Source: Corallococcus macrosporus DSM 14697 (GTDB lineage Bacteria > Myxococcota > Myxococcia > Myxococcales > Myxococcaceae). From it: DNA of 64,000 nucleotides. The notes under the pieces were generated by a model. It did not search any database, was not told the DNA's origin, and saw nothing but the letters and a program-made list of their open reading frames with translations. The stretch spans positions 8,590,001 through 8,654,000 of the forward strand of contig NZ_CP022203.1 in assembly GCF_002305895.1 (NCBI RefSeq). The letters are read 5' to 3'. Shown one piece after another: positions 1 to 64,000 of this stretch (position 1 is the stretch's first letter; each line of letters opens with the position of its first letter). A program made the translations under genes and the position numbers.

Positions 1-51
1 CCGCCCCTGGACGCCCGAGGCCTTCAGTCGCGTGGTCGCGGAGCCCCCTCC

Positions 52-2271
52 ATGAAGAAGCTGCTCGTCACCGTCACCAGCAGTCTGGCGTTCCTGCTTG
101 CTCCCACCGAGGCCGAGGCCTGCGGTCCCGGCTACTACGCGCCCCAGTTCGTCACCCGCACCCACCCCGACTGGCCTGTCTCCACCTTCGCGGCCGGGCG
201 GCTGGGTGTGGTGCGCGACTCGCTGCGCCCCGCCTACCTCGTCTTCGCGTACCGGACGATGATGGGCATCCCCACCACGCCCGAGGAGCAACAGCCCCTG
301 GTGACGCGCTGGGAGAGAATGCACGGGGCGCTGGGCGCCCACACGCTGGAGCCAGAACTCAAGCGCTGGCAGGCGGCACGCAAGCAGGCCGCGCCCCAGC
401 TCCCGGAGTCCTCGCCCGAGCTCGTCCGGGAGAAGAACTACGCGCAGAGCCCCCGCATCCAGCGCGATGCGCTGCTGCGCGCCGCGGACACCGCCACCGC
501 GTTGGCCAAGACGTGGAAGAAACACCTCGCGCTGGTGGAGGAGTGGGTGCGCAACCAGGACACCGTCTTCGGCCCCTGCGCCATCCTGCCGGAGCCGGCC
601 CCCACGCTGGATGAAGGCGTGAGCGCCGAGCACCAGGCCCGCCGCCGGGCCGAGCGCGCCTACCAGGAGGCGGCCTCGCGCTTCTACTGCGACGACCACC
701 CCGGGGCCCTCGCCGCGTTCCAGCGCATCGCCGCGTCGAAGGACTCGCCCTACCGGGCCCTGGCCGCGTACCTCGTGGCGCGCACCCACGTCCGGCAGGC
801 GCTGCTGGAGAGGAAGGACGACTTCCTCTTCGAGACGAAGCACGATGCGGTCTTCCTCGCGCGGCTGACCGAAGCGGAGCAAGTCATTGACCGCGTGCTC
901 GCCGACCCGGAGCTGCGCGGCGTCCATGCGCCCACGCGAGGCCTGCGGAGCCTGGTGCGCTACCGGCTGAAGCAGGAGACCTGGCGCTGCGAGCTGATGT
1001 CGCACGTGCTCGAGCCCGGGACGGGTTCCGCCCTCGCCGCGGAGCTCGGCGACCTGGACCTGCTGTATCGAGACAGTCCCTGCAAGGAGCTCTCCGCGCC
1101 CGCCGAGGCGCTCCAGACGTGGCTTCAGACGATGCAGCACACGCAATACAGCGCGACTCCCGAGGCGACCCGTCTCGCGCAGTACAACACCGCCGTGGCC
1201 CGCTGGAAGAAGACGGGCCACCAGCCGTGGCTCGTCGCCGCGCTGCTCAAGGCGGCGCCGGACGCGCCTGGCGTCCCGGAGCTGCTCGCCGCCTCCGCGA
1301 AGGTGCCACCCGCCGCACCGGCCGGCGTGACGCTGGCGTACCACGCCGCGCGGCTCCTGCATGCCCGGGGCGAGGTGGAGGCGGCGCGCGCGCGGCTGGA
1401 CTCGGTGCCCGCCGAGCTGACCCGGGACCTCCCGTCCACGGACAACCTGTTGCGCGAGGAGCGGCTCACGCTGGCCCGCACCGTCGACGAGGCCATGCGG
1501 AACGCCCTCAGCACCGTCGCCGACTATGAATCCAGCGAAGGCCTCACCGGCCCCTACACCACGGCGCTGGCCGACCGGCCCCGGATGCTCAGCCCGCGCA
1601 GCGTGGAATTGCTGGAGCCTCGGCTCACGGCGAAGCGCATGGGCGAAATCGCGGCGGGAGACACCCTGCCGCCGCCCCTCCGGCGCCAGCTCATGTGGAC
1701 CGCCTTCGCGCGCGCCACCGTCGCGGGAGACGACGAGACGATTCAGGCCGTGGCCAGGCGCCTGGCGGAGACGGAGCCCAAGGCGAAGGCGGAGCTGCTG
1801 GCGCTCGCCGGCAAGCCCACGCCCGAGGAGCGGCAGTTCGAGGCCCAGTTGCTCCTCATGGGACTGCCCGCGGTCTCCGCGCGGCTCCAGTCGGGCGAGG
1901 ACCGGCTGGCGAACGTCCACCCGAACCTCAACCTCACCATGGACATCTCCTACCAGCGCAACTGGTGGTGCGGCCCCAAGCTGGACGCGAGCGTGCCGTC
2001 CACGCACTTCGAGGACACGCCCGACGCGGCTCGGGAGTGGAAGGCCCTCCAGGACGCGGGCAACTCGGTGCCCTACTTCGCCCGCGTCGCCATGGCCTGG
2101 GCCCAGGCGCACCCGGAGGACCCGCGCTCGCCCATCGCCCTGTTCCGCGCGGTCCGTGCCAGCAAGCGCGGCTGCGGACAGTCCACGCGCGAGGCGCGGG
2201 AGGCCTTCCGCTACCTCCACAAACACTACGGCAAGACAAGCTGGGCGAAGCGGACGCCCTATGTGTATTGA
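52..2271 (+). CDS. Exported helical-repeat protein, unknown function
   Basis: A 739-residue protein. The first 24 residues form a basic, hydrophobic signal peptide (MKKLLVT... ending near AEA), so it is probably exported. The Cys after this does not sit in a good lipobox because position -3 is Glu. After the signal comes a conserved-looking CGPGYY start, then a long alpha-helical body. Residues about 195-260 (AERAYQEAASRF...GALAAFQRI) look like tetratricopeptide-type helix pairs. I see no catalytic motif. The start ATG lies only 51 bases from the window edge, so the promoter cannot be judged. It is probably a myxobacterial periplasmic or surface protein; no function is assigned. Confidence 0.8.
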   Translation: MKKLLVTVTSSLAFLLAPTEAEACGPGYYAPQFVTRTHPDWPVSTFAAGRLGVVRDSLRPAYLVFAYRTMMGIPTTPEEQQPLVTRWERMHGALGAHTLEPELKRWQAARKQAAPQLPESSPELVREKNYAQSPRIQRDALLRAADTATALAKTWKKHLALVEEWVRNQDTVFGPCAILPEPAPTLDEGVSAEHQARRRAERAYQEAASRFYCDDHPGALAAFQRIAASKDSPYRALAAYLVARTHVRQALLERKDDFLFETKHDAVFLARLTEAEQVIDRVLADPELRGVHAPTRGLRSLVRYRLKQETWRCELMSHVLEPGTGSALAAELGDLDLLYRDSPCKELSAPAEALQTWLQTMQHTQYSATPEATRLAQYNTAVARWKKTGHQPWLVAALLKAAPDAPGVPELLAASAKVPPAAPAGVTLAYHAARLLHARGEVEAARARLDSVPAELTRDLPSTDNLLREERLTLARTVDEAMRNALSTVADYESSEGLTGPYTTALADRPRMLSPRSVELLEPRLTAKRMGEIAAGDTLPPPLRRQLMWTAFARATVAGDDETIQAVARRLAETEPKAKAELLALAGKPTPEERQFEAQLLLMGLPAVSARLQSGEDRLANVHPNLNLTMDISYQRNWWCGPKLDASVPSTHFEDTPDAAREWKALQDAGNSVPYFARVAMAWAQAHPEDPRSPIALFRAVRASKRGCGQSTREAREAFRYLHKHYGKTSWAKRTPYVY

Positions 2272-2328
2272 CGGCGCGCCCCACGGGCATGGTGTAGCCT
2301 GCTGTGCCCAAGGGGAGCAGGGCGCCCA

Positions 2329-2544
2329 ATGCCATCTCAAAGCAGCAGCAAGACCTTTCGCACGGTGACGGTGGTCCTCGCGGCGCTCGCACTTGGCTTC
2401 GTGGTGGTGACGTCGACCCGGACCTGCTCCGGGAAACCGAAGCCCAAGCCCTTCATCGGTGGCACCAAGATGAGCACGCTGTACGGCGCGGACGTGGATA
2501 CGCTCGGGAGTCCTCCCACGGAGGCCCCGCCGCCCGCGCGGTGA
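2329..2544 (+). CDS. Small membrane or exported protein
   Basis: A 71-residue reading frame starting 57 bases after the preceding gene on the same strand. Residues about 10-28 form one hydrophobic segment (VTVVLAALALGFVVVTS) after a short basic N-terminus, so the product is an inner-membrane-anchored or exported small protein. The tail is Pro/Lys-rich with a short LYGADVDTLGSP stretch. Support is third-position GC bias and the membrane segment only; there is no recognised family. It may be co-transcribed with the gene upstream. Confidence 0.55.
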   Translation: MPSQSSSKTFRTVTVVLAALALGFVVVTSTRTCSGKPKPKPFIGGTKMSTLYGADVDTLGSPPTEAPPPAR

Positions 2545-2553
2545 CGGGCCTGC

Positions 2554-2874
2554 CTACGACGGGGCCCTCGAATCCATCATCCCGGTTGGGGCCCACCGGG
2601 GTGCAGAGGCCGTTCGTCCACACCACGTTGCAGGTCCCCCCGGACAGTCTTGGGCCAGGTTCAGCGCCAGGGTGCTCCGGGCGGCCTGCCGGGCCTCGGG
2701 GCAGGTGTAGCCCACCCCCGCCTGGAAGTCGCTGTAGCGCGCGCCGCCGCAGGACTCGCATGTGAGCTGGGATTCGGAGGACACCAGCGCCTCCGTGGGC
2801 GGCGCTTCGACACCGCCACACGCGGCCAGGCCCAGGACAAAGACAGACATCACACTCCGCATCAGCTCGGCCAT
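2554..2874 (-). CDS. Small Cys-rich lipoprotein
   Basis: A 106-residue frame on the minus strand. The N-terminus has a type II signal peptide with a lipobox (LGLAAC, acylated Cys near residue 18), so the product should be a lipoprotein. The mature part has a CESCGG motif and an Ala-rich helix followed by CPGG. The last 25 residues look less protein-like than the rest, so the end could be frameshifted. ATG at 2874 and ATG at 2862 are both possible starts. Its upstream DNA is the 146-bp duplicated hydrolase fragment, so its original promoter may have been replaced. Confidence 0.5.
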   Translation of the reverse strand: MAELMRSVMSVFVLGLAACGGVEAPPTEALVSSESQLTCESCGGARYSDFQAGVGYTCPEARQAARSTLALNLAQDCPGGPATWCGRTASAPRWAPTGMMDSRAPS

Positions 2875-2893
2875 GGCGGGGACGCCAGGATTC

Positions 2894-3039
2894 CGCGCCC
2901 ACCGGCGGCAACCGCTACACCGCTTTCGAGGCCCGTGCCTCCGTCTGGGCATCCAGGAAGGTTCCCAGCGTGGCATTGACGAGCGCGGGCTCCTCCACGG
3001 TGGAGGAGTGCCCGCCGCGCGGCAGCGTCACCAGGCGTG
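2894..3039 (-). repeat. Direct copy of the 3' end of the alpha/beta hydrolase gene
   Basis: These 146 bases match 9371-9517 with only a substitution and a one-base indel near the left end. In the right-hand copy they are the last codons and 3' flank of the intact hydrolase gene at 9393-10220. Here they are a truncated fragment with no rest of the gene. The two copies are in the same orientation and bracket the whole of T6SS module A, as expected if the module arrived by an event that duplicated the end of the flanking gene. Confidence 0.85.
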
Positions 3040-3159
3040 GCCCTTCGTGGTACTCTGGTCAAGCCCCCAGGACGGATGGGGACCACACCTGGGCACATGA
3101 GAGATGTCGTACCGCCGGGTAGAGTTCACGCTGACCGACCTTCTCGCTGAGCTCGTCTC

Positions 3160-4176
3160 ATGGACCTTTACAATCTGACGCCCTTCACAGCGGGACGTTT
3201 CATATTCCTTGATGGAACGGGACGCGAATCGTTGTTGGTTGTCGTCAAGGCCACCTTCGCCCTACAGGAAGGCCGAGCCGTCATTGCGACAGCGCAGGCG
3301 CCGCTCACCCTGGCGGACGAGTACCGGGGAGAGCCCGCACGGTCGAGTCTGCTGCGCGCTTCCGACCTGGCGCCATTCAAGCCCGCGACGGATGTCCTCC
3401 TCGACGGATTCGCCTACACGGGCCGCCGATCCAGGACGGAGGTGCTAGTGGCGCTCCAGGTGGGGACCATCACCAAGGGCGTCCAGGTCTTCGGCGAACG
3501 CGTCTGGGATACCTCCTTCGGGATTCCTTCCCTGTCATCCCCCCGCCCCTTCGAACGCATGGAATTGACGTGGGAGCGGGCCTTCGGTGGCACCGACGAC
3601 AGCCATCCTGAGTACCCGGAGCGATGTGAGGCGAACCCCGTGGGGCGGGGCTTCCGCTCCACGCGCTCCCGCCGAGGACTGGATGGACTGCCCCTGCCCA
3701 ATCTGGAGGACCCCCGGGCGCCGCTCCGCTCGACACGTGAGCGCCCCCTGCCTTGCGGCTTCGGCCCGCTGCCTCCACATTGGACGCCGCGCGCCCGCCT
3801 TGCCGGGACGTATGACGACACATGGCAGAAGGAGCGGCTCCCGCTGCTTCCAGAAGACTTCGATGAGCGCCACCACCTCGTGGCCCCTGCGGACCAGTGG
3901 TTGGCCGGGTATGTCCAGGGCGGCGAGCCGGTGAAGGTCGTCGGCGCCACGCCCGAGGGCGTGCTGGAGTTTCCGCTCCCGGCCCTGCTGCCGGAGGTTG
4001 TCGTCAAGCTGGGCGCCGCGCGCGAGACGCCGCCGTGCCGCTGCGACACCGTGCACATCGACTGCGAGCGCAAGCTGCTGACGCTCGTGTGGCGCGCGCG
4101 GTGTGGCATCCATGGCCGGGTGCCCTCCTTGCATTGGGTCAAGGTACAGCTCGCGCGAGGCGCCCATGTCGCGTGA
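3160..4176 (+). CDS. DUF2169 T6SS effector chaperone/adaptor
   Basis: A 338-residue protein with the hallmark start NLTPF close to the N-terminus and the family pattern of a beta-rich N-terminal half (ESLLVVVKATF) and an aromatic, Pro-rich centre (WERAFGG, HPEYPERCEANPVGRGF). DUF2169 proteins are encoded next to PAAR/DUF4150 cargo and are thought to help load effectors on the T6SS spike. It is first in module A and overlaps the next gene by 11 bases (ATG at 4166, stop at 4176), so translation is probably coupled. The effector two genes downstream is the obvious client. Family call is firm; the role is from family knowledge. Confidence 0.88.
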   Translation: MDLYNLTPFTAGRFIFLDGTGRESLLVVVKATFALQEGRAVIATAQAPLTLADEYRGEPARSSLLRASDLAPFKPATDVLLDGFAYTGRRSRTEVLVALQVGTITKGVQVFGERVWDTSFGIPSLSSPRPFERMELTWERAFGGTDDSHPEYPERCEANPVGRGFRSTRSRRGLDGLPLPNLEDPRAPLRSTRERPLPCGFGPLPPHWTPRARLAGTYDDTWQKERLPLLPEDFDERHHLVAPADQWLAGYVQGGEPVKVVGATPEGVLEFPLPALLPEVVVKLGAARETPPCRCDTVHIDCERKLLTLVWRARCGIHGRVPSLHWVKVQLARGAHVA

Positions 4177-5251
4177 GCTCATCTGCGTCACGGGACTGGG
4201 AATGCGCACCCCCATCGGGCGTCACGCCGCCCAGTCCTGCGCGTCCCTGCGTGCCGGCCTGAAGCGCTTCACCCCCTGGCCTCACTTCGGCGTGGACGGG
4301 GCGGGCCAGGAAGGACTCACCGCTTCCTTCACCCGCCCGGACCTGGGGGATCGCTCCTGGGTGGAGAAGCTGCTCGACCTCGTGGAGATGCCCCTGGCCG
4401 AGGCCCTGTTCAGCGCCAGGCTGTTCGAACTGGCGCAGGGGGGGCATTCCGGCAGGCGAGTCCGGGTCCACGTCTACCTGGGGACGCCCTACCCTGACCG
4501 GCCGGGCGTTTCCCCGGAGGACCTGCAGGAGCTCACCCTCCACCTCGCGGAGGACCTCTTTCCCCAGGCCCCGGAGTCACTCCGGGTACAGCTCGTCTCG
4601 CTGGAGCATGTGTCCGGGCTGGCTGGCATCGCCTGGGCCAGCGCCGCCCTACAGGACGGCGCGGCGGACGTCTGCATCGTCGGAGGAGTGGACTCGCTGC
4701 TGGACAGCACCTTCTTGCAGGCGCACCTGGAGGCGGAGCGCCTTAAAATCCCGGGCGTCAGCTCCGGAATCATCCCAGGAGAGGCCGCCGCCTTCCTCGT
4801 CCTGGAGCGCAAGTCAGACGCCCGCCGTCGCGGAGTGCCCCTGTTGGCGCATGTCGACGCGGTCGCTCTGGAGCAGGAGCCGCCCTGGACACCGGAGGCC
4901 CCGGTACGGGGTCAGGCGCTGACCCGGGCCCTGCAAGCGGTGCTGGCGACCGTGGGAGGCGCGGACGGCTTCGGTCACGTCATCAATGACTTGAACGGAG
5001 AGCGCTGGCGCTTCCTCGAATGGGCCCTCATCGAGACACGCTGTCTGGGAGGCCTACCCCGGGGCTGGCGCCTTTGGCATCCCGCAGACAGTCTCGGTGA
5101 CGTGGGCGCCGCCTCGGCATCCGTGGCCGTGGGGCTGGCCCTGCATGCTTTTCAGCGCGGCTACGCACGGTGTCCGCGCATCCTGATTGCGTCCACTTCG
5201 GAGCGCGGCGAACGGGCCGCGATCTCTCTTTCTCAGACAGGAGGGCGTTGA
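4166..5251 (+). CDS. Beta-ketoacyl-synthase-like protein lacking the catalytic triad (T6SS module A)
   Basis: A 361-residue thiolase-fold protein. It keeps the ketosynthase scaffold: CVTGLGMRTPIG at the start, ADVCIVGGVDSLLD in the middle, and GEAAAFLVLE. The nucleophile Cys region reads EHVSG, with His148 where KAS II has Cys. The two catalytic His positions are also changed: the stretch equivalent to NAHGTST reads INDLNGERW (Asp275), and the one equivalent to GHLLGAAG reads LGDVGAAS near residue 311. It is therefore unlikely to condense acyl chains. A paralogue with the same DLNGE and GDVGAAS motifs sits in module B (43201-44328). I infer a structural or recognition role in effector delivery. 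The ATG at 4166 overlaps the DUF2169 stop, and the end overlaps the next start (TGATG). Confidence 0.85.
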   Translation: MSRELICVTGLGMRTPIGRHAAQSCASLRAGLKRFTPWPHFGVDGAGQEGLTASFTRPDLGDRSWVEKLLDLVEMPLAEALFSARLFELAQGGHSGRRVRVHVYLGTPYPDRPGVSPEDLQELTLHLAEDLFPQAPESLRVQLVSLEHVSGLAGIAWASAALQDGAADVCIVGGVDSLLDSTFLQAHLEAERLKIPGVSSGIIPGEAAAFLVLERKSDARRRGVPLLAHVDAVALEQEPPWTPEAPVRGQALTRALQAVLATVGGADGFGHVINDLNGERWRFLEWALIETRCLGGLPRGWRLWHPADSLGDVGAASASVAVGLALHAFQRGYARCPRILIASTSERGERAAISLSQTGGR

Positions 5252-6699
5252 TGCCTTCAACTGTGGTCGTGAACCACCTGACGGTCGTCCACAAGGACAG
5301 TGGGGGCGTCTCCATGGCGTTCCCGGACGTTTGCAAGACGCCCTCGCCCGCCGGCCCCGTTCCCATTCCCTATCCCAACGTGGCGCAGTCGGCGGACACC
5401 GCCAGCGGCAGCCGGACCGTCACCGCGGATGGTAATCCCTTCATGCTCAAGTCCTCGCACTTCGCGACGAGCACGGGGGACGAGGCTGGCAGCGCCATGG
5501 GCGTGGCCTCGAACAAAATCAAGGGCAAGGCCTACCCGAAGATGTACTCCTTCGACGTGAAGGTCGAGGGGCAGAATGTCTTCCGCCTGTCGGACATCAT
5601 GTTGCAGAACGGCGGCTCTCCCACCAACACTCCGCCCGCGTCGGAGGTGCAGGCGAACACGCTCGCCAGCGGCGCCAGCGCCAACCAGGTCAAGGACCCG
5701 GAGGAGCCGGAAGTGGTGAAGCTGGCGTGGGCCCGCACCGACGCATGCTGCGGGGACGAGGCCACCCTTAACGTCCAGACGAAGAACTGCCCGCCGGAGC
5801 AGTCGCTCGCGGTGCGCGTCCACCGCGCGGGCAACCCCAAGTCCGTCGTCGGTACCCTCGAGGCGAAGCTCGCCGGCAACAAGGCCAACCCGCGATGGCT
5901 GACGCGACGGGGGGCATTTCAGAAGGAGGTGAAGGTCACCGCCCGACAGGAGCTGTTCAAGGGCCAGCAGTCCTCCAGCAAGGACCTGTTGCTGAAGGCC
6001 CCCGAGCCCGTCGCGAAGCAGTTGGTGGGCCCGAAGACCATCCAGACGCCGAAGTTCGTCAAGAAGGTCATCCTGGGCAAGCAGAAGTGGGTCAAGGACA
6101 CCACGACCTATTACGCCTGGGAGGCCTGCTACGACATCGAGCTGAAGACGGGAGAGCTGGTGGTGACGCGGAAGGTGGACTTCGACCTCCAGCCCGGGGC
6201 GCTCAGCACCGCTCAGCGGCGGCGGGCCTGGAAGAAGGAAGTCGAGCGGGTCTGGGACAACCGCTACCGGCTGCACCGTATCAAGTGCAAGCGGGGCAAC
6301 AGCTGCGCCTGCTCCAGCAAGAATGGCTGCTGCTCGTTCCGCATCCGCATCAAGTGCCGCTGGGGCCAGGGGCACGGCCAGAAGGTGAAGCTCTACGCGG
6401 GGGCCAATGACCCGTCACAGTGGGGCAAGCCCGGCAAGTGGTGGTTCTCCCATGACTGGTGGGAGAAGCTCGCGGGCGTTCCGAAGACTGTGCGCGCCCA
6501 CGAATTCGGCCACCTCATCGGCATGTATGACGAGTATCCGGAAGGGGCCTGCGACCCGGCCCGGAAGTACACCAACATCCCCACCAGCGTCATGGCGAGC
6601 GGGGCCCGGGTCCTTCCCCAACACCTGAAGGCGTTCCATGACTGGTTCGACGCGAAGGTCAAGGGACTCATCGGGCCCACCCGCCTGCTGTCGCTCTAG
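5251..6699 (+). CDS. PAAR-like DUF4150 effector with C-terminal metzincin-type protease domain
   Basis: A 482-residue polymorphic T6SS effector. Residues 1 to about 125 form a DUF4150/PAAR-like spike tip (FPDVCKTPSPAGPVPIPYPN, then FATSTGDEAGS). A linker with Cys pairs follows. The C-terminal domain has HEFGHLIGMYD at residues 417-427, which fits the metzincin zinc motif HExxHxxGxxD with Asp as third ligand. Further on, TSVMAS could be the Met-turn. The toxin is therefore predicted to be a zinc protease. The start is chosen because AGGAGG lies 5-10 bases upstream of ATG 5251 and the start overlaps the preceding stop. The downstream gene encodes an exported protein, consistent with a toxin acting in the periplasm. 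The toxin activity is inferred from motifs. Confidence 0.85.
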   Translation: MPSTVVVNHLTVVHKDSGGVSMAFPDVCKTPSPAGPVPIPYPNVAQSADTASGSRTVTADGNPFMLKSSHFATSTGDEAGSAMGVASNKIKGKAYPKMYSFDVKVEGQNVFRLSDIMLQNGGSPTNTPPASEVQANTLASGASANQVKDPEEPEVVKLAWARTDACCGDEATLNVQTKNCPPEQSLAVRVHRAGNPKSVVGTLEAKLAGNKANPRWLTRRGAFQKEVKVTARQELFKGQQSSSKDLLLKAPEPVAKQLVGPKTIQTPKFVKKVILGKQKWVKDTTTYYAWEACYDIELKTGELVVTRKVDFDLQPGALSTAQRRRAWKKEVERVWDNRYRLHRIKCKRGNSCACSSKNGCCSFRIRIKCRWGQGHGQKVKLYAGANDPSQWGKPGKWWFSHDWWEKLAGVPKTVRAHEFGHLIGMYDEYPEGACDPARKYTNIPTSVMASGARVLPQHLKAFHDWFDAKVKGLIGPTRLLSL

Positions 6700-6703
6700 G
6701 CGG

Positions 6704-7711
6704 ATGGGCATGACAGGCTACCGGTGGGGAGTCCGCGGCCTGGGCTGGCTGCCACTGACGCTGGGACTCCTGGGCGCCGCGCCCACTGCCACGCGGAGCG
6801 AGGTGCGCCCCGTGTCGTCCCAGGGGCGACCTGACGCTGGAAGTCATTCCCAGTGCGAAGGAGACGTGATGAGCAAGGGTTACCTGGTGCTGTTCATGGA
6901 CCTGCCGAATGGCTCCCTGGGCGCCGCCTTTCCTCCGGCGGGCAAGGGCTCCGTGGACCTGTCGAACAACTTCTTGGGGCGGCAGGAGATTGGCTACTAC
7001 GAGGCCGAGCTGTCCCCGGGGACGTACGCGCGACTGAAGCAACTGCATGGCGGCATTGACTTCAGCGCCCTGCCGGTGACCACGGAGCTCCCGCCCGACA
7101 CGAAGACGGTGTCGGTGGGTGAGAGCTCCGACGGAGAGGACATCGACACGCGGACGTTTCCCCTCCACGCCGTCCCGGACGCACTGGAGCCGTTGCTGAA
7201 CGAGATGCGCAAGGCGGCCGAGCACATGCTGACGCGTCCGCTCCGGGTGCTGAGGGGAGAAGGCGCGCCGACCTCGCCGCGCTTCCCGCTGGAGAAGCCC
7301 GTCTCTTTCGAGGTCACGCTGCGCAACGTGGGAACCCAGGCCATCGAAACGGAGAACCCCTTCGTCCCCCATGCCCCGGACCGCACCAACCTCCGGCTGC
7401 TCGTGACGAAGGACAAGCAGCCCGGGCAGCTCCGGGAGGGGGACTCCCTGTGGATGGAGCTGGGGATGGAAAACGTGCACCCGCCAGAAGGTCAGAAGCC
7501 TCCCGAGGGCCGGCGCCTCACGATGAAGCCGGGCGCGGAGCTCCGCTTCGTGGTCCGCAAGAAGATGCTGAGCGCTCCTGGCCCCTACCGGGCCGCGCTG
7601 ACCTACTTCACCTCGCGCGGCGAGCGAGGCCTGGAGACGATGGAAGGCCAGCTCACCCTGGACTTGGGCCGCTTCGAGGTGGTCCAGTCCGCGCCGAACG
7701 CTCAGCCCTGA
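6704..7711 (+). CDS. Exported protein, probable immunity to the module A protease
   Basis: A 335-residue protein starting 4 bases after the effector stop. The N-terminus is a signal peptide (hydrophobic run GLGWLPLTLGLLGAAP), so the protein is predicted to cross the inner membrane. The mature part looks beta-rich, with a segment (VSFEVTLRNVGTQAIETENP) resembling an Ig-like/BsuPI-type fold. I do not recognise a named immunity family. Its position straight after a toxin-domain gene and its export make it the best candidate for the cognate immunity protein. ATG 6710 is an alternative start. Confidence 0.65.
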   Translation: MGMTGYRWGVRGLGWLPLTLGLLGAAPTATRSEVRPVSSQGRPDAGSHSQCEGDVMSKGYLVLFMDLPNGSLGAAFPPAGKGSVDLSNNFLGRQEIGYYEAELSPGTYARLKQLHGGIDFSALPVTTELPPDTKTVSVGESSDGEDIDTRTFPLHAVPDALEPLLNEMRKAAEHMLTRPLRVLRGEGAPTSPRFPLEKPVSFEVTLRNVGTQAIETENPFVPHAPDRTNLRLLVTKDKQPGQLREGDSLWMELGMENVHPPEGQKPPEGRRLTMKPGAELRFVVRKKMLSAPGPYRAALTYFTSRGERGLETMEGQLTLDLGRFEVVQSAPNAQP

Positions 7712-7721
7712 GATTTGGTCC

Positions 7722-8984
7722 ATGCTCGCTCGTGGTGAAGAGTGGATGGTCGACCTGCTGGAGGTGCATGTCGACGAGGTGGAGTGGCTGTGGCGGCAGC
7801 GGCAGGCTGCCTTGCGCTCCAAGGAGTACGACTTCCGCGCGCTCGTTCAGTTGGATGAGCGCATCACCGCCCATCTCGACGCCCTGGTCCTGGCCGGTGA
7901 AGAGGCCTGGGCGCTCCTTCGCACGCGCTTGGTCGATGCCGAGGACGCGTACGCCGCGTTTGGCGCCGCGCACGCCCTCCTCCTGCAGGAGGACGTGGCC
8001 GTGGCACGTCAGACGCTGGAGCTGTCCGCCGGGCTGGAAGGCGCCGCCTGGGAGGGCTTCAGGCTCGCCCTCCGCTACGCTCCCCCCGAGCGGCATGTGG
8101 ACGCCCTGAGGGGCCTCGTGGCGGGCGCGTCGGAACGTCATGCCGCCGCGGCCCTGGAGGCGCTTGCCTTCCATGGGCAGCCCGACCCGGGAGGCCGCCT
8201 CCTGGAGCTGCTGGGCTCCGTCGAGCCCGACGTTCGCCGCGCCGCGTGGGGGATCGTCGCGCTGCTGCCACTCCGGTGGCTCGAAGTCCCAGACCAAGCG
8301 CGCTTCCGGCAGCGCCTTGCCCAGCGCTTCCCGACTGCACTCGCAGACGCGTCCTTCCAGGTCCGGGACGCTGCCCGGTGGGCCGCCGCCTGGACACGGC
8401 AACCGTGGCTGCTCTCCAGCTTGAGGACGCTGGCGAAGACCCCGGCGTCTCCCGACCACGTTCCAGGCTTGAAGCTGCTGGCGGTGCTGGGGGCCCAGGC
8501 CGACCTCCCCCTCTTCGAGGAGGCCCTGGGGCGGCGGGAGCTGGGCCCCGAGCGGTTCCTGCTCGCTGGCACCTTCGGCCATCCCGGCCTCATTGAGGAG
8601 GTGCTTCGCGCCATGGAGTCCGGCGGGCCCGCGGTAGCGGCGGCCGCCGCCAGCTCGTTCCGGAAGCTGACGGGCCTTGATGTCAACACCGCCCATCGCG
8701 TCGCCGTCCTCCCCACCGAGGAACTGGAGGAGGATGCCTCCACGGAGGAGGTGCACATTCCAGATGCGGCCGCGGCTCGCAATCACTGGGGCCGCCTCAA
8801 AGGCGCCCTATCCGGGGTGCCCCGCCTCTGCATGGGCGCCGATGCCCTGAAGGGCTGGACGCAAGAGTGGCTGCGAGGGCTGCCCTTGGAAGCGAGGTGG
8901 GAGCATGCGCTCCGGGAGCACTTCGAAATGGGACGGGGCGGAGACGTGCTCGCCCTCGAGCGGTTTCCTCAGCTACCGGAGTGA
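7722..8984 (+). CDS. TIGR02270-type HEAT-repeat protein (T6SS module A)
   Basis: A 420-residue all-helical protein made of HEAT-like repeats (for example AAFGAAHALLLQED, VRRAAWGIVALLPL, HVPGLKLLAVLGAQ). The start matches the TIGR02270 pattern of a charged helical N-terminus with an EEWMVDLLEVHVDEVEWLWRQR-like region. A short acidic segment (EELEEDASTEEV) precedes the C-terminal part. TIGR02270 proteins are found in T6SS-linked loci of Proteobacteria and probably act as scaffolds. It starts 10 bases after the immunity gene and ends module A. A paralogue is in module B (44325-45668). Confidence 0.8.
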   Translation: MLARGEEWMVDLLEVHVDEVEWLWRQRQAALRSKEYDFRALVQLDERITAHLDALVLAGEEAWALLRTRLVDAEDAYAAFGAAHALLLQEDVAVARQTLELSAGLEGAAWEGFRLALRYAPPERHVDALRGLVAGASERHAAAALEALAFHGQPDPGGRLLELLGSVEPDVRRAAWGIVALLPLRWLEVPDQARFRQRLAQRFPTALADASFQVRDAARWAAAWTRQPWLLSSLRTLAKTPASPDHVPGLKLLAVLGAQADLPLFEEALGRRELGPERFLLAGTFGHPGLIEEVLRAMESGGPAVAAAAASSFRKLTGLDVNTAHRVAVLPTEELEEDASTEEVHIPDAAAARNHWGRLKGALSGVPRLCMGADALKGWTQEWLRGLPLEARWEHALREHFEMGRGGDVLALERFPQLPE

Positions 8985-9017
8985 GCGCCAACGCCCGCGC
9001 GCGCCGTCGACCGATGC

Positions 9018-9076
9018 TGTCGCCGCGCATGTTTGTTGATGGCCGGGTGAGCCGGCGGTTTGCTGGCCATCGTCGG
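9018..9076 (+). repeat. Relic transposon end matching the right terminus of the 29284-32637 element
   Basis: Aligned with the reverse complement of 32637-32579, about 49 of 59 positions agree, including an unbroken 17-base block TTTGTTGATGGCCGGGT and the terminal TGT with GCCGCGCA. None of the transposon's genes follows. This is a terminal relic of a related element beside the T6SS cassette. Confidence 0.7.
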
Positions 9077-9248
9077 CCTCTACGCCTTGGTGGCCATCTG
9101 GGAGGCCAATGGTGTCAGTCCCGAGACGTACCTTGTGGACGTCCTGCTGCGCGTGCAGACGAACCCCAACTCGCGCATCGACGACCTGCTGCTCCTCGCG
9201 TGGATGCGCCGTCGCGCAAGGCCCTCCCGTCAGCAGGCTCTCGACTGA
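9060..9248 (+). pseudogene. IS66-family TnpC C-terminal fragment
   Basis: The frame contains GLYALVA, EANGVSP, YLVDVLLRVQT and RIDDLL, which is the conserved tail of IS66-type transposases (usual form AGLYSLVATCEANGVNP...YLADVLLRVQTHP...IDELLP). Only this tail is left; the catalytic part and the partner genes are missing. It belongs to a different IS66 subgroup from the intact copy at 25804-28384. The interval 8985-9370 otherwise holds no gene that I can support. Confidence 0.7.
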
Positions 9249-9370
9249 ACGCGCGACCATCGCCGAGCACAGCCCCGTCCGTCTACAACCCACTCGGCAC
9301 TCCGTCCACCGGACAGCTACGTTCGGCCAGACGAATGATGTCGATGCGGCAAGTTCCGGTGTTGCTCTTG

Positions 9371-9517
9371 CGCGCCCACCGGCCGCAACCCGCTACACCG
9401 CTTTCGAGGCCCGTGCCTCCGTCTGGGCATCCAGGAAGGTTCCCAGCGTGGCATTGACGAGCGCGGGCTCCTCCACGGTGGAGGAGTGCCCGCCGCGCGG
9501 CAGCGTCACCAGGCGTG
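9371..9517 (-). repeat. Right-hand copy of the 146-bp direct repeat
   Basis: It corresponds to the last codons and 3' flank of the intact hydrolase gene. With the copy at 2894-3039 it brackets module A and the transposon debris at 8985-9370. Confidence 0.85.
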
Positions 9518-10220
9518 AGCCGGGGATGAGCCGGTGCAGCCGCTCCGCCTTGGCGGGGACGGTGGCGGTGTCCTCGGCGCCCACGACGATGAGCGTGGGC
9601 ACGCGGATGTGTGGCACCTCGTGGGCCACGCCGCGCCGCTCGATGACGCCGTTGACGGCGCGCCAGATGTCGCGGCGGTTGTCCATGAGGCGCGTGCGCC
9701 AGCGGCTGCGCTCCTCGGCCCGGTTGGGGTCCGTCATGAAGCCGCGGCCGAACATGATGCGCATCACCGGGTCCGCCACCGGGCGCAGGCCCGCCAGGCG
9801 CGCGGTGAGGTTGAGCAGCGTGTAGCGCGGCACGTTGTGCAGGGGCTCCGGGTCCGCGGACGTCTCCATGAGCACCAGCGAGCGCAGCAGGTCCGGCCGC
9901 CGCGCGGCGATGCGCATGCCGACGAAGCCGCCCATGGACAGGCCCACGAAGTGGCAGGGCCCCACGCCCAGCCGCTCGATGAGCGCCACGGCGTCCAGGT
10001 ACACCGTCTCCATGTCGATACAGCGCACCTGCGGCACGAGGCTCTGCCCCTGCCCCCGGTGGTCATAGGCGATGCAGCGGTAGCGTCCGCTCAGCGCCTC
10101 CACCTGCGGGTCGAACAGGCGGCAGCTCCACAACAGCCCATGGCTGAAGACGATGGGCACGCCCGTGCCGCCCGAGTCCTCGAAGTACAGCTCGGTTCTA
10201 TTGACGGTCAGCATCGGCAT
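9393..10220 (-). CDS. Alpha/beta hydrolase
   Basis: A 275-residue alpha/beta-fold hydrolase. It has the oxyanion segment FSHGLLWS near residue 25, YDHRGQGQS near residue 53, the nucleophile elbow GLSMGG near residue 94, the acid in VGAEDTATVP near residue 218 and the catalytic His in GGHSS near residue 247. The triad is therefore complete (Ser, Asp, His). The substrate is not apparent; the sequence fits the esterase/3-oxoadipate enol-lactonase-like group. ATG 10220 and ATG 10214 are both usable. Its 3' end was copied to 2894-3039. Confidence 0.88.
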   Translation of the reverse strand: MPMLTVNRTELYFEDSGGTGVPIVFSHGLLWSCRLFDPQVEALSGRYRCIAYDHRGQGQSLVPQVRCIDMETVYLDAVALIERLGVGPCHFVGLSMGGFVGMRIAARRPDLLRSLVLMETSADPEPLHNVPRYTLLNLTARLAGLRPVADPVMRIMFGRGFMTDPNRAEERSRWRTRLMDNRRDIWRAVNGVIERRGVAHEVPHIRVPTLIVVGAEDTATVPAKAERLHRLIPGSRLVTLPRGGHSSTVEEPALVNATLGTFLDAQTEARASKAV

Positions 10221-10337
10221 GCGTAGCCACCTCCCCGGCGAGCGAGGATAGGCGAGCCCGGCACGGGGACTGCCACGTCCCTTCGCCGGGCCGTTGTCCG
10301 GATGACGTCCCGCTGCCCCCGGGGCGGACGCGGCGGG

Positions 10338-11579
10338 CTACCAGAGGCCCTTGGTTTGAAGCAGCTCGCCCACGTGGCGGGGCTCGGCGCGCCAGGCGGT
10401 GAAGAAGTCCCCGGCGGCGTCAGGCGTCAGGTTCTCCCAGACGAGCTGGCCGGTGTCCTCCTCGCGGCGGCAGCGCACGAAGGTGGAGCGGACCTGCTCG
10501 GGCGAGTCGAAGCTGAGGCTGTCGAGCAGCTCCGGGTTCTGGCTGGTGAGCAGCGCCTGCCGGGGTTCGAGCTGGTCGAGGAGGGCGCGCACCTGCCGGG
10601 GGTGGAAGGCGTGGGCCACCTCGTCCGCGATGACGACGGCGCGGGCATGGGCCAGGTAGTGGAGGAAGGCCACCAGGCGCTTCTGGCCGTAGCCGAGCTG
10701 CTTCGCGGAGATGCGCTGGCCCGCGGCGGTGACGAAGCAGAGCTCCAGGTGGCCCAGCGTCAGCGTCTCGTACTTGCCCTGGGGCTGCGTCTCCAGCGGG
10801 GACAGGAGCGCCTCGGCGGACGCGAAGCCGAGCAGCCGGGCCGCGTCGCGCAGGAAGGGGACGTTCTCCGAGGCCAGCACGTAGCGGGCGGCGCCCCACT
10901 GCGCGGCGGCGACCTTGCGCAGGCCGTCGAGCAGGTCCTCCGACGCCACGCCCGTGCCCGTGGCGAGCACGCCCTCGGCGCGCCGGGACAGCCGCAGCTC
11001 GGCCTGCCAGAGCTGGTCGAAGTGGGCGAGCCCTTCATCGAAGCGGCGGAGGTCGGCCTGGGCGGAGACCTCACGCGCCATGGCGAGCATCGGCTCGACG
11101 GCGGCGGTGCCCTCGCCCGTCTTCTCCACCCACGCGATGCCGCCCGTCATCAGGACGAGCCAGAGCCGACCACCGACTTCGGGGGCGATGCGCTCATGCA
11201 CGACGTCGGAGGTGTCGTCCTCGCGGGAGACGCGGAGCTGCGGGCCCTCACGGTGGATGACCAGGGGCCACGCCATGTCACGCGGGGCCACGGTGATGTC
11301 CATGGACAGGCCACCCGCGCCGTCCGCGCCCGTGGGCACGTTGCGCACATGCACGGTGATGCGGCCGGTGTCCGCGGCCAGCGCATATTCCAGGTCGAAG
11401 GCCTCGTGCCGCAGCGGCGTGAAGTCCGAGCTGACCACGGCGGCGGCGAGGTCCATCAGCGTGGACTTCCCGGTGCCGTTCTCTCCAAGCAGCACGTTGA
11501 GGGACGGGCTGAAGAGCAACCGCGTCCCGGGCTTCACGGAGCGGAACTGGCGGACCTGGAGCCACTGGAGCTTGAGCAT
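10338..11579 (-). CDS. RecF/SMC-like ATP-binding protein
   Basis: A 413-residue ATPase of the AAA_15/AAA_21 type. The start LQVRQFRSVKPG and Walker A LLGENGTGKST (about residues 30-42) are followed by a long helical middle, a signature-like segment (LGYGQKRLVAFLHYL) and Walker B AVVIADEVAHAFHP, then a His-switch-like LLTSQNPELLD. Such stand-alone proteins act in DNA repair or as the ATPase of defence systems. Here there is no recognisable nuclease or partner beside it, so the role is open. It is separated from the hydrolase gene by about 117 bases. Confidence 0.8.
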   Translation of the reverse strand: MLKLQWLQVRQFRSVKPGTRLLFSPSLNVLLGENGTGKSTLMDLAAAVVSSDFTPLRHEAFDLEYALAADTGRITVHVRNVPTGADGAGGLSMDITVAPRDMAWPLVIHREGPQLRVSREDDTSDVVHERIAPEVGGRLWLVLMTGGIAWVEKTGEGTAAVEPMLAMAREVSAQADLRRFDEGLAHFDQLWQAELRLSRRAEGVLATGTGVASEDLLDGLRKVAAAQWGAARYVLASENVPFLRDAARLLGFASAEALLSPLETQPQGKYETLTLGHLELCFVTAAGQRISAKQLGYGQKRLVAFLHYLAHARAVVIADEVAHAFHPRQVRALLDQLEPRQALLTSQNPELLDSLSFDSPEQVRSTFVRCRREEDTGQLVWENLTPDAAGDFFTAWRAEPRHVGELLQTKGLW

Positions 11580-11613
11580 CAGCCGGGAGACTGGCCCCGG
11601 GGGTGCTCCAGCG

Positions 11614-11917
11614 TCAACTCACGCCGCACGGCGGCATGTTCTCCCGGGGCTCCCAGATGGGCCGGCGCTGGTCCACCCACGCGAACACCTTGTTGGACCA
11701 GAAGCTGGCCATGGTCAGCGTCACGCGGCGCCCGGTCTCGACATGGACGATGTCCCACTGGTCCGCGTCATTCCGGGCCCGGGTAGGGAAGCGGCGCGCC
11801 CAGCCGCTCCGAGAGCGACCGGAGCACCTCGGCGGTCGCAGGCGGATGGAAGGTCACCTCCAGGCCTCGAGCGGCGCTCCGCTTGTCGAGCGCACGGCGA
11901 AACTCCTCCACCCTCAT
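11614..11917 (-). pseudogene. Small frameshifted gene
   Basis: Two protein-like halves lie in different frames on the minus strand. The first (ATG 11917 to a stop at 11768) reads MRVEEFRRALDKRS and LRSLSERLGAPLPYP. The second, ending at 11614, reads DQWDIVHVETGRRVTL, ASFWSNKVFAWVDQ and a final CGVS. The total length is not a multiple of three, which fits one gene of about 100 codons broken by a frameshift. The N-terminal half loosely resembles a SMI1/KNR4-type start, but I would not name the family. A sequencing error is also possible. Confidence 0.5.
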
Positions 11918-12122
11918 TCCGGCTCCCTCGCAGCATGGGAAGGGCGCAAGGATGCATCATCAACTGGAAGCCCTGCCAGTCCCGCTGTCCACGCCCGCGC
12001 AGTCGCACCGCCCTCGGAGGCCGGGCATGACAGCAGCCCTGTCCCACGGGCTGCCTGTCCTGCCCGTCTTCATGCACTGACACGCAGCTCCGTCCCTTTT
12101 TCTGTCCACCAGACGCAGGGCA

Positions 12123-12147
12123 GCCCTGGCGGCCGTGGTGCCAGGGC
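12123..12147. promoter_or_regulatory. Perfect inverted repeat before the efflux operon
   Basis: GCCCTGGC and GCCAGGGC form an 8-bp perfect stem around a 9-base centre, 30 bases upstream of the TolC-family start codon. The position suits a repressor operator (TetR-like regulators often control RND pumps) or a hairpin in the 5' leader. No regulator gene is adjacent, so this is only a candidate. Confidence 0.35.
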
Positions 12148-12177
12148 AACGCGCTTCCTACCTGTGCGCGCGCTCCC

Positions 12178-13644
12178 ATGAATGCCCTGCTGCTCGCAGC
12201 CCTGTTGTCCCACTCCAGCCTCCTGCTGGCCCAGACGGGCTCCGGCACCGACGCGGGCGTGGAGCCCCGCGCGCCCGCGCTCTCCCAGGAGACACCCGAG
12301 CCGCCCCAGTTCCCCGTCTCCGACCCGCTGCTGGAGCCCGTCGCTCCGGCCGCCCGACAGGTGGCGACCTGGGAGGAGGCGGTGCAACTGCTGCGTCAGC
12401 GCTCCACCCGCCTGTACACCGCGCTCGCCCAGGTGGAGGCCGCGGCGGGCGCCCAGCGCATCGCCCTGGCCGCGCTGCTGCCCACGCTCACCGGCACCGT
12501 CTCCGTCCAGCACAACGTGCTCAACCCCGACGCGACGCCGCTCCTCGGCGGCGGCGGTGGGGGCGGCGGCGTGGGAGGTGGCATCGGCGGGGGCATTGGC
12601 GACGGCGCCGGGGGCGCCCAGACCCCCGCCCTCACCCGCCCGCCCTTCCTGGGACTGCTGAACGCCACCCAGCCCCTGTTCAGCCTCCCCGCCATCATCG
12701 CGCTGGGCACCGCGCGCGAGGCCCGGCGCACCGCCAACCTGTCGCTGGCGGAGACGCGGCGCCAGCTCACCAGCGCGCTGGCCCAGTCGCTGGTGCGCGT
12801 CTCCGCGCAGGAGCGTCTATCGGAGGTCAACCGCGTCAACCTCCGCACCGCCCTGGAGCGGCAGGCCCTCACCGAGCGCCGCTTCGAGCTGGGCGCGGGC
12901 ACGCGGCTGGACGTGGTGCGCGTGCAGCAGGACACGGAGACGGCGCGCAACCTCGTCGTCCTGGGGGACGAGGACCTGCGCAAGGCCCGCGAGACGCTGG
13001 GACTGGTGCTGGGCATCCCCCAGGGCGTGGGCCTGGCCCGGGGCGTCCAGCTCGAGTCCCTGCTCCAGCACGCGCGCCAGGTCTGCCAGCGCCTGGAGTC
13101 GCTCGACCGGCGCGCGGACCTCGCGGTGGCGCGCTCGCGGCGCACGCTGGCGGAACGGCAGGTCTCGCAGGTGAAGTCGCTGTATGCCCCGACGCTGGCG
13201 TTGACGAGCACCACCCTGGCCCTCACCGTGGAGGATGGCTTCGTCACCGTGCCGGTGTGGAACATCGGCGCCAGCCTGGTGCTGCCCTTCTGGGACGGCG
13301 GCGCGCGCGAGGGCCAGCTCCGGCAGACGCGCGCGAACCTGGAGGTGGCCAGGCAGGGCCTGCTGGAGCTGGAGCGCACGGCCTCGGTGGAGGTGCTGCA
13401 GGCCCGGCGCGCCGTGGAGGTAGCGTCCACGGCCGCGCGCATCGCGGGGCGGGGCCGCGCCCTGGCCGAGGAGAACGACCGGCTCACCCGGCGCAGCTTC
13501 GAGGTGGGCACGGGCACCAGCCTGGAGCTCATCCAGACGGCGGCGGACCTCCGCCAGGCGGAGCTGGCGCTGGTGCTGCGCGAGTTCGAGCTGGAGCAGG
13601 CGCGGGTGGCGGCGTTTCTCGCGGAGGCGGCATGCGACTGGTGA
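12178..13644 (+). CDS. TolC-family outer membrane efflux protein
   Basis: A 488-residue outer-membrane factor that forms the exit duct of a tripartite pump. Residues 1-19 are the signal peptide. The body shows the two long TolC-type coiled halves with the usual TERRFELGAGTRLDVVRVQQD and TRRSFEVGTGTSLELIQTAAD repeats (each RxFxxGxGTxLxxxxxQ). Between about residues 121 and 144 there is a glycine-rich insertion with runs of Gly, unusual in this family and probably at a periplasmic or surface loop. It overlaps the adaptor gene by 13 bases. It works with the two following genes. Confidence 0.9.
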   Translation: MNALLLAALLSHSSLLLAQTGSGTDAGVEPRAPALSQETPEPPQFPVSDPLLEPVAPAARQVATWEEAVQLLRQRSTRLYTALAQVEAAAGAQRIALAALLPTLTGTVSVQHNVLNPDATPLLGGGGGGGGVGGGIGGGIGDGAGGAQTPALTRPPFLGLLNATQPLFSLPAIIALGTAREARRTANLSLAETRRQLTSALAQSLVRVSAQERLSEVNRVNLRTALERQALTERRFELGAGTRLDVVRVQQDTETARNLVVLGDEDLRKARETLGLVLGIPQGVGLARGVQLESLLQHARQVCQRLESLDRRADLAVARSRRTLAERQVSQVKSLYAPTLALTSTTLALTVEDGFVTVPVWNIGASLVLPFWDGGAREGQLRQTRANLEVARQGLLELERTASVEVLQARRAVEVASTAARIAGRGRALAEENDRLTRRSFEVGTGTSLELIQTAADLRQAELALVLREFELEQARVAAFLAEAACDW

Positions 13645-14789
13645 GGGCGTGGCGCCTGGGACTCGCCGGGCTGCTCCTCGCGGGCTGCCACTCGCAGGGC
13701 GACCCGGGGCCGCAAGGCGGACAGCAGGCCGCGAGCCAGGCCATGCCCGTGGAGGTGGAGCGCCTGACCCCCGGCGAGGTGCGCGAGGCCAACGAGTACC
13801 TGGGCGCGCTCGTCTCCCGCACCAGCATCACCGTCTATCCGCAGGTCGCCGGCTACGTGAAGTCGATTCCGCTCTCGCCAGGGGCCCGCGTCGAGCGAGG
13901 CGACGTCCTGCTCGTGGTGGACCCCCGGCAGCAGAGCGCGGGCCTGCGCGCCACCCAGGCGCAGCGGGCCGCCGCCGTGGCCCAGCGGGAGTACGCCCAG
14001 CAGACGCGCGAGCGCAGCGAGCAACTGCTGAAGGAAGGCCTCCAGAGCCGCCAGGACTACGACCAGGCGGTGGCGCAGGCGCTGCAAGCCGAGGCCAGCG
14101 CGCGCGCCATCGAGGCCCAGGTGCAGGCCCAGGAGGTCCAGCTCGGCTTCTACGAGGTGAGCGCGCCCTTCGCGGGCACCGTGGGGGACTACCCGGTGAA
14201 CGTGGGCGACTTCGTGACGCCGCAGACGGCGCTCACCACGCTGGACCAGAGCGACACGCTGGAGGTGTCCGTGCAGGTCCCCGTCGAGCGGGCACGCACC
14301 GTCCGGGTGGGCACCACGCCGGTGGAGGTGCTGGACTCCGCGGGCCGGCTCGTGGTGTCCGCGCCGGTGTTCTTCGTGGCGCCCATGCCCAACGCCTCCA
14401 CGCAGTTGGTGGAGGTGCGAAGCGCCTTCGAGAACACCGTGGGCCTGCGCGCCGGGCAGTTGGTGCGCGCCCGGGTCGTCTACGCCACCCGCGAGGCGCT
14501 GCGCGTCCCCACCGCCGCCGTCACCCGCATCAGCAGCCAGTCCTTCGTCTTCGTGGCGCGGGACTCGGACGGGGGCACCGTGGCGCAGCGGGCGCCGGTG
14601 AGCCTGGGGCTCGTCTCCGGCAATGACTACGAGGTGACGGGCGGCCTGGACGCGGGCACCCGCGTGGTGCTCAGCGGCATCCAGATGCTGCGCGACGGCC
14701 AGCCCATCCAGCCCCAGGCGCCTTCACGCAGGCCGGCCCCGGGCGTGGGCGGCAGCGGCTCCGACGGCGGCACGCCACCGGCACGGTGA
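13632..14789 (+). CDS. RND efflux periplasmic adaptor (MFP) lipoprotein
   Basis: A 385-residue membrane-fusion protein. The lipobox LLLAGC gives acylated Cys18. Then come the first lipoyl half ([29 protein letters not shown], residues about 65-95), a helical hairpin rich in Gln and Ala, the second lipoyl half ([18 protein letters not shown]) and beta-barrel/MP domains. The Pro/Gly-rich C-terminus is a low-complexity tail. The ATG at 13632 lies inside the end of the TolC gene, so the two are translationally coupled. It bridges the pump at 14799-17960 and the outer-membrane duct. Confidence 0.9.
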
Positions 14790-14798
14790 GAGGGCGCC

Positions 14799-17700
14799 AT
14801 GTTCACGGACTTCTTCATCCGCCGTCCCGTCTTCTCCAGCGTGGTGTCCATCATCATCACCCTGGTGGGGGCCATCTCCATCCCCACCCTGCCCGTCGAG
14901 CAGTACCCGGACCTGTCCCTGCCGGTGGTGCAGGTGACGGCGACGTACATCGGCGCCTCCGCGGAGACGGTGGAGAGCGCCGTCACCACCGTGCTGGAGC
15001 GGCAGCTCAACGGCGTGGAGGGCATGCGCTACATCGCCTCCACCAGCAGCAACACGGGCGTGAGCACCATCACCGTCACGTTCGACCAGGACCGCGACCT
15101 GGACATCGCCGCGGTGGACGTCCAGAACCGCGTGGCCACCGCGTCCGCGCAGCTCCCCGCCGCGGTCAACGCGCTGGGCATCACCATCACCAAGGCGCAG
15201 ACGCAGTTGCTCATCGCCTTCGGCCTGTTCGACGAGGAGAACCGCTACGAGACGGGCTTCCTCAGCAACTACGCGGACGTCTTCATCCGGGACGCCCTGC
15301 TGCGGGTGAATGGCGTGGGCGACGTGCGCATCTTCGGCGAGCGGCGCTTCGCCATGCGGCTGTGGCTGGACCCCACGCAGTTGGCGCGGCGCGGGCTGGC
15401 CGCCACGGACGTCGTCAATGCCCTGCGCGCGCAGAACGTGCAGGTGGGCGCCGGACAGGTGGGCCAGCCGCCCGCGCCCCCGGGCCAGACGTACCAGTTC
15501 ACGGTGCGCGTGCTGGGGCAGCTCACCTCGGCGGCGGAGTTCAACGACCTCGTGGTGCAGCCGGGGCCGGACGGCTCGCTGGTGCGGCTGAAGGACGTGG
15601 GCCGCGCGGAGCTGGGCGCGGAGAACTACGGACAGCTCCTGCGCTTCAACGGCCGCGAGGCCGTGGGCCTGGGCATCTTCCAGCTCCCCGGCTCCAACGC
15701 GCTGGACGTGCGCGAGGGCGTCGTCGCCGAGCTGGAGCGGCTCAAGGGCAACTTCCCGCCGGGCATGCGCTACCAGCGCGCCTTCGACACCACGGCGGCG
15801 GTGCAGGCCTCCATCGAGGAGGTGCTGGTGACGCTGGGCGAGGCCATCTTCCTGGTGGTGCTGGTCATCTTCGTCTTCCTGCACGGCTGGCGCAGCGTGC
15901 TGGTGGTGGCCACCACGCTGCCCGTGTCCCTGGTGGGCACCTTCCTCTTCGTCAACGCGTTCGGCTTCTCCATCAACACGCTGACGCTCTTCGGCCTCAC
16001 GCTGGCCACGGGCCTGGTGGTGGATGACGCCATCATCGTCATCGAGAACGTCGAGCGCACCATGGCGCAGGACAACGTGGGCCCCCGCGAGGCCACCCAC
16101 CGGGGCATGAAGCAGGTGGCCGGCGCGCTGGTGGCCATTGCCCTGGTGCTGTCCGCCGTCTTCGTGCCGGTGTCCTTCTTCCCCGGCACCACCGGCATCA
16201 TCTACCAGCAGTTCGCGCTCACGCTGGCCTTCTCCATCAGCCTGTCCGCGCTGGTGGCGCTCACGCTGTCCCCCGCGCTGTGCGCCCTCCTGCTGCGCCC
16301 CCACGAAGGCCAGAAGTGGAAGGCCTTCCGCATGTTCGACCGGGCGCTCGACGCGTTCCGCGACGCCTACGGGCGGCTGCTGGCGAAGCTCATCGGTCCG
16401 CTGCGCTGGCCGGTGGTCCTCGCCTTCGTCCTGTGCCTGGCGGGCACCGTGCTGATGTACCGGCTCACGCCCACCGGCTTCATCCCGGGCGAGGACCAGG
16501 GCTATCTCATCGTCGCCGTGCAGGGCCCGGAGGGCACGTCGCTGGACTACACGCGCAACGTGCTGCTCCAGGCGGAGCAGGTGCTGCGGCAGCAGCCGGA
16601 GGTGGCGGACATCTTCACCGTGGGCGGCTTCTCGCTGCTGGGCACGGGCGTCAACTACGGCACCCTCTTCGTCAACCTGCACCCGTGGGACGAGCGCAAG
16701 CGGCCGGAGCAGAGCGTGGCGGGGCTGGTGGAGCGCCTGCGGCGCCCGCTGACGGCCATTGGCGGCGCGCGCGTGCTGCCCTTCGAGCCCCCCGCCATCC
16801 GCGGCGTGGGCAGCGTGGGCGGCTTCGAGTTCGTGCTGGAGGACCAGCAGGGAGGGCGCTCGCTCGCCCAGCTCGCGCGGACGACGGACCTGCTGGTGGG
16901 CGCGGCCAGCCAGGACCCGGGCCTGCGCGGCGTCTTCTCCTCCTTCACCGCGAACACGCCGCTGCTGGACGTGCAGGTGGACCGGGAGAAGGCCCTGGCC
17001 ATGGGCGTGCCGCTGGATGGCGTCTTCTCCACGCTGCAAGTCTACCTGGGCAGCCAGTACGTGAATGACTTCACCTTCGCCAGCCGCGTGTACCGCGTGT
17101 ACGTGCAGGCGGCCACGCCCTTCCGCAACGAGCCGCGCGACATCGACGCGCTCTATGTCCGCTCCGCGCGGGGGGAGATGGTGCCGCTGGAGTCAGTGGT
17201 GAAGGTGACGCCCATCACCAGCGCGCAGAACATCCAGCACTACAACCTGTACCGCTCGGCGACCCTCAACGGGCAGGCCGCGCCGGGCACCAGCTCCGGG
17301 CAGGCCCTGGACGCGATGGAGGCGGTGGCGCGCAAGACGCTGCCCGTGGGCTACACCTTCGAATGGACGGGCCTGTCCCAGGAGCAGAAGGAGGCGGGGC
17401 GCAGCGTGCTCATCATCTTCGGGCTGGGCATCGTCTTCGTCTTCCTGGTGCTGGCCGCGCAGTACGAGAGCTTCGCCCTGCCCCTGGTCATCCTGCTGGG
17501 CGTCCCGGTGGCCATGCTGGGCGCGCTGGGGCTGCAGAACCTGCGCGGCCTCCAGAACGACGTGTTCTGCCAGGTGGGGCTCGTCATGCTGGTGGGGCTG
17601 GCCAGCAAGAACGCCATCCTCATCGTCGAGTTCGCCGAGCAGCTCCGCCACGAAGGCCGGAGCGTCGGGGACGCCGCCATCCACGCCGCGCAGACGCGCC

Positions 17701-17960
17701 TGCGCCCCATCCTGATGACGTCCTTCGCGTTCCTCATGGGCGTGGTGCCGCTGATGCTGGCCTCGGGCGCGGGCGCCTCCGCGCGCAAGTCCCTGGGCAC
17801 CACCGTGTTCGGCGGGATGCTGCTGTCCACCTTCGTGAACCTCATCTTCATCCCCGTGCTGTACGTGGTGCTGGAGGCCGCCCGGGAACGCGTCCGCCGG
17901 CACGGCGGCGTCGGCACGCCGCCGCCCGCCGTCCGCCCACCGGAGCCCCAGGCCCCCTGA
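14799..17960 (+). CDS. RND-family (HAE1) multidrug efflux transporter
   Basis: A 1053-residue inner-membrane pump of the normal AcrB/MexB length. The start FFIRRPVFSSVVSIIITLVGAI is TM1. The TM4 proton-relay motif is present (GLVVDDAIIVIENVER with paired Asp), as is the second repeat's SKNAILIVEFAEQL. Both large periplasmic porter loops are there. It starts 9 bases after the adaptor stop with a GAGAGGG Shine-Dalgarno. The substrate cannot be read from sequence. It forms the operon 12178-17960 with TolC and adaptor. Confidence 0.95.
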   Translation: MFTDFFIRRPVFSSVVSIIITLVGAISIPTLPVEQYPDLSLPVVQVTATYIGASAETVESAVTTVLERQLNGVEGMRYIASTSSNTGVSTITVTFDQDRDLDIAAVDVQNRVATASAQLPAAVNALGITITKAQTQLLIAFGLFDEENRYETGFLSNYADVFIRDALLRVNGVGDVRIFGERRFAMRLWLDPTQLARRGLAATDVVNALRAQNVQVGAGQVGQPPAPPGQTYQFTVRVLGQLTSAAEFNDLVVQPGPDGSLVRLKDVGRAELGAENYGQLLRFNGREAVGLGIFQLPGSNALDVREGVVAELERLKGNFPPGMRYQRAFDTTAAVQASIEEVLVTLGEAIFLVVLVIFVFLHGWRSVLVVATTLPVSLVGTFLFVNAFGFSINTLTLFGLTLATGLVVDDAIIVIENVERTMAQDNVGPREATHRGMKQVAGALVAIALVLSAVFVPVSFFPGTTGIIYQQFALTLAFSISLSALVALTLSPALCALLLRPHEGQKWKAFRMFDRALDAFRDAYGRLLAKLIGPLRWPVVLAFVLCLAGTVLMYRLTPTGFIPGEDQGYLIVAVQGPEGTSLDYTRNVLLQAEQVLRQQPEVADIFTVGGFSLLGTGVNYGTLFVNLHPWDERKRPEQSVAGLVERLRRPLTAIGGARVLPFEPPAIRGVGSVGGFEFVLEDQQGGRSLAQLARTTDLLVGAASQDPGLRGVFSSFTANTPLLDVQVDREKALAMGVPLDGVFSTLQVYLGSQYVNDFTFASRVYRVYVQAATPFRNEPRDIDALYVRSARGEMVPLESVVKVTPITSAQNIQHYNLYRSATLNGQAAPGTSSGQALDAMEAVARKTLPVGYTFEWTGLSQEQKEAGRSVLIIFGLGIVFVFLVLAAQYESFALPLVILLGVPVAMLGALGLQNLRGLQNDVFCQVGLVMLVGLASKNAILIVEFAEQLRHEGRSVGDAAIHAAQTRLRPILMTSFAFLMGVVPLMLASGAGASARKSLGTTVFGGMLLSTFVNLIFIPVLYVVLEAARERVRRHGGVGTPPPAVRPPEPQAP

Positions 17961-18000
17961 CACCCTGAGTGCTGGTCAGGAGGCTGGGGCCCCCCTGTAT

Positions 18001-18021
18001 GCCCCGTTGAAGGGGCTTCGT
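18001..18021 (+). terminator. Weak hairpin after the RND operon
   Basis: GCCCC-GTTGAA-GGGGC forms a 5-bp stem with a 6-base loop, followed by TTCGTT. It lies between the pump stop (17960) and the patatin start (18038). The T-tract is poor, so it may be only partial termination or chance. Confidence 0.35.
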
Positions 18022-18037
18022 TATCCTGCGGGGTGCC

Positions 18038-19903
18038 ATGTCTCTCCTCCCGTCACACGATGACCCGAGACGCCACCGGCTGTATGCGCTCAAGCGCGCC
18101 CCCGGGCTCCGGCACCATGGCAACACCGCCCTGCTGCGCCTGCTGAGCCAGAGCCAGGACGTGGCCTGGGCACGCGGCGCGGTGCTGTGCCGGGAAGGCG
18201 AGCCCGCCGAGGGCTTCTTCGTCCTCCTGGAGGGAGAGCTGGAGGTCCTGCGCGGCGGCGAGCCCCTGATGACGCTCCAGCCCTGCGCGCCCCTGGGGCT
18301 GGAGGCCCTGTCGAGCGGACGGAGCGCCTTCACGGTCCGCGCGGCGGTGGACTCCACGGGCCTCTTCATCTCGAAGGACGCCGTGGCGGGCCTGCCGCGC
18401 GCGGCCCCCGGCGCGCCGGAGCAGCCCCGGGCCCGGGCGGAGGTCATCGCCTTCGAGAGCGACGTCCCCGGCGCGCCCCTGTCCTCGCTCATCGAGCTGG
18501 TGGCGAAGGTCATCCACCGCGACTTCGGGGACCGCGTGCTGCTGCTTCGGACCGCGTCTCAGCGTGGGACGGACGTGCTCGTCACGAAGGGCGCGGATGG
18601 CGTCTTGCGCGCCACGCTGCCACCGCCCGAGCCCGGCGCGCCGGGGCTGCTGCCGCCATCGCTCCTCCAACGGCTCACGGCCGAGCACGGCCTCCACTAC
18701 GTGCTGCTCGACGGGTGCGGCGTGGCGGACGCGACGCTGCTGGGGAAGACGGCGCGGCTGGTGCCCACGTTGAGCGCGCGAGCGACGCCGGGCCACCGCG
18801 TGCTCCCCACCGTGGTGGTGGACCCGTGCCGCACGCCGCGCGAGTCGGAGCTGAGCGGTCAGGCGCCGCGGCCCCAGTGGCTGCCGCCCTGCCCCTTGCG
18901 GCTGGGCATGGAGCGGATGAAGCGGCTGCTCGTGGATGACCGGCCGCTGGAGGCCACCGCGCTGCGCGCCGCCGAAGAGGACGCCCTTTCGCGTTGGGCC
19001 CGCGCCCTCACCCACCGGCGCGTGGGACTGGCGCTCAGTGGCGGAGGGGTGTGGGGCTTCTACCACGTCCACCTCCTGCGCTGGCTGGTGGGCCAGGGGG
19101 TGCCCATCGACATCATCAGCGGCTCCAGCATGGGCTCGCTGGTGGGGGCGTACTTCTGCGCCAACGCGCTGGACGGGAAGAGCGGGCTGGAGGGGCTGCG
19201 GCGGCTGGAGGAGCGGGCCGTGAGCCGTCAGCTCTCCCTGGCCGCCACGGCCGCCATCCTGACGACGTACTCGCTGGAGCGCTTCGTGGAGCAGGACCTG
19301 GGCCGCGTCTGTCTGGAGTCGCTGCCCACCCGCTTCCTGCCCGTGACGACGGACCTGACGCGCGGAGACTGTGTGGCGCTGGAGCAGGGCCCCGTGGCCC
19401 TGGCGGTGCGCGCCAGCGGCTCGGCGCCCGGCATCTGGGGCCCCACGGTGGTGCCTCCCGCGCGGTATGTGGATGGCGCCTTCACCAGCATGGTGCCCGC
19501 CCACGTGCTGCTGGATGCCGGCGCGGACATCATCTTCTCCAGCAACATCTTCCCCTTCGGCGTCCGGCACGCGTCCCCTCCGCGGCAGTCGGGGCTGGGG
19601 CGCTTCCTGGCGGGGCTCAACCCGGTGGCGCGCGCGCTGGACCTGGCGGCCAGCGGCGTGCTGCTATTGCACCGCAGTGGCGACGTGGAGAGCCTGCTCG
19701 CGGACGTCCGGTACGACATCCATTCCGCGGAGGCGCCGCTGTTGACCGCCATGGAGTTCACCAAGGCCCGCGACATCCTCGGCCGGGCAGCGGCGGATGC
19801 GTCGCTCGCGAAGCGGCTGGAGGAGATGAAGCAGCACTGGCTCCAGGTGAAGGCCCGAGGCGCTCGCGCGCACATCCCGCGGGGAGGACAGCAAGCCGCA
19901 TGA
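18038..19903 (+). CDS. Patatin-like phospholipase with cyclic-nucleotide-binding-type N-terminus
   Basis: A 621-residue protein resembling bacterial NTE/RssA-type phospholipases. Residues about 30-115 form a cNMP-binding fold (GAVLCREGEPAEGFFVLLEGELEVL). A middle region resembles the Rossmann-like part of such proteins. The patatin domain starts near residue 330 with the oxyanion loop ALSGGGVWGF, then GSSMGS (GxSxG, Ser near 363) and VDGAF (catalytic Asp near 477), giving the Ser-Asp dyad. It should cleave acyl groups from phospholipids at the membrane. It is the first of four genes coupled by ATGA overlaps, with lipid-building enzymes downstream. Confidence 0.88.
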   Translation: MSLLPSHDDPRRHRLYALKRAPGLRHHGNTALLRLLSQSQDVAWARGAVLCREGEPAEGFFVLLEGELEVLRGGEPLMTLQPCAPLGLEALSSGRSAFTVRAAVDSTGLFISKDAVAGLPRAAPGAPEQPRARAEVIAFESDVPGAPLSSLIELVAKVIHRDFGDRVLLLRTASQRGTDVLVTKGADGVLRATLPPPEPGAPGLLPPSLLQRLTAEHGLHYVLLDGCGVADATLLGKTARLVPTLSARATPGHRVLPTVVVDPCRTPRESELSGQAPRPQWLPPCPLRLGMERMKRLLVDDRPLEATALRAAEEDALSRWARALTHRRVGLALSGGGVWGFYHVHLLRWLVGQGVPIDIISGSSMGSLVGAYFCANALDGKSGLEGLRRLEERAVSRQLSLAATAAILTTYSLERFVEQDLGRVCLESLPTRFLPVTTDLTRGDCVALEQGPVALAVRASGSAPGIWGPTVVPPARYVDGAFTSMVPAHVLLDAGADIIFSSNIFPFGVRHASPPRQSGLGRFLAGLNPVARALDLAASGVLLLHRSGDVESLLADVRYDIHSAEAPLLTAMEFTKARDILGRAAADASLAKRLEEMKQHWLQVKARGARAHIPRGGQQAA

Positions 19904-20868
19904 TTCCCGTTCGCATCCTGGGCACGGCCAGTGTCCTGCCCGGGCCCGCAGTGACGACCGCGGAGCTGTGCGCGCGCGTGGGACGTGACGCCGCGGAGGT
20001 GGAGCACAAGACGGGCATCCGCACCCGTCACTTCGCGCCGCCGGGGACGAAGGCCGCGGACGTGGCGGCGCAGGCGCTGCGCGGCGCGCTGGAGGCGGCG
20101 GGGCTGGAGGCCCGGGCGCTGCGCCGCATCCTCTGCGTCAGCTCCATGGGCGGCGACGTCACCACGCCCGCCACCGCCAACCGGGTGGCGGCGGCGCTGG
20201 GCCTGTCGGGGAGCTGCGACGCGATGGACCTGAGCAACGCCTGCATGGGCTTCCTGAGCGCCTTCGATCTGGCGGCGCGCTCGGTGGCCACGGGGCTGGG
20301 GCCGGTGGGCATCGTGTCGGTTGAGCTGCTGTCGCGCACCACCACGCCCGAGGAGCCCCGGCCCTACCTGGTGCTGGGTGACGCGGCCGCGGCGGCCGTG
20401 CTGGGCGCGGGCCGTCCGGGCGAAGGCGTGCTGGGCGTGGCCATGGGCAATGACGGCACGCTGCCCACGGACGTGGTGCTGGAGAACCCGACGGCCACCG
20501 GCAAGCTGGAGCGGATGCGCTTCCTGACGCCCAGCAAGGAGATGACACGCGTGGCGCTGGACGCGCTGGTGCGCGCGGCCCACGCGGCGCTGGACGAGGC
20601 CGGCGTGGCCCTGCCCGATGTGGAGTGGGTGCTCACGCACCAGCCGAATGGCAGCATGCTGGAGGCCATCCTCCAGGCGCTGGAGGTGTCACCGGAGCGG
20701 AGCGTGCGCGTGGTGGACACGGTGGGCAGCGTGGGCTCGGCGTCGCTGGGCACCAGCCTGGACCGGCTCCTGCGCACGCGGCCGGTGAAGCCCGGGCATC
20801 GCATCCTCCTGGTGGGCGTGGGCGCCGGCGTGGCGCATGGCGCGGTGCTGTACCAGGTGGGCGGATGA
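19900..20868 (+). CDS. Ketoacyl-ACP synthase III homologue with Ser in place of the catalytic Asn
   Basis: A 322-residue FabH/KAS III-fold enzyme. Cys115 lies in SNACMGFLSAFDLA and His247 in THQPNGSMLE. E. coli FabH has Cys112, His244 and Asn274, an offset of three throughout, and the residue equivalent to Asn274 is Ser277 (TVGSVGSAS instead of the usual GNTSAAS pattern). Acyl-transfer to Cys is still possible, but decarboxylative condensation may be altered. It probably uses a special acyl donor rather than being the housekeeping FabH. It overlaps both neighbours by ATGA and belongs to the lipid operon. Confidence 0.88.
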   Translation: MIPVRILGTASVLPGPAVTTAELCARVGRDAAEVEHKTGIRTRHFAPPGTKAADVAAQALRGALEAAGLEARALRRILCVSSMGGDVTTPATANRVAAALGLSGSCDAMDLSNACMGFLSAFDLAARSVATGLGPVGIVSVELLSRTTTPEEPRPYLVLGDAAAAAVLGAGRPGEGVLGVAMGNDGTLPTDVVLENPTATGKLERMRFLTPSKEMTRVALDALVRAAHAALDEAGVALPDVEWVLTHQPNGSMLEAILQALEVSPERSVRVVDTVGSVGSASLGTSLDRLLRTRPVKPGHRILLVGVGAGVAHGAVLYQVGG

Positions 20869-21635
20869 AGCAGGCGGGCGGTTGGCCCCTGGCGGCATGG
20901 CTGACGACGTTCCGGCTGCTGCGCCGGTACCACCGCTACGAGGTGGTGAACCTGGAGCCGCTGCTGCGCCCCGGCGCGAAGCTCATCGTCGGCTACCACG
21001 GGCGGCCCCTGGCCGTGGACCTGTGCATGCTGACGGTGACGCTCCACGAGCGCCTGGGCTACCTGCCGCACGGCGTGGCGCACGGCGCGTTCGGCTCGAC
21101 TCCGGGGCTGCGCGCGGTGGCGGATGGGCTGGGCTTCGTCACGGGGGATGACCCTCGGCTGGCGGAGGCGGTGGCCCGGGGCGAGCACGTGTTGTTGCAG
21201 CCGGGCGGCACGCGCGAGGGCTGCCGCGACTTCCGTCACCGCTACCGCGTCGACTGGGGCGAGCGCATGGGCTACCTGCGCCTGGCGGTGCGCTACCGGC
21301 TGCCGATTGTCCCCGTGGGCGGCAGCGGCATGGACGACGCGTACGTGGGCCTCAATGACGGGTACGCGCTGGGGCGAAGGGTGGGAATGCCGGCGCGCCT
21401 GCCGCTGTGGCTGGGCGTGGGCGCCACGGGCCTGTGGCCCTTGTCGCTCCCCTTCCCCGTGAAGATGACGCAGTGGGTGGGCGAGCCGCTGACGCACCAT
21501 CTGGAGCCGGGCTTCGACGCGGGCGACCGGGACGCGATGCGGGCGGTGCACCAGGAAGTGGCGGGTGCGGTGCAGGGACTGCTCGACAGGGCGCGTGGCG
21601 TGGACCAGGACAGGACACGGAAGGCGGTGCAATGA
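20865..21635 (+). CDS. Lysophospholipid/diacylglycerol acyltransferase-like protein
   Basis: A 256-residue protein of the PlsC/DGAT-like superfamily. The His block reads GYHGRPLAVD, with His and Asp separated more widely than in the standard HxxxxD motif. The second block LLQPGGTREGCRD matches the usual FPEGTRS/PGGxREx element, and VPVGGSGMDDAY matches the later VPV block. There is no signal peptide; it is likely a peripheral inner-membrane enzyme transferring an acyl group to a glycerolipid or similar acceptor. It is coupled by ATGA to the KAS III gene before it and the SDR gene after it. Confidence 0.8.
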   Translation: MKQAGGWPLAAWLTTFRLLRRYHRYEVVNLEPLLRPGAKLIVGYHGRPLAVDLCMLTVTLHERLGYLPHGVAHGAFGSTPGLRAVADGLGFVTGDDPRLAEAVARGEHVLLQPGGTREGCRDFRHRYRVDWGERMGYLRLAVRYRLPIVPVGGSGMDDAYVGLNDGYALGRRVGMPARLPLWLGVGATGLWPLSLPFPVKMTQWVGEPLTHHLEPGFDAGDRDAMRAVHQEVAGAVQGLLDRARGVDQDRTRKAVQ

Positions 21636-22453
21636 GGGAAGGCTCCGAGGCGCGGGAGTGGGCGCTCATCCTGGGTGTCTCATCGGGGACGGGCGCGGCC
21701 ATCGCGGAGGCGGTGACGCACAAGCCAGGACTGAATGTCTTTGGCGTCCACCGGGGCCGGTATGCGGACGGCGCCGCGCAGTTGGAGCAGCGGATTCGAG
21801 ACGCCGGTGGGCGCCTGGTGACGTGGCAGGCGGATGCGTCCACCCCGGAGGCCGCGGAAGCCGGCGTGGCGGCGCTGCGGGAAGCCGCTGGGCCTCGGAG
21901 CGTGAAGCTCTTCGTGCATTCGATTGCAGGGGCGTCCGTGGGGCACTTCCTGTCCCAGGGGCAGGACCGGCTGCACGCGCGCCGCATCCGGCGGACCTTC
22001 GACACGATGGCGCACTCGTTCGTCTTCTGGGCGCAGGCGCTGGTGGAGGCGGACCTGCTGGCGCCGGAGGCGCGCCTCCTTGGATTGCAGAACCCGCTGG
22101 ACGAGACGCACCTGGGCAACACGGGGCTCATCAGCGCGTCCAAGGCGGCGCTGGAGATGTACGTGCGCTACCTGGCCATGGAGTTGGGCCCGCGAGGCCA
22201 CCGCGTGAACCTGCTGAAGTTCGGCACGGTGATGACGCCCGCGCTGAAGCACGTGTACTCACCCGAGGCCCTGGCGCGCCTGGAGGCGGCCCACGCGCGG
22301 ATGAATCCCGCGGGACGCATGGGCACGGTGGAGGAAGTGGCCCGCTTCGTCACGGTGCTGGCGGGTGAGGAGGCGGGGTGGTTCAACGGAGCCACTATCG
22401 ACTTCACGGGTGGGATGACGCTGCGGCTGTTGGATCTGGTGTTGAATTCGTGA
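21632..22453 (+). CDS. Enoyl-ACP-reductase-like SDR oxidoreductase
   Basis: A 273-residue short-chain dehydrogenase/reductase-fold protein. The nucleotide-binding loop reads LGVSSGTGAAIAEAV, close to the FabI/FabL-type glycine pattern. The conserved LFVHSIAGAS segment follows, and the SASKAALEMYVRYLAMELGPRGHRVN region carries the Lys after an unusual Ser-Ala-Ser. The C-terminus NGATIDFTGGMTLR is typical of enoyl reductases (xxxGxxxxVDGGxxx). Length fits FabI/FabL/FabV-like SDRs. As the last gene of the operon it probably reduces the product of the KAS III homologue. Confidence 0.8.
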   Translation: MREGSEAREWALILGVSSGTGAAIAEAVTHKPGLNVFGVHRGRYADGAAQLEQRIRDAGGRLVTWQADASTPEAAEAGVAALREAAGPRSVKLFVHSIAGASVGHFLSQGQDRLHARRIRRTFDTMAHSFVFWAQALVEADLLAPEARLLGLQNPLDETHLGNTGLISASKAALEMYVRYLAMELGPRGHRVNLLKFGTVMTPALKHVYSPEALARLEAAHARMNPAGRMGTVEEVARFVTVLAGEEAGWFNGATIDFTGGMTLRLLDLVLNS

Positions 22454-22521
22454 CGTCACCACGAGAAGCACGGAACTCAACAAGCTCGTGACGCGCGGCA
22501 AGTAGCGGTTGGAACGACATC

Positions 22522-23088
22522 ATGCCGAGTCGCTTCTTCAGAATTGCCGAGAACATCCAGACCGGGAACTGGTACCTGGGGGACCCCGAGAATTCACGCG
22601 GCCAGGAAGTCGAAGACCCTTTGATGTTCAGGGCGGGGCAGCCCGTCCGGGTCGAAGGGCCTCTACACGTCCCAATCGACGAGCCGGGCAGAGCCCTGGA
22701 TTTCTCCCTAGCTGGCGTGGGGCTTGCCCCCATCGTTCACGTCAAGGTGGCCACCGTCTTCACGGAGCTGGCTCCAGGCGATGTGCAGTCCCTTCCCGTG
22801 AGCATCAAAGGCCACCCGGACCAGTTCCTCATCCTTGTGGCGACGAAGCGCATCCGCTGCATCGACGAAACAGTCGCCCAAGTGCAGTTCTGGAAGCCGG
22901 AAGACGGGCTGCCCGCGAAGACAGGTCAATACTACGCGGTAGATGACTTGCACATCGACCCCAGCAAGGTGGGTGACGCCAAGGTGTTCCGCACGGAAGG
23001 CTGGACCATGGCGCTCATCGTCTCCGAAGACATCAAGCGGGCCCTGGAGCGCATCAAGGCCACCGGCGTGAAGTTCACCCCCGTGTAG
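22522..23088 (+). CDS. Orphan Imm11-family immunity protein
   Basis: A 188-residue protein with the myxobacterial Imm11 (formerly DUF1629) pattern: NWYLGDP near the start, RVEGPLHVPIDEPGRALDFS, then VHVKVATVFTELAPGDVQ, an IRCIDE segment, FWKPEDGLPAKTGQYYAV, and a final ALIVSEDIKRALERI. Imm11 proteins neutralise nuclease-type polymorphic toxins in the cytoplasm. No toxin gene is beside it, so it looks like a spare immunity gene kept against competitors. Module B carries another, diverged Imm11 protein at 45665-46264. It precedes the HEPN-like gene and the transposon pile. Confidence 0.85.
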   Translation: MPSRFFRIAENIQTGNWYLGDPENSRGQEVEDPLMFRAGQPVRVEGPLHVPIDEPGRALDFSLAGVGLAPIVHVKVATVFTELAPGDVQSLPVSIKGHPDQFLILVATKRIRCIDETVAQVQFWKPEDGLPAKTGQYYAVDDLHIDPSKVGDAKVFRTEGWTMALIVSEDIKRALERIKATGVKFTPV

Positions 23089-23422
23089 CGCCCGCCCTCC
23101 CTCCGGACAAAGTAGATAGCCACAAGCCCCGAGACGAATGCAGGGACCTTACCCCTTCCTGCTCCACCTAGACTTCGTTCAGGAACATTTTGCGACAGAC
23201 TTAGGCGATACGATGTAGAATCCTTCCCCGCAAGCAAGGCCAACTTGATCGTCTCCTCCTACTTCGGCGCTGCTCCACTGGACAGAGCCCACCGGCAATG
23301 CGCCGCATCTGGAGAGATGCTGCTCACCGTTCAGGGTCGTGGGGGAACACACTTGAAGAGGCGCCCGGCGCCGTGGTCGACTGTGCGCCTCTACACCCTC
23401 TTTGATAGAGAAGGCACTTGGA
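23089..23422. other. Gene-free spacer before the HEPN-like gene
   Basis: These 334 bases are visibly less GC-rich than most of the window. Minus-strand frames here have no recognisable domain and poor coding bias. The last bases carry GAGAAGG just upstream of the ATG at 23423, a plausible ribosome binding site. Composition change starts about here and runs through the next gene, suggesting the left limit of a transferred segment. Confidence 0.5.
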
Positions 23423-24871
23423 ATGACTGTTCCTTCCCCCCTGGACATCGCCATCACGCGATACGTCATTCCACTTGATATTAAGCTCAGAGCCAAGTTC
23501 CAAGGCTTGAATGCGCGGGTCTTTACGAGCCCTCGGCTAAAGCGCAAAGGCCACTTCAGCAGTCCCAAGTGCGGATACCTAGTCATCGACATAGAGGCCC
23601 AACTCGATCAGATTGACGGAGTGATTGAGAGTGCGCGGCACTCACGCCCTCGACTTCTCATCCTGCTCGGCATCCTAAGTTTCCTCAGCGGACACTCCTT
23701 TGATGTTGGCGATCCGGAGGAGTCAAGCTGCTCCATCATTCCCCAGCGAAGGCGATGGAAGAACCTGTCCCTCAAGGCAGAGGCTTTCTTCATAAACGGG
23801 CAAGACAGAACACGCCACCTACTCCAACTCTTGCAAGTCTTGGCCTCAGACCAAGAGAACACCCTCCGGCTCACCGCCTCATTGTTGGACCGGTGGCGAA
23901 AGGCACTCTTCCTTGAACACCAGGGCGATTCCTCCACCGCCTTTCTCGAGGATTGCTTCCTGGCATACTTCCACGTGCTGGAACTCCTCGCGAACTATCG
24001 TCAAAAGGAGCAAAGCGTAGAGGCAAAACAAAAGCTCGACTCTTTCCTGCGAGAACTCCTGGACAGCACCCTAAAGCTCAGAGGCGAGCATCTAGAGCAA
24101 AGCATCAGAAGATGGTCGGGCCAATTCGATCCGTTGATGGCAGCCACTCAATCCGCCGGCTCAAAAATCAAGTATATCCTGGAGCGATACGGGCTACTGG
24201 ATCTCAAGACCGACGCATTGATCGACCAACTGGTCAAGGTGCGCAATGCCATCGCCCATGGCCAGCAAGGATACCGCAGATCGGTTCTCTGGCCTGTCCC
24301 TGCCTTCTTCCCGCTTCATTCCGATGTGGGCGCGTTTCTCGACTTCGTGAAGATCCTCTCGGCTCGCAGCATCTCCGCTCAACTGGGTATGGATACATGG
24401 GATCAAGAGTGGAGAGAGCTCCATGACGAACTGCATCCGCCCGCAGACGTCGTCTCCTCCTTCATCCAGAATCAGGCTTTTCGCCCCCTCTCGCCCGGTG
24501 ACTTCATTCAGGGCCGCGTTGATGGGGTCCGTCCATCTTCTATCACTTGGTTATACATAGACGGACGGCTCAAGCTCTCGGCCTTGGAGCAAGCACTCCA
24601 GGAGGTGCTGATGCATAGTCGGCCCACAGAACGCCTCGTCAACGAACTCTTCCTCGCCGCTGTCATTCTCGCCGACTCAAGCAACAAGGCTCTCGCAGCA
24701 TGCTGTCAGCGCCTAGTGCTGCTTGCCACAGAGAAGGACTGGAGCGGATTCTCCAACACAAAAGATGCCCTAAGAACACTGGAGTTTCAAGGGCGCGCGC
24801 CCACGTGGTTTCGCAATTGGCTCACAGAACGAAGCCTGCGTGCCCTTATGCCTCCCATCCACGAGGACTGA
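23423..24871 (+). CDS. Unknown protein with an HEPN-type RNase motif, likely acquired defence gene
   Basis: A 482-residue cytoplasmic protein; no signal peptide or membrane span. The N-terminal 230 residues look alpha/beta with a hydrophobic LLILLGILSFLSG segment. Residues about 270-285 contain LVKVRNAIAHGQ, which fits the RN(x3)H catalytic pattern of HEPN ribonucleases, set after a helical segment as in ApeA-like and other abortive-infection proteins. Base composition and codon use are clearly less GC-rich than the neighbours, a sign of transfer. ATG 23423 is preferred to the upstream TTG 23402 because of GAGAAGG upstream. It ends 16 bases before the TTAA site of the IS701 copy. Function is inferred from the motif and setting only. 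Confidence 0.6.
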   Translation: MTVPSPLDIAITRYVIPLDIKLRAKFQGLNARVFTSPRLKRKGHFSSPKCGYLVIDIEAQLDQIDGVIESARHSRPRLLILLGILSFLSGHSFDVGDPEESSCSIIPQRRRWKNLSLKAEAFFINGQDRTRHLLQLLQVLASDQENTLRLTASLLDRWRKALFLEHQGDSSTAFLEDCFLAYFHVLELLANYRQKEQSVEAKQKLDSFLRELLDSTLKLRGEHLEQSIRRWSGQFDPLMAATQSAGSKIKYILERYGLLDLKTDALIDQLVKVRNAIAHGQQGYRRSVLWPVPAFFPLHSDVGAFLDFVKILSARSISAQLGMDTWDQEWRELHDELHPPADVVSSFIQNQAFRPLSPGDFIQGRVDGVRPSSITWLYIDGRLKLSALEQALQEVLMHSRPTERLVNELFLAAVILADSSNKALAACCQRLVLLATEKDWSGFSNTKDALRTLEFQGRAPTWFRNWLTERSLRALMPPIHED

Positions 24872-25862
24872 CTGCAGAGAAGGAAGCTTAACACTACTGC
24901 GTCAGGGGCCCGAGGGGTGGACGGGGAGGCCGAGCAGGCGACGAGAGGTGCGGTGCTGGTTGGCGCGGTGGCAGGTGGGACAGCGCGGCAACCAGGTGGC
25001 AATCACCCGCGCCATCGCGAGTCGTGCGGTGATGAAGCTGTCGTGGAAGTGGCGCTCAGGCCGAGAGGGGCTGCGCGTGGGCTTCAGCCGCCCTTCGGGC
25101 CGAGGGGGGAAAACGCCGCGTGCGTTCGGCCACGAGGAAAGCGTAGCAGCACAGCGCGACGGAGACGTGGTGATGCCAGCCGGGGTAGCGGCGGCCTTCG
25201 TAATGGTCCAGCCCCAACTCCCCCTTGAGGTCTTCGTAGACGCGCTCGGTTCTCCATCGCTGCATCACCAGACGGATGAGCTGCCGCTTCGTTCGTCCTT
25301 CTGGCAGGGAAATCAGGAAGTAGTTGGCGGGCTCGGGCTCGCCGTCTCGCCATTCAATGAGCAACGTCAGGGGCTCCTGCTCGCGCTGGGGGACGCCCGC
25401 GGCGACGACGCGGCGCAGGGCAAAGCGTGCTGACAAGGCGTCTTGCGTGCCCTGGCGCCAGGTGCACCGTCGGAAGCCGCCTCGTTCATGAATGCGCCAG
25501 GCCAGGTCCGAAACGCTTTGCGCGTCCTTTCGAGGACGGCCCTTCGCGTCCAGGAGGCGGACGCCCGTTTGCGCAGCCACCGCGACGGCGTAATGCAAGC
25601 CCAGCGCGCGAAGGCGCGCACGGAAGTCGCTGGAGTTGCCGTAGGCGCTGTCCGCCAGGAGGACTCCTGGCGCCACGCCGTCCTCCACGGCCCGCTCAAT
25701 CATTCGCAGCGCCAGTTGAGGCTTGGTTTGGAAGGAAACCTCGGCGGGAATTCGGGCCTCGCGGCGGCGCGCCTCGTCGTTGGCCCAGCACTCAGGGAGG
25801 TACGTATCCGCTGCACGAGCCCCGTCTGGAGGGGATGAGCCGGAGCGCGCAAGGTGGCGCGC

Positions 25863-26198
25863 ATGGCGAATGCGGAGCTGTGGAAGAAGCGAGTGGAGGA
25901 GTGGCGCACCAGTGGGCTGAGCGCGGAGGAGTACTGCCGTGGGAAGGAGTTCACGCCCAGCCCGCTGTACCGGTGGTCGAGTCGGCTGGCGAAGGCGGGG
26001 CGTGGAGAAGCGGAGGCGGCGGTGCCGCTGGTGAGGCTGGTTACTTCCCCGGCCCGCGAGGAAGCCGCACCTGGTGCAGGACTCGTCGTCATTGAGGCGC
26101 ACGGGGCGCGGGTGCTGGTGCCCGCGGGGGCGGACGTGGCGACGGTAGGCGTGGCGCTGGCGGCGCTGGGTGCGGTGAGCCGGAGCGGGCCGCGATGA
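25863..26198 (+). CDS. tnpA: IS66-family accessory protein TnpA
   Basis: A 111-residue helix-turn-helix protein of the IS66 TnpA/OrfA type. The N-terminal LWKKRVEEWRTSGLSAEEYCRGKEF and LYRWSSRL segments match the family's start (W...I..ik.SGLS...fcre..i...tl..W). It probably binds the element's ends. The next gene starts at 26195 inside its stop (ATGA overlap), as usual in IS66. Confidence 0.85.
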   Translation: MANAELWKKRVEEWRTSGLSAEEYCRGKEFTPSPLYRWSSRLAKAGRGEAEAAVPLVRLVTSPAREEAAPGAGLVVIEAHGARVLVPAGADVATVGVALAALGAVSRSGPR

Positions 26199-26536
26199 TT
26201 CCGCACGGCGTCGAAATCTTCCTGGGCCTGGAGCCGATTGACTTGCGCTGGGGCTTCGAGCGGCTGTCTGGGTTGGTGGAGGAGAGGCTGGGACGCAAGC
26301 CGCGCAGCGGCGCCCTCTTCGTCTTCTTCGGCAAGCGGCGCACGGCGCTGAAGGTACTCTTCTACGACGGCACGGGGCTGTGCCTCTTTTACAAGCGGCT
26401 GGACACCGGCTGCTTCCAGGTGCCGCGAGGGTTGGAGGAAGGCGCTACCAGCCTGGCGGTGGAGGAGCACGTGCTGGAGGAGTTGCTGGACGGGCTGCGC
26501 GTGGAGGCGCCCAGGCGCGGCCCTCGCCCACATTGA
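26195..26536 (+). CDS. tnpB: IS66-family accessory protein TnpB
   Basis: A 113-residue protein with the IS66 Orf2/TnpB signature: VEIFLGLEPIDLRWGFERLSGLVEERLG, then LFVFFGKRRTALKVLFYDGTGLCLFYKRLDTG, written here as separate blocks of one family pattern. It is needed together with TnpA and TnpC for transposition of IS66-type elements. The start overlaps the tnpA stop by four bases. Confidence 0.9.
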   Translation: MIPHGVEIFLGLEPIDLRWGFERLSGLVEERLGRKPRSGALFVFFGKRRTALKVLFYDGTGLCLFYKRLDTGCFQVPRGLEEGATSLAVEEHVLEELLDGLRVEAPRRGPRPH

Positions 26537-26613
26537 GAGGAGCCGGGCGCACCACCGCGCGGGGGCACCAGGCGGGTGTCGACAGCGCGGTGGTGAGTGG
26601 TTACAAGGCCACG

Positions 26614-28311
26614 GTGTCCACGCACGAGTCTCCCATTTCCGCGCAGGCGCGCATCGCCGAACTCGAGGCGCTGTTGAGCGCCGAGAGGCAGCGCGCCGCG
26701 CAGTTGGAGAGGGAGCGGGACGTGCTGAAAGCCTCGCACGAGAGGCTGCGGCTGGAGTTGGAGTTACTCAAGCGCCGCCTCTTCATGGCCAAGGCGGAGC
26801 GGGTGGACACCCAGCAGTTGGAGTTGGAATTCGCCCAGAAGCTGCGCGCCCTGGAAGAGGTGGCCGGCACACTGGGCATGGCCTCGGCGGAGGCGTCAGG
26901 CGGCGCGGGGGCGAAGCAGAAGTCCAAGCCCAAGGGCCGGCGGGACTTGAAGAGTCTGCCGCTGGAAGAGAGGCGGGTGGTGATTGCGGACCCTCTCTTC
27001 GACGAGCTGGTGGCCCAGGGGAAGGCGGAGAAAATCGGCTTCGAGGAGAGCTGCAAGCTGGCCTGGCAGCGCGGCGGTATGCGGCGCCTCGTCATCGCCC
27101 GGGTGAAGTACCGCACGGTGGGGGCCGACGGGGAGGCCACGCTGGCCTCGGCCATGGCGCCCAAGGAAGTCTTCTTCCGCTGCCTGGCGGCGCCCTCGCT
27201 GCTGGCCCACCTGGCCACCGAGAAGTACTGCGACGGGCTGCCGTTGTTCCGCATGGAGAAGCGCCTGGCCCGCGACGGCGTGGCGGTGGACAGGGGGACG
27301 ATGGCGCGGTGGCTGGAGGACATGGGCGCCACCCTGGGCACCACCGTGGTGGCCGCCATGCGCGAGGAGGCGCTGGCCACCGCCTTCTGCATCGCCACCG
27401 ACGCCACGGGCGTGGCGGTGCAGCCGGCCCCCGCCGAGGGGCCTCGCCAGGCGTGCCGACGCGGCCACTACTTCGTCCAGGTAGTCGACAGGGACGCCGT
27501 CTTCTTCGAGTACACGCCGAAGGAGACGAGCGCCGCGGTGCTGGAGCTCTTCAAGGGCTTCAAGGGCTACGTGCAGGCCGACGCCAAGAGCGTCTACAAC
27601 GCCCTCTTCCGTCCCGCCGAGGACGCGCCCGCTGACGGCGAGGAGGGGGTGTGTCAGGAGGTGGCGTGCTGGGCGCACTGCCGCCGGGGCTTCTGGGAGG
27701 CGGCGACGGCCAAGGACGTCATCGCCAGGGAGGGGCTGGCGCGCATCAGTCGCCTCTTCCAGTTGGAAGCGACATGGAGGGACAAGCCCCCGGAGGAGAT
27801 TCACCGGCTGAGGCATGCCCACCTGCGTGCGCACGTGGACGCCTTCTTCGTCTGGGCCCAGGAGGAGTACGAGAAGGTGCGGGAGCAGCGCGGCCTCTTG
27901 CGCCGGGCCCTCGGTTACGCCGTGCGCCAGCGCGAGGCGCTGCGCTGCTTCCTCGACGACGGACGGCTGCTGCTTGAGAACAACCGCTCCGAGAGAGAAT
28001 TGAGAAGGATTGCCGTCGGACGCAAGGCCTGGCTCTTCGTCGGGAGCGATGACCATGCCGAGCGCGCCGGCCACCTCTTCACCCTCATCGCCACCGCGCG
28101 ACTGCACGGACTCGAGCCCGAGACCTACCTGCGCGACATCCTGCGCGTGCTGGCCCACTGGCCCCACCAGCGCTACCTCGAGCTCGCTCCCAAGTACTGG
28201 GCCGCTACGCGCGCTCGCCTCCTCCCCTCCGAACTCGACGCCGAGGTGGGCGAACTCACCGTCCCGGCGCCGGTTGCGGCCTCGCCCGAAGAGCAGTCGT
28301 CGCCGCGCTGA
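26614..28311 (+). CDS. tnpC: IS66-family transposase TnpC
   Basis: A transposase of about 565 residues. A coiled-coil Leu-zipper region at residues about 10-60 (ARIAELEALLSAERQRAAQ) is followed by a zinc-binding/DUF-type middle and a DDE domain. Catalytic residues are likely the Asp in IATDATGVAV, the Asp in YVQADAKSVYN and the Glu in LENNRSERELRRIAVGRKAW, all standard IS66 blocks. The GTG at 26614 is chosen because the coiled region starts just after it; a GTG at 26590 is also possible. There is no internal stop, so the element may still be active. Confidence 0.88.
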   Translation: MSTHESPISAQARIAELEALLSAERQRAAQLERERDVLKASHERLRLELELLKRRLFMAKAERVDTQQLELEFAQKLRALEEVAGTLGMASAEASGGAGAKQKSKPKGRRDLKSLPLEERRVVIADPLFDELVAQGKAEKIGFEESCKLAWQRGGMRRLVIARVKYRTVGADGEATLASAMAPKEVFFRCLAAPSLLAHLATEKYCDGLPLFRMEKRLARDGVAVDRGTMARWLEDMGATLGTTVVAAMREEALATAFCIATDATGVAVQPAPAEGPRQACRRGHYFVQVVDRDAVFFEYTPKETSAAVLELFKGFKGYVQADAKSVYNALFRPAEDAPADGEEGVCQEVACWAHCRRGFWEAATAKDVIAREGLARISRLFQLEATWRDKPPEEIHRLRHAHLRAHVDAFFVWAQEEYEKVREQRGLLRRALGYAVRQREALRCFLDDGRLLLENNRSERELRRIAVGRKAWLFVGSDDHAERAGHLFTLIATARLHGLEPETYLRDILRVLAHWPHQRYLELAPKYWAATRARLLPSELDAEVGELTVPAPVAASPEEQSSPR

Positions 28312-29283
28312 AAGCGTCCCATTCACGCCGCCAGCATGCGGCGTCCGTCCGGCCTACGGAAGACGGGGCTCGTGCAGCGCATACGGAGGTACAGCTCGAA
28401 GTCGAGGGGCAGGTGCTCGGTACGCGTGGCCACGCTGAGGCTGACGCCAATCTGGCAGTTGGCCACCTTCCCCGCCGAGCCGGTGTACTGCCGCTGGACA
28501 CCCACCGAGTGCTTGCCCTGCTTGAGGAAGCCCGTGTCGTCCACAATCCACGCTTCCACCGACTCCCGCCGCGTCATCGCCTCCAGCGCGTACCTCGCCG
28601 CCTGGCGCCGCACCTCCCGGTCGCTCCACCTCGAGTCCACTGCGAAGTGCAACAGTCGCTGGTGCATTGCATCCACCCGCTCGGGGTCCGGACACGCCCG
28701 GGCGGCGATGGGCTCCACGCTCTTGCGCTCCCCCTCGCCCAGCAGGCCCATGGCGTAGAGGGCGAACGAGCCGCGCCGGCTCTCCTCACCCAGCACGTCG
28801 CCAATTTGCTGGAAGTACCTCTCAAGCCGCTGCACCGCGGCGGCGTTCATGAAGGAGTCCATCTCTCCTTCATGAGTGGGGCCGCTAGTGGCAGATGCAA
28901 CCATGACCTGCCAGCCCAGCCCTCCATCACCCACTCCCCCTTCGGCCTACCCCTGACGCAGTAGTGTTAACACTACTGCGTCAGGGGCCCGAGGGGTGGA
29001 CGGGGAGGCCGAGCAGGCGACGAGAGGTGCGGTGCTGGTTGGCGCGGTGGCAGGTGGGACAGCGCGGCAACCAGGTGGCAATCACCCGCGCCATCGCGAG
29101 TCGTGCGGTGATGAAGCTGTCGTGGAAGTGGCGCTCAGGCCGAGAGGGGCTGCGCGTGGGCTTCAGCCGCCCTTCGGGCCGAGGGGGGAAAACGCCGCGT
29201 GCGTTCGGCCACGAGGAAAGCGTAGCAGCACAGCGCGACGGAGACGTGGTGATGCCAGCCGGGGTAGCGGCGGCCTTCGTAAT

Positions 29284-29375
29284 TGTTGCTGAGCACGGTG
29301 GTTGAGGGAGACCGGCCGGATTTCGGACCGACTCGTTGATGGGAAGCGGGCGCGAGCGGACGAATTGCCCATCAG
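29284..29375. repeat. Left-end subterminal repeats of the transposon
   Basis: The left end carries GGTTGAGGG near 29300, CGTTGATGGG near 29334 and a complementary CCCATCA near 29367, separated by CCGGCCGGA and related blocks. The right end has the same GTTGATGG words. Spaced repeats of this kind are typical transposase binding sites. Confidence 0.55.
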
Positions 29376-29522
29376 CGAGCCGGATTCTTGCGAGTCACCG
29401 TCGTTGAGGTCCGCTGGCGCACCGTAGAGAGGGCGGGGCGCAGCGTGGAGCTGCTACCGCGGCTGGAGCGAGCCGGCGGCGAGTAGGCGGTGGGAGGGGT
29501 GTGGCGACACCCCTACCCACCA

Positions 29523-30173
29523 ATGCCCCGCGAGAAGACTGTGTGGAGAGTTTCGCGGAGCCCCCGAGGAGTCATCCGAAGTCAGAGAGGAGTCAAGTCC
29601 TGGGCCGAGGAAGTGCCCTCGGTGGACGCGGTGCGTCCGGCCCGCTGCCCGGAGTGCGGAGCGGCCAGCAGGCCCGTCGGGGGGGCGCTGGGGCTGCATG
29701 GGCATGGGCTGCGTCAGCGGCAGGTGCTCGGGCCGCTGGAATGGGGAGACGCCGCGCGGGTGCGAGTGGTGGCCGTGCGCCGCTTCCGTTGCACCGCGTG
29801 CGGGGCGACGTGCACCGTCTGCCCCCGGGAGGTGCTGACGCGGCGACTGTACGCGGCCACGGCCATTGGCCTGGCGCTCGCGCTCTTCGGGCTGCTCTCG
29901 CGCCCGGTGGCCGGGGTGCGTGCGCAGGTGAGTCCCTGGCGCGTGGTGGGCCCTGGCAGCGTGGGGCGTTGGTGCGCGCTCGCCGCGTGGGTACGGGCAC
30001 TGCCGCGAGGAGGGCTCTTCCGTGCGCTGCCCGCATGCCCGGAGGACTGGAGCTCCCGGCGCATCGCGGCGCGGGCGGCGGCTGCCCTCGCGGCCCAAGC
30101 GCCCGAGGCGGTAGGGCCCAGCCCTCCACCGCTGCACGTCCTGGCGCCCTTGGGGGCCGCGCACGCAGCATGA
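29523..30173 (+). CDS. Zinc-ribbon protein (DUF6431-like), transposon gene 1
   Basis: A 216-residue protein. Two CxxC pairs, CPECGAAS near residue 44 and CTACGATCTVC near residue 90, form a treble-clef or ribbon that could bind zinc and DNA. Between them are basic segments (HGHGLRQRQVL, ARVRVVAVRRFR). A helical part with a hydrophobic run (ATAIGLALALFGLL) follows. It resembles the DUF6431 proteins that accompany DDE/ExeA-type transposons. ATG 29523 is preferred to the GTG at 29490. Its place ahead of transposase and ATPase suggests a role in end binding or target choice. Confidence 0.65.
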   Translation: MPREKTVWRVSRSPRGVIRSQRGVKSWAEEVPSVDAVRPARCPECGAASRPVGGALGLHGHGLRQRQVLGPLEWGDAARVRVVAVRRFRCTACGATCTVCPREVLTRRLYAATAIGLALALFGLLSRPVAGVRAQVSPWRVVGPGSVGRWCALAAWVRALPRGGLFRALPACPEDWSSRRIAARAAAALAAQAPEAVGPSPPPLHVLAPLGAAHAA

Positions 30174-30318
30174 GGGGCTGCCCACGCCTCCGAGTGCGCG
30201 GCACCCCCGCCTTCCCTTCCCACCCGACAGCCCCGCTGCGCACCCTCCTGGGGCCCCGGCACCTTCCCGGCCCTGGCCCGCCCTCTCATTCCTCGCGGCG
30301 GGCTGCCTGGAGGAGTGC

Positions 30319-31683
30319 ATGGACGAGCTGTCTCCCAATTCTCACGCAGAGGCCGTGGCCGTCTTTCGCCACGGCGTCATCGGCGCCCTGACTCAAGCCG
30401 AGCTCGACCGCGGCCAGTTGGCGGCGGCGCTTTCGCAACTGGCCACCCAGCGCTTCCGGCCCCCTGGGGCGGACGCGACGCGCAGCTTCTCGGTGCCGAC
30501 GCTGGAGCGGTGGTACTACGCCTTTCGCAGGCGAGGACTGGCGGGACTGACGCCCCAGCCTCGGCGCGACAAGGGCCGGGCGCAGGAGGTGCCGGGGCCG
30601 CTGCGCGAATTGCTGTGCGACATCCGCCGCGAGCACCCTTCGGCGTCCGTCGCCCTCATTTTGCGCACGCTGGTGGCCGACGGGCGCATGCAGGGGGGCG
30701 CCGTCTCCGCTTCCACCGTCCGCCGCCTCTTCCACCAGGAGGGCCTGGACAGGGTGGCCCTGCGCGACTCGGCGGGGAGCCGCACGCGCCTGAGGTGGCA
30801 GGTGGAGCGCCCCATGGCCCTGTGGCACGGGGACGTCTGCCACGGCCCCGCGCTCGAGGTAGGCGGCAAGTCCCGCCCCCTGCGCGTGCACGCCCTGCTG
30901 GACGATGCCAGCCGCTACGTCGTGGCCCTGGAGGCCCACCACTCCGAGAGGGAGGTGGACATGCTGGGCCTCTTCGTGCGCGCGCTGCGCCGTCACGGCA
31001 AGCCGGACGCCCTCTACCTGGACAATGGCGCCACCTACCGGGGGGACACCCTGGCCACCGCGTGCGCGCGTCTGGGCATTTCCCTCTTGCACGCCAGGCC
31101 CTATGACGCGCCCGCGCGCGGGAAAATGGAGCGCTTCTGGCGCACGCTGCGGGAGGGCTGCCTGGACTTCCTGGGGCCGGTGGCCAGCCTCCACGACGTC
31201 AATGTCCGGCTGTGGGCCTTCCTCGACGCGCACTACCACGCCGCCGCGCACTCGCGTCTCGTCGGCCGCACGCCCGCGTCCGTCTTCGGGGCCCACCCGC
31301 GCGCGCCGGACGGCCTGGACGAGAAGGCCCTGGCCGACGCGCTCACCGTGCGCATTCGCCGGCGCGTACGGCGAGACACCACCGTGGCGCTGGACGGCGT
31401 GGACTACGAGTTGGACGCGGGCCACCTGGCCGGACGCCTCGTCTTCCTCTGCCGCACCCTGGTGGACGCCGACGCGGCGCCCTGGGTGGAAGTGGACGGC
31501 CAGCGGCTGCCCCTGCACCCGGTGGACGCGGTGCGCAACGCCCGCAGAGAGAGGCCCTACCGCAAACCGCACCTCGACGAGACGGCCCCACGCCACCCGG
31601 CCTTCGCGCCGGCCCAGGCGCTGCTGGACAGGGCTGTCGGCCGCCCTCCCGCGCACGCGCAGCAGGACGGAGGTGACGAATGA
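30319..31683 (+). CDS. DD35E transposase/integrase (rve fold), transposon gene 2
   Basis: A 454-residue transposase. The N-terminal 140 residues hold helix-turn-helix segments (FSVPTLERWYYAFRRRGLAGL, and SASTVRRLFHQEGL). The RNase H-like core has Asp172 (LWHGDVCHG), Asp235 (LYLDNGATY) and Glu271 (GKMERFWRTLRE), with exactly 35 residues between the second Asp and Glu. The C-terminal region has a small beta-barrel-like segment (VALDGVDYELDAGHLAGR) as in Mu/TniA/IS481-type enzymes. ATG 30319 has AGGAG upstream. It overlaps the ATPase gene by ATGA. Confidence 0.9.
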   Translation: MDELSPNSHAEAVAVFRHGVIGALTQAELDRGQLAAALSQLATQRFRPPGADATRSFSVPTLERWYYAFRRRGLAGLTPQPRRDKGRAQEVPGPLRELLCDIRREHPSASVALILRTLVADGRMQGGAVSASTVRRLFHQEGLDRVALRDSAGSRTRLRWQVERPMALWHGDVCHGPALEVGGKSRPLRVHALLDDASRYVVALEAHHSEREVDMLGLFVRALRRHGKPDALYLDNGATYRGDTLATACARLGISLLHARPYDAPARGKMERFWRTLREGCLDFLGPVASLHDVNVRLWAFLDAHYHAAAHSRLVGRTPASVFGAHPRAPDGLDEKALADALTVRIRRRVRRDTTVALDGVDYELDAGHLAGRLVFLCRTLVDADAAPWVEVDGQRLPLHPVDAVRNARRERPYRKPHLDETAPRHPAFAPAQALLDRAVGRPPAHAQQDGGDE

Positions 31684-32495
31684 CGCCCGCGTACCTGGGC
31701 CACTTCGGCCTCACCTTCGCGCCCTTCTCCAAGGAGGTTTCGGACGCGGACTTATGGCTGCCCACCTCCAAGGCCGCCCTCGTGGAGGAGTTGGGCGAGG
31801 CCCTGCGCAACCGCGCCAGCGTCGTGCTCACCGGCGAGCCGGGCGTGGGCAAGACGTGTGTCTTGCGAGCGCTGCGACACCGGCTGCCTGCCCAGGGCTT
31901 CCGTCTGACGTACTGTCACAACGCCACCCTGGGCCGCCGCGACTTCTACCGCCAGCTGTGCCTGGCGCTCGGCCTCAAGCCGTCGGCCACCGCGGCCGCC
32001 GTCTTCTACTCGGTGACGACTCACGTCGAGCAACTGGGCGCCGAGAAGCTGCACCCCGTCTTCCTGCTGGACGAGGCCCACCTGCTCCACCAGGACGTGC
32101 TGGACCACCTCCACATCCTCCTCAACTACCAGTGGGACTCACGCGCGCTGCTCTCGCTCATCCTCGTCGGGTTGCCCGAGCTGGAGTCACGCATGGTGCG
32201 CAGGCACAACCGCAGCCTCTACTCGCGCCTGCACACCCGGCTGCGCATTGAGCCACTCACCCCAGAGGACACCGCGGAGTACCTCCGGGTGCGGCTGGCC
32301 CGCGCTGGGTGCGACCGCGAACTCTTCGCCTCGGACGCACTCGCCATGCTGCACGAGGCGGCCAGTGGCGCGCTGCGTGACGTGGACCGGCTCGCCACGG
32401 CGGCGCTGCGCGAGGCCGCTCGGCGAAGGAAGAAGCTGGTGGAGCGCGACGTGCTGGCCCGCGTGCTCGACACCGTCGGAATCGACGAGCCGTAG
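31680..32495 (+). CDS. ExeA/TniB-like AAA ATPase, transposon gene 3
   Basis: A 271-residue AAA+ ATPase. The start GHFGLTFAPFSKEV is the ExeA-type entry. Walker A is LTGEPGVGKTCVL near residue 50, Walker B is VFLLDEAHLLH near residue 122, sensor-like ILVGLPELESRM follows, and the C-terminal helical lid ends the protein. By analogy with TnsC, TniB and MuB it should bind target DNA and activate the transposase. Its start overlaps the transposase stop. No TniQ, resolvase or cargo gene is present. Confidence 0.88.
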   Translation: MTPAYLGHFGLTFAPFSKEVSDADLWLPTSKAALVEELGEALRNRASVVLTGEPGVGKTCVLRALRHRLPAQGFRLTYCHNATLGRRDFYRQLCLALGLKPSATAAAVFYSVTTHVEQLGAEKLHPVFLLDEAHLLHQDVLDHLHILLNYQWDSRALLSLILVGLPELESRMVRRHNRSLYSRLHTRLRIEPLTPEDTAEYLRVRLARAGCDRELFASDALAMLHEAASGALRDVDRLATAALREAARRRKKLVERDVLARVLDTVGIDEP

Positions 32496-32584
32496 AGTTT
32501 GAAAGCATCACGGGCTTGCGCGCTACGCGCGCTCGCCCTTGATGTCCATCACGCTGCGCGGCGCGCTGACGCGCGCCTCCAGCG

Positions 32585-32637
32585 ATGGCCATCAACCAGC
32601 CGGATTACCCGGCCATCAACAAAGCTGCGCGGCAACA
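32585..32637. repeat. Right-end subterminal repeats of the transposon
   Basis: Two copies of GGCCATCAAC (complement GTTGATGGCC) are separated by CAGCCGGATTACCC, giving a small palindrome CCGG-ATTA-CCGG-like core, and end in AAAGCTGCGCGGCAACA. The matching words at the left end point to transposase binding sites. A diverged copy of this whole end lies at 9018-9076. Confidence 0.65.
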
Positions 32638-33948
32638 GTAATGGTCCAGCCCCAGCTCCCCCTTGAGGTCTTCGTAGACGCGCTCGGTTCTCCATCGCTG
32701 CATCACCAGACGGATGAGCTGCCGCTTCGTTCGTCCTTCTGGCAGGGAAATCAGGAAGTAGTTGGCGGGCTCGGGCTCGCCGTCTCGCCATTCAATGAGC
32801 AACGTCAGGGGCTCCTGCTCGCGCTGGGGGACGCCCGCGGCGACGACGCGGCGCAGGGCAAAGCGTGCTGACAAGGCGTCTTGCGTGCCCTGGCGCCAGG
32901 TGCACCGTCGGAAGCCGCCTCGTTCATGAATGCGCCAGGCCAGGTCCGAAACGCTTTGCGCGTCCTTTCGAGGACGGCCCTTCGCGTCCAGGAGGCGGAC
33001 GCCCGTTTGCGCAGCCACCGCGACGGCGTAATGCAAGCCCAGCGCGCGAAGGCGCGCACGGAAGTCGCTGGAGTTGCCGTAGGCGCTGTCCGCCAGGAGG
33101 ACTCCTGGCGCCACGCCGTCCTCCACGGCCCGCTCAATCATTCGCAGCGCCAGTTGAGGCTTGGTTTGGAAGGAAACCTCGGCGGGAATTCGGGCCTCGC
33201 GGCGGCGCGCCTCGTCGTTGGCCCAGCACTCGGGGAGGTACAGCTCGAAGTCGAGGGGCAGGTGCTCGGTACGCGTGGCCACGCTGAGGCTGACGCCAAT
33301 CTGGCAGTTGGCCACCTTCCCCGCCGAGCCGGTGTACTGCCGCTGGACACCCACCGAGTGCTTGCCCTGCTTGAGGAAGCCCGTGTCGTCCACAATCCAC
33401 GCTTCCACCGACTCCCGCCGCGTCATCGCCTCCAGCGCGTACCTCGCCGCCTGGCGCCGCACCTCCCGGTCGCTCCACCTCGAGTCCACCGCGAAGTGCA
33501 ACAGTCGCTGGTGCATGGCATCCACCCGCTCGGGGTCCGGACACGCCCGGGCGGCGATGGGCTCCACGCTCTTGCGCTCCCCCTCGCCCAGCAGCCCCAT
33601 GGCGTAGAGGGCGAACGAGCCGCGTCGGCTCTCCTCGCCCAGCACCTCGCCGATTTGCTGGAAGTACCTCTCAAGCCGCTGCACCGCAGCGGCGTTCATG
33701 AAGGTGTCCATATCTCCTTCATGAGTGGGGCCGCTGGTGGCAGATGCAACCATGACCTGCCAGCCCAGCCCTCCATCACCCACTCCCCCTTCGGCCTACC
33801 CCTGACGCAGTAGTGTTAAGTACGGCACTAAAGACTCCTGAACGAATCCAAAACGGAGCAGGAATGGGCAAGGCCCCTGCATTCGTCTCGGAACTTGTGG
33901 CTACCCATTTAGAATGAGCTGGGGGCGAGCTCCGTCGACGCTGCGGGG

Positions 33949-34799
33949 CTATCGCATCCGGAATGACAGACAGTAATAGAACGACGCCACCTGCTCCTCG
34001 ATGACGTCGAATGCGCCCGGAGGCAGCAGCTCCCGGGGACAGTGTGGGTTCCACGAGTAGAACGTGATGGCGCGGAACGCGGCGCGCTGGAGCAGCGAGG
34101 GCCGGAAGGCCGGGTCCAGTTGCTCGTCAACGACGACCAGCGGCGTGCCCGGCTTCGCCACGCGCGCCATCTCCGCCAGGGCCTGTGCGGGGGCCCGGTA
34201 GCCGCCAATGCCTCCCACGTGAAACACCCGGTCGAACGACGCATCCGGGAAGGGCAGCGCGTGCGCGTCCGCCATCATCAGCCGCACGCCCTCGAAGGCC
34301 CCGGAGCGCAGCCGCCGCTTGCAGTGCTTGAGCATGCCCTCGCTCAGGTCCACGCCCCACACCTCCACGTCGAGCCCCGGCGGCAGCCGCTCCCGCAGCA
34401 GCGGCAGGTTCGCGCCCGAGCCCACGCCCACCTCCAGCACCCGCACCGGGCTCCCGTCCTCGTGCGGCGTCAACGCACCAAGCGCCACGCGGCGCATGTA
34501 CCCCGCGCGCATGCGCGCTTCCGACACGGACTGGAGCACCGGCGTCAGCAGCGTCGTCAGCGGGTCATGCAGCACCGGCAGCCCGTCATAGATGACGCGC
34601 ATCAGCCGGTCCGTCCCGCGCACCGCGTCCTCGCGGTACAGCCGCGCCATGCCGCGCGCCACGCTCCACGCCTCGCCGCAGCCACCGCAGCGCAGCCGCC
34701 CGTCGCGGATGCGGCCTCGCGCCTCCTGCCCGTGGAACACCAGCGTCCCGCCGCACGCCGGACACGCCAGCAGCGCCACGTCTCGGACACGCACCCCGT

Positions 34800-34803
<4 letters not shown>
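33949..34803 (-). CDS. SAM-dependent methyltransferase with Trm112-like zinc ribbon
   Basis: A 284-residue protein. Residues 12-50 form a zinc ribbon (CPACGG ... CGGCGEAW, two CxxC pairs) like Trm112. The methyltransferase domain has motif I VLEVGVGSGANLPLL near residue 122, motif II GVDLSEGMLK and motif IV/post MADAHALPFPDASFD, the pattern of class I UbiE/Methyltransf_11 enzymes. The acceptor is unknown; a quinone, lipid or small-molecule substrate is plausible. It starts inside the stop of the kinase gene (ATGA), so the two are co-expressed. Confidence 0.88.
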
Positions 34804-38339
<3,536 letters not shown>

Positions 38340-38479
38340 CAGTGGGGGGCCGCCCGCCCGGATGATAACGGGAACGACTGGCGGCGGTAGGACTGATTCC
38401 AGAAGCACCGTAATGCCCGGCTCACCGGGCAAATAAGGTGAAGCCTGGGCGACAGGTCAGCCACTACCCAGGCACGGGC

Positions 38480-39148
38480 TCAGCCCCCGCCGAAGACACT
38501 GGCCAGGCTGCGGCCGCCCTGCACCGCGCCGTAGAAGAGGACGCCGAAGTAGGTGAGCGTGCCCACCGTCATCCCATGCCCCATGAGGATGAAGTAGCCG
38601 TCGCGCTGGAGGATGCCGATGGCGAAGAAGAGCGCGGCGAGCGCGGGCAGCGTATTGCTGAATGGAATCAGGCCAAAGGGCATCATCAGCAGCACGCCCG
38701 CGAAGAAGAGCATGAAGCCGTTGAAGCGGTTGGTGCTGGAGCCATGGGTGAGCGCCAGCAGCCGCGGCTTGCTCAGCCGGTCCACGTACTTGGTGAAGAC
38801 CTCCGCGCCCTTGTCCAGCGCCGGCGCCAGGTTGGTGCGCAGCAGCGGCTTGTCCAGCAGCTTGCGGGGCAGCCAGGGCGTCCGGTTGAACGTCACGCCC
38901 ACGCCGATGAGGACGATGAGCAGGCCGAACACCGTGGACACGCCCGGAATCGACACGGGCAGCAGGAAGGGGAAGGTCAGGATGCAGCAGAAGAGGAGCA
39001 GGCCCTGCTCGCCGCACGCCTGCATCAACTCCCGCACCGTCAGGGATTCGGGCAGCCGCGCGGACAACTCGCGGAGGGTGGCGGAGAGCTGGGCCTGGGT
39101 GTCCGAGAAACCCGTGGACGATGAGGGGGTAGGCGAAGGCGTCGACAT
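38480..39148 (-). CDS. ExoD-family membrane protein
   Basis: A 222-residue inner-membrane protein of the exopolysaccharide-synthesis ExoD family. The family core is seen in LMQACGEQGLLLFCCILTFPFLLPVSIPG, given here as the first membrane block, then TFNRTPWLPRKLL, a second helical block FMLFFAGVLLMMPFGLIPFSNTLPA, and ILQRDGYFILMG. Four to five membrane spans are likely. ExoD affects exopolysaccharide production in rhizobia; the biochemical activity is not settled. It lies between the kinase gene and a DUF2378 gene on the same strand. Confidence 0.88.
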   Translation of the reverse strand: MSTPSPTPSSSTGFSDTQAQLSATLRELSARLPESLTVRELMQACGEQGLLLFCCILTFPFLLPVSIPGVSTVFGLLIVLIGVGVTFNRTPWLPRKLLDKPLLRTNLAPALDKGAEVFTKYVDRLSKPRLLALTHGSSTNRFNGFMLFFAGVLLMMPFGLIPFSNTLPALAALFFAIGILQRDGYFILMGHGMTVGTLTYFGVLFYGAVQGGRSLASVFGGG

Positions 39149-39184
39149 TTCAGGCCGTCACTACCACGGCCCATCCGCCGATGC

Positions 39185-39727
39185 TCAGCTCCATGCGATG
39201 TCGTACACCGCCTCCTCGCCCTCTCTGCGGACAATCCGGACCGAGGGGTGCTTCGCCCCGCTGGCCTCCAGCCCCGCGAGGAAGAGGCCCACGTAGAAGC
39301 CGGCGACCACCACGGGCCGGCAGGTCAGCGCGTACCGGGTGGGCCCGAGCTGCTCCATGTGCGTTTCCAGATAGTTGGTGCCCGTGCGCAGGTTGCGCGT
39401 CATCCGCGCCAGCATCCGCTGCGGGCCCAGGAGCCGCACCGTGCCCAGCAGCGCGTTGCCGATGAGCGTGGAGCTGAAGCCCTCCACGAAGCGCCGCCCC
39501 ACCACCGCGGCGGCCTCGTCCAGCGGCGCCTCCGGTGCCACGCGGGCCGCCGCCACCTTCAGCGCGGCCACCCAGACCGTCAACGGATAGGCCAGCGCCA
39601 GCGAGCCCCGGGCGTCGAGGCCCGCCTCGCGCAGCCGGCTCACACACGCGTCATCCAGGTCATCCCCCAGGGCGCGAATCAGCCCCTGGAAGCTCTGCTG
39701 GAATACAAGGGGTTCAGGATTTTCCAA
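39185..39727 (-). CDS. DUF2378/TIGR02265 myxobacterial protein
   Basis: A 180-residue protein with the Myxococcales-restricted TIGR02265/DUF2378 pattern: FQQSFQGLIRAL near the start, LREAGLD, YPLTVWVAALKVAA, and GRRFVEGFSSTLIGNAL with the G(R/H)xFxxGF block, then NYLETHMEQLGPTRY. Proteins of this family are numerous in myxobacteria and have no settled function. Its presence supports the assignment of the genome to this order. It is divergent from the reductase gene at 39954, with about 226 bases of shared upstream DNA. Confidence 0.85.
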   Translation of the reverse strand: MENPEPLVFQQSFQGLIRALGDDLDDACVSRLREAGLDARGSLALAYPLTVWVAALKVAAARVAPEAPLDEAAAVVGRRFVEGFSSTLIGNALLGTVRLLGPQRMLARMTRNLRTGTNYLETHMEQLGPTRYALTCRPVVVAGFYVGLFLAGLEASGAKHPSVRIVRREGEEAVYDIAWS

Positions 39728-39953
39728 GGCGCGGCAATGTATCGCCTGGATGACAGCGTCTCAACCGGGTGGGTCCTCCTGGCCCGGTGAATCGTCAACA
39801 CTTGCTCCGGTGTGCCGCGCGCGTGACGCATTCAACACGCCGGGCCCATCGGCGCTGGGCGCGCGCGACGCGGTGTGGTGAAGAGCCGACGGCCCGCGTC
39901 ACGTCACCGGGCGCGACTTCACGGCACCCCGCCTGCCTTTGCTGGAGCCCGTC

Positions 39954-40613
39954 ATGAACATGTCCCCTCGTCACCTCTTCGTCGCGGGCGCCACCGGCGC
40001 TACCGGCCGCAACGTGATGCGCCAGGCGATTGCGCGCGGCGTGCCCGCGACGGCGCACCTGCGGCCCAAGAGCGCGAGCAGCGAGCTGGCCCAGGGCTGG
40101 CCCCACAAGGCCGTGGTGGAGCTGACGGACAGCGAGGCACTGGTGGCGCAGCTTCGCGGCGCGGGGGCGACGACGGTGCTCCAGCTCATCGGCACCATGC
40201 GCAAGCGCTTCGGGACGGGTGACACCTACGAGACGAGCGACATCGGCACCACGCGGCACCTCGTGGAGGCGGCGAAGCGCACGGGCGTGGACCACCTGGT
40301 GCTGCTCAGCTCCGTGGGCGCGGGCCGGCCGGTGGGCGCGTACCTCAAGGCCAAGGCGGAGGCGGAGCGGCTGGTGCGCGAGAGCGGCATCCCGTGGACC
40401 CTCGTGCGCCCGCCCGCCTTCGAGGGTGAGTACCACCACGTCAGCCCCCTGCTGCGCGCCCTGACGAAGCTGCCTCCGCTGCGGGGCATGCGCCCCATCC
40501 ACCTGGACCAGCTCGCCGCCGTGCTGCTGCGCGTCTCCGAGAAGCGCGCGCCGCTGAACCAGGTGCTGGAGGGCGACACGCTCTGGGCCGAGGTCGCCGC
40601 CGCGGGCGCATGA
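39954..40613 (+). CDS. NmrA-like NAD(P)-binding oxidoreductase
   Basis: A 219-residue atypical SDR. The dinucleotide loop is FVAGATGATGRNVMR near the N-terminus. Other family blocks are TTRHLVEAAKRTGVDHLVLLSSVGAGRP and the YLKAKAEAERLVRESGIPWTLVRPP segment, in which Tyr and Lys occupy the usual catalytic spacing. Such proteins are redox sensors or isomerase/reductase-like enzymes. ATG 39954 is preferred to an upstream TTG at 39939. It lies upstream of a Fic gene remnant. Confidence 0.85.
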   Translation: MNMSPRHLFVAGATGATGRNVMRQAIARGVPATAHLRPKSASSELAQGWPHKAVVELTDSEALVAQLRGAGATTVLQLIGTMRKRFGTGDTYETSDIGTTRHLVEAAKRTGVDHLVLLSSVGAGRPVGAYLKAKAEAERLVRESGIPWTLVRPPAFEGEYHHVSPLLRALTKLPPLRGMRPIHLDQLAAVLLRVSEKRAPLNQVLEGDTLWAEVAAAGA

Positions 40614-40617
40614 GCTG

Positions 40618-40992
40618 GTGGACCACACCCTGGATGACGAGGGGCGCCTTTCCGTCACGGGAAAGACCCGTGGCCTCTACCGCTACGTGGACTTCACGCG
40701 GATGGCGGAGGACCTCTATCGCTGGACGGAGGAAACCATTCGGACGGAGTTTCGCGACGAGTTGGACTTCATCGTCCGGTACCGCAAAGCCAGGGAGAAG
40801 CTCGACAACCTCGTCGACATGCCCGACACCGCACGCAACCGCTTCGTCCAGTTCTGCCTCCAGAATGGAGGTCGCCTGTCGAAGGGCAAGCGGACCAGGT
40901 ACTTCAGCACCCTGACCGATGCCGAGATAAAGGCGCTGGAGAAGGTCGTCAGGGATGACCTGATGCCCCGCGACGGTCCTCGCGTGAAGTAA
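40618..40992 (+). pseudogene. Fic-family protein, C-terminal remnant
   Basis: The frame (124 codons from GTG) reads TRGLYRYVDFTRMAEDLY, NLVDMPDTARNRFVQF, LQNGGRLSKGKR and FSTLTDAEIKALE, which is the C-terminal region of Fic/DOC-type proteins (usual YRYFDATAQAEYLY ... VDMPDR ... LHQNGGRLSKRAR). The catalytic Fic loop HPFxxGNGR and the rest of the N-terminus are missing. It begins 4 bases after the reductase stop, so a deletion probably fused the two regions. It may still be translated, but AMP-transfer activity is not expected. Confidence 0.7.
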
Positions 40993-41078
40993 AGAGGGCG
41001 TGAGTCGAGCGCACCGGCAATCCCGGACGCCCGTACCGGGGGCGCCTGCCCCTCTTACCTCCAGGAGGACCTTCGGTG

Positions 41079-42293
41079 ATGGTGAAGGACGTGTCACACA
41101 AGTGGGAGTTCAAGGCGCGCTTTCGCCGTCACGCCTTTGGCTGGAAGTCGCAGCCAGCCATCACCCGCATCAAGCAGGCGGTGACGGAGATCAAGCAGGC
41201 CGCGAAGAAGGCCCCCGTGCTCGCGGCGGAGGGCGCGGTCCTCTTCCTTGAGCGCGTGTCCCCCGCGCTGGCGCACGTCGACAGCTCATCAGGCGCCATT
41301 GGCACGGCCGTCAACCACGCCATCAGCGAGCTCGTGCCCCTCATCGCGAGCGCGCCCGTGGACGCGGCGACTCGCGACGCGTGGCTGGAGCGGCTCTGGG
41401 AGGCCTACCAGGCTGACGACATCCCCTACATCGAATCGCTCGGCCACCACTGGGGCACGCTGTGCGCGGCGCCGGAGGTCGCCTCGGCCTGGGCCGACAG
41501 GCTCATCGGCACGGTGAGGCTGGCCTGGTCGCCTTCGTCCGACCTGCGCGGCTTCTTCAAGGGCACCACGAACTGCCTGAGCGCGCTCGTCGCCGCCGGG
41601 CGCCACGACGACGTGCTCGCGCTGCTCGAGCTGGCCCCGTACAGGATGTGGCATGACCGCCAGTATGGGGTGAAGGCGCTCGCGGCGCAGGGCCGGACGG
41701 AGGAGGCCCTTCGCTACGCCGAGGCCGAGCGGAATGACAGCCCCTACGCCGTGGCGCGCGCCTGCGAGGCCCTGCTGCTCGCCGAGGGGCGCGCCGAAGA
41801 GGCGTACCAGCGCCATGGCCTCCTCGCGAACCAGGGTGGCACCTACCTGGCGACCTTTCGCGCCGTCGCCAGGAAGTATCCACACAAGGCCGCGGGCGAG
41901 GTGCTCGCGGACCTCGTGCGCAGCACCCCGGGAGAGGAGGGCAAGTGGTTCGCGGCCGCGAAGGACGCGGGGCTGTACGAAGAGGCCCTCGGACTCGCGC
42001 GCCAGACGCCCTGTGACCCGAAGACGCTGACGCGCGCGGCCCAGGCCTTCGCGAAGACGCAGCCCGCCTTCGCCCTGGAAGCGGGCCTCCTCGCGCTCCA
42101 CTGGCTCGTGCAGGGCCATGGCTACGAGGTCACGAGCCTCGACGTATGCGACGCGTACCGGGCAACATGCGAAGCGGCGGAACAGCAGGGCGCCTCCGCT
42201 GGCGCGCGGGCCCGCATCCGGGCACTGCTCGCGGCGGGAGGACCGGGGCGGGACTTCGTGGCGGGGGCGCTCGCCAGTGAGCTGGCTTCGTAG
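41079..42293 (+). CDS. Conserved helical-repeat protein, unknown function
   Basis: A 404-residue cytoplasmic protein starting MVKDVSHKWEFKARFRRHAFGWKS, a highly conserved-looking N-terminus, followed by VLAAEGAVLFLERVSPALAHVDSSSGAIG and a series of TPR/SEL1-like helix pairs (EEALRYAEAERND, YEEALGLARQTP). ATG 41079 is chosen because AGGAGG lies 10-15 bases upstream; a GTG at 41076 adjoins it. Similar proteins occur in diverse Proteobacteria, but I know of no function. It converges with module B, and the 105-base gap between their stops shows no strong terminator. Confidence 0.75.
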   Translation: MVKDVSHKWEFKARFRRHAFGWKSQPAITRIKQAVTEIKQAAKKAPVLAAEGAVLFLERVSPALAHVDSSSGAIGTAVNHAISELVPLIASAPVDAATRDAWLERLWEAYQADDIPYIESLGHHWGTLCAAPEVASAWADRLIGTVRLAWSPSSDLRGFFKGTTNCLSALVAAGRHDDVLALLELAPYRMWHDRQYGVKALAAQGRTEEALRYAEAERNDSPYAVARACEALLLAEGRAEEAYQRHGLLANQGGTYLATFRAVARKYPHKAAGEVLADLVRSTPGEEGKWFAAAKDAGLYEEALGLARQTPCDPKTLTRAAQAFAKTQPAFALEAGLLALHWLVQGHGYEVTSLDVCDAYRATCEAAEQQGASAGARARIRALLAAGGPGRDFVAGALASELAS

Positions 42294-42398
42294 CGGCCCG
42301 AGACACCATGCAACGACGCCCCCGCTCCCCCATCGACCAGGTGCCCGCATGACGCTCCCCGAGCCACAGGCGGGTGGGCACACGAGGCGACACGCACC

Positions 42399-43166
42399 TC
42401 AGTCGGCGTCCATCCACGCGTCTTCACCCAGTGGCGTCCGGTGCGGCTCGCGTGCGAGTGACGGGATGTGGAGATAGTCCTCCTCGGTCTCCAAGCCGTT
42501 GCGCTCAGCCAGCCGCACCAGCGCCAGTCCCTCAAGAGAGAAGCTCCACTCGGTCGCGAGGAACTCCTCGGGGAAGGGGGCGGTCCGCGCCTGCGCCTCC
42601 AGCCGGTCCTTCCGCTCCGAGAGGAACACCCCGAGCGCCTGATTGAAGCCCTCCGAGTCCGCCTGAAGCAGGGCCCTGCACACGTCGAACCGCAGGTCCT
42701 CCGCGCCTCTCAGCGCGCGCTCGTAGCGCATGAGGAGGTCCTCGCAAGCCGCCACCGGCGCATCCAGCACGCCATGCTGGATGACGAACTCGACGAAGAG
42801 AAAGTCCTCCTCGTACTCCTCGCCCTGCGTCCAGGTCCGCCTCGCCCGCTGTGCAATCAGCGCCGCGCCGTGGAAGTCGCCGGCCCCCACCGCGTCGAAG
42901 AGGGGCCGCGAGCGGCTCAGCCGCAGGTCGGCGCTCCCAACCTCGCGCAGATGGTGCGCGAAGGCCCGGCCGCTCTGCTGGAGGCGCTGGAGGAAGGGCT
43001 CGGAGGTGCCCGTCAGGAAGAGCGCGCCGATGCCCGCGAGGCGGAGGTTGTCACAGAACGTCAGGATGTGACGCGCGCTCCCCGCCCTGCGGACGAGCAC
43101 CCGGCGCAGCGCCCGGTTCTGGTGCAGGGCGTTCTCGATGACAGCGGGCAGGAAGCGGGAGGCCAT
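42399..43166 (-). CDS. Imm49-family immunity protein
   Basis: A 255-residue all-helical protein with the Imm49 pattern: a long alpha region, ALLQADSEGFNQALGVFLSERKDRL, then FLATEWSFSLEGLALVRLAERNGL and DYLHIPSLA near the C-terminus (family form: ...LP...LALAALA...RG...DYLP..L). Imm49 proteins protect against polymorphic toxins in the recipient cytoplasm. The AHH toxin of module B already has an Imm11 partner, so this one is probably a second immunity gene from a lost or foreign toxin. It starts 34 bases after the KS-like stop. Confidence 0.68.
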   Translation of the reverse strand: MASRFLPAVIENALHQNRALRRVLVRRAGSARHILTFCDNLRLAGIGALFLTGTSEPFLQRLQQSGRAFAHHLREVGSADLRLSRSRPLFDAVGAGDFHGAALIAQRARRTWTQGEEYEEDFLFVEFVIQHGVLDAPVAACEDLLMRYERALRGAEDLRFDVCRALLQADSEGFNQALGVFLSERKDRLEAQARTAPFPEEFLATEWSFSLEGLALVRLAERNGLETEEDYLHIPSLAREPHRTPLGEDAWMDAD

Positions 43167-43200
43167 GGGCGCACCTCGGTGCGGGGAGGAGGGGCGGGCT

Positions 43201-44328
43201 TCAGGCCCCCGTGGAGTGAAGCCGGAGACAGCCCACGGCGCCCCAGGGGGAGCTGGAGACCACCAGGGACTGCGCGGTCCGGGAGTGCCCCCGGGTGAAG
43301 GCGTGGACCGACAGGCAGACCCCCAGCGCCCCGCTCGCGGCGCCGACGTCCCCGACGGAGACACAAGGGAGCTGGACGCCATGCGCGCCCAGCGCGTCTC
43401 CCAGGCGGACGAGCGCGGTTCCCCACTCCCGCGCGCGCCACTCCTCGCCGTTCAAGTCGGAGTAGAGGTCCCCCTCGAAGCGCGCCGGGACCGGGCCGCG
43501 CGCGAGCACCTCGCGGAGACAGGCCGCGAGCCCCGCCCCCTGGCTGACATGCCCCGCGTACAGGTGCAGGCGCTCCTCGGCGGTGGCCACGCCCGTCACC
43601 AGGGCAAGCGGCGCCGCGCCGCGCCTGCGTACCGCCTCCTCCTGTTCCAGGAGAAAGCACGCCCCGGCCTCGCCCGGCATCAGGCCCACCGGGTTGTCGC
43701 CCACCTTGAGCCGCCCCTCCTCGTCGAGCATCCGCAGCGCCTCCGGGTCCACCAACGAGTCGACCGCGAGCACGAGGACCCGCTCGAAGCCGGCCCGCCA
43801 CAGCTCGCCCGAGGCCTGCTGGACCGCGGTCGCCGTCCCCGCTGGCCCCTGGTCCACCACCCACACCTTCGCGTCGGGGAGGGCCAGCCCCAGCGCGTCG
43901 AGGAGCGGACGGAGGCAGTCCTCTCGGATGCCCTCCAGGCCATCGTCCCCCTCCAGCTCGAAGAGCCCATCATCCCGGGAAGGAATGACCATCAGTAGGC
44001 CCGCGCGGTCCCAGAACCTCGCGTCGGAGGGGCGCGGAAGTCCCGGCGTCTCCAGCACCTCACCGAGGCAACCGCGCGCCAGCCGCAGCCACCGCCCCAT
44101 CCCCACGAAGCCGTCCGTATAGCCCTGGATGGGATGCGCGGTGAGCGGCACGGTGTCCTGCGTCTCCGGCTCCAGCACCTGGAAGTGGCTCACCCTTCGA
44201 GGGCGGGAGATGCCCGCCCGGATGGCGGCGCACGACGCAGCGGCGCCGCGCCCCACCGACGTCACGGCCCCGATGGCGGTGATGACGCCGAGCACGTCTC
44301 GCGGTGGGGCCTCGCGTGGGGCGCTCAT
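43201..44328 (-). CDS. Beta-ketoacyl-synthase-like protein lacking the catalytic triad (T6SS module B)
   Basis: A 375-residue thiolase-fold protein, paralogue of the module A protein. The ketosynthase scaffold shows in VITAIGAVTSVGRGAAAS, VLVLAVDSLVDPEAL and GEAGACFLLEQEEA. Where KAS II has the Cys loop this reads DQGPAG, with no Cys. The DLNGEEWRAREW motif near residue 291 and VGDVGAASGA near 326 replace the two catalytic His blocks. The matching changes in both modules argue for selection of a non-catalytic role. It overlaps the HEAT gene by ATGA, so equal amounts of the two proteins are likely. Confidence 0.85.
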   Translation of the reverse strand: MSAPREAPPRDVLGVITAIGAVTSVGRGAAASCAAIRAGISRPRRVSHFQVLEPETQDTVPLTAHPIQGYTDGFVGMGRWLRLARGCLGEVLETPGLPRPSDARFWDRAGLLMVIPSRDDGLFELEGDDGLEGIREDCLRPLLDALGLALPDAKVWVVDQGPAGTATAVQQASGELWRAGFERVLVLAVDSLVDPEALRMLDEEGRLKVGDNPVGLMPGEAGACFLLEQEEAVRRRGAAPLALVTGVATAEERLHLYAGHVSQGAGLAACLREVLARGPVPARFEGDLYSDLNGEEWRAREWGTALVRLGDALGAHGVQLPCVSVGDVGAASGALGVCLSVHAFTRGHSRTAQSLVVSSSPWGAVGCLRLHSTGA

Positions 44329-45668
44329 GAAATCATCCACCCATCGAAGCCACGCGTGAGCCGCTCCAGCGACCGCGCCCTGGCGGCCCGGAGCCGCGCG
44401 CGCTGGTGTCCGCACCAGCCGCGGGGCTCCACCTGGCAGGCCCCTCGGCTCCTGACGGCCAACTCGAAGGCCAGCGCCGGACGGTGACGCATCGGCGCCA
44501 GGTGCAGGGCCTGGAGCAACGCCTCGGGCGTCCACGGCGCGCCAGCCCGGTAACGGCCCTCCGGGTCGAAGCGCTCGCGAGCCTGGGCCCACCACCGCGC
44601 CACCTCGGCCACGCGAACCTGGCCGGAGCGGTGCTCGGGCGGAGGCAGGAGGGAGGACACGGCTTCGGAAGGCGAAGCCACCTCGTCCTCGTCCTCATCC
44701 TCCGCGCGAATGAAGAGGTCCTCCGGGGGTAGACCGGTGATGACGGAGAAGGTTCGCAGGGCCAGCCACGCCACCTCCGGCGCCCGCGCCTTCAACACCT
44801 CCAAGGCCGCCTCCGCCGCCGCCATCCGGCCACTGAAGCCGAGCGCCCACAGGGCCTCCGCTCGCCGCTCGGGCCGGTCCAACGTCCGCACCAGCCGCTC
44901 CACGTCGGCGTGCCCCCCGCCAACCGCCAGCGCGAGCATCGCCAGGCGAGGCTCCGGTCCCTCTGTCGCGAGCGCCTGACAGGACTGCCAGGCCGCGCGC
45001 AGTCCACGGAGCAGCCCGGCTTCAATGGCGGCGTCACGCACACGGGGGCGGGGGTCCTCCAGCCCCTTGCGAAGCCACGCCGCCAGAACCGGCGGCTGCG
45101 TCACCCGGGCGGCGCGGAAGGCGGCGGCGAGGAGCGCTGGCTCCGTGTCCGCCAGGGCAAGGCGCTCCAGGAGTGGGCCCGCGTCGACCTGCCGGAAGGC
45201 GAGGACGTCGAGCAGCTCGGCCTGGAGCGCTGGCGCCAATCGCGGCAGCAGCTCGAGCAGCGCGGCGTCCAGCGCCGGGGGCTCGCCCAGCGCCAACGCA
45301 TGCCCCAGCCAGGGGCGCCGCGCTCCGTCCTCCTCCCACCGCGCCAGGACCAGCGCCTGCTCTCCAGCCGCGAGCAGCACGGAAGCGGCGGACACCACCC
45401 GCCCGGGCTCATCGTCCTCCAGCGCGGGCCGGAGCAGCCGGAGCGCGACGGGCGGCCCTCCCACCCGGAGCCCGTCCAGATGGGCTCGCAGCCGGGCCTC
45501 GTCGCCCGCTTCGACTTCAGACAGGGTGAAGTCAGAGGCGCCCATTGCCCGCGCTCGCTGTGCCCAGAGGAAGCTGGCCTCCTCCAGGTGCTCCGTGAGC
45601 ACGTCCCACAGCAGGGGCGGACGGCGCGGCGCGGTGCGAGCGGCGGATGGACGGAGGGCCGTGTTCAT
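44325..45668 (-). CDS. TIGR02270-type HEAT-repeat protein (T6SS module B)
   Basis: A 447-residue helical-repeat protein. The start LLWDVLTEHLEEASFLWAQR and the successive Ala/Leu-rich repeats (SAASVLLAAGEQALV, LLAAAFRAARVTQPP, VRDAAIEAGLLRGL, EALWALGFSGRMAAAEAAL) match the module A HEAT protein. An acidic stretch (EDEDEDEVASPSE) comes before the C-terminal part, as in module A. It overlaps both Imm11 (ATGA) and the KS-like gene (ATGA). It is probably a scaffold for effector assembly. Confidence 0.82.
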   Translation of the reverse strand: MNTALRPSAARTAPRRPPLLWDVLTEHLEEASFLWAQRARAMGASDFTLSEVEAGDEARLRAHLDGLRVGGPPVALRLLRPALEDDEPGRVVSAASVLLAAGEQALVLARWEEDGARRPWLGHALALGEPPALDAALLELLPRLAPALQAELLDVLAFRQVDAGPLLERLALADTEPALLAAAFRAARVTQPPVLAAWLRKGLEDPRPRVRDAAIEAGLLRGLRAAWQSCQALATEGPEPRLAMLALAVGGGHADVERLVRTLDRPERRAEALWALGFSGRMAAAEAALEVLKARAPEVAWLALRTFSVITGLPPEDLFIRAEDEDEDEVASPSEAVSSLLPPPEHRSGQVRVAEVARWWAQARERFDPEGRYRAGAPWTPEALLQALHLAPMRHRPALAFELAVRSRGACQVEPRGWCGHQRARLRAARARSLERLTRGFDGWMIS

Positions 45669-46264
45669 TCCCTTGGCTCGTCGCTGAAGCGCAGCTCCGT
45701 CCAATGGACGTTGGTGAGCTTCCGGTCATACAGCTCCCGCGCCAGCTCGCGTCCAATGACATACTCGGCCGGGTCCCCCTCCACACGGAAGAGCTGGGGC
45801 GCGCGCTGCATCTTCGCGCGGTCCAGGACGTACTCGCGAACGCGGAGGATTTTCTTGGGGGCCTTCGTGCTCCAGCCGATGTCACTCGCCTCGAGGTCGA
45901 GGCAGTCGAAGGTGCCTATTGGATTGATGATGGTGTAATCGTCGCTGTAGGGGCGATTGCGGTGGTCGTAAATCGTGACGGGGAGATATTCAATCTCGTT
46001 CGTGCAGTGTTTCTGGATGGCCTCCTTGAACGCGGAGGAGACAATCAGCATGCTCCTTCCGTTGCCAATCAGCGCCGACAGCTTGATACCTGGGTGCTCC
46101 GGGCTCATGGGGAGGCGGGCGTCCTTCGGATAGATGGAACCCAACCGCTCGCCGAGGTGGGTGGCATAGGACTTGCCCTCAATCCCCTCGACGAACTGGG
46201 TGAGGAAGCAGAGGTCCCGGTTGTTGGCGTTTCCCATCGTTTCGAGCAGGCGGAATCGCATCAT
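45665..46264 (-). CDS. Imm11-family immunity protein, partner of the AHH toxin
   Basis: A 199-residue protein of the Imm11 (formerly DUF1629) family. Recognised blocks are SALIGNGRSMLIVSSAFKEAIQKH, YTIINPIGTFDCLDLEASDI, RVREYVLDRAKM, LFRVEGDPAEYVIGRELARELYDR and a final TELRF. It starts 33 bases after the AHH toxin stop and is translationally coupled to the HEAT gene. Base composition is a little less GC-rich than the delivery genes, as is the toxin, suggesting that toxin and immunity are the exchangeable part. Cytoplasmic location fits a nuclease inhibitor. Confidence 0.85.
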   Translation of the reverse strand: MMRFRLLETMGNANNRDLCFLTQFVEGIEGKSYATHLGERLGSIYPKDARLPMSPEHPGIKLSALIGNGRSMLIVSSAFKEAIQKHCTNEIEYLPVTIYDHRNRPYSDDYTIINPIGTFDCLDLEASDIGWSTKAPKKILRVREYVLDRAKMQRAPQLFRVEGDPAEYVIGRELARELYDRKLTNVHWTELRFSDEPRE

Positions 46265-46297
46265 TCGTCAGTCTCTTGAAAGGTGAGGTGCCCCGGC

Positions 46298-47185
46298 TCA
46301 CGGCGGTGGGCCCGTCAGCATGTCCACGCCCTTGTTCCGGCCCCCACTGAGAAATTCGTGGGGGATGTCCTCCAGCGCATCTCCCGCCATGGTGCCAGCC
46401 TTCATGGCCTCGCCAGCCGCGATGATCTGCGGTTGGACCTCCATTGAAAGCAACTCCACTGCCTCCCGCGTGGCCTGGTATTCCGGGACCTCATGCTCAG
46501 CGGCGGCCTTCTTGACCCAGGAGAAGCGCTTCCTCAGCTCCCTCTTGATGTACTCGCTATAGATCGCGTGGTGGAAATGGAGTGGCGTTCTACGGTGCAG
46601 AGGCAACCCCAGCGCCACTGCGGCGTACTTCACCATCGGGAGGATGATCATGTTGAGCTGACTGTTGAGATTGTAGCCCTCCCGCATCAGCCCTGAACGG
46701 ACAATCAATGGCACCCGGCCCCTGGGCTCGATGCCCTCGCCCGCTTCAGCCACCACGGCCTGGAGCTCCGCGTTGGCCACGATGTGATGAGCCTCATGGT
46801 AGAAGGGCGTCCGCGCGTGGGTCTCAAAGTTCCCGTCGGCCGTGAGGTCCCAGGCCCCCACGGTGTCGGGCTGTCTGTCGGCATCCGCCGGCCACGTGTA
46901 CTTCGCCGGGTTCTGCTGTGCCTTCAGCCGGGCCTGATGGCGGTGGCTGCATGGGTTGCTCGGGGTGTATGCGCTGATGTGCCGGTTGACGCAGCCATGC
47001 GCGTGGTCGTCGGAGATGTAGGAGCCCTCCCAGGAGTGGGGTGACGGCGGGGGCTTCGGCTTCTTCACGGCCGTGCCCTTCTTGTCCGCCGCCCCTCCTA
47101 CGCTGTGCCTCTTGCGGACCTTCGTCCTGAGCGGAGCCTTCTTGACCGTTCGTTTCCTGGTCGAGGTCCGCGGCATGTTCACCAT
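46298..47185 (-). CDS. AHH-family nuclease toxin
   Basis: A 295-residue toxin. The N-terminal 50 residues are Lys/Arg/Pro-rich, a likely loading or linker region. The nuclease domain has YHEAHHIVANAE with AHH at residues 132-134, GYNLNSQLNMIILP near 170-183 and PLHFHHAIYSEYI near 201-213, the pattern of the AHH subgroup of HNH/EndoVII nucleases. ATG 47185 is preferred because GGAGG lies 5 bases upstream; ATG 47197 is also in frame. It lies between the DUF6484 gene and the Imm11 gene and should ride on the DUF4150 spike tip as a separate polypeptide. Confidence 0.85.
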   Translation of the reverse strand: MVNMPRTSTRKRTVKKAPLRTKVRKRHSVGGAADKKGTAVKKPKPPPSPHSWEGSYISDDHAHGCVNRHISAYTPSNPCSHRHQARLKAQQNPAKYTWPADADRQPDTVGAWDLTADGNFETHARTPFYHEAHHIVANAELQAVVAEAGEGIEPRGRVPLIVRSGLMREGYNLNSQLNMIILPMVKYAAVALGLPLHRRTPLHFHHAIYSEYIKRELRKRFSWVKKAAAEHEVPEYQATREAVELLSMEVQPQIIAAGEAMKAGTMAGDALEDIPHEFLSGGRNKGVDMLTGPPP

Positions 47186-47254
47186 GACTGCCTCCATGAG
47201 CACCGCGGCGCCCCGGGCCCTACCCCCTGCGCCAGCGACCTCCAGCGCGCCTGC

Positions 47255-47770
47255 TCAGTTGACCTGGACCTTCCCACCCTTGATGCGCTGCACCTGCTCC
47301 GCCTCGGTCTGGATGTTGACGCCACGCAGGATGACGTCCCCGTTGCGGCGCAGGGTGAGGCTCGCCTTCCCGCACTTGAGCGTGACTTCTTCCCGCGCCT
47401 CGAGCCGCACCTGCTTGCCATCCACCCGGGCTTCCCGAGGCCCGGCGCCCAGCGAATCAAGCAGGGCCTCCGTGAGCGGCGCGGAGAGGCTGCGCTGGAG
47501 GAGCCCGACGAGGACAGGCAGGGACGGGTCCCCGTTCTCGAAGAGCAGGAGCGCGCCCTGTCGCGCCACCGAAGCCCGCCGGATGACCTCCGAAGCCAGG
47601 ACCACCGTGGTGCGCGCCAGGAGCGGACCGCGCCGGTTGCCCTTGAAATCGACCCACAGCGCTCCGTCCGCGCTCGCCCCCGCCACCCACCCGACTCGCG
47701 GCGCGAGGATGGGCTCTTCGGAGACCATTGGTCCGGCGTGGGGCTTGCCACTGCGATTGGACGCATCCAT
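47255..47770 (-). CDS. DUF6484-like T6SS accessory protein
   Basis: A 171-residue protein with PRVGWVAGASADGALWVDFKGNRRGP and LARTTVVLASEVIRRA, then VLLFENGDPSLPVLVGLLQ, the pattern of DUF6484 proteins, which resemble the gp5/VgrG OB-fold region. The second half (VRLEAREEVTLKCGKASLTLRRNGDVILRG) is the beta-helix-like needle tail seen at the end of VgrG proteins. It probably joins spike and cargo. It starts 3 bases after the DUF4150 stop. Confidence 0.72.
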   Translation of the reverse strand: MDASNRSGKPHAGPMVSEEPILAPRVGWVAGASADGALWVDFKGNRRGPLLARTTVVLASEVIRRASVARQGALLLFENGDPSLPVLVGLLQRSLSAPLTEALLDSLGAGPREARVDGKQVRLEAREEVTLKCGKASLTLRRNGDVILRGVNIQTEAEQVQRIKGGKVQVN

Positions 47771-47773
47771 GGC

Positions 47774-48235
47774 TCAGCGCTCTTTCCCACAGGTGTCGCA
47801 GGGACGTTTCTCGGGTGGCACGCCGAGCCCGGCGACGGGTGGCTGCATCAGCGGCGTGGGAGGCGTGTTCCTGTCGTTGTGCAACATGAGGTCGAAGGCG
47901 CGCGCCACGCTCTTGCCCTCGAACTGCACATCGAAGGAGAAGTTGACGAACTCGGCCTTGCCCCGGGTCGTCCCTGAAACCACGCCTCCCACCGAGCCCG
48001 CCTCGTCACCGGTGCTCGTGCTGAAGTTCGAATCCCTCACACAAACCGGGTTGCCTTCCACGGAGACCTTCTTGCTCCCCTGTTCGGTATCCGCGGACCT
48101 GGCGACGTTTGGATAGGGGATGGGCACCGGCCCCGCTGGGCCTGGCGTCTTGCACACGTCTGGGAAGGCGACGGTGACACCCTTGGAGTCCTTGGTGACA
48201 ACCGACATCTTGTTCACGCCAACGGTATTGGCCAT
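47774..48235 (-). CDS. PAAR-like DUF4150 protein (T6SS module B)
   Basis: A 153-residue stand-alone spike-tip protein. It shares with the module A effector the blocks VAFPDVCKTPGPAGPVPIPYPN, STSTGDEAGS and VQFEGKSVARAFDLMLHN, and ends with a Cys pair (CDTCGKER). Unlike module A, no toxin domain is fused; the AHH toxin is encoded two genes downstream. It is the first gene of the module B operon. The upstream 940 bases hold no other gene. Confidence 0.88.
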   Translation of the reverse strand: MANTVGVNKMSVVTKDSKGVTVAFPDVCKTPGPAGPVPIPYPNVARSADTEQGSKKVSVEGNPVCVRDSNFSTSTGDEAGSVGGVVSGTTRGKAEFVNFSFDVQFEGKSVARAFDLMLHNDRNTPPTPLMQPPVAGLGVPPEKRPCDTCGKER

Positions 48236-49178
48236 GAAGCAGGCCTACCACCCTTGCAGCGTGCCATGGGCCGCGCGCCGCGCGATACAGCAGTGCCACG
48301 CCCGCACTGTTCTGCAAGTCGCCATCAATTGCCCCTCGGTTCAGCTATCGCTCACCGAGAGTCCGCGCACCTGACAGTTCTTCTGCCCCGCACTTCTGTC
48401 GCGGGCGGCATGAGGTCTCGTTTCACGAGAGAGCGACGGAGATTCCAGCACTGCGTTCACGCGAAATCGTCACCAACGTTGCTCAACGCCTTTCGGCATC
48501 TCGGCAAGCGGGCCTTGGGTGCGTCGAAGGTCGAAGGCCGTCCCCCCTCCGGCAGCAGCGCCGGGACGGCCTGGGCTTCCTCACCGAGGCTGTCACTGCC
48601 CAATTGCATGGCCAGCCTCCTCCCACTCTACTGCCTCATCATGTCTCGGATTCCGCCGCCCAGTCCGTCCCTGCGCGCTGAACGGCGACCCTCCCACACG
48701 CTGTTGCGGCGCCCCCCACTGAGCGCTTCGCCACGACCGCAGAGTTGGAAACCGTCATGCGTGCGAGGCTGGCGCAGTCGGGGCCCTATTCGGCCGAAGA
48801 CGCGGTGAGGGGAGACCAGCAGGCGCTGTTGGATGCAAGTGACAGGGTCTGGGACTTTGACGTACCGACAGATGAGGGGGGCATCACCCCACCCATGACG
48901 GAAGGCGCCCACGCGGACGAGCTTTCGACGGAAACCGCCCCCCCAGCGGGCCGCGCGGGGCTGTCGCTTCGACGCGCCACCCGGACGAGGTGACGACCGC
49001 CCCCGGTGAGGGGAGACGCTGCCCGGAGGGACGGCGGCCGACGGCCTGACGCCTTCGCTCACCCCTCCCTACAGCCCCACGCTGCGCACATGCCGCCGGT
49101 CCGGCGTTCCTGTCGGGCTGGGCAGGTATTACTTGGTTCTGCTTCCCACCTGGGGAGCACATCCAGGAGGCGCACGCG
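48236..49178. other. Gene-free interval between module B and the toxin cassette
   Basis: About 940 bases between divergent genes. Frames up to 184 codons occur on both strands but overlap one another and show no domain or ribosome site that I can support. The interval contains one notable element, the CRISPR-repeat-like sequence at 48479-48514. Promoters for both flanking operons should lie here. Confidence 0.6.
48479..48514 (+). repeat. Solitary CRISPR-repeat-like sequence
   Basis: Aligned with the 36-base repeat of the array at 53209-59624, 32 of 36 positions agree. The differences are at repeat positions 1 (G to T), 23 (A to T), 28 (G to A) and 35 (A to C). The central 20 bases (repeat positions 3-22, GCTCAACGCCTTTCGGCATC) are unchanged. 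No second copy lies one spacer length away on either side. It stands about 4.7 kb from the array and about 11 kb from the cas genes. Confidence 0.85.
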
Positions 49179-50519
49179 ATGGGAAGACGCCGGTGGGTGG
49201 GGATTCTATTGCTGTGGCTGCTGCCGATGACCGGAGGGGCCTCGGAGCCTCCCGTTTCCGAGGAGGCCACGCCCTCACCGGCGCCTCCGCCGCGCCGGTG
49301 GTACTACCTGACGCGCCTGGAGGCGGCGACGCTGGCGCTGCTGCCGCGTGCAGGGGCGGGCGAGCGTGAGGGCTTCGTGCAGGTGGAGCCGACCGTCATC
49401 CTCGACGGCGGCCCGGAGTTCGGCCTCAACGTGGGCGCCCCGGTGCGGCTGCGCTTGTGGGGTGGCGCTGCGGGCGCGAGCGTCGTTCGGCGGGAGGACT
49501 GGGACAGCCTCTCGGACTGGGGCCAGCTCGTGCGCGGGCTCAAGTTCGGCTCGGACACCGCGCCGCTGGGGGTGTGGTTCGGCGCACTGGAAGGCTACAG
49601 CCTGCTCACGGGCCACCTCGTGCGGCGCTACTCCAACCGGATGAATCCGGATTACCACCCGGCCGGAGGCGTCCTCACCGGCACCGTGGGCCCGCTCTAC
49701 ACGGAAGCCTTTGTCTCGGACGTGCTGGGCGCGCGCCTCATGGGCGCGGAGCTCTCCCTGGACATGCAACACGTCCTCTTCGGCAAACCGAAGGAGAAGG
49801 GGCGCTACACGCTGGCGCTGTCGGCCGTGCATGACTGGGGCAAGGTGGGAGGACGCGCGCCCTCGGTGACGCTGGCTCACCTGGACGCGACCGCCGTGGT
49901 GCTGGTGCGTCCGGGCTTTGAAGCACTCGTGGTCGCGGGATGGGGAGGACGGCCGATCGAGGGCGGCGCGTGGGGAGCGGTGGCGGGCGTGGGCGCTGAT
50001 GCGGTGACACCCACGCTGGACATGACACTGCGCCTGGAGGTGCGCAGGCAGCACGGCGGCTTCCGGCAGGGCTTCTTCGGCCCCGACTACGAGTTGGCGC
50101 GTTTCCATGCGGCGGGCCCGGAGGGCGTGCCGCTGGCCGAGGCGGCGTTTCCGGAGGGCTTCTCCCTCTACGGAGAGGCGGCGGTCGGTTGGGATGCGGT
50201 GAGCTACGGCGGGCGCTACCGGCACCTGCAATTGTCGCTGGGCGCGGAAGCCTTCACCTGGGGCCGCTTCGACGTGGACGGGCGCGTCGCGGTGCAGCTC
50301 TTCGAGCGCAGCCTGGAAGTTGCCTTGAAGGGGCTGGGCGTGGGCATGGGGCAACCGGGAGCGCGTTACCTGGGGGCGGCCGAAGTGCGCTGGCGCGTCC
50401 TGAGAGGGCGCCTCTACGCGCTGGGCACGGGCGGCACGCTGCTGTTCCCGCAGGGGGATGGGACGCTACGACCGGGAGCCTTCGCTTCGGTGGGCCTGGG
50501 GGTGGAGCATGCGCGCTAA
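49179..50519 (+). CDS. Beta-barrel outer-membrane protein, SitB-like by position
   Basis: A 446-residue exported protein. The signal peptide is VGILLLWLLPMTGGASE. The mature part alternates short amphipathic strands with aromatic ends (YSLLTGHLVRRYS, YTLALSAVHDWG, LDMTLRLEVRRQ, YRHLQLSLGAEAF) and ends in strand-like GLGVEHAR, so an outer-membrane barrel is likely. It overlaps the lipoprotein-toxin gene (ATG 50509 inside its end). In Myxococcus the sitB gene stands at this place, before sitA and sitI. The assignment as SitB rests on gene order, not on sequence that I can match. Confidence 0.6.
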   Translation: MGRRRWVGILLLWLLPMTGGASEPPVSEEATPSPAPPPRRWYYLTRLEAATLALLPRAGAGEREGFVQVEPTVILDGGPEFGLNVGAPVRLRLWGGAAGASVVRREDWDSLSDWGQLVRGLKFGSDTAPLGVWFGALEGYSLLTGHLVRRYSNRMNPDYHPAGGVLTGTVGPLYTEAFVSDVLGARLMGAELSLDMQHVLFGKPKEKGRYTLALSAVHDWGKVGGRAPSVTLAHLDATAVVLVRPGFEALVVAGWGGRPIEGGAWGAVAGVGADAVTPTLDMTLRLEVRRQHGGFRQGFFGPDYELARFHAAGPEGVPLAEAAFPEGFSLYGEAAVGWDAVSYGGRYRHLQLSLGAEAFTWGRFDVDGRVAVQLFERSLEVALKGLGVGMGQPGARYLGAAEVRWRVLRGRLYALGTGGTLLFPQGDGTLRPGAFASVGLGVEHAR

Positions 50520-52131
50520 CGCCCTGTTGTTGTTCGTGGCCGTGCTCGCAACGGGCTGCGCGTCGCTGACGCCAGCTCCTGGCCGCGGCAGGAGCTTGAG
50601 CTACACGACGCGAGGTGCCACCGCCCCCCCGTTGGCGCCATCGCCGAGCGAGGAATACCCGCACGCCCCCGCCTCCCTGCCGCCATCAGTCGCGGGCCCC
50701 GAGGTGCCGGAACGGCTGAGCCGCCGTCGAGGCTTCCGTGAGGTTGCGACTGGCGCAAGTCCCGGGAGCGTGGCGGGAGCCGTTGGGGGCTTCGTTGCGC
50801 GTGGCACCGCGCAGGAGGATGCGTGGGAGAAGTTGCTGACGGACGCCGGGCTGGAAGAGCGAGACGAGCGGCCCATGGGTGGCGCGCTCTCGCCGACACA
50901 GGCGGCGCGCCTTCTGGGGGTGCTGCTCCGTAGGCCGGTGACGCTCGGCACCTTCCCGCCGCGAATGGCCGTGGGCTATCTGCTGCGCGAGGTGCTGGAG
51001 GAAGGCGAGGTGTCCCGAGACGAGCTGCTGCGCCGCGTGGAACGCTTCGCCCGGGTGGCGGTGCTACGGCCTGACGGGTACCTGGCCTGGACGCGCACCG
51101 GCCGCACGCAGCAGAAGGCCGCGCCCGTGGAGTGGAGGGACGGTGCCTTCCGTGCGGGCCCCTTCGAGCTGGGGCGCTTCTACGTGAGCAACGGCTTCGT
51201 CTTCCAGCTCGCGGACGAACGGCTGGCTCCTGTCGAGGGCTCGGTGTTCGTGGAGGTTTACGACGACGCAGACTACGTGGGCCGCACCCTGGACGGAGCC
51301 GAAGCGGCCTTCGTGAAGCTGGCGCTCTCCATCGGCCACTTCTTCACCTACCCGCTGGACAGCATCGCCTCACTGAAGAATCTGCCCGCTGGAGTGGCCG
51401 CGCTCATCGAATCGTCCCCGGAATACTTCGAGCGCTTCCGGTACATGACGCGCGGTGAGCAGGTGCAGGCCATCGCGGAGTTGGCCACGAACCTCCTCGT
51501 GACGACGGGCACCGCCACGGGTACCACGCGCACGATTACAGGGGCACTGGCCGGTGCCGAAGCAACGGTGCCGGTGCTGTCGCTGTCCGCGCGGGGAGCG
51601 CTGGCGATTGAGCGTGTCGCGGTGCCGGTGGGAAGGGCGGCGGCTGTTCTGGGCGGTGGACCTGGAGCCACGCTCATCCTTCACCGGGCCAACACGGCAG
51701 CGCCTGGCGCCGGGCCATCGAAGGGACCTGGGCAGTGGGGTCCTGCGAAGGAGTCCATGAAGCCGCCTGCCCGGCGCTATCAGGAGCAGATCACGGGACA
51801 TGGCGCCGACGAGGCATACTGGGTCGGCGGTATGAGTGCGGCAGAGGGTGGTGTGAAGTTCGACGGCTTCAAGGACGGCGTGCTACTGGAGGCAAAGGGG
51901 CCTAACTACGCCAACAAGTTCGAGGACAGCCTCGAGCCTAGATTCTGGTTCGCGAACTCAGGGGCAGCGGAGATGGTCAAGCAAGCACAGCGGCAGATCG
52001 AAAGTGTGCGTGGCATGGGCATCCCCATCGAATGGCATGTGGCCGAGGCGAAGGTGGCCGAGGCAATCGAGTTGCTCTTCGAGCGCAACCAGGTCAGCGA
52101 GATCAGAGTTGTCCACACCCCTCCCCTCTGA
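50509..52131 (+). CDS. Lipoprotein toxin with C-terminal Tox-REase-5 domain, SitA-like
   Basis: A 540-residue lipoprotein. The lipobox VLATGC gives acylated Cys near residue 17. Residues about 20-400 are the conserved delivery part, with a hydrophobic Ala/Gly-rich stretch near residues 340-390. Residues about 420-540 match Tox-REase-5: RRYQEQITGHG, FDGFKDGVLLEAKGPNY (the Asp and Glu-x-Lys of a restriction-endonuclease fold) and QAQRQIESVRGMGIPIEWHVAE. A lipidated protein ending in a nuclease domain is the design of SitA toxins, which pass between myxobacteria by TraAB outer-membrane exchange. Cognate immunity follows at once. The delivery route is inferred. Confidence 0.82.
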   Translation: MRANALLLFVAVLATGCASLTPAPGRGRSLSYTTRGATAPPLAPSPSEEYPHAPASLPPSVAGPEVPERLSRRRGFREVATGASPGSVAGAVGGFVARGTAQEDAWEKLLTDAGLEERDERPMGGALSPTQAARLLGVLLRRPVTLGTFPPRMAVGYLLREVLEEGEVSRDELLRRVERFARVAVLRPDGYLAWTRTGRTQQKAAPVEWRDGAFRAGPFELGRFYVSNGFVFQLADERLAPVEGSVFVEVYDDADYVGRTLDGAEAAFVKLALSIGHFFTYPLDSIASLKNLPAGVAALIESSPEYFERFRYMTRGEQVQAIAELATNLLVTTGTATGTTRTITGALAGAEATVPVLSLSARGALAIERVAVPVGRAAAVLGGGPGATLILHRANTAAPGAGPSKGPGQWGPAKESMKPPARRYQEQITGHGADEAYWVGGMSAAEGGVKFDGFKDGVLLEAKGPNYANKFEDSLEPRFWFANSGAAEMVKQAQRQIESVRGMGIPIEWHVAEAKVAEAIELLFERNQVSEIRVVHTPPL

Positions 52132-52875
52132 GTGGAGCCCCCTGTGACCGAGAGACCTGTGCCTGAGGGCTACTATGCAGGTGCCTACTGGGGACCTCGA
52201 AAGGAGTCGCCCGAAGAGTGCGCTCAGCGCGCGGCAAACTTCCTCAACCTCCTGGCCCCGCATGACCCGCTGCTAGCTCACTGGTACAAGCCTGCCCGGT
52301 CAGCCAAGGACGCGCGCAAGCACCCACTGATGCCGCCCGATGTGCCCACGCTCACCGGTTTATTCCGGCGCGGCGTCAACCGCGAGCGTGGCGGGCCAGC
52401 CATCGAGCAACTGGGGTACACCCTCTGGTTCGACAACGGCGGTGGGAAGTTCGACAGGGCAGGACTTCAGATTCTCTGTGGGTGTTACTCAGAGGCAGTC
52501 TCCAATGCGTGCGTATTGACCCTGCCCAGCACTGGCCCGGAAGCAGAGCGGGTGGGCGCCGTTCCTGTGCTGGCCGGAGCGGTGCGGAGCATGGCTATGA
52601 CCTGGGACCCTGACTGGGCGGTCGCCACCTCCGATAGCTTCAGGAGGTTGATGCGCGAACCGTCCAAGTCGAGCGCGTTCGTAGGCTGGGTCACGTACCT
52701 GTCGCGGCGTCGGGGGATGGTGCCACCGCTGCCTGCTCCTGTCCGCATCGAGCCAGTTGAGGACAAGGGCACGCTGATCATCCTCACACCCGAGCGCCTG
52801 ACGGCGAGGAACCCTGAGCACGTCGAGCAGGGCCGCCGTGTGTGCGAGTTGCTGGCCAGAGCTGGCCGCATGTAG
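52132..52875 (+). CDS. Imm52-like immunity protein, SitI-like
   Basis: A 247-residue cytoplasmic protein directly after the toxin stop, with a GTG start at 52132 (a GTG at 52144 is also possible). The N-terminal YYAGAYWGPRKESPEECAQRA and later HWYKPARSAKDARKH and TLWFDNGGG fit Imm52, the known partner of Tox-REase-5 domains. It has no signal, as expected for an inhibitor of a cytoplasmic nuclease. It ends the cassette; the CRISPR array starts 333 bases further on. Confidence 0.78.
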   Translation: MEPPVTERPVPEGYYAGAYWGPRKESPEECAQRAANFLNLLAPHDPLLAHWYKPARSAKDARKHPLMPPDVPTLTGLFRRGVNRERGGPAIEQLGYTLWFDNGGGKFDRAGLQILCGCYSEAVSNACVLTLPSTGPEAERVGAVPVLAGAVRSMAMTWDPDWAVATSDSFRRLMREPSKSSAFVGWVTYLSRRRGMVPPLPAPVRIEPVEDKGTLIILTPERLTARNPEHVEQGRRVCELLARAGRM

Positions 52876-53208
52876 CCCGTCACCTCCTGACTCTCCAATC
52901 GTTCCGCGAGCCGATGGAGGTGCCGCCATGTGTCCCCAGTGTCCCCCTCCAGCGTGGTTCGAGGTGGCACGCCGTGGGACGGGGCGGGAGGAAGAACCCG
53001 AGGGAAATCCAGGCGACGGCGGGTACCAGCCCGTCCTACTCGGTTTCGGTATCACCGACCCGGCAAACAGCCTGGAACTACCCAACACAGGAATGACACG
53101 GAGCGGAGGATGCCATGCCACCAGTGAGTGTGGGCACGGATCGGGACGCGCGCAGCCAAGCAGCCATGGACGGGCGGTTCGGGCGCTCTCATCAAGAGGG
53201 GCTTGAGA
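52876..53208. other. Interval between the toxin cassette and the CRISPR array
   Basis: 333 bases. A plus-strand frame (52838-53206) overlaps the end of the immunity gene and is not supported by domain or ribosome site. I see no degenerate repeat here. It is the presumed trailer side of the array. Confidence 0.5.
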
Positions 53209-56200
53209 GTGCTCAACGCCTTTCGGCATCACGGCGAGCGGGACACCCCGAAGGCCAGGATGGCTGCCTCTGAATCATTGTGCTCAACGCCTTCCGGCAT
53301 CACGGCGAGCGGGACCAGGACACCCCACCGTGCGGCAAGGGGTACGTCGCGTGCTCAACGCCTTTCGGCATCACGGCGAGCGGGACCAAGCCGCGTCGTT
53401 CGCGTGGTGCTTGTTGAATAGGTGCTCAACGCCTTTCGGCATCACGGCGAGCGGGACAACGTGCGGTCGGTGCACAGCCACTGGGCGCCACCATGTGCTC
53501 AACGCCTTTCGGCATCACGGCGAGCGGGACTGGAAGGTGTCGCACCGCAAGGGCGTGCGCGCCTTGTGCTCAACGCCTTTCGGCATCACGGCGAGCGGGA
53601 CTGGAGGAGGTCATCACCTCCATGGCAGAGGGCGCCGAGACGTGCTCAACGCCTTTCGGCATCACGGCGAGCGGGACCGTTGCAACCGGCGGCCTGCCGG
53701 AGGGCTCCGGGTCTACGTGCTCAACGCCTTTCGGCATCACGGCGAGCGGGACTGTGAGCCCACTTTCCAAACGTCTGGAAACCGTGTGTGCTCAACGCCT
53801 TTCGGCATCACGGCGAGCGGGACTGGGCTACGACTTCGGCTATCCATGGTGGCGCAAGTGTGCTCAACGCCTTTCGGCATCACGGCGAGCGGGACAAGTG
53901 TTACGTGGTGCATCTCTTCATAGATCATTCATGTGCTCAACGCCTTTCGGCATCACGGCGAGCGGGACCTGGCGAAGTTGTCACGGTGCATGTGAAGGAC
54001 TGCAAGTGCTCAACGCCTTTCGGCATCACGGCGAGCGGGACCGGATCCTCCACAACCTCCAGCCGATCTCCGCTCATGTGCTCAACGCCTTTCGGCATCA
54101 CGGCGAGCGGGACCCTCCGCCACCATGGCGTCGCGCTGGGGGTGGTGGTGCTCAACGCCTTTCGGCATCACGGCGAGCGGGACGCTGCGCGACGACTTGC
54201 TGGTGGCGTCCAGTAAGCGGTGCTCAACGCCTTTCGGCATCACGGCGAGTGGGACACCGCTCAGGTCCATCGCCTCGGCATCAACCATGGTGTGCTCAAC
54301 GCCTTTCGGCATCACGGCGAGCGGGACGATCCTCCGGTCCGTACTCACGAGCCCCTCAAAGATGTGCTCAACGCCTTTCGGCATCACGGCGAGCGGGACC
54401 ACACCGGATGGTCAATGTGTTCATCATCCCACGGTGCTCAACGCCTTTCGGCATCACGGCGAGCGGGACCGTCGGCGGCGAGTCAGGGCCTGGCGCACGG
54501 CCCATGGTGCTCAACGCCTTTCGGCATCACGGCGAGCGGGACGTTGCCCCGTATCGCCTTCGCCAGCCCCGCCGCGTGCTCAACGCCTTTCGGCATCACG
54601 GCGAGCGGGACGGTAACACGCTCCTCGTCAACGAGATTTTCTACAGGTGCTCAACGCCTTTCGGCATCACGGCGAGCGGGACTAGGTTCAGGGTCGACGT
54701 ATGCACAAACGGTGTGTGCTCAACGCCTTTCGGCATCACGGCGAGCGGGACCTACGACTGCCATGGGCTGGGCACCCGCCGAGCAGGTGCTCAACGCCTT
54801 TCGGCATCACGGCGAGCGGGACAGCGCGGTGCCGTTCGACAGGCAGCGCCGCTGCATGTGCTCAACGCCTTTCGGCATCACGGCGAGCGGGACATCCCCA
54901 GGACCACGGCTGACATACGCCTCCCACCTCGTGCTCAACGCCTTTCGGCATCACGGCGAGCGGGACACCACGTTCTACACGTTCAAACCTGAGAGAAACG
55001 ACGTGCTCAACGCCTTTCGGCATCACGGCGAGCGGGACTCCATCAAGCCCATCGCATCCAACCGCACGAAGTTGTGCTCAACGCCTTTCGGCATCACGGC
55101 GAGCGGGACCATGGAGCCTGAACCGCCGCTGGGTCCTCTCGGCGTGCTCAACGCCTTTCGGCATCACGGCGAGCGGGACCTGGGGCAGGGTGACCTCTAC
55201 GACCGCTACCTGGGGTGCTCAACGCCTTTCGGCATCACGGCGAGCGGGACACGAAACCGGGCCCTTCATGGGCATCATGAAAACGTGCTCAACGCCTTTC
55301 GGCATCACGGCGAGCGGGACGGTGCGTCGTCCTCGACTGCGAGGCGGACGCCGGGTGCTCAACGCCTTTCGGCATCACGGCGAGCGGGACCGTGGCTGCT
55401 GCCGCAGACGTTCAACCTCGGCATGTGCTCAACGCCTTTCGGCATCACGGCGAGCGGGACCATGCTCACGCGCGCGCGCTTGCTTCAGCTCCGTTTCGTG
55501 CTCAACGCCTTTCGGCATCACGGCGAGCGGGACGACCGCATCCTCGGGATCCTCCGGGTGGCCGAGGAGGTGCTCAACGCCTTTCGGCATCACGGCGAGC
55601 GGGACTGGGTTCACTGGTTACAGCTCGGCCGGTTCGGTGTGCTCAACGCCTTTCGGCATCACGGCGAGCGGGACACGCGCGACACGTCAACTCGGTCGCT
55701 GTATTTAGTGCTCAACGCCTTTCGGCATCACGGCGAGCGGGACAAGAAGGCCAAGGGCGTCAGGGCGCGGAAACTGAGGTGCTCAACGCCTTTCGGCATC
55801 ACGGCGAGCGGGACTAGGCGAACCACGCCACCTCCTTGCCAGCGAAGTACGTGCTCAACGCCTTTCGGCATCACGGCGAGCGGGACGTGCTGCTACCGGG
55901 ACGCGATGCGCACAGAAATCCAGCGGTGCTCAACGCCTTTCGGCATCACGGCGAGCGGGACCGCGTTCGGCTCCAGCATCCAGCGCGCGACGATTGGGTG
56001 CTCAACGCCTTTCGGCATCACGGCGAGCGGGACGTCCCGCTGCGCGAGCGCGTCATCCCGCTCGTCAGGTGCTCAACGCCTTTCGGCATCACGGCGAGCG
56101 GGACGCGGCACCAGGTGCCCCGCTGTGACTCGGGCGGAGGCGAAGGGTGCTCAACGCCTTTCGGCATCACGGCGAGCGGGACGCTTCACCACCTCCTCGT

Positions 56201-57601
56201 CCTCCGCCCAGGGGAGTGCTCAACGCCTTTCGGCATCACGGCGAGCGGGACGGGTCTCACTTCGCAACAGGGAGATCTCCAATGGCTGTGCTCAACGCCT
56301 TTCGGCATCACGGCGAGCGGGACCTCAACTCCAGCGCCGCGTCCCGCTGCGCGAGCGCGTGTGCTCAACGCCTTTCGGCATCACGGCGAGCGGGACCGGG
56401 CGCGGCAGGCGGTGGAGACGCTGGTGGTCGAGTGCTCAACGCCTTTCGGCATCACGGCGAGCGGGACCACTGGAGGTGCCCGGTGAGCGCCCCGGTGAAG
56501 GTGCTCAACGCCTTTCGGCATCACGGCGAGCGGGACTGAGAGGGGTAGAGCGTGATTTCCATGACGTCATGTGCTCAACGCCTTTCGGCATCACGGCGAG
56601 CGGGACTATGCCGGTGAATAGAACGACCAAGGGCGGATACGAGTGCTCAACGCCTTTCGGCATCACGGCGAGCGGGACCCGTCGCCGCCACCAGAGATGG
56701 ACACCAGGGAGTGTGCTCAACGCCTTTCGGCATCACGGCGAGCGGGACGAGGCTGACCGCTACAGCACCCGGGAGGAAGCCGTGCTCAACGCCTTTCGGC
56801 ATCACGGCGAGCGGGACGTTGCTCGGCTTCCGGCACGAGAAGTACGGCGACAGGTGCTCAACGCCTTTCGGCATCACGGCGAGCGGGACCTCACTGTGTC
56901 GTCTCAGACTGCACTTCCTGCTGGACGGTGCTCAACGCCTTTCGGCATCACGGCGAGCGGGACCCTGTCCGTCGTACTCGCCCAGCGACTGGACAGCCGG
57001 TGCTCAACGCCTTTCGGCATCACGGCGAGCGGGACGAGGGCGCTGGTTACGAGATGGTGGACTGAGAGAGGTGCTCAACGCCTTTCGGCATCACGGCGAG
57101 CGGGACGAGATGGACGTGGGTGAGCTGCGCGCCCGCTACGCGTGCTCAACGCCTTTCGGCATCACGGCGAGCGGGACCGCATGGCGCGCGAGGCGGCATC
57201 GGGTCTGTCACGTGCTCAACGCCTTTCGGCATCACGGCGAGCGGGACGGGGCGCAGTCGATTCAGTTCACCTCGGGGGGGAGTGCTCAACGCCTTTCGGC
57301 ATCACGGCGAGCGGGACAGCATCTTCGTCAGGCCCTGAAGCAGAGAGGAATCCCTGTGCTCAACGCCTTTCGGCATCACGGCGAGCGGGACACACCACAA
57401 TTCAGATCGGTACTGGCGCAGCAGGTGCTCAACGCCTTTCGGCATCACGGCGAGCGGGACCACTTCTCCGGTAGTGGGGCGCGACGAATCCGCATGTGTG
57501 CTCAACGCCTTTCGGCATCACGGCGAGCGGGACACGATGCCGAGGATATTTGTAAGTGTTTGTTGGTGCTCAACGCCTTTCGGCATCACGGCGAGCGGGA
57601 C
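53209..57601 (-). CRISPR. CRISPR array, leader-distal block of 62 repeats
   Basis: Repeats are 36 bases, reading GTGCTCAACGCC...GCGAGCGGGAC on the plus strand, at 53209, 53280, 53351 and so on to 57566. Spacers are 33-42 bases. Sixty-two repeats were counted; nearly all are identical. The second repeat (53280) has C for T at position 15, and the one at 54220 has a T for C in GCGAGTGGGAC. The variant near the left end agrees with a trailer there. Two spacers (56034-56068 and 56324-56360) share 20 bases. The array is probably transcribed leftward from the cas2 side. Confidence 0.97.
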
Positions 57602-57615
57602 CGGAATTGGTTCAT

Positions 57616-57624
57616 AGTCTCTCC
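57616..57624. repeat. Left 9-bp target duplication of the IS4 insertion
   Basis: AGTCTCTCC, repeated exactly at 58928-58936. Joining the two halves of the split spacer with one copy gives a 36-base spacer (14 + 9 + 13), the normal length here. Confidence 0.95.
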
Positions 57625-58927
57625 CTGAGTCGTCCCCTCATTTGAGCCGAGCGTCAAGGGCCGTCCCCAGCGGTTGGCTGGTGCCGGAGCAGCGCGGGAA
57701 GCGGCAGTGAGGCGCGCGCTTTTCGGCGCCAGAGGTTGTCCTGCATCGTGCGGAGCATGTCGAAATCCATAACGCACGCCGAGGTGCATCGGTTCATTGA
57801 GGAAGCCGTCGGCCCGGACACCCATGCTAAGCGTGTGCTGTCGCTGTCCAATGCCACCTTGGGCGCCGTGCACGCCGCCAGCCTCTCGGTGAGGGCCATC
57901 GGACTGGCGCTCTCCCAGGCGCGGGGGTTGGAAGGCAAGCACGCCATCAAGCAGGTGGACCGACTGCTGTCCAACTCTGGCGTCGACGTGTGGCGACTGT
58001 TCGCGCAGTGGGTGCCCTTCGTGGTGGCCGAGCGCAAAGCGGTGACAGTCACCATTGACTGGACGGACTTCGAGTCGGACGACCACACCACGGTCGCCAT
58101 CCAGCTTGTCACCCGCCACGGCCGCGCCACGCCGTTGCTGTGGAAGACGGTGCCCAAGAGCGAGTTGGCCGGGCAGCGCAATGCCCATGAGGACGCGTTG
58201 CTGGAGCGATTGCACCAGGTGCTGCCCTCCGACGTGGAGGTGACGGTGCTCGCGGACCGAGGATTCGGAGACGTCGCCCTGTATGAATTGCTGGACAGAC
58301 TCAGCTTCGGCTACGTCATTCGCTTTCGTGGCGTCGTGCACGTCGAAAGTGCCGGAGGGGAGGTGCACAAGGCGAAGGAGTGGGTGCCCCCGACGGGCCG
58401 TCCGAAGTTGCTGCGCGGAGCGCGCGTCACCCAGGCCCGTTTCGGCGTGGGTGCCGTCGTCTGCGTGCACCAGAAGGGAATGAAAGAGGCCTGGTTTCTG
58501 GCGGCCAGCAGCAAGGAAGCCACTGCCACCGAGTTGGTGAAGGCCTACGGACGTCGCTTCACCTGCGAGGAGACGCACCGGGACATCAAGGACTTGCGCT
58601 TCGGCATGGGCCTGTCCGCCATCGCTATCGGCACCTGCGAGCGCCGCGACAGACTGTTGCTGCTGTCCGCCTTCGCCATGGCGCTGCTGACGCTGCTCGG
58701 CGCTGCGGGCGAAGCGACGGGGCTCGACAGGAAGTTCCGCGCCGACACCCGTAAGACGCGCGAGTACTCTCTCTTTCGGCAAGGCATCATCTACTACGGC
58801 GCCCTCGCCAACATGCGAGAGGAGTGGCTCCGCCCCCTCATGGAGAAATTCGCCGAGCTCATCCGCGAGCAGGCCGTCTTCCGCGAGGCATTCGGCTTCA
58901 TTTGATTCGAATGAGGGGACGGCTCAG
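57625..58927 (+). mobile_element. IS4-family insertion sequence inside a CRISPR spacer
   Basis: A 1303-bp element. The ends are imperfect inverted repeats: CTGAGTCGTCCCCTCATT at the left and CTGAGCCGTCCCCTCATT on the complement of the right (17 of 18 identical). It is flanked by the 9-bp duplication AGTCTCTCC. One transposase gene fills the element. Tips, duplication length and transposase motifs agree with IS4 (IS10-like) elements. Confidence 0.95.
57757..58905 (+). CDS. IS4-family transposase
   Basis: A 382-residue transposase. Catalytic residues are Asp101 (TIDWTDFES), Asp167 (VLADRGFGD) and Glu271. The IS4 signature Y(2)R(3)E(6)K is exact: YGRRFTCEETHRDIK, with Lys278. Length and motif spacing fit the IS10/IS4 groups. 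ATG 57757 is preferred to the TTG at 57736. The frame is intact, so the element may be active. It is transcribed opposite to the presumed direction of the CRISPR array. Confidence 0.93.
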   Translation: MSKSITHAEVHRFIEEAVGPDTHAKRVLSLSNATLGAVHAASLSVRAIGLALSQARGLEGKHAIKQVDRLLSNSGVDVWRLFAQWVPFVVAERKAVTVTIDWTDFESDDHTTVAIQLVTRHGRATPLLWKTVPKSELAGQRNAHEDALLERLHQVLPSDVEVTVLADRGFGDVALYELLDRLSFGYVIRFRGVVHVESAGGEVHKAKEWVPPTGRPKLLRGARVTQARFGVGAVVCVHQKGMKEAWFLAASSKEATATELVKAYGRRFTCEETHRDIKDLRFGMGLSAIAIGTCERRDRLLLLSAFAMALLTLLGAAGEATGLDRKFRADTRKTREYSLFRQGIIYYGALANMREEWLRPLMEKFAELIREQAVFREAFGFI

Positions 58928-58949
58928 AGTCTCTCCGGCACTATACTAC

Positions 58950-59624
58950 GTGCTCAACGCCTTTCGGCATCACGGCGAGCGGGACAGGCGCTACGCATCA
59001 TCGGCGCTTCCGGGCAGGTGCTCAACGCCTTTCGGCATCACGGCGAGCGGGACAACTTCCCGATGGCGGTGAATCGCCGGACACGGATGTGTGCTCAACG
59101 CCTTTCGGCATCACGGCGAGCGGGACCCATCCGCCTTTTCGAGTCCTGGATCGACCCTGCCGAGTGCTCAACGCCTTTCGGCATCACGGCGAGCGGGACA
59201 TCGCGGCTGGGTGACGATTTCAGGCGTCCTCACGTGCTCAACGCCTTTCGGCATCACGGCGAGCGGGACCGGCTATCGCATACTATTGTGCCTTTAGATT
59301 CAGTGCTCAACGCCTTTCGGCATCACGGCGAGCGGGACAACCCCACGAGGGCCGCGAGGTCCGACCCGCCCAGGTGCTCAACGCCTTTCGGCATCACGGC
59401 GAGCGGGACGGCAACACCGTGCCCGCGTCGCCCGTCGCCGTCAGGTGCTCAACGCCTTTCGGCATCACGGCGAGCGGGACCGGCGTCACCAACAACGTCA
59501 ACAACGGGGTGACGAAGTGCTCAACGCCTTTCGGCATCACGGCGAGCGGGACCGTGGTGCGTGGCGGCAGGCGTCGCCGCAGGAACAGGTGCTCAACGCC
59601 TTTCGGCATCACGGCGAGCGGGAC
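58950..59624 (-). CRISPR. CRISPR array, leader-proximal block of 10 repeats
   Basis: Ten identical 36-base repeats begin at 58950, 59018, 59091, 59164, 59234, 59303, 59374, 59445, 59517 and 59589. With the 62 repeats left of the IS element the array has 72 repeats and 71 spacers. The 13 bases 58937-58949 are the right part of the spacer that the IS split. This block is nearest cas2, so it should hold the newest spacers. Confidence 0.97.
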
Positions 59625-59873
59625 AGCCCGCCTGAATCTCCCAGCAATTCCGGCACCTTACAAGCCCCTTTTCAAGCACCTCCCCCTCCCTCCTCCAGGT
59701 TGGCTGCTCCAGACCCTACCCAGAATCGCCAACCCCATGAGAACACTCGGCTTTCATCGATCATGCACCTATTCACCTGTCAAAGAGCCTCAACCCCATG
59801 AACTCACAGGCGATTTCGCCCGTTTCGCCGTCGCGGGCCGCCGCCACGGCGAGGTGCTTGATTGTCGCCAACC
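59625..59873 (-). promoter_or_regulatory. Presumed CRISPR leader
   Basis: About 250 bases between the last repeat and the end of cas2, visibly less GC-rich than the surroundings, with pyrimidine-rich stretches on the plus strand. On the minus strand a TTGACA (59783-59778) could be a -35 element reading towards the array, but no good -10 follows at 16-18 bases. No gene is supported here. Leader identity is inferred from its place next to cas2 and the variant repeat at the far end of the array. Confidence 0.55.
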
Positions 59874-60167
59874 CTACAGCACCTTGAACGGTGCGGGCTC
59901 CTCCGGCCAGTCCTCCTTCGCGTTGATGGCGCGCACGCGCTCCACGCACCCGCCGCACAGGCCAATCACCAGCAACGTATCCACGGCGTCCATCCGCCGC
60001 GACAGCTCCCAGCGCAGCTTCTCCCGGTCCCGGTCCGTCAGCGAGCAACGGAAGACGGAGAGCTGCAACCACTCCCCATAGCCCTTCAGCAGGCCATGCA
60101 CCTTCCGCCACCGCTTCGGGTCGCGGATGTCATAGGTAATCAGATACCAACGCCTCGGCTCGGCCAT
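59874..60167 (-). CDS. cas2: CRISPR adaptation protein Cas2
   Basis: A 97-residue Cas2. The start [26 protein letters not shown] is the family signature, with YDI carrying the conserved Asp, and [10 protein letters not shown] and [12 protein letters not shown] follow. Cas2 bridges Cas1 dimers in spacer integration. Its ATG lies 3 bases after the cas4-cas1 stop, with AGGTGA as ribosome site inside the end of that gene. It is the last gene of the cas operon. Confidence 0.95.
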
Positions 60168-60170
60168 GGC

Positions 60171-61832
60171 TCACCTCAAGCGGAACGTCGCGAACAGCCC
60201 TGGCTTGCCGGTCCACTCCTTCTCCAGCAGCCGGACCTCCAGCTCCACCAGCCGCGCGTAGCTGAGCGAGTACCCCAGCACGTTGTGCTTCCACGTCTCC
60301 CGCTTGCGCCGCTCGTACAGCTCGATGGCCTTCGCCCGCCCCGTCTTGCTGAGCCAGACGTGCTCGGACGTCACCTCGAAGTCCGCGTCCGCGTCCCACG
60401 CCCGCCGGTTCACCGAGGCCACCAGCGGCATGTCCGCCAGCGGCACCCGGAACAGCTCCATCACGTCCAGGCCCAGCGGCCCCGCCGAGCCCCGAGGCTG
60501 GTGGTAGAAGCCAAACGCCACGTCCAGCCCCACCGCCCGGATGGCCGCCTCCACCTCCCGGTGGACCAGCCCGTACAGGAAGCCGAGCGCCGCGTTGAAC
60601 CGGTCCCTCGGGGGCCGCCGGTTGCGGCCATCGAAGCGCAGCCGCGCGTCCACGTCCTCGCCTTGCAGGTACGGCAGCGCCCCGAAGTACCGCGCCGCGC
60701 CCGCCCCCTCCAGCCCCAGGAGCACCTCCAACGACGGCGCCTCCGCGCACTTCGGCAACAACTCCCGGAGGTCCCGCACCGCCGAGGCCAACACCTTACG
60801 CGACTCCGTGTCACCGCGCGAGGCGCGCATCAGGAAGCGGAGCTGCCCCTCCAGCTTCGCCGCCACCAGGCGCCGGGCGAGCCCCAGGCACACCGCCTCC
60901 TGCCGGAGCGCCTCGAACTGCCGCAGCCGCCGGTGGACGCTCCCCGCCCCGCCAGTCAACCCGCCCAGGTACCGCCCCCCGGACGTGAACCAGTGCACGC
61001 CGATGTCGTTCTCCACGCAGTACGCCAGCGCCTGCGCGCTCACCTGCACCGCCCCGTGCGCGATGAGCGCCGACACCATTCGCCCTGGCTGCCGGGTCGG
61101 CTCGCCCTCCCCGTCTGGAGGCGTCACCACCAGTTGCTCCGACGACTTCCCCACCCGCGCCCCAGGCGTCGTGACGTGCAGCACCAACCGCACGTCGTCC
61201 TCCGGGAACAGCCGAGGCCGCTCCTCGCCAGCGCCGCTCCGCTCCTCCTCCGGGAGACACACGGGCGCCAGCGAGCACTTCGCGCACTTGCGCTCCTCCG
61301 GCGTCACCGGCGGACGTTCCCGTGACGCGCGCAACAGCCGGGCCCGCGACACCGCCGCCGCCACGTCGCGCCGCAGCGCCGCGTCCAACGGAAAAGACAC
61401 CGTCGTGTCCGTCTGGTGGTACCGGACCCGGCACTCCACGGGCGTCCCCGGGAAGCGCTCCTCCACCAGGAGCGCGTAGGCCCCCGCCTGGAGCCGGTCG
61501 CTCGGCCAGGCCTCCGGTGCGTCCCGGCCAGGCGCGTGACGCCCGCGCTTGTGCTCGTGGACGACCAGGGTGCCCTCGCGCGTCCTCAGCGCATCCACCC
61601 GACCATGAAGCCCCAGGGCCTCGCTGGCCAGCTCCAGTTCGACGCGCTCTCCTTCCTCTTGAAGCTGGACGTGCAGCCGCCGCCCCGCGAACACGGAGGC
61701 GTCGGCCACGCGCAGCTCCTCCACCTCTTCCAGGTAGAAGAGCCGCTCGCAGTACGCCAGCGCGTGCAATGCGTGCGTGCGGATGGACGGCTCGGCGACA
61801 TCGGGCTTCGGACTCGTGACAGGTACGTTCAT
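60171..61832 (-). CDS. cas4-cas1: Cas4-Cas1 fusion protein
   Basis: A 553-residue fusion. The N-terminal 190 residues are Cas4: HALHALAYCERLFYLEE (first Cys), GRVDAL and VVHEHKRG (RecB nuclease motif), LQAGAYALL, and CAKCSLAPVC (Fe-S Cys cluster). Cas1 follows, from about residue 215: LVVTPPDG, LSAQALAYC-like start, LGLEGAGAARYFGAL (catalytic Glu), FGFYHQPRGSAGPLGLDVMELFR (His and Asp). Together they trim, PAM-select and integrate new spacers. ATG 61832 has AAGG upstream; a TTG at 61877 would add 15 unconserved residues. Such fusions are known in dev-like and I-G systems. Confidence 0.93.
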   Translation of the reverse strand: MNVPVTSPKPDVAEPSIRTHALHALAYCERLFYLEEVEELRVADASVFAGRRLHVQLQEEGERVELELASEALGLHGRVDALRTREGTLVVHEHKRGRHAPGRDAPEAWPSDRLQAGAYALLVEERFPGTPVECRVRYHQTDTTVSFPLDAALRRDVAAAVSRARLLRASRERPPVTPEERKCAKCSLAPVCLPEEERSGAGEERPRLFPEDDVRLVLHVTTPGARVGKSSEQLVVTPPDGEGEPTRQPGRMVSALIAHGAVQVSAQALAYCVENDIGVHWFTSGGRYLGGLTGGAGSVHRRLRQFEALRQEAVCLGLARRLVAAKLEGQLRFLMRASRGDTESRKVLASAVRDLRELLPKCAEAPSLEVLLGLEGAGAARYFGALPYLQGEDVDARLRFDGRNRRPPRDRFNAALGFLYGLVHREVEAAIRAVGLDVAFGFYHQPRGSAGPLGLDVMELFRVPLADMPLVASVNRRAWDADADFEVTSEHVWLSKTGRAKAIELYERRKRETWKHNVLGYSLSYARLVELEVRLLEKEWTGKPGLFATFRLR

Positions 61833-61877
61833 GCCTTGGGGGCCCCCCGCCCCCGACTTCGCGACAACGACAGACAA

Positions 61878-62522
61878 CTACCCAGCGCCCTCCGCGAGCG
61901 GAATCCGCGGGAGCCGCTGGACCGCGGGCGCCTCCAGGACGTCTTCGAGCAGCCCCACCGCGTAGCGGGAGCCGCGAGTGCCCACATGGTCCACCCAGAC
62001 CGGCAGGGTGAGGGCACCCGCTGGCGCGACCAGGAAGGTCCTGCAGCTCGCGGGTGGGCGCCCCGCTGGCAGCAGGTGTGCGTCGTTGATGAGGTGCGTG
62101 GACTCACCCAAGGACCACGCCCCGCTCCGCGTCACCGTGCCAGGCTCGAGCATCGCCCGGATGACACGGACCTCCAGCGACTCCCGGGAGTCAACCTCCT
62201 CCCCGCTGTCACACCACACCACCAGCCGCGCTTCGATGACGAGTTGCTGCTGGTCCGGCGCGGCGTTCTCGTCATTCCCCTTGGCGACCTTCAGGTTCTT
62301 CGAGCGCCAGAAGGTGCGCAGCACCGTGCTGATGACGGGCGCGTTCAGCACCCCCGCCGTCACCCGGCAGCCCCGGTGCCGCTCCCGGTCCTGCTCGCCG
62401 ACGAGCGACAACAACGCGCCGTAGCACGTCGCGGGAGGCGGCAGGACCTCCGTCTCCACCAGCTCGCGCGCCCGCCCCTTGCGCCAGCACGCCACGGGCA
62501 CGGACAGTTCGAGCGCGATCAC
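61878..62522 (-). CDS. devS: Cas5 (DevS-like) Cascade subunit
   Basis: A 214-residue Cas5-family protein. The start VIALELSVPVACWRKGRARELVETEVLPPPATCYGALLSLVGE contains the N-terminal RAMP strand and the PPPATCYGALLSL helix typical of Cas5. The middle VLRTFWRSKNLKV and the late LINDAHLLP segments fit the MYXAN (DevS) branch. It caps the crRNA 5' handle in Cascade. The GTG at 62522 overlaps the cas7 stop by four bases, so it is translationally coupled. Confidence 0.85.
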   Translation of the reverse strand: MIALELSVPVACWRKGRARELVETEVLPPPATCYGALLSLVGEQDRERHRGCRVTAGVLNAPVISTVLRTFWRSKNLKVAKGNDENAAPDQQQLVIEARLVVWCDSGEEVDSRESLEVRVIRAMLEPGTVTRSGAWSLGESTHLINDAHLLPAGRPPASCRTFLVAPAGALTLPVWVDHVGTRGSRYAVGLLEDVLEAPAVQRLPRIPLAEGAG

Positions 62523-63427
62523 CTCTTCCCCGCCTCCATCCGCTTGCACGCCGCGCGGCAGGCGGCGACCACGCCCGCGTGCAGCTCCGCGCCCGACAGG
62601 ACCTCTCGCTCCTCGGCGCTCAGCCCCTCCACCGCCTGACCGCCCAACACCAACTCCTTCGCGGGGACGTCCCCGCTCTTCACCTTGCGCAGCAACGCGG
62701 CGAGCTCCACGCCGCCCGGTCGGGAGGACGGCTCGAAGGCGTACAGGATGCGCGGCGCGGCCTCCTGCGTGAGCCGGAAGACGACCGACTCCGGACTGAA
62801 GTCGAAGAGGAAGCGGCCATGGTTGCCAGCGACGGGCCCCAACGCGCAGAGCTGGTTCAACGCGGTCACCGCGCGGGCGGGGACCCGGAGCGCGTCCGGC
62901 GTCAACGCCACGCCATACTGGTAGCGCGTCGCGTGCATCTCCGTGCCGTAGGGGACGGGGTTGCTCCCCTTCTTCTGCGCGGAGGGCGTGGCCCCCGGGC
63001 TCGCGGCGTTGAAGGTGACGTCCCCGGACCACGGCGTGAGGCTCACCGCCCGGGACACCTCCAGCACCGCGCGGCGGACCTTCGCGGTGCCCTTGTCGCC
63101 TTCCTGCTTCGCGCCCTCCGCGGCCATGAAGCCCAGCAGGTCATCATCGATGTATGTCTTCTCCTTCGACTTCGCGGCCCAGGCGCTGAAGTCCTTGTCC
63201 TTCCATTCGTTGGCGCGCAGCGCGTCGTCATAGGTGCGGTTGCACGGCTCCAGCGCATTCAAGCGCCGCCGCAGGGCGAAGCGGATGGACTCGGCGGAGA
63301 CGGTGGTGTGGACCTGGCCGTTCCACACCAGCTTCTGGAGGCTGGTGATGTTCCCCTCGGTGAGGCCCCGGTTGTTGGCGGCGGTTCCCAGCGGCGTGAC
63401 GAAGGCGGCGAAGACGTGAAGGCTCAT
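62519..63427 (-). CDS. devR: Cas7 (DevR-like) Cascade backbone subunit
   Basis: A 302-residue protein of the DevR/Cst2/Csa2 family. The start LHVFAAFVTPLGTAANNRGLTEGN and SLQKLVWNGQVHTTVSAESIRFALRR match DevR, followed by TYDDALRANEWKDKDF, DLLGFM and EMHATRYQYGVAL. Multiple copies coat the crRNA. In M. xanthus the homologue devR also acts in fruiting-body development. It starts 28 bases after the cas8 stop. The dev name is by homology. Confidence 0.92.
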   Translation of the reverse strand: MSLHVFAAFVTPLGTAANNRGLTEGNITSLQKLVWNGQVHTTVSAESIRFALRRRLNALEPCNRTYDDALRANEWKDKDFSAWAAKSKEKTYIDDDLLGFMAAEGAKQEGDKGTAKVRRAVLEVSRAVSLTPWSGDVTFNAASPGATPSAQKKGSNPVPYGTEMHATRYQYGVALTPDALRVPARAVTALNQLCALGPVAGNHGRFLFDFSPESVVFRLTQEAAPRILYAFEPSSRPGGVELAALLRKVKSGDVPAKELVLGGQAVEGLSAEEREVLSGAELHAGVVAACRAACKRMEAGKR

Positions 63428-63455
63428 GACGTGACTCCAAGAACGTGTCGCTAGC

Positions 63456-64000
63456 TCAAGACTGCTCATCCGCGGCGGACTCATCGTCCGCAGACTCCAA
63501 CTCCGCCGCCTCGGGGCCCTGGCTCTGGTAACTGGCCAGCGCCACCAGCGCGAGGTCACGGGCCTCGCGCCACCGCTCAGGGCCCAGCAACGGCAGGACC
63601 TCCCGCCAGTGCTCCTGGAGTTCGCTGTTGCTGCCTGCCCGGCTCCACAGGTCCGCCAGCGCCGCGCGCACCTGCTCCGGCGTCTTCGCGCCGGCAAAGC
63701 CCAACCGCAGCCGCTCACGCTCCCCCTTGAGCCGGTTGGAGCGCGTGGCCTTCGGACTGTGTTCGGTGTCCTTGTAGATGCTCCTGAACCGGGCACGCAG
63801 TGCGAGGTGGACGCTCTGGACGAGCCACTGCTCGGCATCTCCCAGATACGAATGCATGGTGGTGAGCCCCTTCCTTTCGTGCCACAGCAGTGCGCCCAGG
63901 TTGTCCCGGTCGCGGTAGGTGTGAATGAAGCGCCCCTCCGCCGTCGTCGCCGTGGCGAAGCCCGCGTACCAGGGACGCGCGGCCGCGAGGTTCTCCGTGA
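63456..64000 (-). CDS. devT: Cas8a1/Csx13 (DevT-like), C-terminal part, cut by the window edge
   Basis: The frame is open from the right edge to the stop at 63456, at least 181 codons. Upstream of an internal Met it reads ARPWYAGFATATTAEGRF and YRDRDNLGALLWHERKGL, then GDAEQWLVQSVHLALRARF, with a helical region (RNRLKGERERLRL, LADLWSRAG, ALVALASYQS) to an acidic end. This is the C-terminal part of the MYXAN-type large subunit (DevT). The ATG at 63857 is internal, not the start. The N-terminal part, and probably cas3 and cas6, lie outside the window. Confidence 0.68.
   Translation of the reverse strand, partial: TENLAAARPWYAGFATATTAEGRFIHTYRDRDNLGALLWHERKGLTTMHSYLGDAEQWLVQSVHLALRARFRSIYKDTEHSPKATRSNRLKGERERLRLGFAGAKTPEQVRAALADLWSRAGSNSELQEHWREVLPLLGPERWREARDLALVALASYQSQGPEAAELESADDESAADEQS

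What the first reader, a model, noticed from the sequence alone, without database searches (positions are those of the whole stretch)
3160..48235. Paralogous ketosynthase-like proteins without any catalytic residue occur in both T6SS effector modules
The proteins at 4166-5251 and 43201-44328 keep the KAS scaffold but lack the nucleophile Cys (His or Gly-containing loops instead) and both catalytic His. Both carry the same replacement motifs, DLNGExWRxxEW and GDVGAAS. Each is translationally coupled to T6SS parts (DUF2169 and DUF4150 in A, HEAT in B), while the toxins differ. Shared new motifs in place of the active site suggest a repurposed fold with a specific job in effector loading, not decay. 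I know of no described role.
Basis: partly seen in the sequence, partly recalled or inferred. Interest (0 to 1): 0.8.

Follow-up and report, generated by a model that had tools for sequence, protein, structure and literature searches.

The report
Dead ketosynthase adaptors of toxin modules
A predatory soil bacterium carries 14 copies of a protein that looks like a fatty-acid-building enzyme but has lost its active site; it belongs to a recently named helper family (TvpD) for loading toxins onto the type VI secretion spike, and here it comes in two ancient versions, one of which is often fused to a second helper and travels with the toxin genes.

Summary
Both proteins (A 4166-5251 +; B 43201-44328, minus strand) have a confidently predicted KAS fold without Cys-His-His and share the replacement motifs. 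They are not roleless unknowns: both are sub-threshold relatives of PRK06147, named TvpD in 2026 and modelled as a co-chaperone of DUF4150/PAAR-like tips. The finding's neighbourhood test was run: 105 of 124 TvpD genes in 18 Myxococcota genomes lie within 8 kb of DUF4150, TIGR02270, DUF2169 or DUF6484 genes; Cys is absent from the nucleophile site in 134/134 sequences. What looks new is a Myxococcota clade (the B copy) that largely dispenses with DUF2169, sits directly behind or is fused to the TIGR02270 HEAT protein (12 unbroken fusion ORFs in 9 genomes), pairs with stand-alone DUF4150 proteins ending in a CxxC tail and free AHH toxins with Imm11/Imm49, and also occurs as TvpD-toxin-immunity cassettes with none of the other parts. 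That points to a toxin-facing adaptor. No interaction was tested. New variant of a known kind.

The parts
3160..4176 (+). DUF2169 protein (TvpA), module A
   Evidence: Pfam PF09937 E 1.3e-99
4166..5251 (+). TvpD copy A: catalytically dead KAS-fold protein, DUF2169-coupled form
   Evidence: NF004798 E 2.5e-67, model and fold search
4601..4618 (+). LEHVSG: nucleophile Cys replaced by His148
4988..5023 (+). DLNGERWRFLEW in place of the first catalytic His motif
5096..5116 (+). GDVGAAS in place of GHxxGAAG (second catalytic His to Asp)
5251..6699 (+). DUF4150 (PAAR-like) protein with C-terminal HEFGH extension, presumed toxin of module A
   Evidence: PF13665 E 1.6e-38, motif
6869..7711 (+). unassigned protein between toxin and HEAT gene, position of an immunity gene
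   Evidence: no family hit; role inferred from position
7722..8984 (+). divergent TIGR02270 HEAT-repeat protein, module A
   Evidence: TIGR02270 E 6.6e-35, below its cut-off
42399..43166 (-). Imm49 immunity protein, module B
   Evidence: PF15575 E 8.3e-12
43201..44328 (-). TvpD copy B: catalytically dead KAS-fold protein, HEAT-coupled Myxococcota clade
   Evidence: NF004798 E 4.6e-45, model and fold search
43333..43353 (-). GDVGAAS of copy B
43423..43458 (-). DLNGEEWRAREW of copy B
43837..43854 (-). DQGPAG: nucleophile Cys replaced by Pro162
44325..45602 (-). TIGR02270 HEAT-repeat protein, module B, directly upstream of TvpD
   Evidence: TIGR02270 E 1.3e-66, above cut-off
45665..46264 (-). Imm11 immunity protein
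   Evidence: PF07791 E 4.6e-10
46298..47203 (-). free-standing AHH nuclease toxin
   Evidence: PF14412 E 9.8e-07
47255..47770 (-). DUF6484 protein (short TvpC)
   Evidence: PF20093 E 1.1e-17
47774..48235 (-). stand-alone DUF4150 protein with ~30-residue tail ending RPCDTCGKER (CxxC)
   Evidence: PF13665 E 4.9e-42, tail

Best explanation
Both proteins are TvpD-type pseudo-ketosynthases: a KAS fold that lost Cys-His-His and now serves as a non-catalytic adaptor when DUF4150 tips and their toxins are assembled for the type VI spike. Copy A is the DUF2169-coupled form: DUF2169 (TvpA) shields the hydrophobic DUF4150 tip, TvpD sits beside it, and the toxin is fused to the tip. Copy B is a Myxococcota form whose direct partner is the HEAT protein, with or without fusion; it joins a free AHH toxin to a stand-alone DUF4150 tip, after which the tip passes from DUF6484 (TvpC) to VgrG. 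Shown here: family, fold, loss of active site, conserved replacement motifs, gene neighbourhood, fusion, two clades. Inferred: physical binding, the hand-over, cargo specificity, not being secreted itself.
For: NF004798 is the best family for both. Confident KAS-fold models. 0 of 134 sequences have Cys at the nucleophile site and none keeps a triad, while the Gly before Asp/Glu and PGE are near-invariant. 12 of 14 copies in this genome lie by DUF4150 and TIGR02270 genes. In Caballeronia plasmids the order is (VgrG-)DUF6484-TIGR02270-DUF2169-TvpD-PAAR-like-downstream genes; in rhizobia and Paracoccus DUF2169-TvpD-PAAR-like lies next to T6SS core genes. HEAT-TvpD fusions in 9 genomes. Published pre-complex model for PA0096-PA0097-PA0098-Tse7.
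Against: No interaction was tested or predicted here. The published TvpD role rests on AlphaFold models of Pseudomonas proteins, not on TvpD mutants. Both window proteins score below the NF004798 cut-off. VgrG genes are far from all modules in this genome, so use of its T6SS is inferred.
Confidence: 0.75

Rival explanations
1. TvpD is only a co-chaperone of the DUF4150 tip, acting with DUF2169, as in the published Class II model; it has no contact with the toxin.
For: AlphaFold model of PA0097-PA0098 forming a groove around the Tse7 PAAR domain. Where DUF2169 is directly upstream, TvpD directly precedes the DUF4150 gene in 37 of 43 cases.
Against: 55 of 76 TvpD genes outside the DUF2169-adjacent group have no DUF2169 in the stretch examined. 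19 loci are TvpD-AHH-Imm11-Imm49 with no DUF4150, HEAT, DUF2169 or DUF6484. In non-A modules DUF4150 is nearly constant (mean distance 0.17) while TvpD and toxin diverge (0.65, 0.74).
Confidence: 0.35
2. The fold keeps a non-condensing activity: it binds an acyl chain or another small ligand in the old pocket and modifies or anchors the effector.
For: The replacement motifs DLNGE and GD/E lie at the old active site and are strongly conserved, as a new site would be.
Against: No nucleophile; the old Cys position is variable (His, Arg, Asn, Pro, Ser, Ala and others), unlike a catalytic site.
Confidence: 0.1
3. The proteins are decaying copies of a fatty-acid or polyketide synthase carried along with the modules.
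For: Active site lost; a few copies are broken by stops or frameshifts.
Against: Most copies are intact, motifs are conserved across phyla, operon coupling and HEAT fusion recur, and the family tree is structured by module type.
Confidence: 0.03

Closest known systems
TvpD / PRK06147 (PA0098 of P. aeruginosa; Class II Tvp complexes, PMC13373197)
   Same: Best family for both proteins; gene lies between DUF2169 and the DUF4150 effector in module A; DUF6484 present in module B.
   Different: Published classes all share DUF2169; module B lacks it and module A lacks DUF6484 in cis. Word searches of the main text found no thiolase, ketosynthase, ketoacyl, armadillo or catalytic; HEAT-TvpD fusion and PAAR-less TvpD-toxin cassettes were not met in the sections read.
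DUF2169 synteny type A (PMC11883445)
   Same: Lists thiolase-like, DUF6484 and armadillo-like genes with DUF2169 and DUF4150.
   Different: Defined by DUF2169; reports the precise roles of the extra genes as unknown.
KAS II / FabF and chain length factors
   Same: Whole-length fold.
   Different: Catalytic Cys and His residues absent; T6SS context.
Tap/DUF4123 and Eag/DUF1795 adaptors
   Same: Works like them: effector-specific loading helper encoded beside its cargo (description).
   Different: Different families; their folds were not compared here.

Membership tests
NCBIfam NF004798 (PRK06147.1 equivalog) | score at or above 342 bits | tested here: not met
   227.5 and 154.3 bits, full-length matches
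TvpD (co-chaperone of DUF4150 tip, Class II) | PRK06147-type protein | tested here: met
   Best NCBIfam match for both, E 2.5e-67 and 4.6e-45, though below the equivalog cut-off
TvpD (co-chaperone of DUF4150 tip, Class II) | gene between DUF2169 and DUF4150 genes | tested here: inconclusive
   Met for copy A; not met for copy B, which has no DUF2169 in module B
TvpD (co-chaperone of DUF4150 tip, Class II) | DUF6484 TvpC in the module | tested here: inconclusive
   Met for B; none at module A, the nearest is that of module B, about 44 kb away
TvpD (co-chaperone of DUF4150 tip, Class II) | binds the DUF4150 domain together with TvpA | not testable with these tools
   No complex prediction available
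Catalytic KAS/ketosynthase | KAS fold | tested here: met
   VIA Z 40.4 and 38.1 to FabF
Catalytic KAS/ketosynthase | Cys-His-His triad | tested here: not met
   Cys 0/134; no sequence with a triad

The most novel reading that the evidence does not exclude
In Myxococcota a DUF2169-independent kind of spike-loading complex exists in which a HEAT protein and a dead ketosynthase, often one polypeptide, form the adaptor that brings a free, cognate AHH toxin to a generic DUF4150 tip carrying a CxxC tail; TvpD is the cargo-specific part, so TvpD-toxin-immunity cassettes can be delivered by tips and HEAT proteins encoded elsewhere.
Probability: 0.4. Interest if true: 0.65.

Novelty: new variant of a known kind. 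Interest (0 to 1): 0.5.

Why it matters
How one T6SS picks among many toxins is open. If the dead ketosynthase is the cargo-specific part, its sequence would predict which toxin a DUF4150 tip can carry and would mark toxins that lie outside known spike loci. The HEAT-TvpD fusion gives a single, stable handle for structural work on a complex whose TvpD-containing form is known only from models.

Tried and rejected
Alignment of all 14 copies was too diverse for the search for related loci; a three-row alignment was used. An apparent second fusion partner in the Acidobacteriota locus L034 was a low-complexity open frame without a domain, not a fusion. Two of the 14 'fusion' loci (L089, L102) have a broken HEAT frame and are not counted as fusions. 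Pearson co-divergence (TvpD with toxin 0.81, Imm11 0.84, HEAT 0.55, DUF4150 0.09; 33 modules) suggested strong toxin specificity, but rank correlations over all non-A modules are much closer (0.41, 0.49, 0.28, 0.36), and linkage of neighbouring genes could produce them; they are not used as proof. A shared Cys-rich start in the free toxins matched only 23 of 71 downstream proteins, several of which are not toxins, so no motif is claimed. The fusion protein was not folded because loci from the fetch from genomes are not on the stated list for structure prediction.

Full report
Observation. The two ORFs are as described, B on the minus strand. Pfam sees PF00109 in A (E 5.8e-09) and no KAS family in B, but NCBIfam gives PRK06147 (NF004798) as best family for both over nearly the full length: 227.5 and 154.3 bits, below the 342-bit cut-off. 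AlphaFold2 models of A and B have pLDDT 91.6 and 90.9 and superpose on FabF structures along the whole chain (Z 40.4 and 38.1). Aligned with this genome's own FabF, the nucleophile becomes His148 in A and Pro162 in B, and the second His becomes Asp (GD for GH). For the first His the alignments differ between Asp and Asn of DLNGE; in A and B no His is at either place.

Family-wide check. In 134 distinct sequences, mostly Myxococcota, the Cys site holds His 62, Arg 22, Asn 15, Pro 10, Ser 7 and others, never Cys; the second His site is Asp 83, Glu 38, His 7. The seven sequences that keep that His have no Cys. In 19 sequences a His stands one place along from Asp in the DLNGE motif (DHNGE). PGE and the Gly before Asp are near-invariant. 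A newly conserved patch at the old active site argues against decay.

Genome. The window lies at 8,590,001-8,654,000 of a single 8.97-Mb contig. The genome has 14 TvpD copies (one given in two pieces), 8 DUF2169, 13 DUF4150, 4 clear DUF6484, 12 TIGR02270, 2 full VgrG and one TssC gene with a strong match at 5.92 Mb, near one VgrG. No VgrG is near any module. 12 of 14 TvpD copies lie within 8 kb of a DUF4150 and a TIGR02270 gene; with 13 DUF4150 genes in 8.97 Mb, chance would give well under one.

Neighbourhood across Myxococcota. Of 97 genomes, 18 have TvpD, 18 TIGR02270 and 20 DUF4150 at the thresholds used. 105 of 124 TvpD genes have at least one of the four partner families within 8 kb; conversely 81 of 90 TIGR02270, 104 of 114 DUF4150 and 69 of 75 DUF2169 genes have a TvpD within 8 kb. 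On the five proteobacterial plasmids read, TvpD lies between DUF2169 and the PAAR-like gene: next to T6SS core genes in Mesorhizobium, Rhizobium and Paracoccus, and behind DUF6484 and TIGR02270 in two Caballeronia.

Two forms. In the whole-genome set 43 copies have DUF2169 directly upstream (A), 22 have HEAT directly upstream (B) and 14 share a frame with HEAT (F); the rest are 6 behind DUF4150 (P), 16 otherwise near a partner (O) and 18 with none (X). Twelve F copies are full HEAT-TvpD fusions in unbroken ORFs of 834-1081 aa in 9 genomes, including this one (L022, 7.14 Mb). The tree separates most A copies from a supported group of 76 rows holding B, F, X and most others, plus two A-labelled copies; copy A of the window falls with Planctomycetota, Nitrospirota, Acidobacteriota and Nannocystis sequences, copy B with B copies of Myxococcus relatives (quick method, root arbitrary). 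Fusion needs at least three changes on the tree, so it arose or was lost more than once.

What goes with each form. Beside A copies the DUF4150 protein mostly has a long C-terminal extension (29 of 40, at least 100 aa); beside the others it is stand-alone in 55 of 56, and 53 of those 55 have CxxC in a tail of about 30 residues, while only 1 of 11 stand-alone DUF4150 proteins beside A copies does. Iterated local profiles seeded with AHH, Imm11 and Imm49 proteins, most of them checked with Pfam, find AHH in 70 of 76 non-A loci, Imm49 in 71 and Imm11 in 72, against 9, 2 and 11 of 43 A loci. X loci keep the order TvpD-AHH-Imm11-Imm49 in 19 cases; that count pools the two searches, so a few are the same locus twice.

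Mechanism. The published Class II model has TvpD and TvpA form a groove around the DUF4150 domain on a DUF6484 trimer before VgrG replaces it. Module A fits it except for the missing DUF6484. Module B does not fit 'all classes share DUF2169'. The PAAR-less cassettes and the near-constant DUF4150 tips suggest that in the Myxococcota clade TvpD faces the toxin and the HEAT protein is its scaffold. This step is inference: gene linkage alone could explain much of the co-divergence, and rank correlations do not separate the partners well. DUF2169 could also act in trans, as the genome has eight.

Literature. PRK06147 is in 4 papers of the library; one mentions it as a reported chaperone domain, one models it as TvpD. 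TIGR02270 together with 'type VI' is in none. The JBC paper mentions thiolase-like and armadillo-like genes of unknown role, and says that inactivating genes of a P. mirabilis type A cluster abolishes killing. The P. mirabilis mutants I could read are in pefD-G, and I could not establish that any of these is TvpD, so direct genetic evidence for TvpD was not found.

Limits. Counts include related genomes; contig ends may hide partners in draft genomes; gene starts are by eye; no complex was predicted.

Noticed in passing
56037-59627: CRISPR array (30 or more repeats, core GTGCTCAACGCCTTTCGGCATCACGGCGAGCGGGAC) beside cas2 and a cas4-cas1 fusion (59874-61832, minus), split by a DDE transposase gene at 57835-58905.
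   Followed up: partly
50458-52131: Lipoprotein-like start with a C-terminal Tox-REase-5 domain (E 7.7e-17), resembling (from memory) the SitA toxins of myxobacteria; 2 kb from module B.
   Followed up: partly
47774-48235; tails: Stand-alone DUF4150 proteins beside non-A TvpD end in a ~30-residue tail with CxxC; many DUF4150-toxin fusions have CxxC, often followed by His, at the junction. Possible metal-bound joint between tip and toxin.
   Followed up: partly
L034 7762-8820: Long low-complexity open frame upstream of a TvpD gene that mimics a fusion; a caution for high-GC genomes.
   Followed up: yes
   Followed up: no
26195-33711: Transposon-like genes by eye (an IS66-type set and others) between the two modules.
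   Followed up: no

What the first reader, a model, noticed from the sequence alone, without database searches (positions are those of the whole stretch)
57566..58985. IS4-family element inserted within a CRISPR spacer, cutting the array in two
The 9-bp duplication AGTCTCTCC and the reconstructed 36-base spacer prove insertion in a spacer. Only 10 of 72 repeats remain next to the presumed leader; 62 are beyond an element transcribed the other way. Transcription of the older spacers may be lost, yet their repeats are still almost perfect, so the insertion is recent or the block has its own promoter.
Basis: seen in the sequence. Interest (0 to 1): 0.7.

Follow-up and report, generated by a model that had tools for sequence, protein, structure and literature searches.

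The report
Jumping gene splits CRISPR memory array
A small jumping gene has landed inside one of the 71 stored virus memories of a soil bacterium's CRISPR immune system and split the memory bank 10:62; such hits are known elsewhere, and a sequence signal in front of the bank suggests the far part may still be read, which makes this a useful natural test.

Summary
A 1303-bp IS4-family element (57625-58927) lies inside one spacer of a 72-repeat array (53209-59624). It is flanked by a 9-bp duplication, AGTCTCTCC; the empty spacer would be 36 nt. Sixty-two repeats lie on the trailer side and 10 on the leader side. Orientation is now tested: the array belongs to a type I-MYXAN (MxI-B, 'dev') locus read on the minus strand, and the leader next to cas2 is conserved in the genome's second array and in seven related species. 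The genome carries six intact copies of the element, each with its own 9-bp duplication; the CRISPR copy is identical to one of them, so the insertion is young. No sister strain with the empty site was found, and no relative examined shares a spacer. Near-perfect repeats say nothing about age, since intact arrays look the same. Loss of the distal block is not shown: the leader holds an invariant GCTCTTTGACA that resembles the genome's own rRNA boxA antiterminator (GTTCTTTGACA), and the element shows no intrinsic terminator in the array's direction, so I favour read-through. The split spacer keeps 22 of its 36 guide bases next to the leader-side repeat. IS-split arrays are known; this is a new member of a known kind.

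The parts
53209..57601 (-). distal (older, trailer-side) block of the CRISPR array: 62 repeats, 61 whole spacers
57602..57624 (-). PAM-distal part of the split spacer with one copy of the 9-bp target duplication (57616-57624 AGTCTCTCC)
57625..58927 (+). IS4-family insertion sequence, 1303 bp, terminal inverted repeats 57625-57645 and 58907-58927 (19/21 identical)
57736..58905 (+). transposase gene, 389 aa; NCBIfam IS4 family transposase 226.7 bits (cut-off 152), Pfam DDE_Tnp_1; DDE motifs and YREK signature (YGRRFTCEETHRDIK)
58928..58949 (-). second copy of the target duplication (58928-58936) and 13 further bases: 22 nt of the original guide still next to the leader-side repeat
58950..59624 (-). 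leader-proximal block: 10 repeats, 9 whole spacers
59625..59873 (-). leader between cas2 and the first repeat; conserved in the genome's second array and in seven relatives
59778..59788 (-). GCTCTTTGACA, boxA-like antitermination signal, invariant in 9 leaders, 154 bp from the first repeat
59874..60167 (-). cas2
60171..61877 (-). cas4-cas1 fusion, type I-MYXAN
61878..62564 (-). cas5 (devS)
62519..63838 (-). reading frame with cas7 (devR); cas8a1, cas3 and cas6 follow beyond the window
48479..48514 (-). solitary degenerate repeat (31/36), probably the former terminal repeat of this array, cut off by an older 4.7-kb insertion (48515-53208)

Best explanation
An active IS4-family element that has recently multiplied in this Myxococcus genome inserted, apparently at random, into a spacer of the MxI-B ('dev') CRISPR array (shown by the sequence). 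The array is read on the minus strand from the cas2-side leader (shown by conservation; transcription itself not shown). The insertion destroys the intact form of one spacer. I infer that it does not switch off the 61 older spacers: a transcript starting at or before the leader carries a boxA-like signal, as in the genome's own rRNA operons, and the Nus-modified polymerase should resist Rho and read through 1.3 kb of untranslated antisense IS RNA into the distal block. Cas6 would then cut at the repeats as before. The likely cost is one disabled or chimeric guide (22 nt of spacer, then IS end sequence), a 1.3-kb longer precursor, and some loss of distal crRNA. The same read-through RNA is antisense to the transposase mRNA.
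For: Anatomy, TSD and rebuilt 36-nt spacer. Six intact copies plus one interrupted copy of the element, all with distinct target duplications; the CRISPR copy is identical to the copy at 8127293 and differs from the other four at 3 positions each. Leader conserved across 9 arrays; relatives vary at the other end of the array, as trailers do. Published B-type repeats end in TTGAGCAC, which fits the minus strand here (PMC11237760). Full cas set present: cas6, cas3, cas8a1, cas7, cas5, cas4-cas1, cas2. GCTCTTTGACA occurs three times in 8.97 Mb: the two CRISPR leaders and a tRNA-Ser cluster. The rRNA form GTTCTTTGACA occurs three times, two of them in 16S-23S spacers. Reversed-pattern controls gave 0. 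No intrinsic-terminator-like site on the minus strand of the element. boxA in a leader raises expression of distal spacers (PMC7862264).
Against: No RNA data. The motif differs at one position (A to G) from the gamma-proteobacterial boxA consensus GYTCTTTAANA, and Nus binding in Myxococcus is not shown. The element has four C-rich/G-poor windows on the minus-strand RNA (up to C/G 1.75), a weak hint of Rho loading sites, though the distal array has similar ones. Collision with transposase transcription could lower read-through. The scan for an outward promoter covers only sigma-70-like sites.
Confidence: 0.6

Rival explanations
1. One reading: the insertion is polar. Transcription from the leader ends inside the element, by Rho on untranslated antisense RNA or by collision with transposase transcription, so the 61 distal spacers are silent and the array works as a 9-spacer array.
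For: The element is untranslated in the array's direction and has a few C-rich/G-poor windows on that strand; no outward promoter-like site was found that could rescue the distal block; crRNA amount falls with distance even in intact long arrays (PMC10883916).
Against: boxA-like signal in the leader, shared with the genome's rRNA spacers; no intrinsic terminator on the minus strand of the element; the most C-rich windows are no more extreme than in the distal array itself.
Confidence: 0.3
2. The distal block is expressed from its own promoter, inside the element near its left end or inside a spacer, so both blocks work independently.
For: Cryptic promoters inside arrays are known (PMC10883916); near-perfect distal repeats would fit continued use.
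Against: No sigma-70-like site on either strand around the element; repeat uniformity is equal in uninterrupted arrays, so it is no evidence.
Confidence: 0.08
3. The insertion was selected because it disabled a harmful spacer (against the own chromosome or a useful element), as reported for ISC1359 in Sulfolobus solfataricus.
For: Precedent in PMC4390879; the insertion lies in a spacer, not in a repeat.
Against: The rebuilt spacer has no match with up to 3 mismatches in the own chromosome or 26 congeners and no exact match in viral or genome collections. Spacers make up 49% of the array, so a spacer hit is a coin toss. 22 nt of the guide next to the repeat remain.
Confidence: 0.04
4. The two blocks come from different arrays joined by recombination between IS copies.
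For: Several IS copies exist, and the genome has a second array about 29 kb away.
Against: Both flanks carry the same 9-bp duplication and together make a spacer of normal length; the second array has a different repeat letter at position 15, and no spacer is shared.
Confidence: 0.01

Closest known systems
IS6110 in the direct-repeat (CRISPR) locus of Mycobacterium tuberculosis (PMC7820667)
   Same: An insertion sequence splits one ancestral array into two blocks; the hidden spacer can be rebuilt; both blocks persist
   Different: IS3 family, inserted in a repeat with a 3-bp duplication, in the M. tuberculosis type III-A system; here IS4 family, in a spacer, 9-bp duplication, type I-MYXAN
MITE HqIRS37 in a CRISPR spacer of Haloquadratum walsbyi HBSQ001 (PMC3119063)
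   Same: Mobile element inside a spacer near the leader end
   Different: A small non-autonomous element in a decayed array without cas genes; here an autonomous IS in a locus with a full cas set
ISC1359 insertion in a spacer of Sulfolobus solfataricus (PMC4390879)
   Same: IS inside a spacer, which disables that guide
   Different: Selected in the laboratory against a plasmid-targeting spacer; here no target is known
boxA/Nus antitermination of CRISPR arrays (Stringer et al. 2020, as cited in PMC7862264; the original paper is not held)
   Same: boxA-like motif in the leader upstream of a long array
   Different: Here the motif has G at position 8, the form used by this genome's rRNA spacers, and a foreign 1.3-kb element lies in the transcript; function not tested

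Membership tests
IS4 family insertion sequence | DDE transposase with the YREK signature (Y-x2-R-x3-E-x6-K) | tested here: met
   NCBIfam transpos_IS4_2 226.7 bits, cut-off 152; Pfam DDE_Tnp_1; YGRRFTCEETHRDIK fits the spacing (read from the translation)
IS4 family insertion sequence | short terminal inverted repeats | tested here: met
   19/21 identical
IS4 family insertion sequence | target duplication of about 9 bp, sequence differing between copies | tested here: met
   six intact copies with six different 9-bp duplications
IS4 family insertion sequence | place within the ISfinder subgroups | not testable with these tools
   ISfinder is not held
type I-MYXAN / MxI-B CRISPR-Cas | Cas8a1/Cmx1, Cas6/Cmx6, Cas5/DevS, Cas7/DevR, Cas3, Cas4-Cas1 fusion, Cas2 | tested here: met
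type I-MYXAN / MxI-B CRISPR-Cas | 36-bp repeat ending in TTGAGCAC on the crRNA strand | tested here: met
   motif from PMC11237760
type I-MYXAN / MxI-B CRISPR-Cas | expressed and active in interference | not testable with these tools
   shown for M. xanthus DK1622 in PMC11237760, not for this strain
boxA-dependent antitermination | match to the boxA consensus GYTCTTTAANA | tested here: inconclusive
   GCTCTTTGACA matches 10 of 11 positions (consensus from PMC5725501) but has the core of this genome's rRNA-spacer motif GTTCTTTGACA
boxA-dependent antitermination | conserved in the leader on the transcribed strand | tested here: met
   invariant in 9 leaders
boxA-dependent antitermination | binding of NusB/S10 and suppression of Rho termination | not testable with these tools
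   needs experiment
IS-interrupted CRISPR array | one array before insertion: identical duplication on both sides and a normal spacer after joining | tested here: met
IS-interrupted CRISPR array | empty site seen in a sister strain (supporting, not required) | tested here: inconclusive
   no match in 27 genomes of the genus, none in genome contigs, no shared spacer in the relatives examined; the collections hold one genome per species, so absence is weak evidence

The most novel reading that the evidence does not exclude
The array is cut in DNA but not in function: a Nus-modified polymerase loaded at the leader boxA carries transcription through a whole foreign element, so array immunity tolerates insertions, and the read-through RNA is antisense to the transposase mRNA and may damp further transposition of the element.
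Probability: 0.4. Interest if true: 0.5.

Novelty: new member of a known kind. Interest (0 to 1): 0.33.

Why it matters
Long CRISPR arrays are untranslated RNA and should be prone to Rho termination. A clean, young 1.3-kb insertion after nine spacers, in an array whose leader carries a conserved boxA-like motif, is a ready-made test of whether antitermination protects distal memories against interruption. It also adds a well-defined case to the short list of mobile elements caught inside a spacer.

Tried and rejected
Empty site in relatives: the rebuilt spacer with up to 3 mismatches in 27 genomes of the genus and exactly in the genome collection: none. Shared spacers: compared with the arrays of eight relatives, including G021 with 82 repeats: none. 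Spacers against the element itself: no spacer of either array matches the IS. Phage targets: only 40-bp matches of 85-90% to actinophages, probably chance; viral contigs exact: none. A second IS-split array suspected in G023 (1275-bp gap) proved not to be an IS: the gap holds a gene I read as SMI1/KNR4-like from its translation, not from a profile search, and the next repeat is degenerate like a terminal repeat. I first took TTGACA in the leader for a -35 box and dropped this: the scan found no promoter, and the 11-mer pattern across the genome points to boxA.

Full report
What is there. The window carries a CRISPR array of 72 repeats of 36 bp (53209-59624), 70 of them identical, with spacers of 32-42 nt. 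After the repeat at 57566-57601 a 1348-bp gap contains a 1303-bp insertion sequence, 57625-58927. It has terminal inverted repeats of 19/21 bp, one intact transposase gene on the + strand and a 9-bp target duplication, AGTCTCTCC, on both sides. Joining the flanks gives one spacer of 36 nt. The transposase passes the NCBIfam cut-off for IS4 (226.7 bits against 152) and shows the YREK spacing. The insertion is therefore a real, simple transposition into a spacer.

The element is young and has been active in this genome. The single 8.97-Mb contig carries six intact copies and one copy interrupted by another insertion; every intact copy has its own 9-bp duplication. The CRISPR copy is identical to that at 8127293 and differs from the other four at three positions each. 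One 98%-identical copy exists in G021; the other congeners have no close full-length copy. At random, the chance that one of seven copies lands in either array is about 0.8%. No spacer of either array matches the element.

Orientation. The genes next to the array are cas2, a cas4-cas1 fusion, cas5/devS and cas7/devR, all on the minus strand, followed beyond the window by cas8a1, cas3 and cas6: a complete type I-MYXAN (MxI-B, 'dev') set. About 29 kb further on lies a second array of 64 repeats next to type III-B cmr genes. The 250 bp between cas2 and the first repeat are conserved in the second array and in seven relatives, while repeats degenerate at the other end in relatives. Published work gives the crRNA-strand end of these repeats as TTGAGCAC (PMC11237760), which is the minus strand here.

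Does the cut silence the older block? That argument fails: uninterrupted arrays are just as uniform (G014: 2 variants in 68; G021: 5 in 82). Two other facts bear on it. First, the leader contains GCTCTTTGACA, invariant in all nine leaders. In the whole genome this 11-mer occurs three times: in the two CRISPR leaders and within a tRNA-Ser cluster. The form GTTCTTTGACA occurs three times, twice in 16S-23S rRNA spacers. Reversed-pattern controls were zero. These are the places of boxA, the Nus-dependent antitermination signal; the gamma-proteobacterial consensus GYTCTTTAANA (PMC5725501) differs at one position. boxA upstream of arrays raises expression of distal spacers (PMC7862264). Second, the element has no intrinsic-terminator-like site in the array's direction, and its C-rich windows are no more extreme than those in the array. 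I therefore think read-through into the distal block more likely than silence, but no RNA data exist here and the motif's function is inferred.

The split spacer. Read on the crRNA strand, the leader-side repeat is still followed by 22 of the 36 original guide bases and then by the end of the element. The repeat-proximal (seed) end of the guide is intact. Whether a chimeric or trimmed guide is made, and whether it works, is open.

A probable second, older cut. A solitary repeat with five mismatches lies at 48479-48514. It scores far above chance (29 against a shuffle maximum of 12). In relative G012 the terminal repeat of the array lies 288 bp from a PAAR-type gene; here the solitary repeat lies 242 bp from the homologous gene. 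The intergenic bases themselves are not alignable, so the case rests on position and orientation. The 4.7 kb between it and the array encode a Tox-REase-5 toxin, an Imm52 immunity protein and an unassigned protein. It looks as if a toxin-immunity cassette had earlier cut off the last repeat.

Precedents. IS6110 splits the direct-repeat locus of M. tuberculosis (PMC7820667), a MITE sits in a spacer of H. walsbyi (PMC3119063), and ISC1359 disabled a spacer in S. solfataricus under selection (PMC4390879). That review also calls CRISPR loci rather intractable to transposition. The kind of event is known; the combination with an intact locus and a boxA-like leader makes it a useful test case rather than a novelty.

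Limits. Genomes are held one per species, so the failure to find an empty site says little. Expression, interference and Nus binding cannot be tested here.

Noticed in passing
48479-48514 and 48515-53208: A solitary degenerate CRISPR repeat lies 4.7 kb beyond the array, at the position where G012 has its terminal repeat; the DNA between carries a Tox-REase-5/Imm52 cassette. Probably an older cut of the same array.
   Followed up: partly
59778-59788 (-) and genome 8683173-8683183 (-): GCTCTTTGACA, invariant in MxI-B and III-B CRISPR leaders of Myxococcus, close to this genome's rRNA-spacer motif GTTCTTTGACA: a candidate boxA for CRISPR arrays in myxobacteria.
   Followed up: partly
spacers at 56034-56068 and 56324-56360: Two spacers overlap by 20 bases (GTCCCGCTGCGCGAGCGCGT) and are offset against each other, as if taken from neighbouring positions of one target.
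   Followed up: partly
L038 (G023), 15664-16938 on the reverse strand: A relative has 9 repeats separated from 23 more by 1.3 kb holding a gene that reads like an SMI1/KNR4-type immunity gene; the next repeat is degenerate at its edge, as if two arrays or another cassette insertion.
   Followed up: partly
genome 6242796-6246687 (L035): A seventh copy of the element is itself interrupted by about 2.6 kb with a short duplication.
   Followed up: no
54470-54506: One spacer matches a gene of Gordonia phage Portcullis over 40 bp at 90%, odd for a myxobacterial spacer and possibly chance.
   Followed up: no
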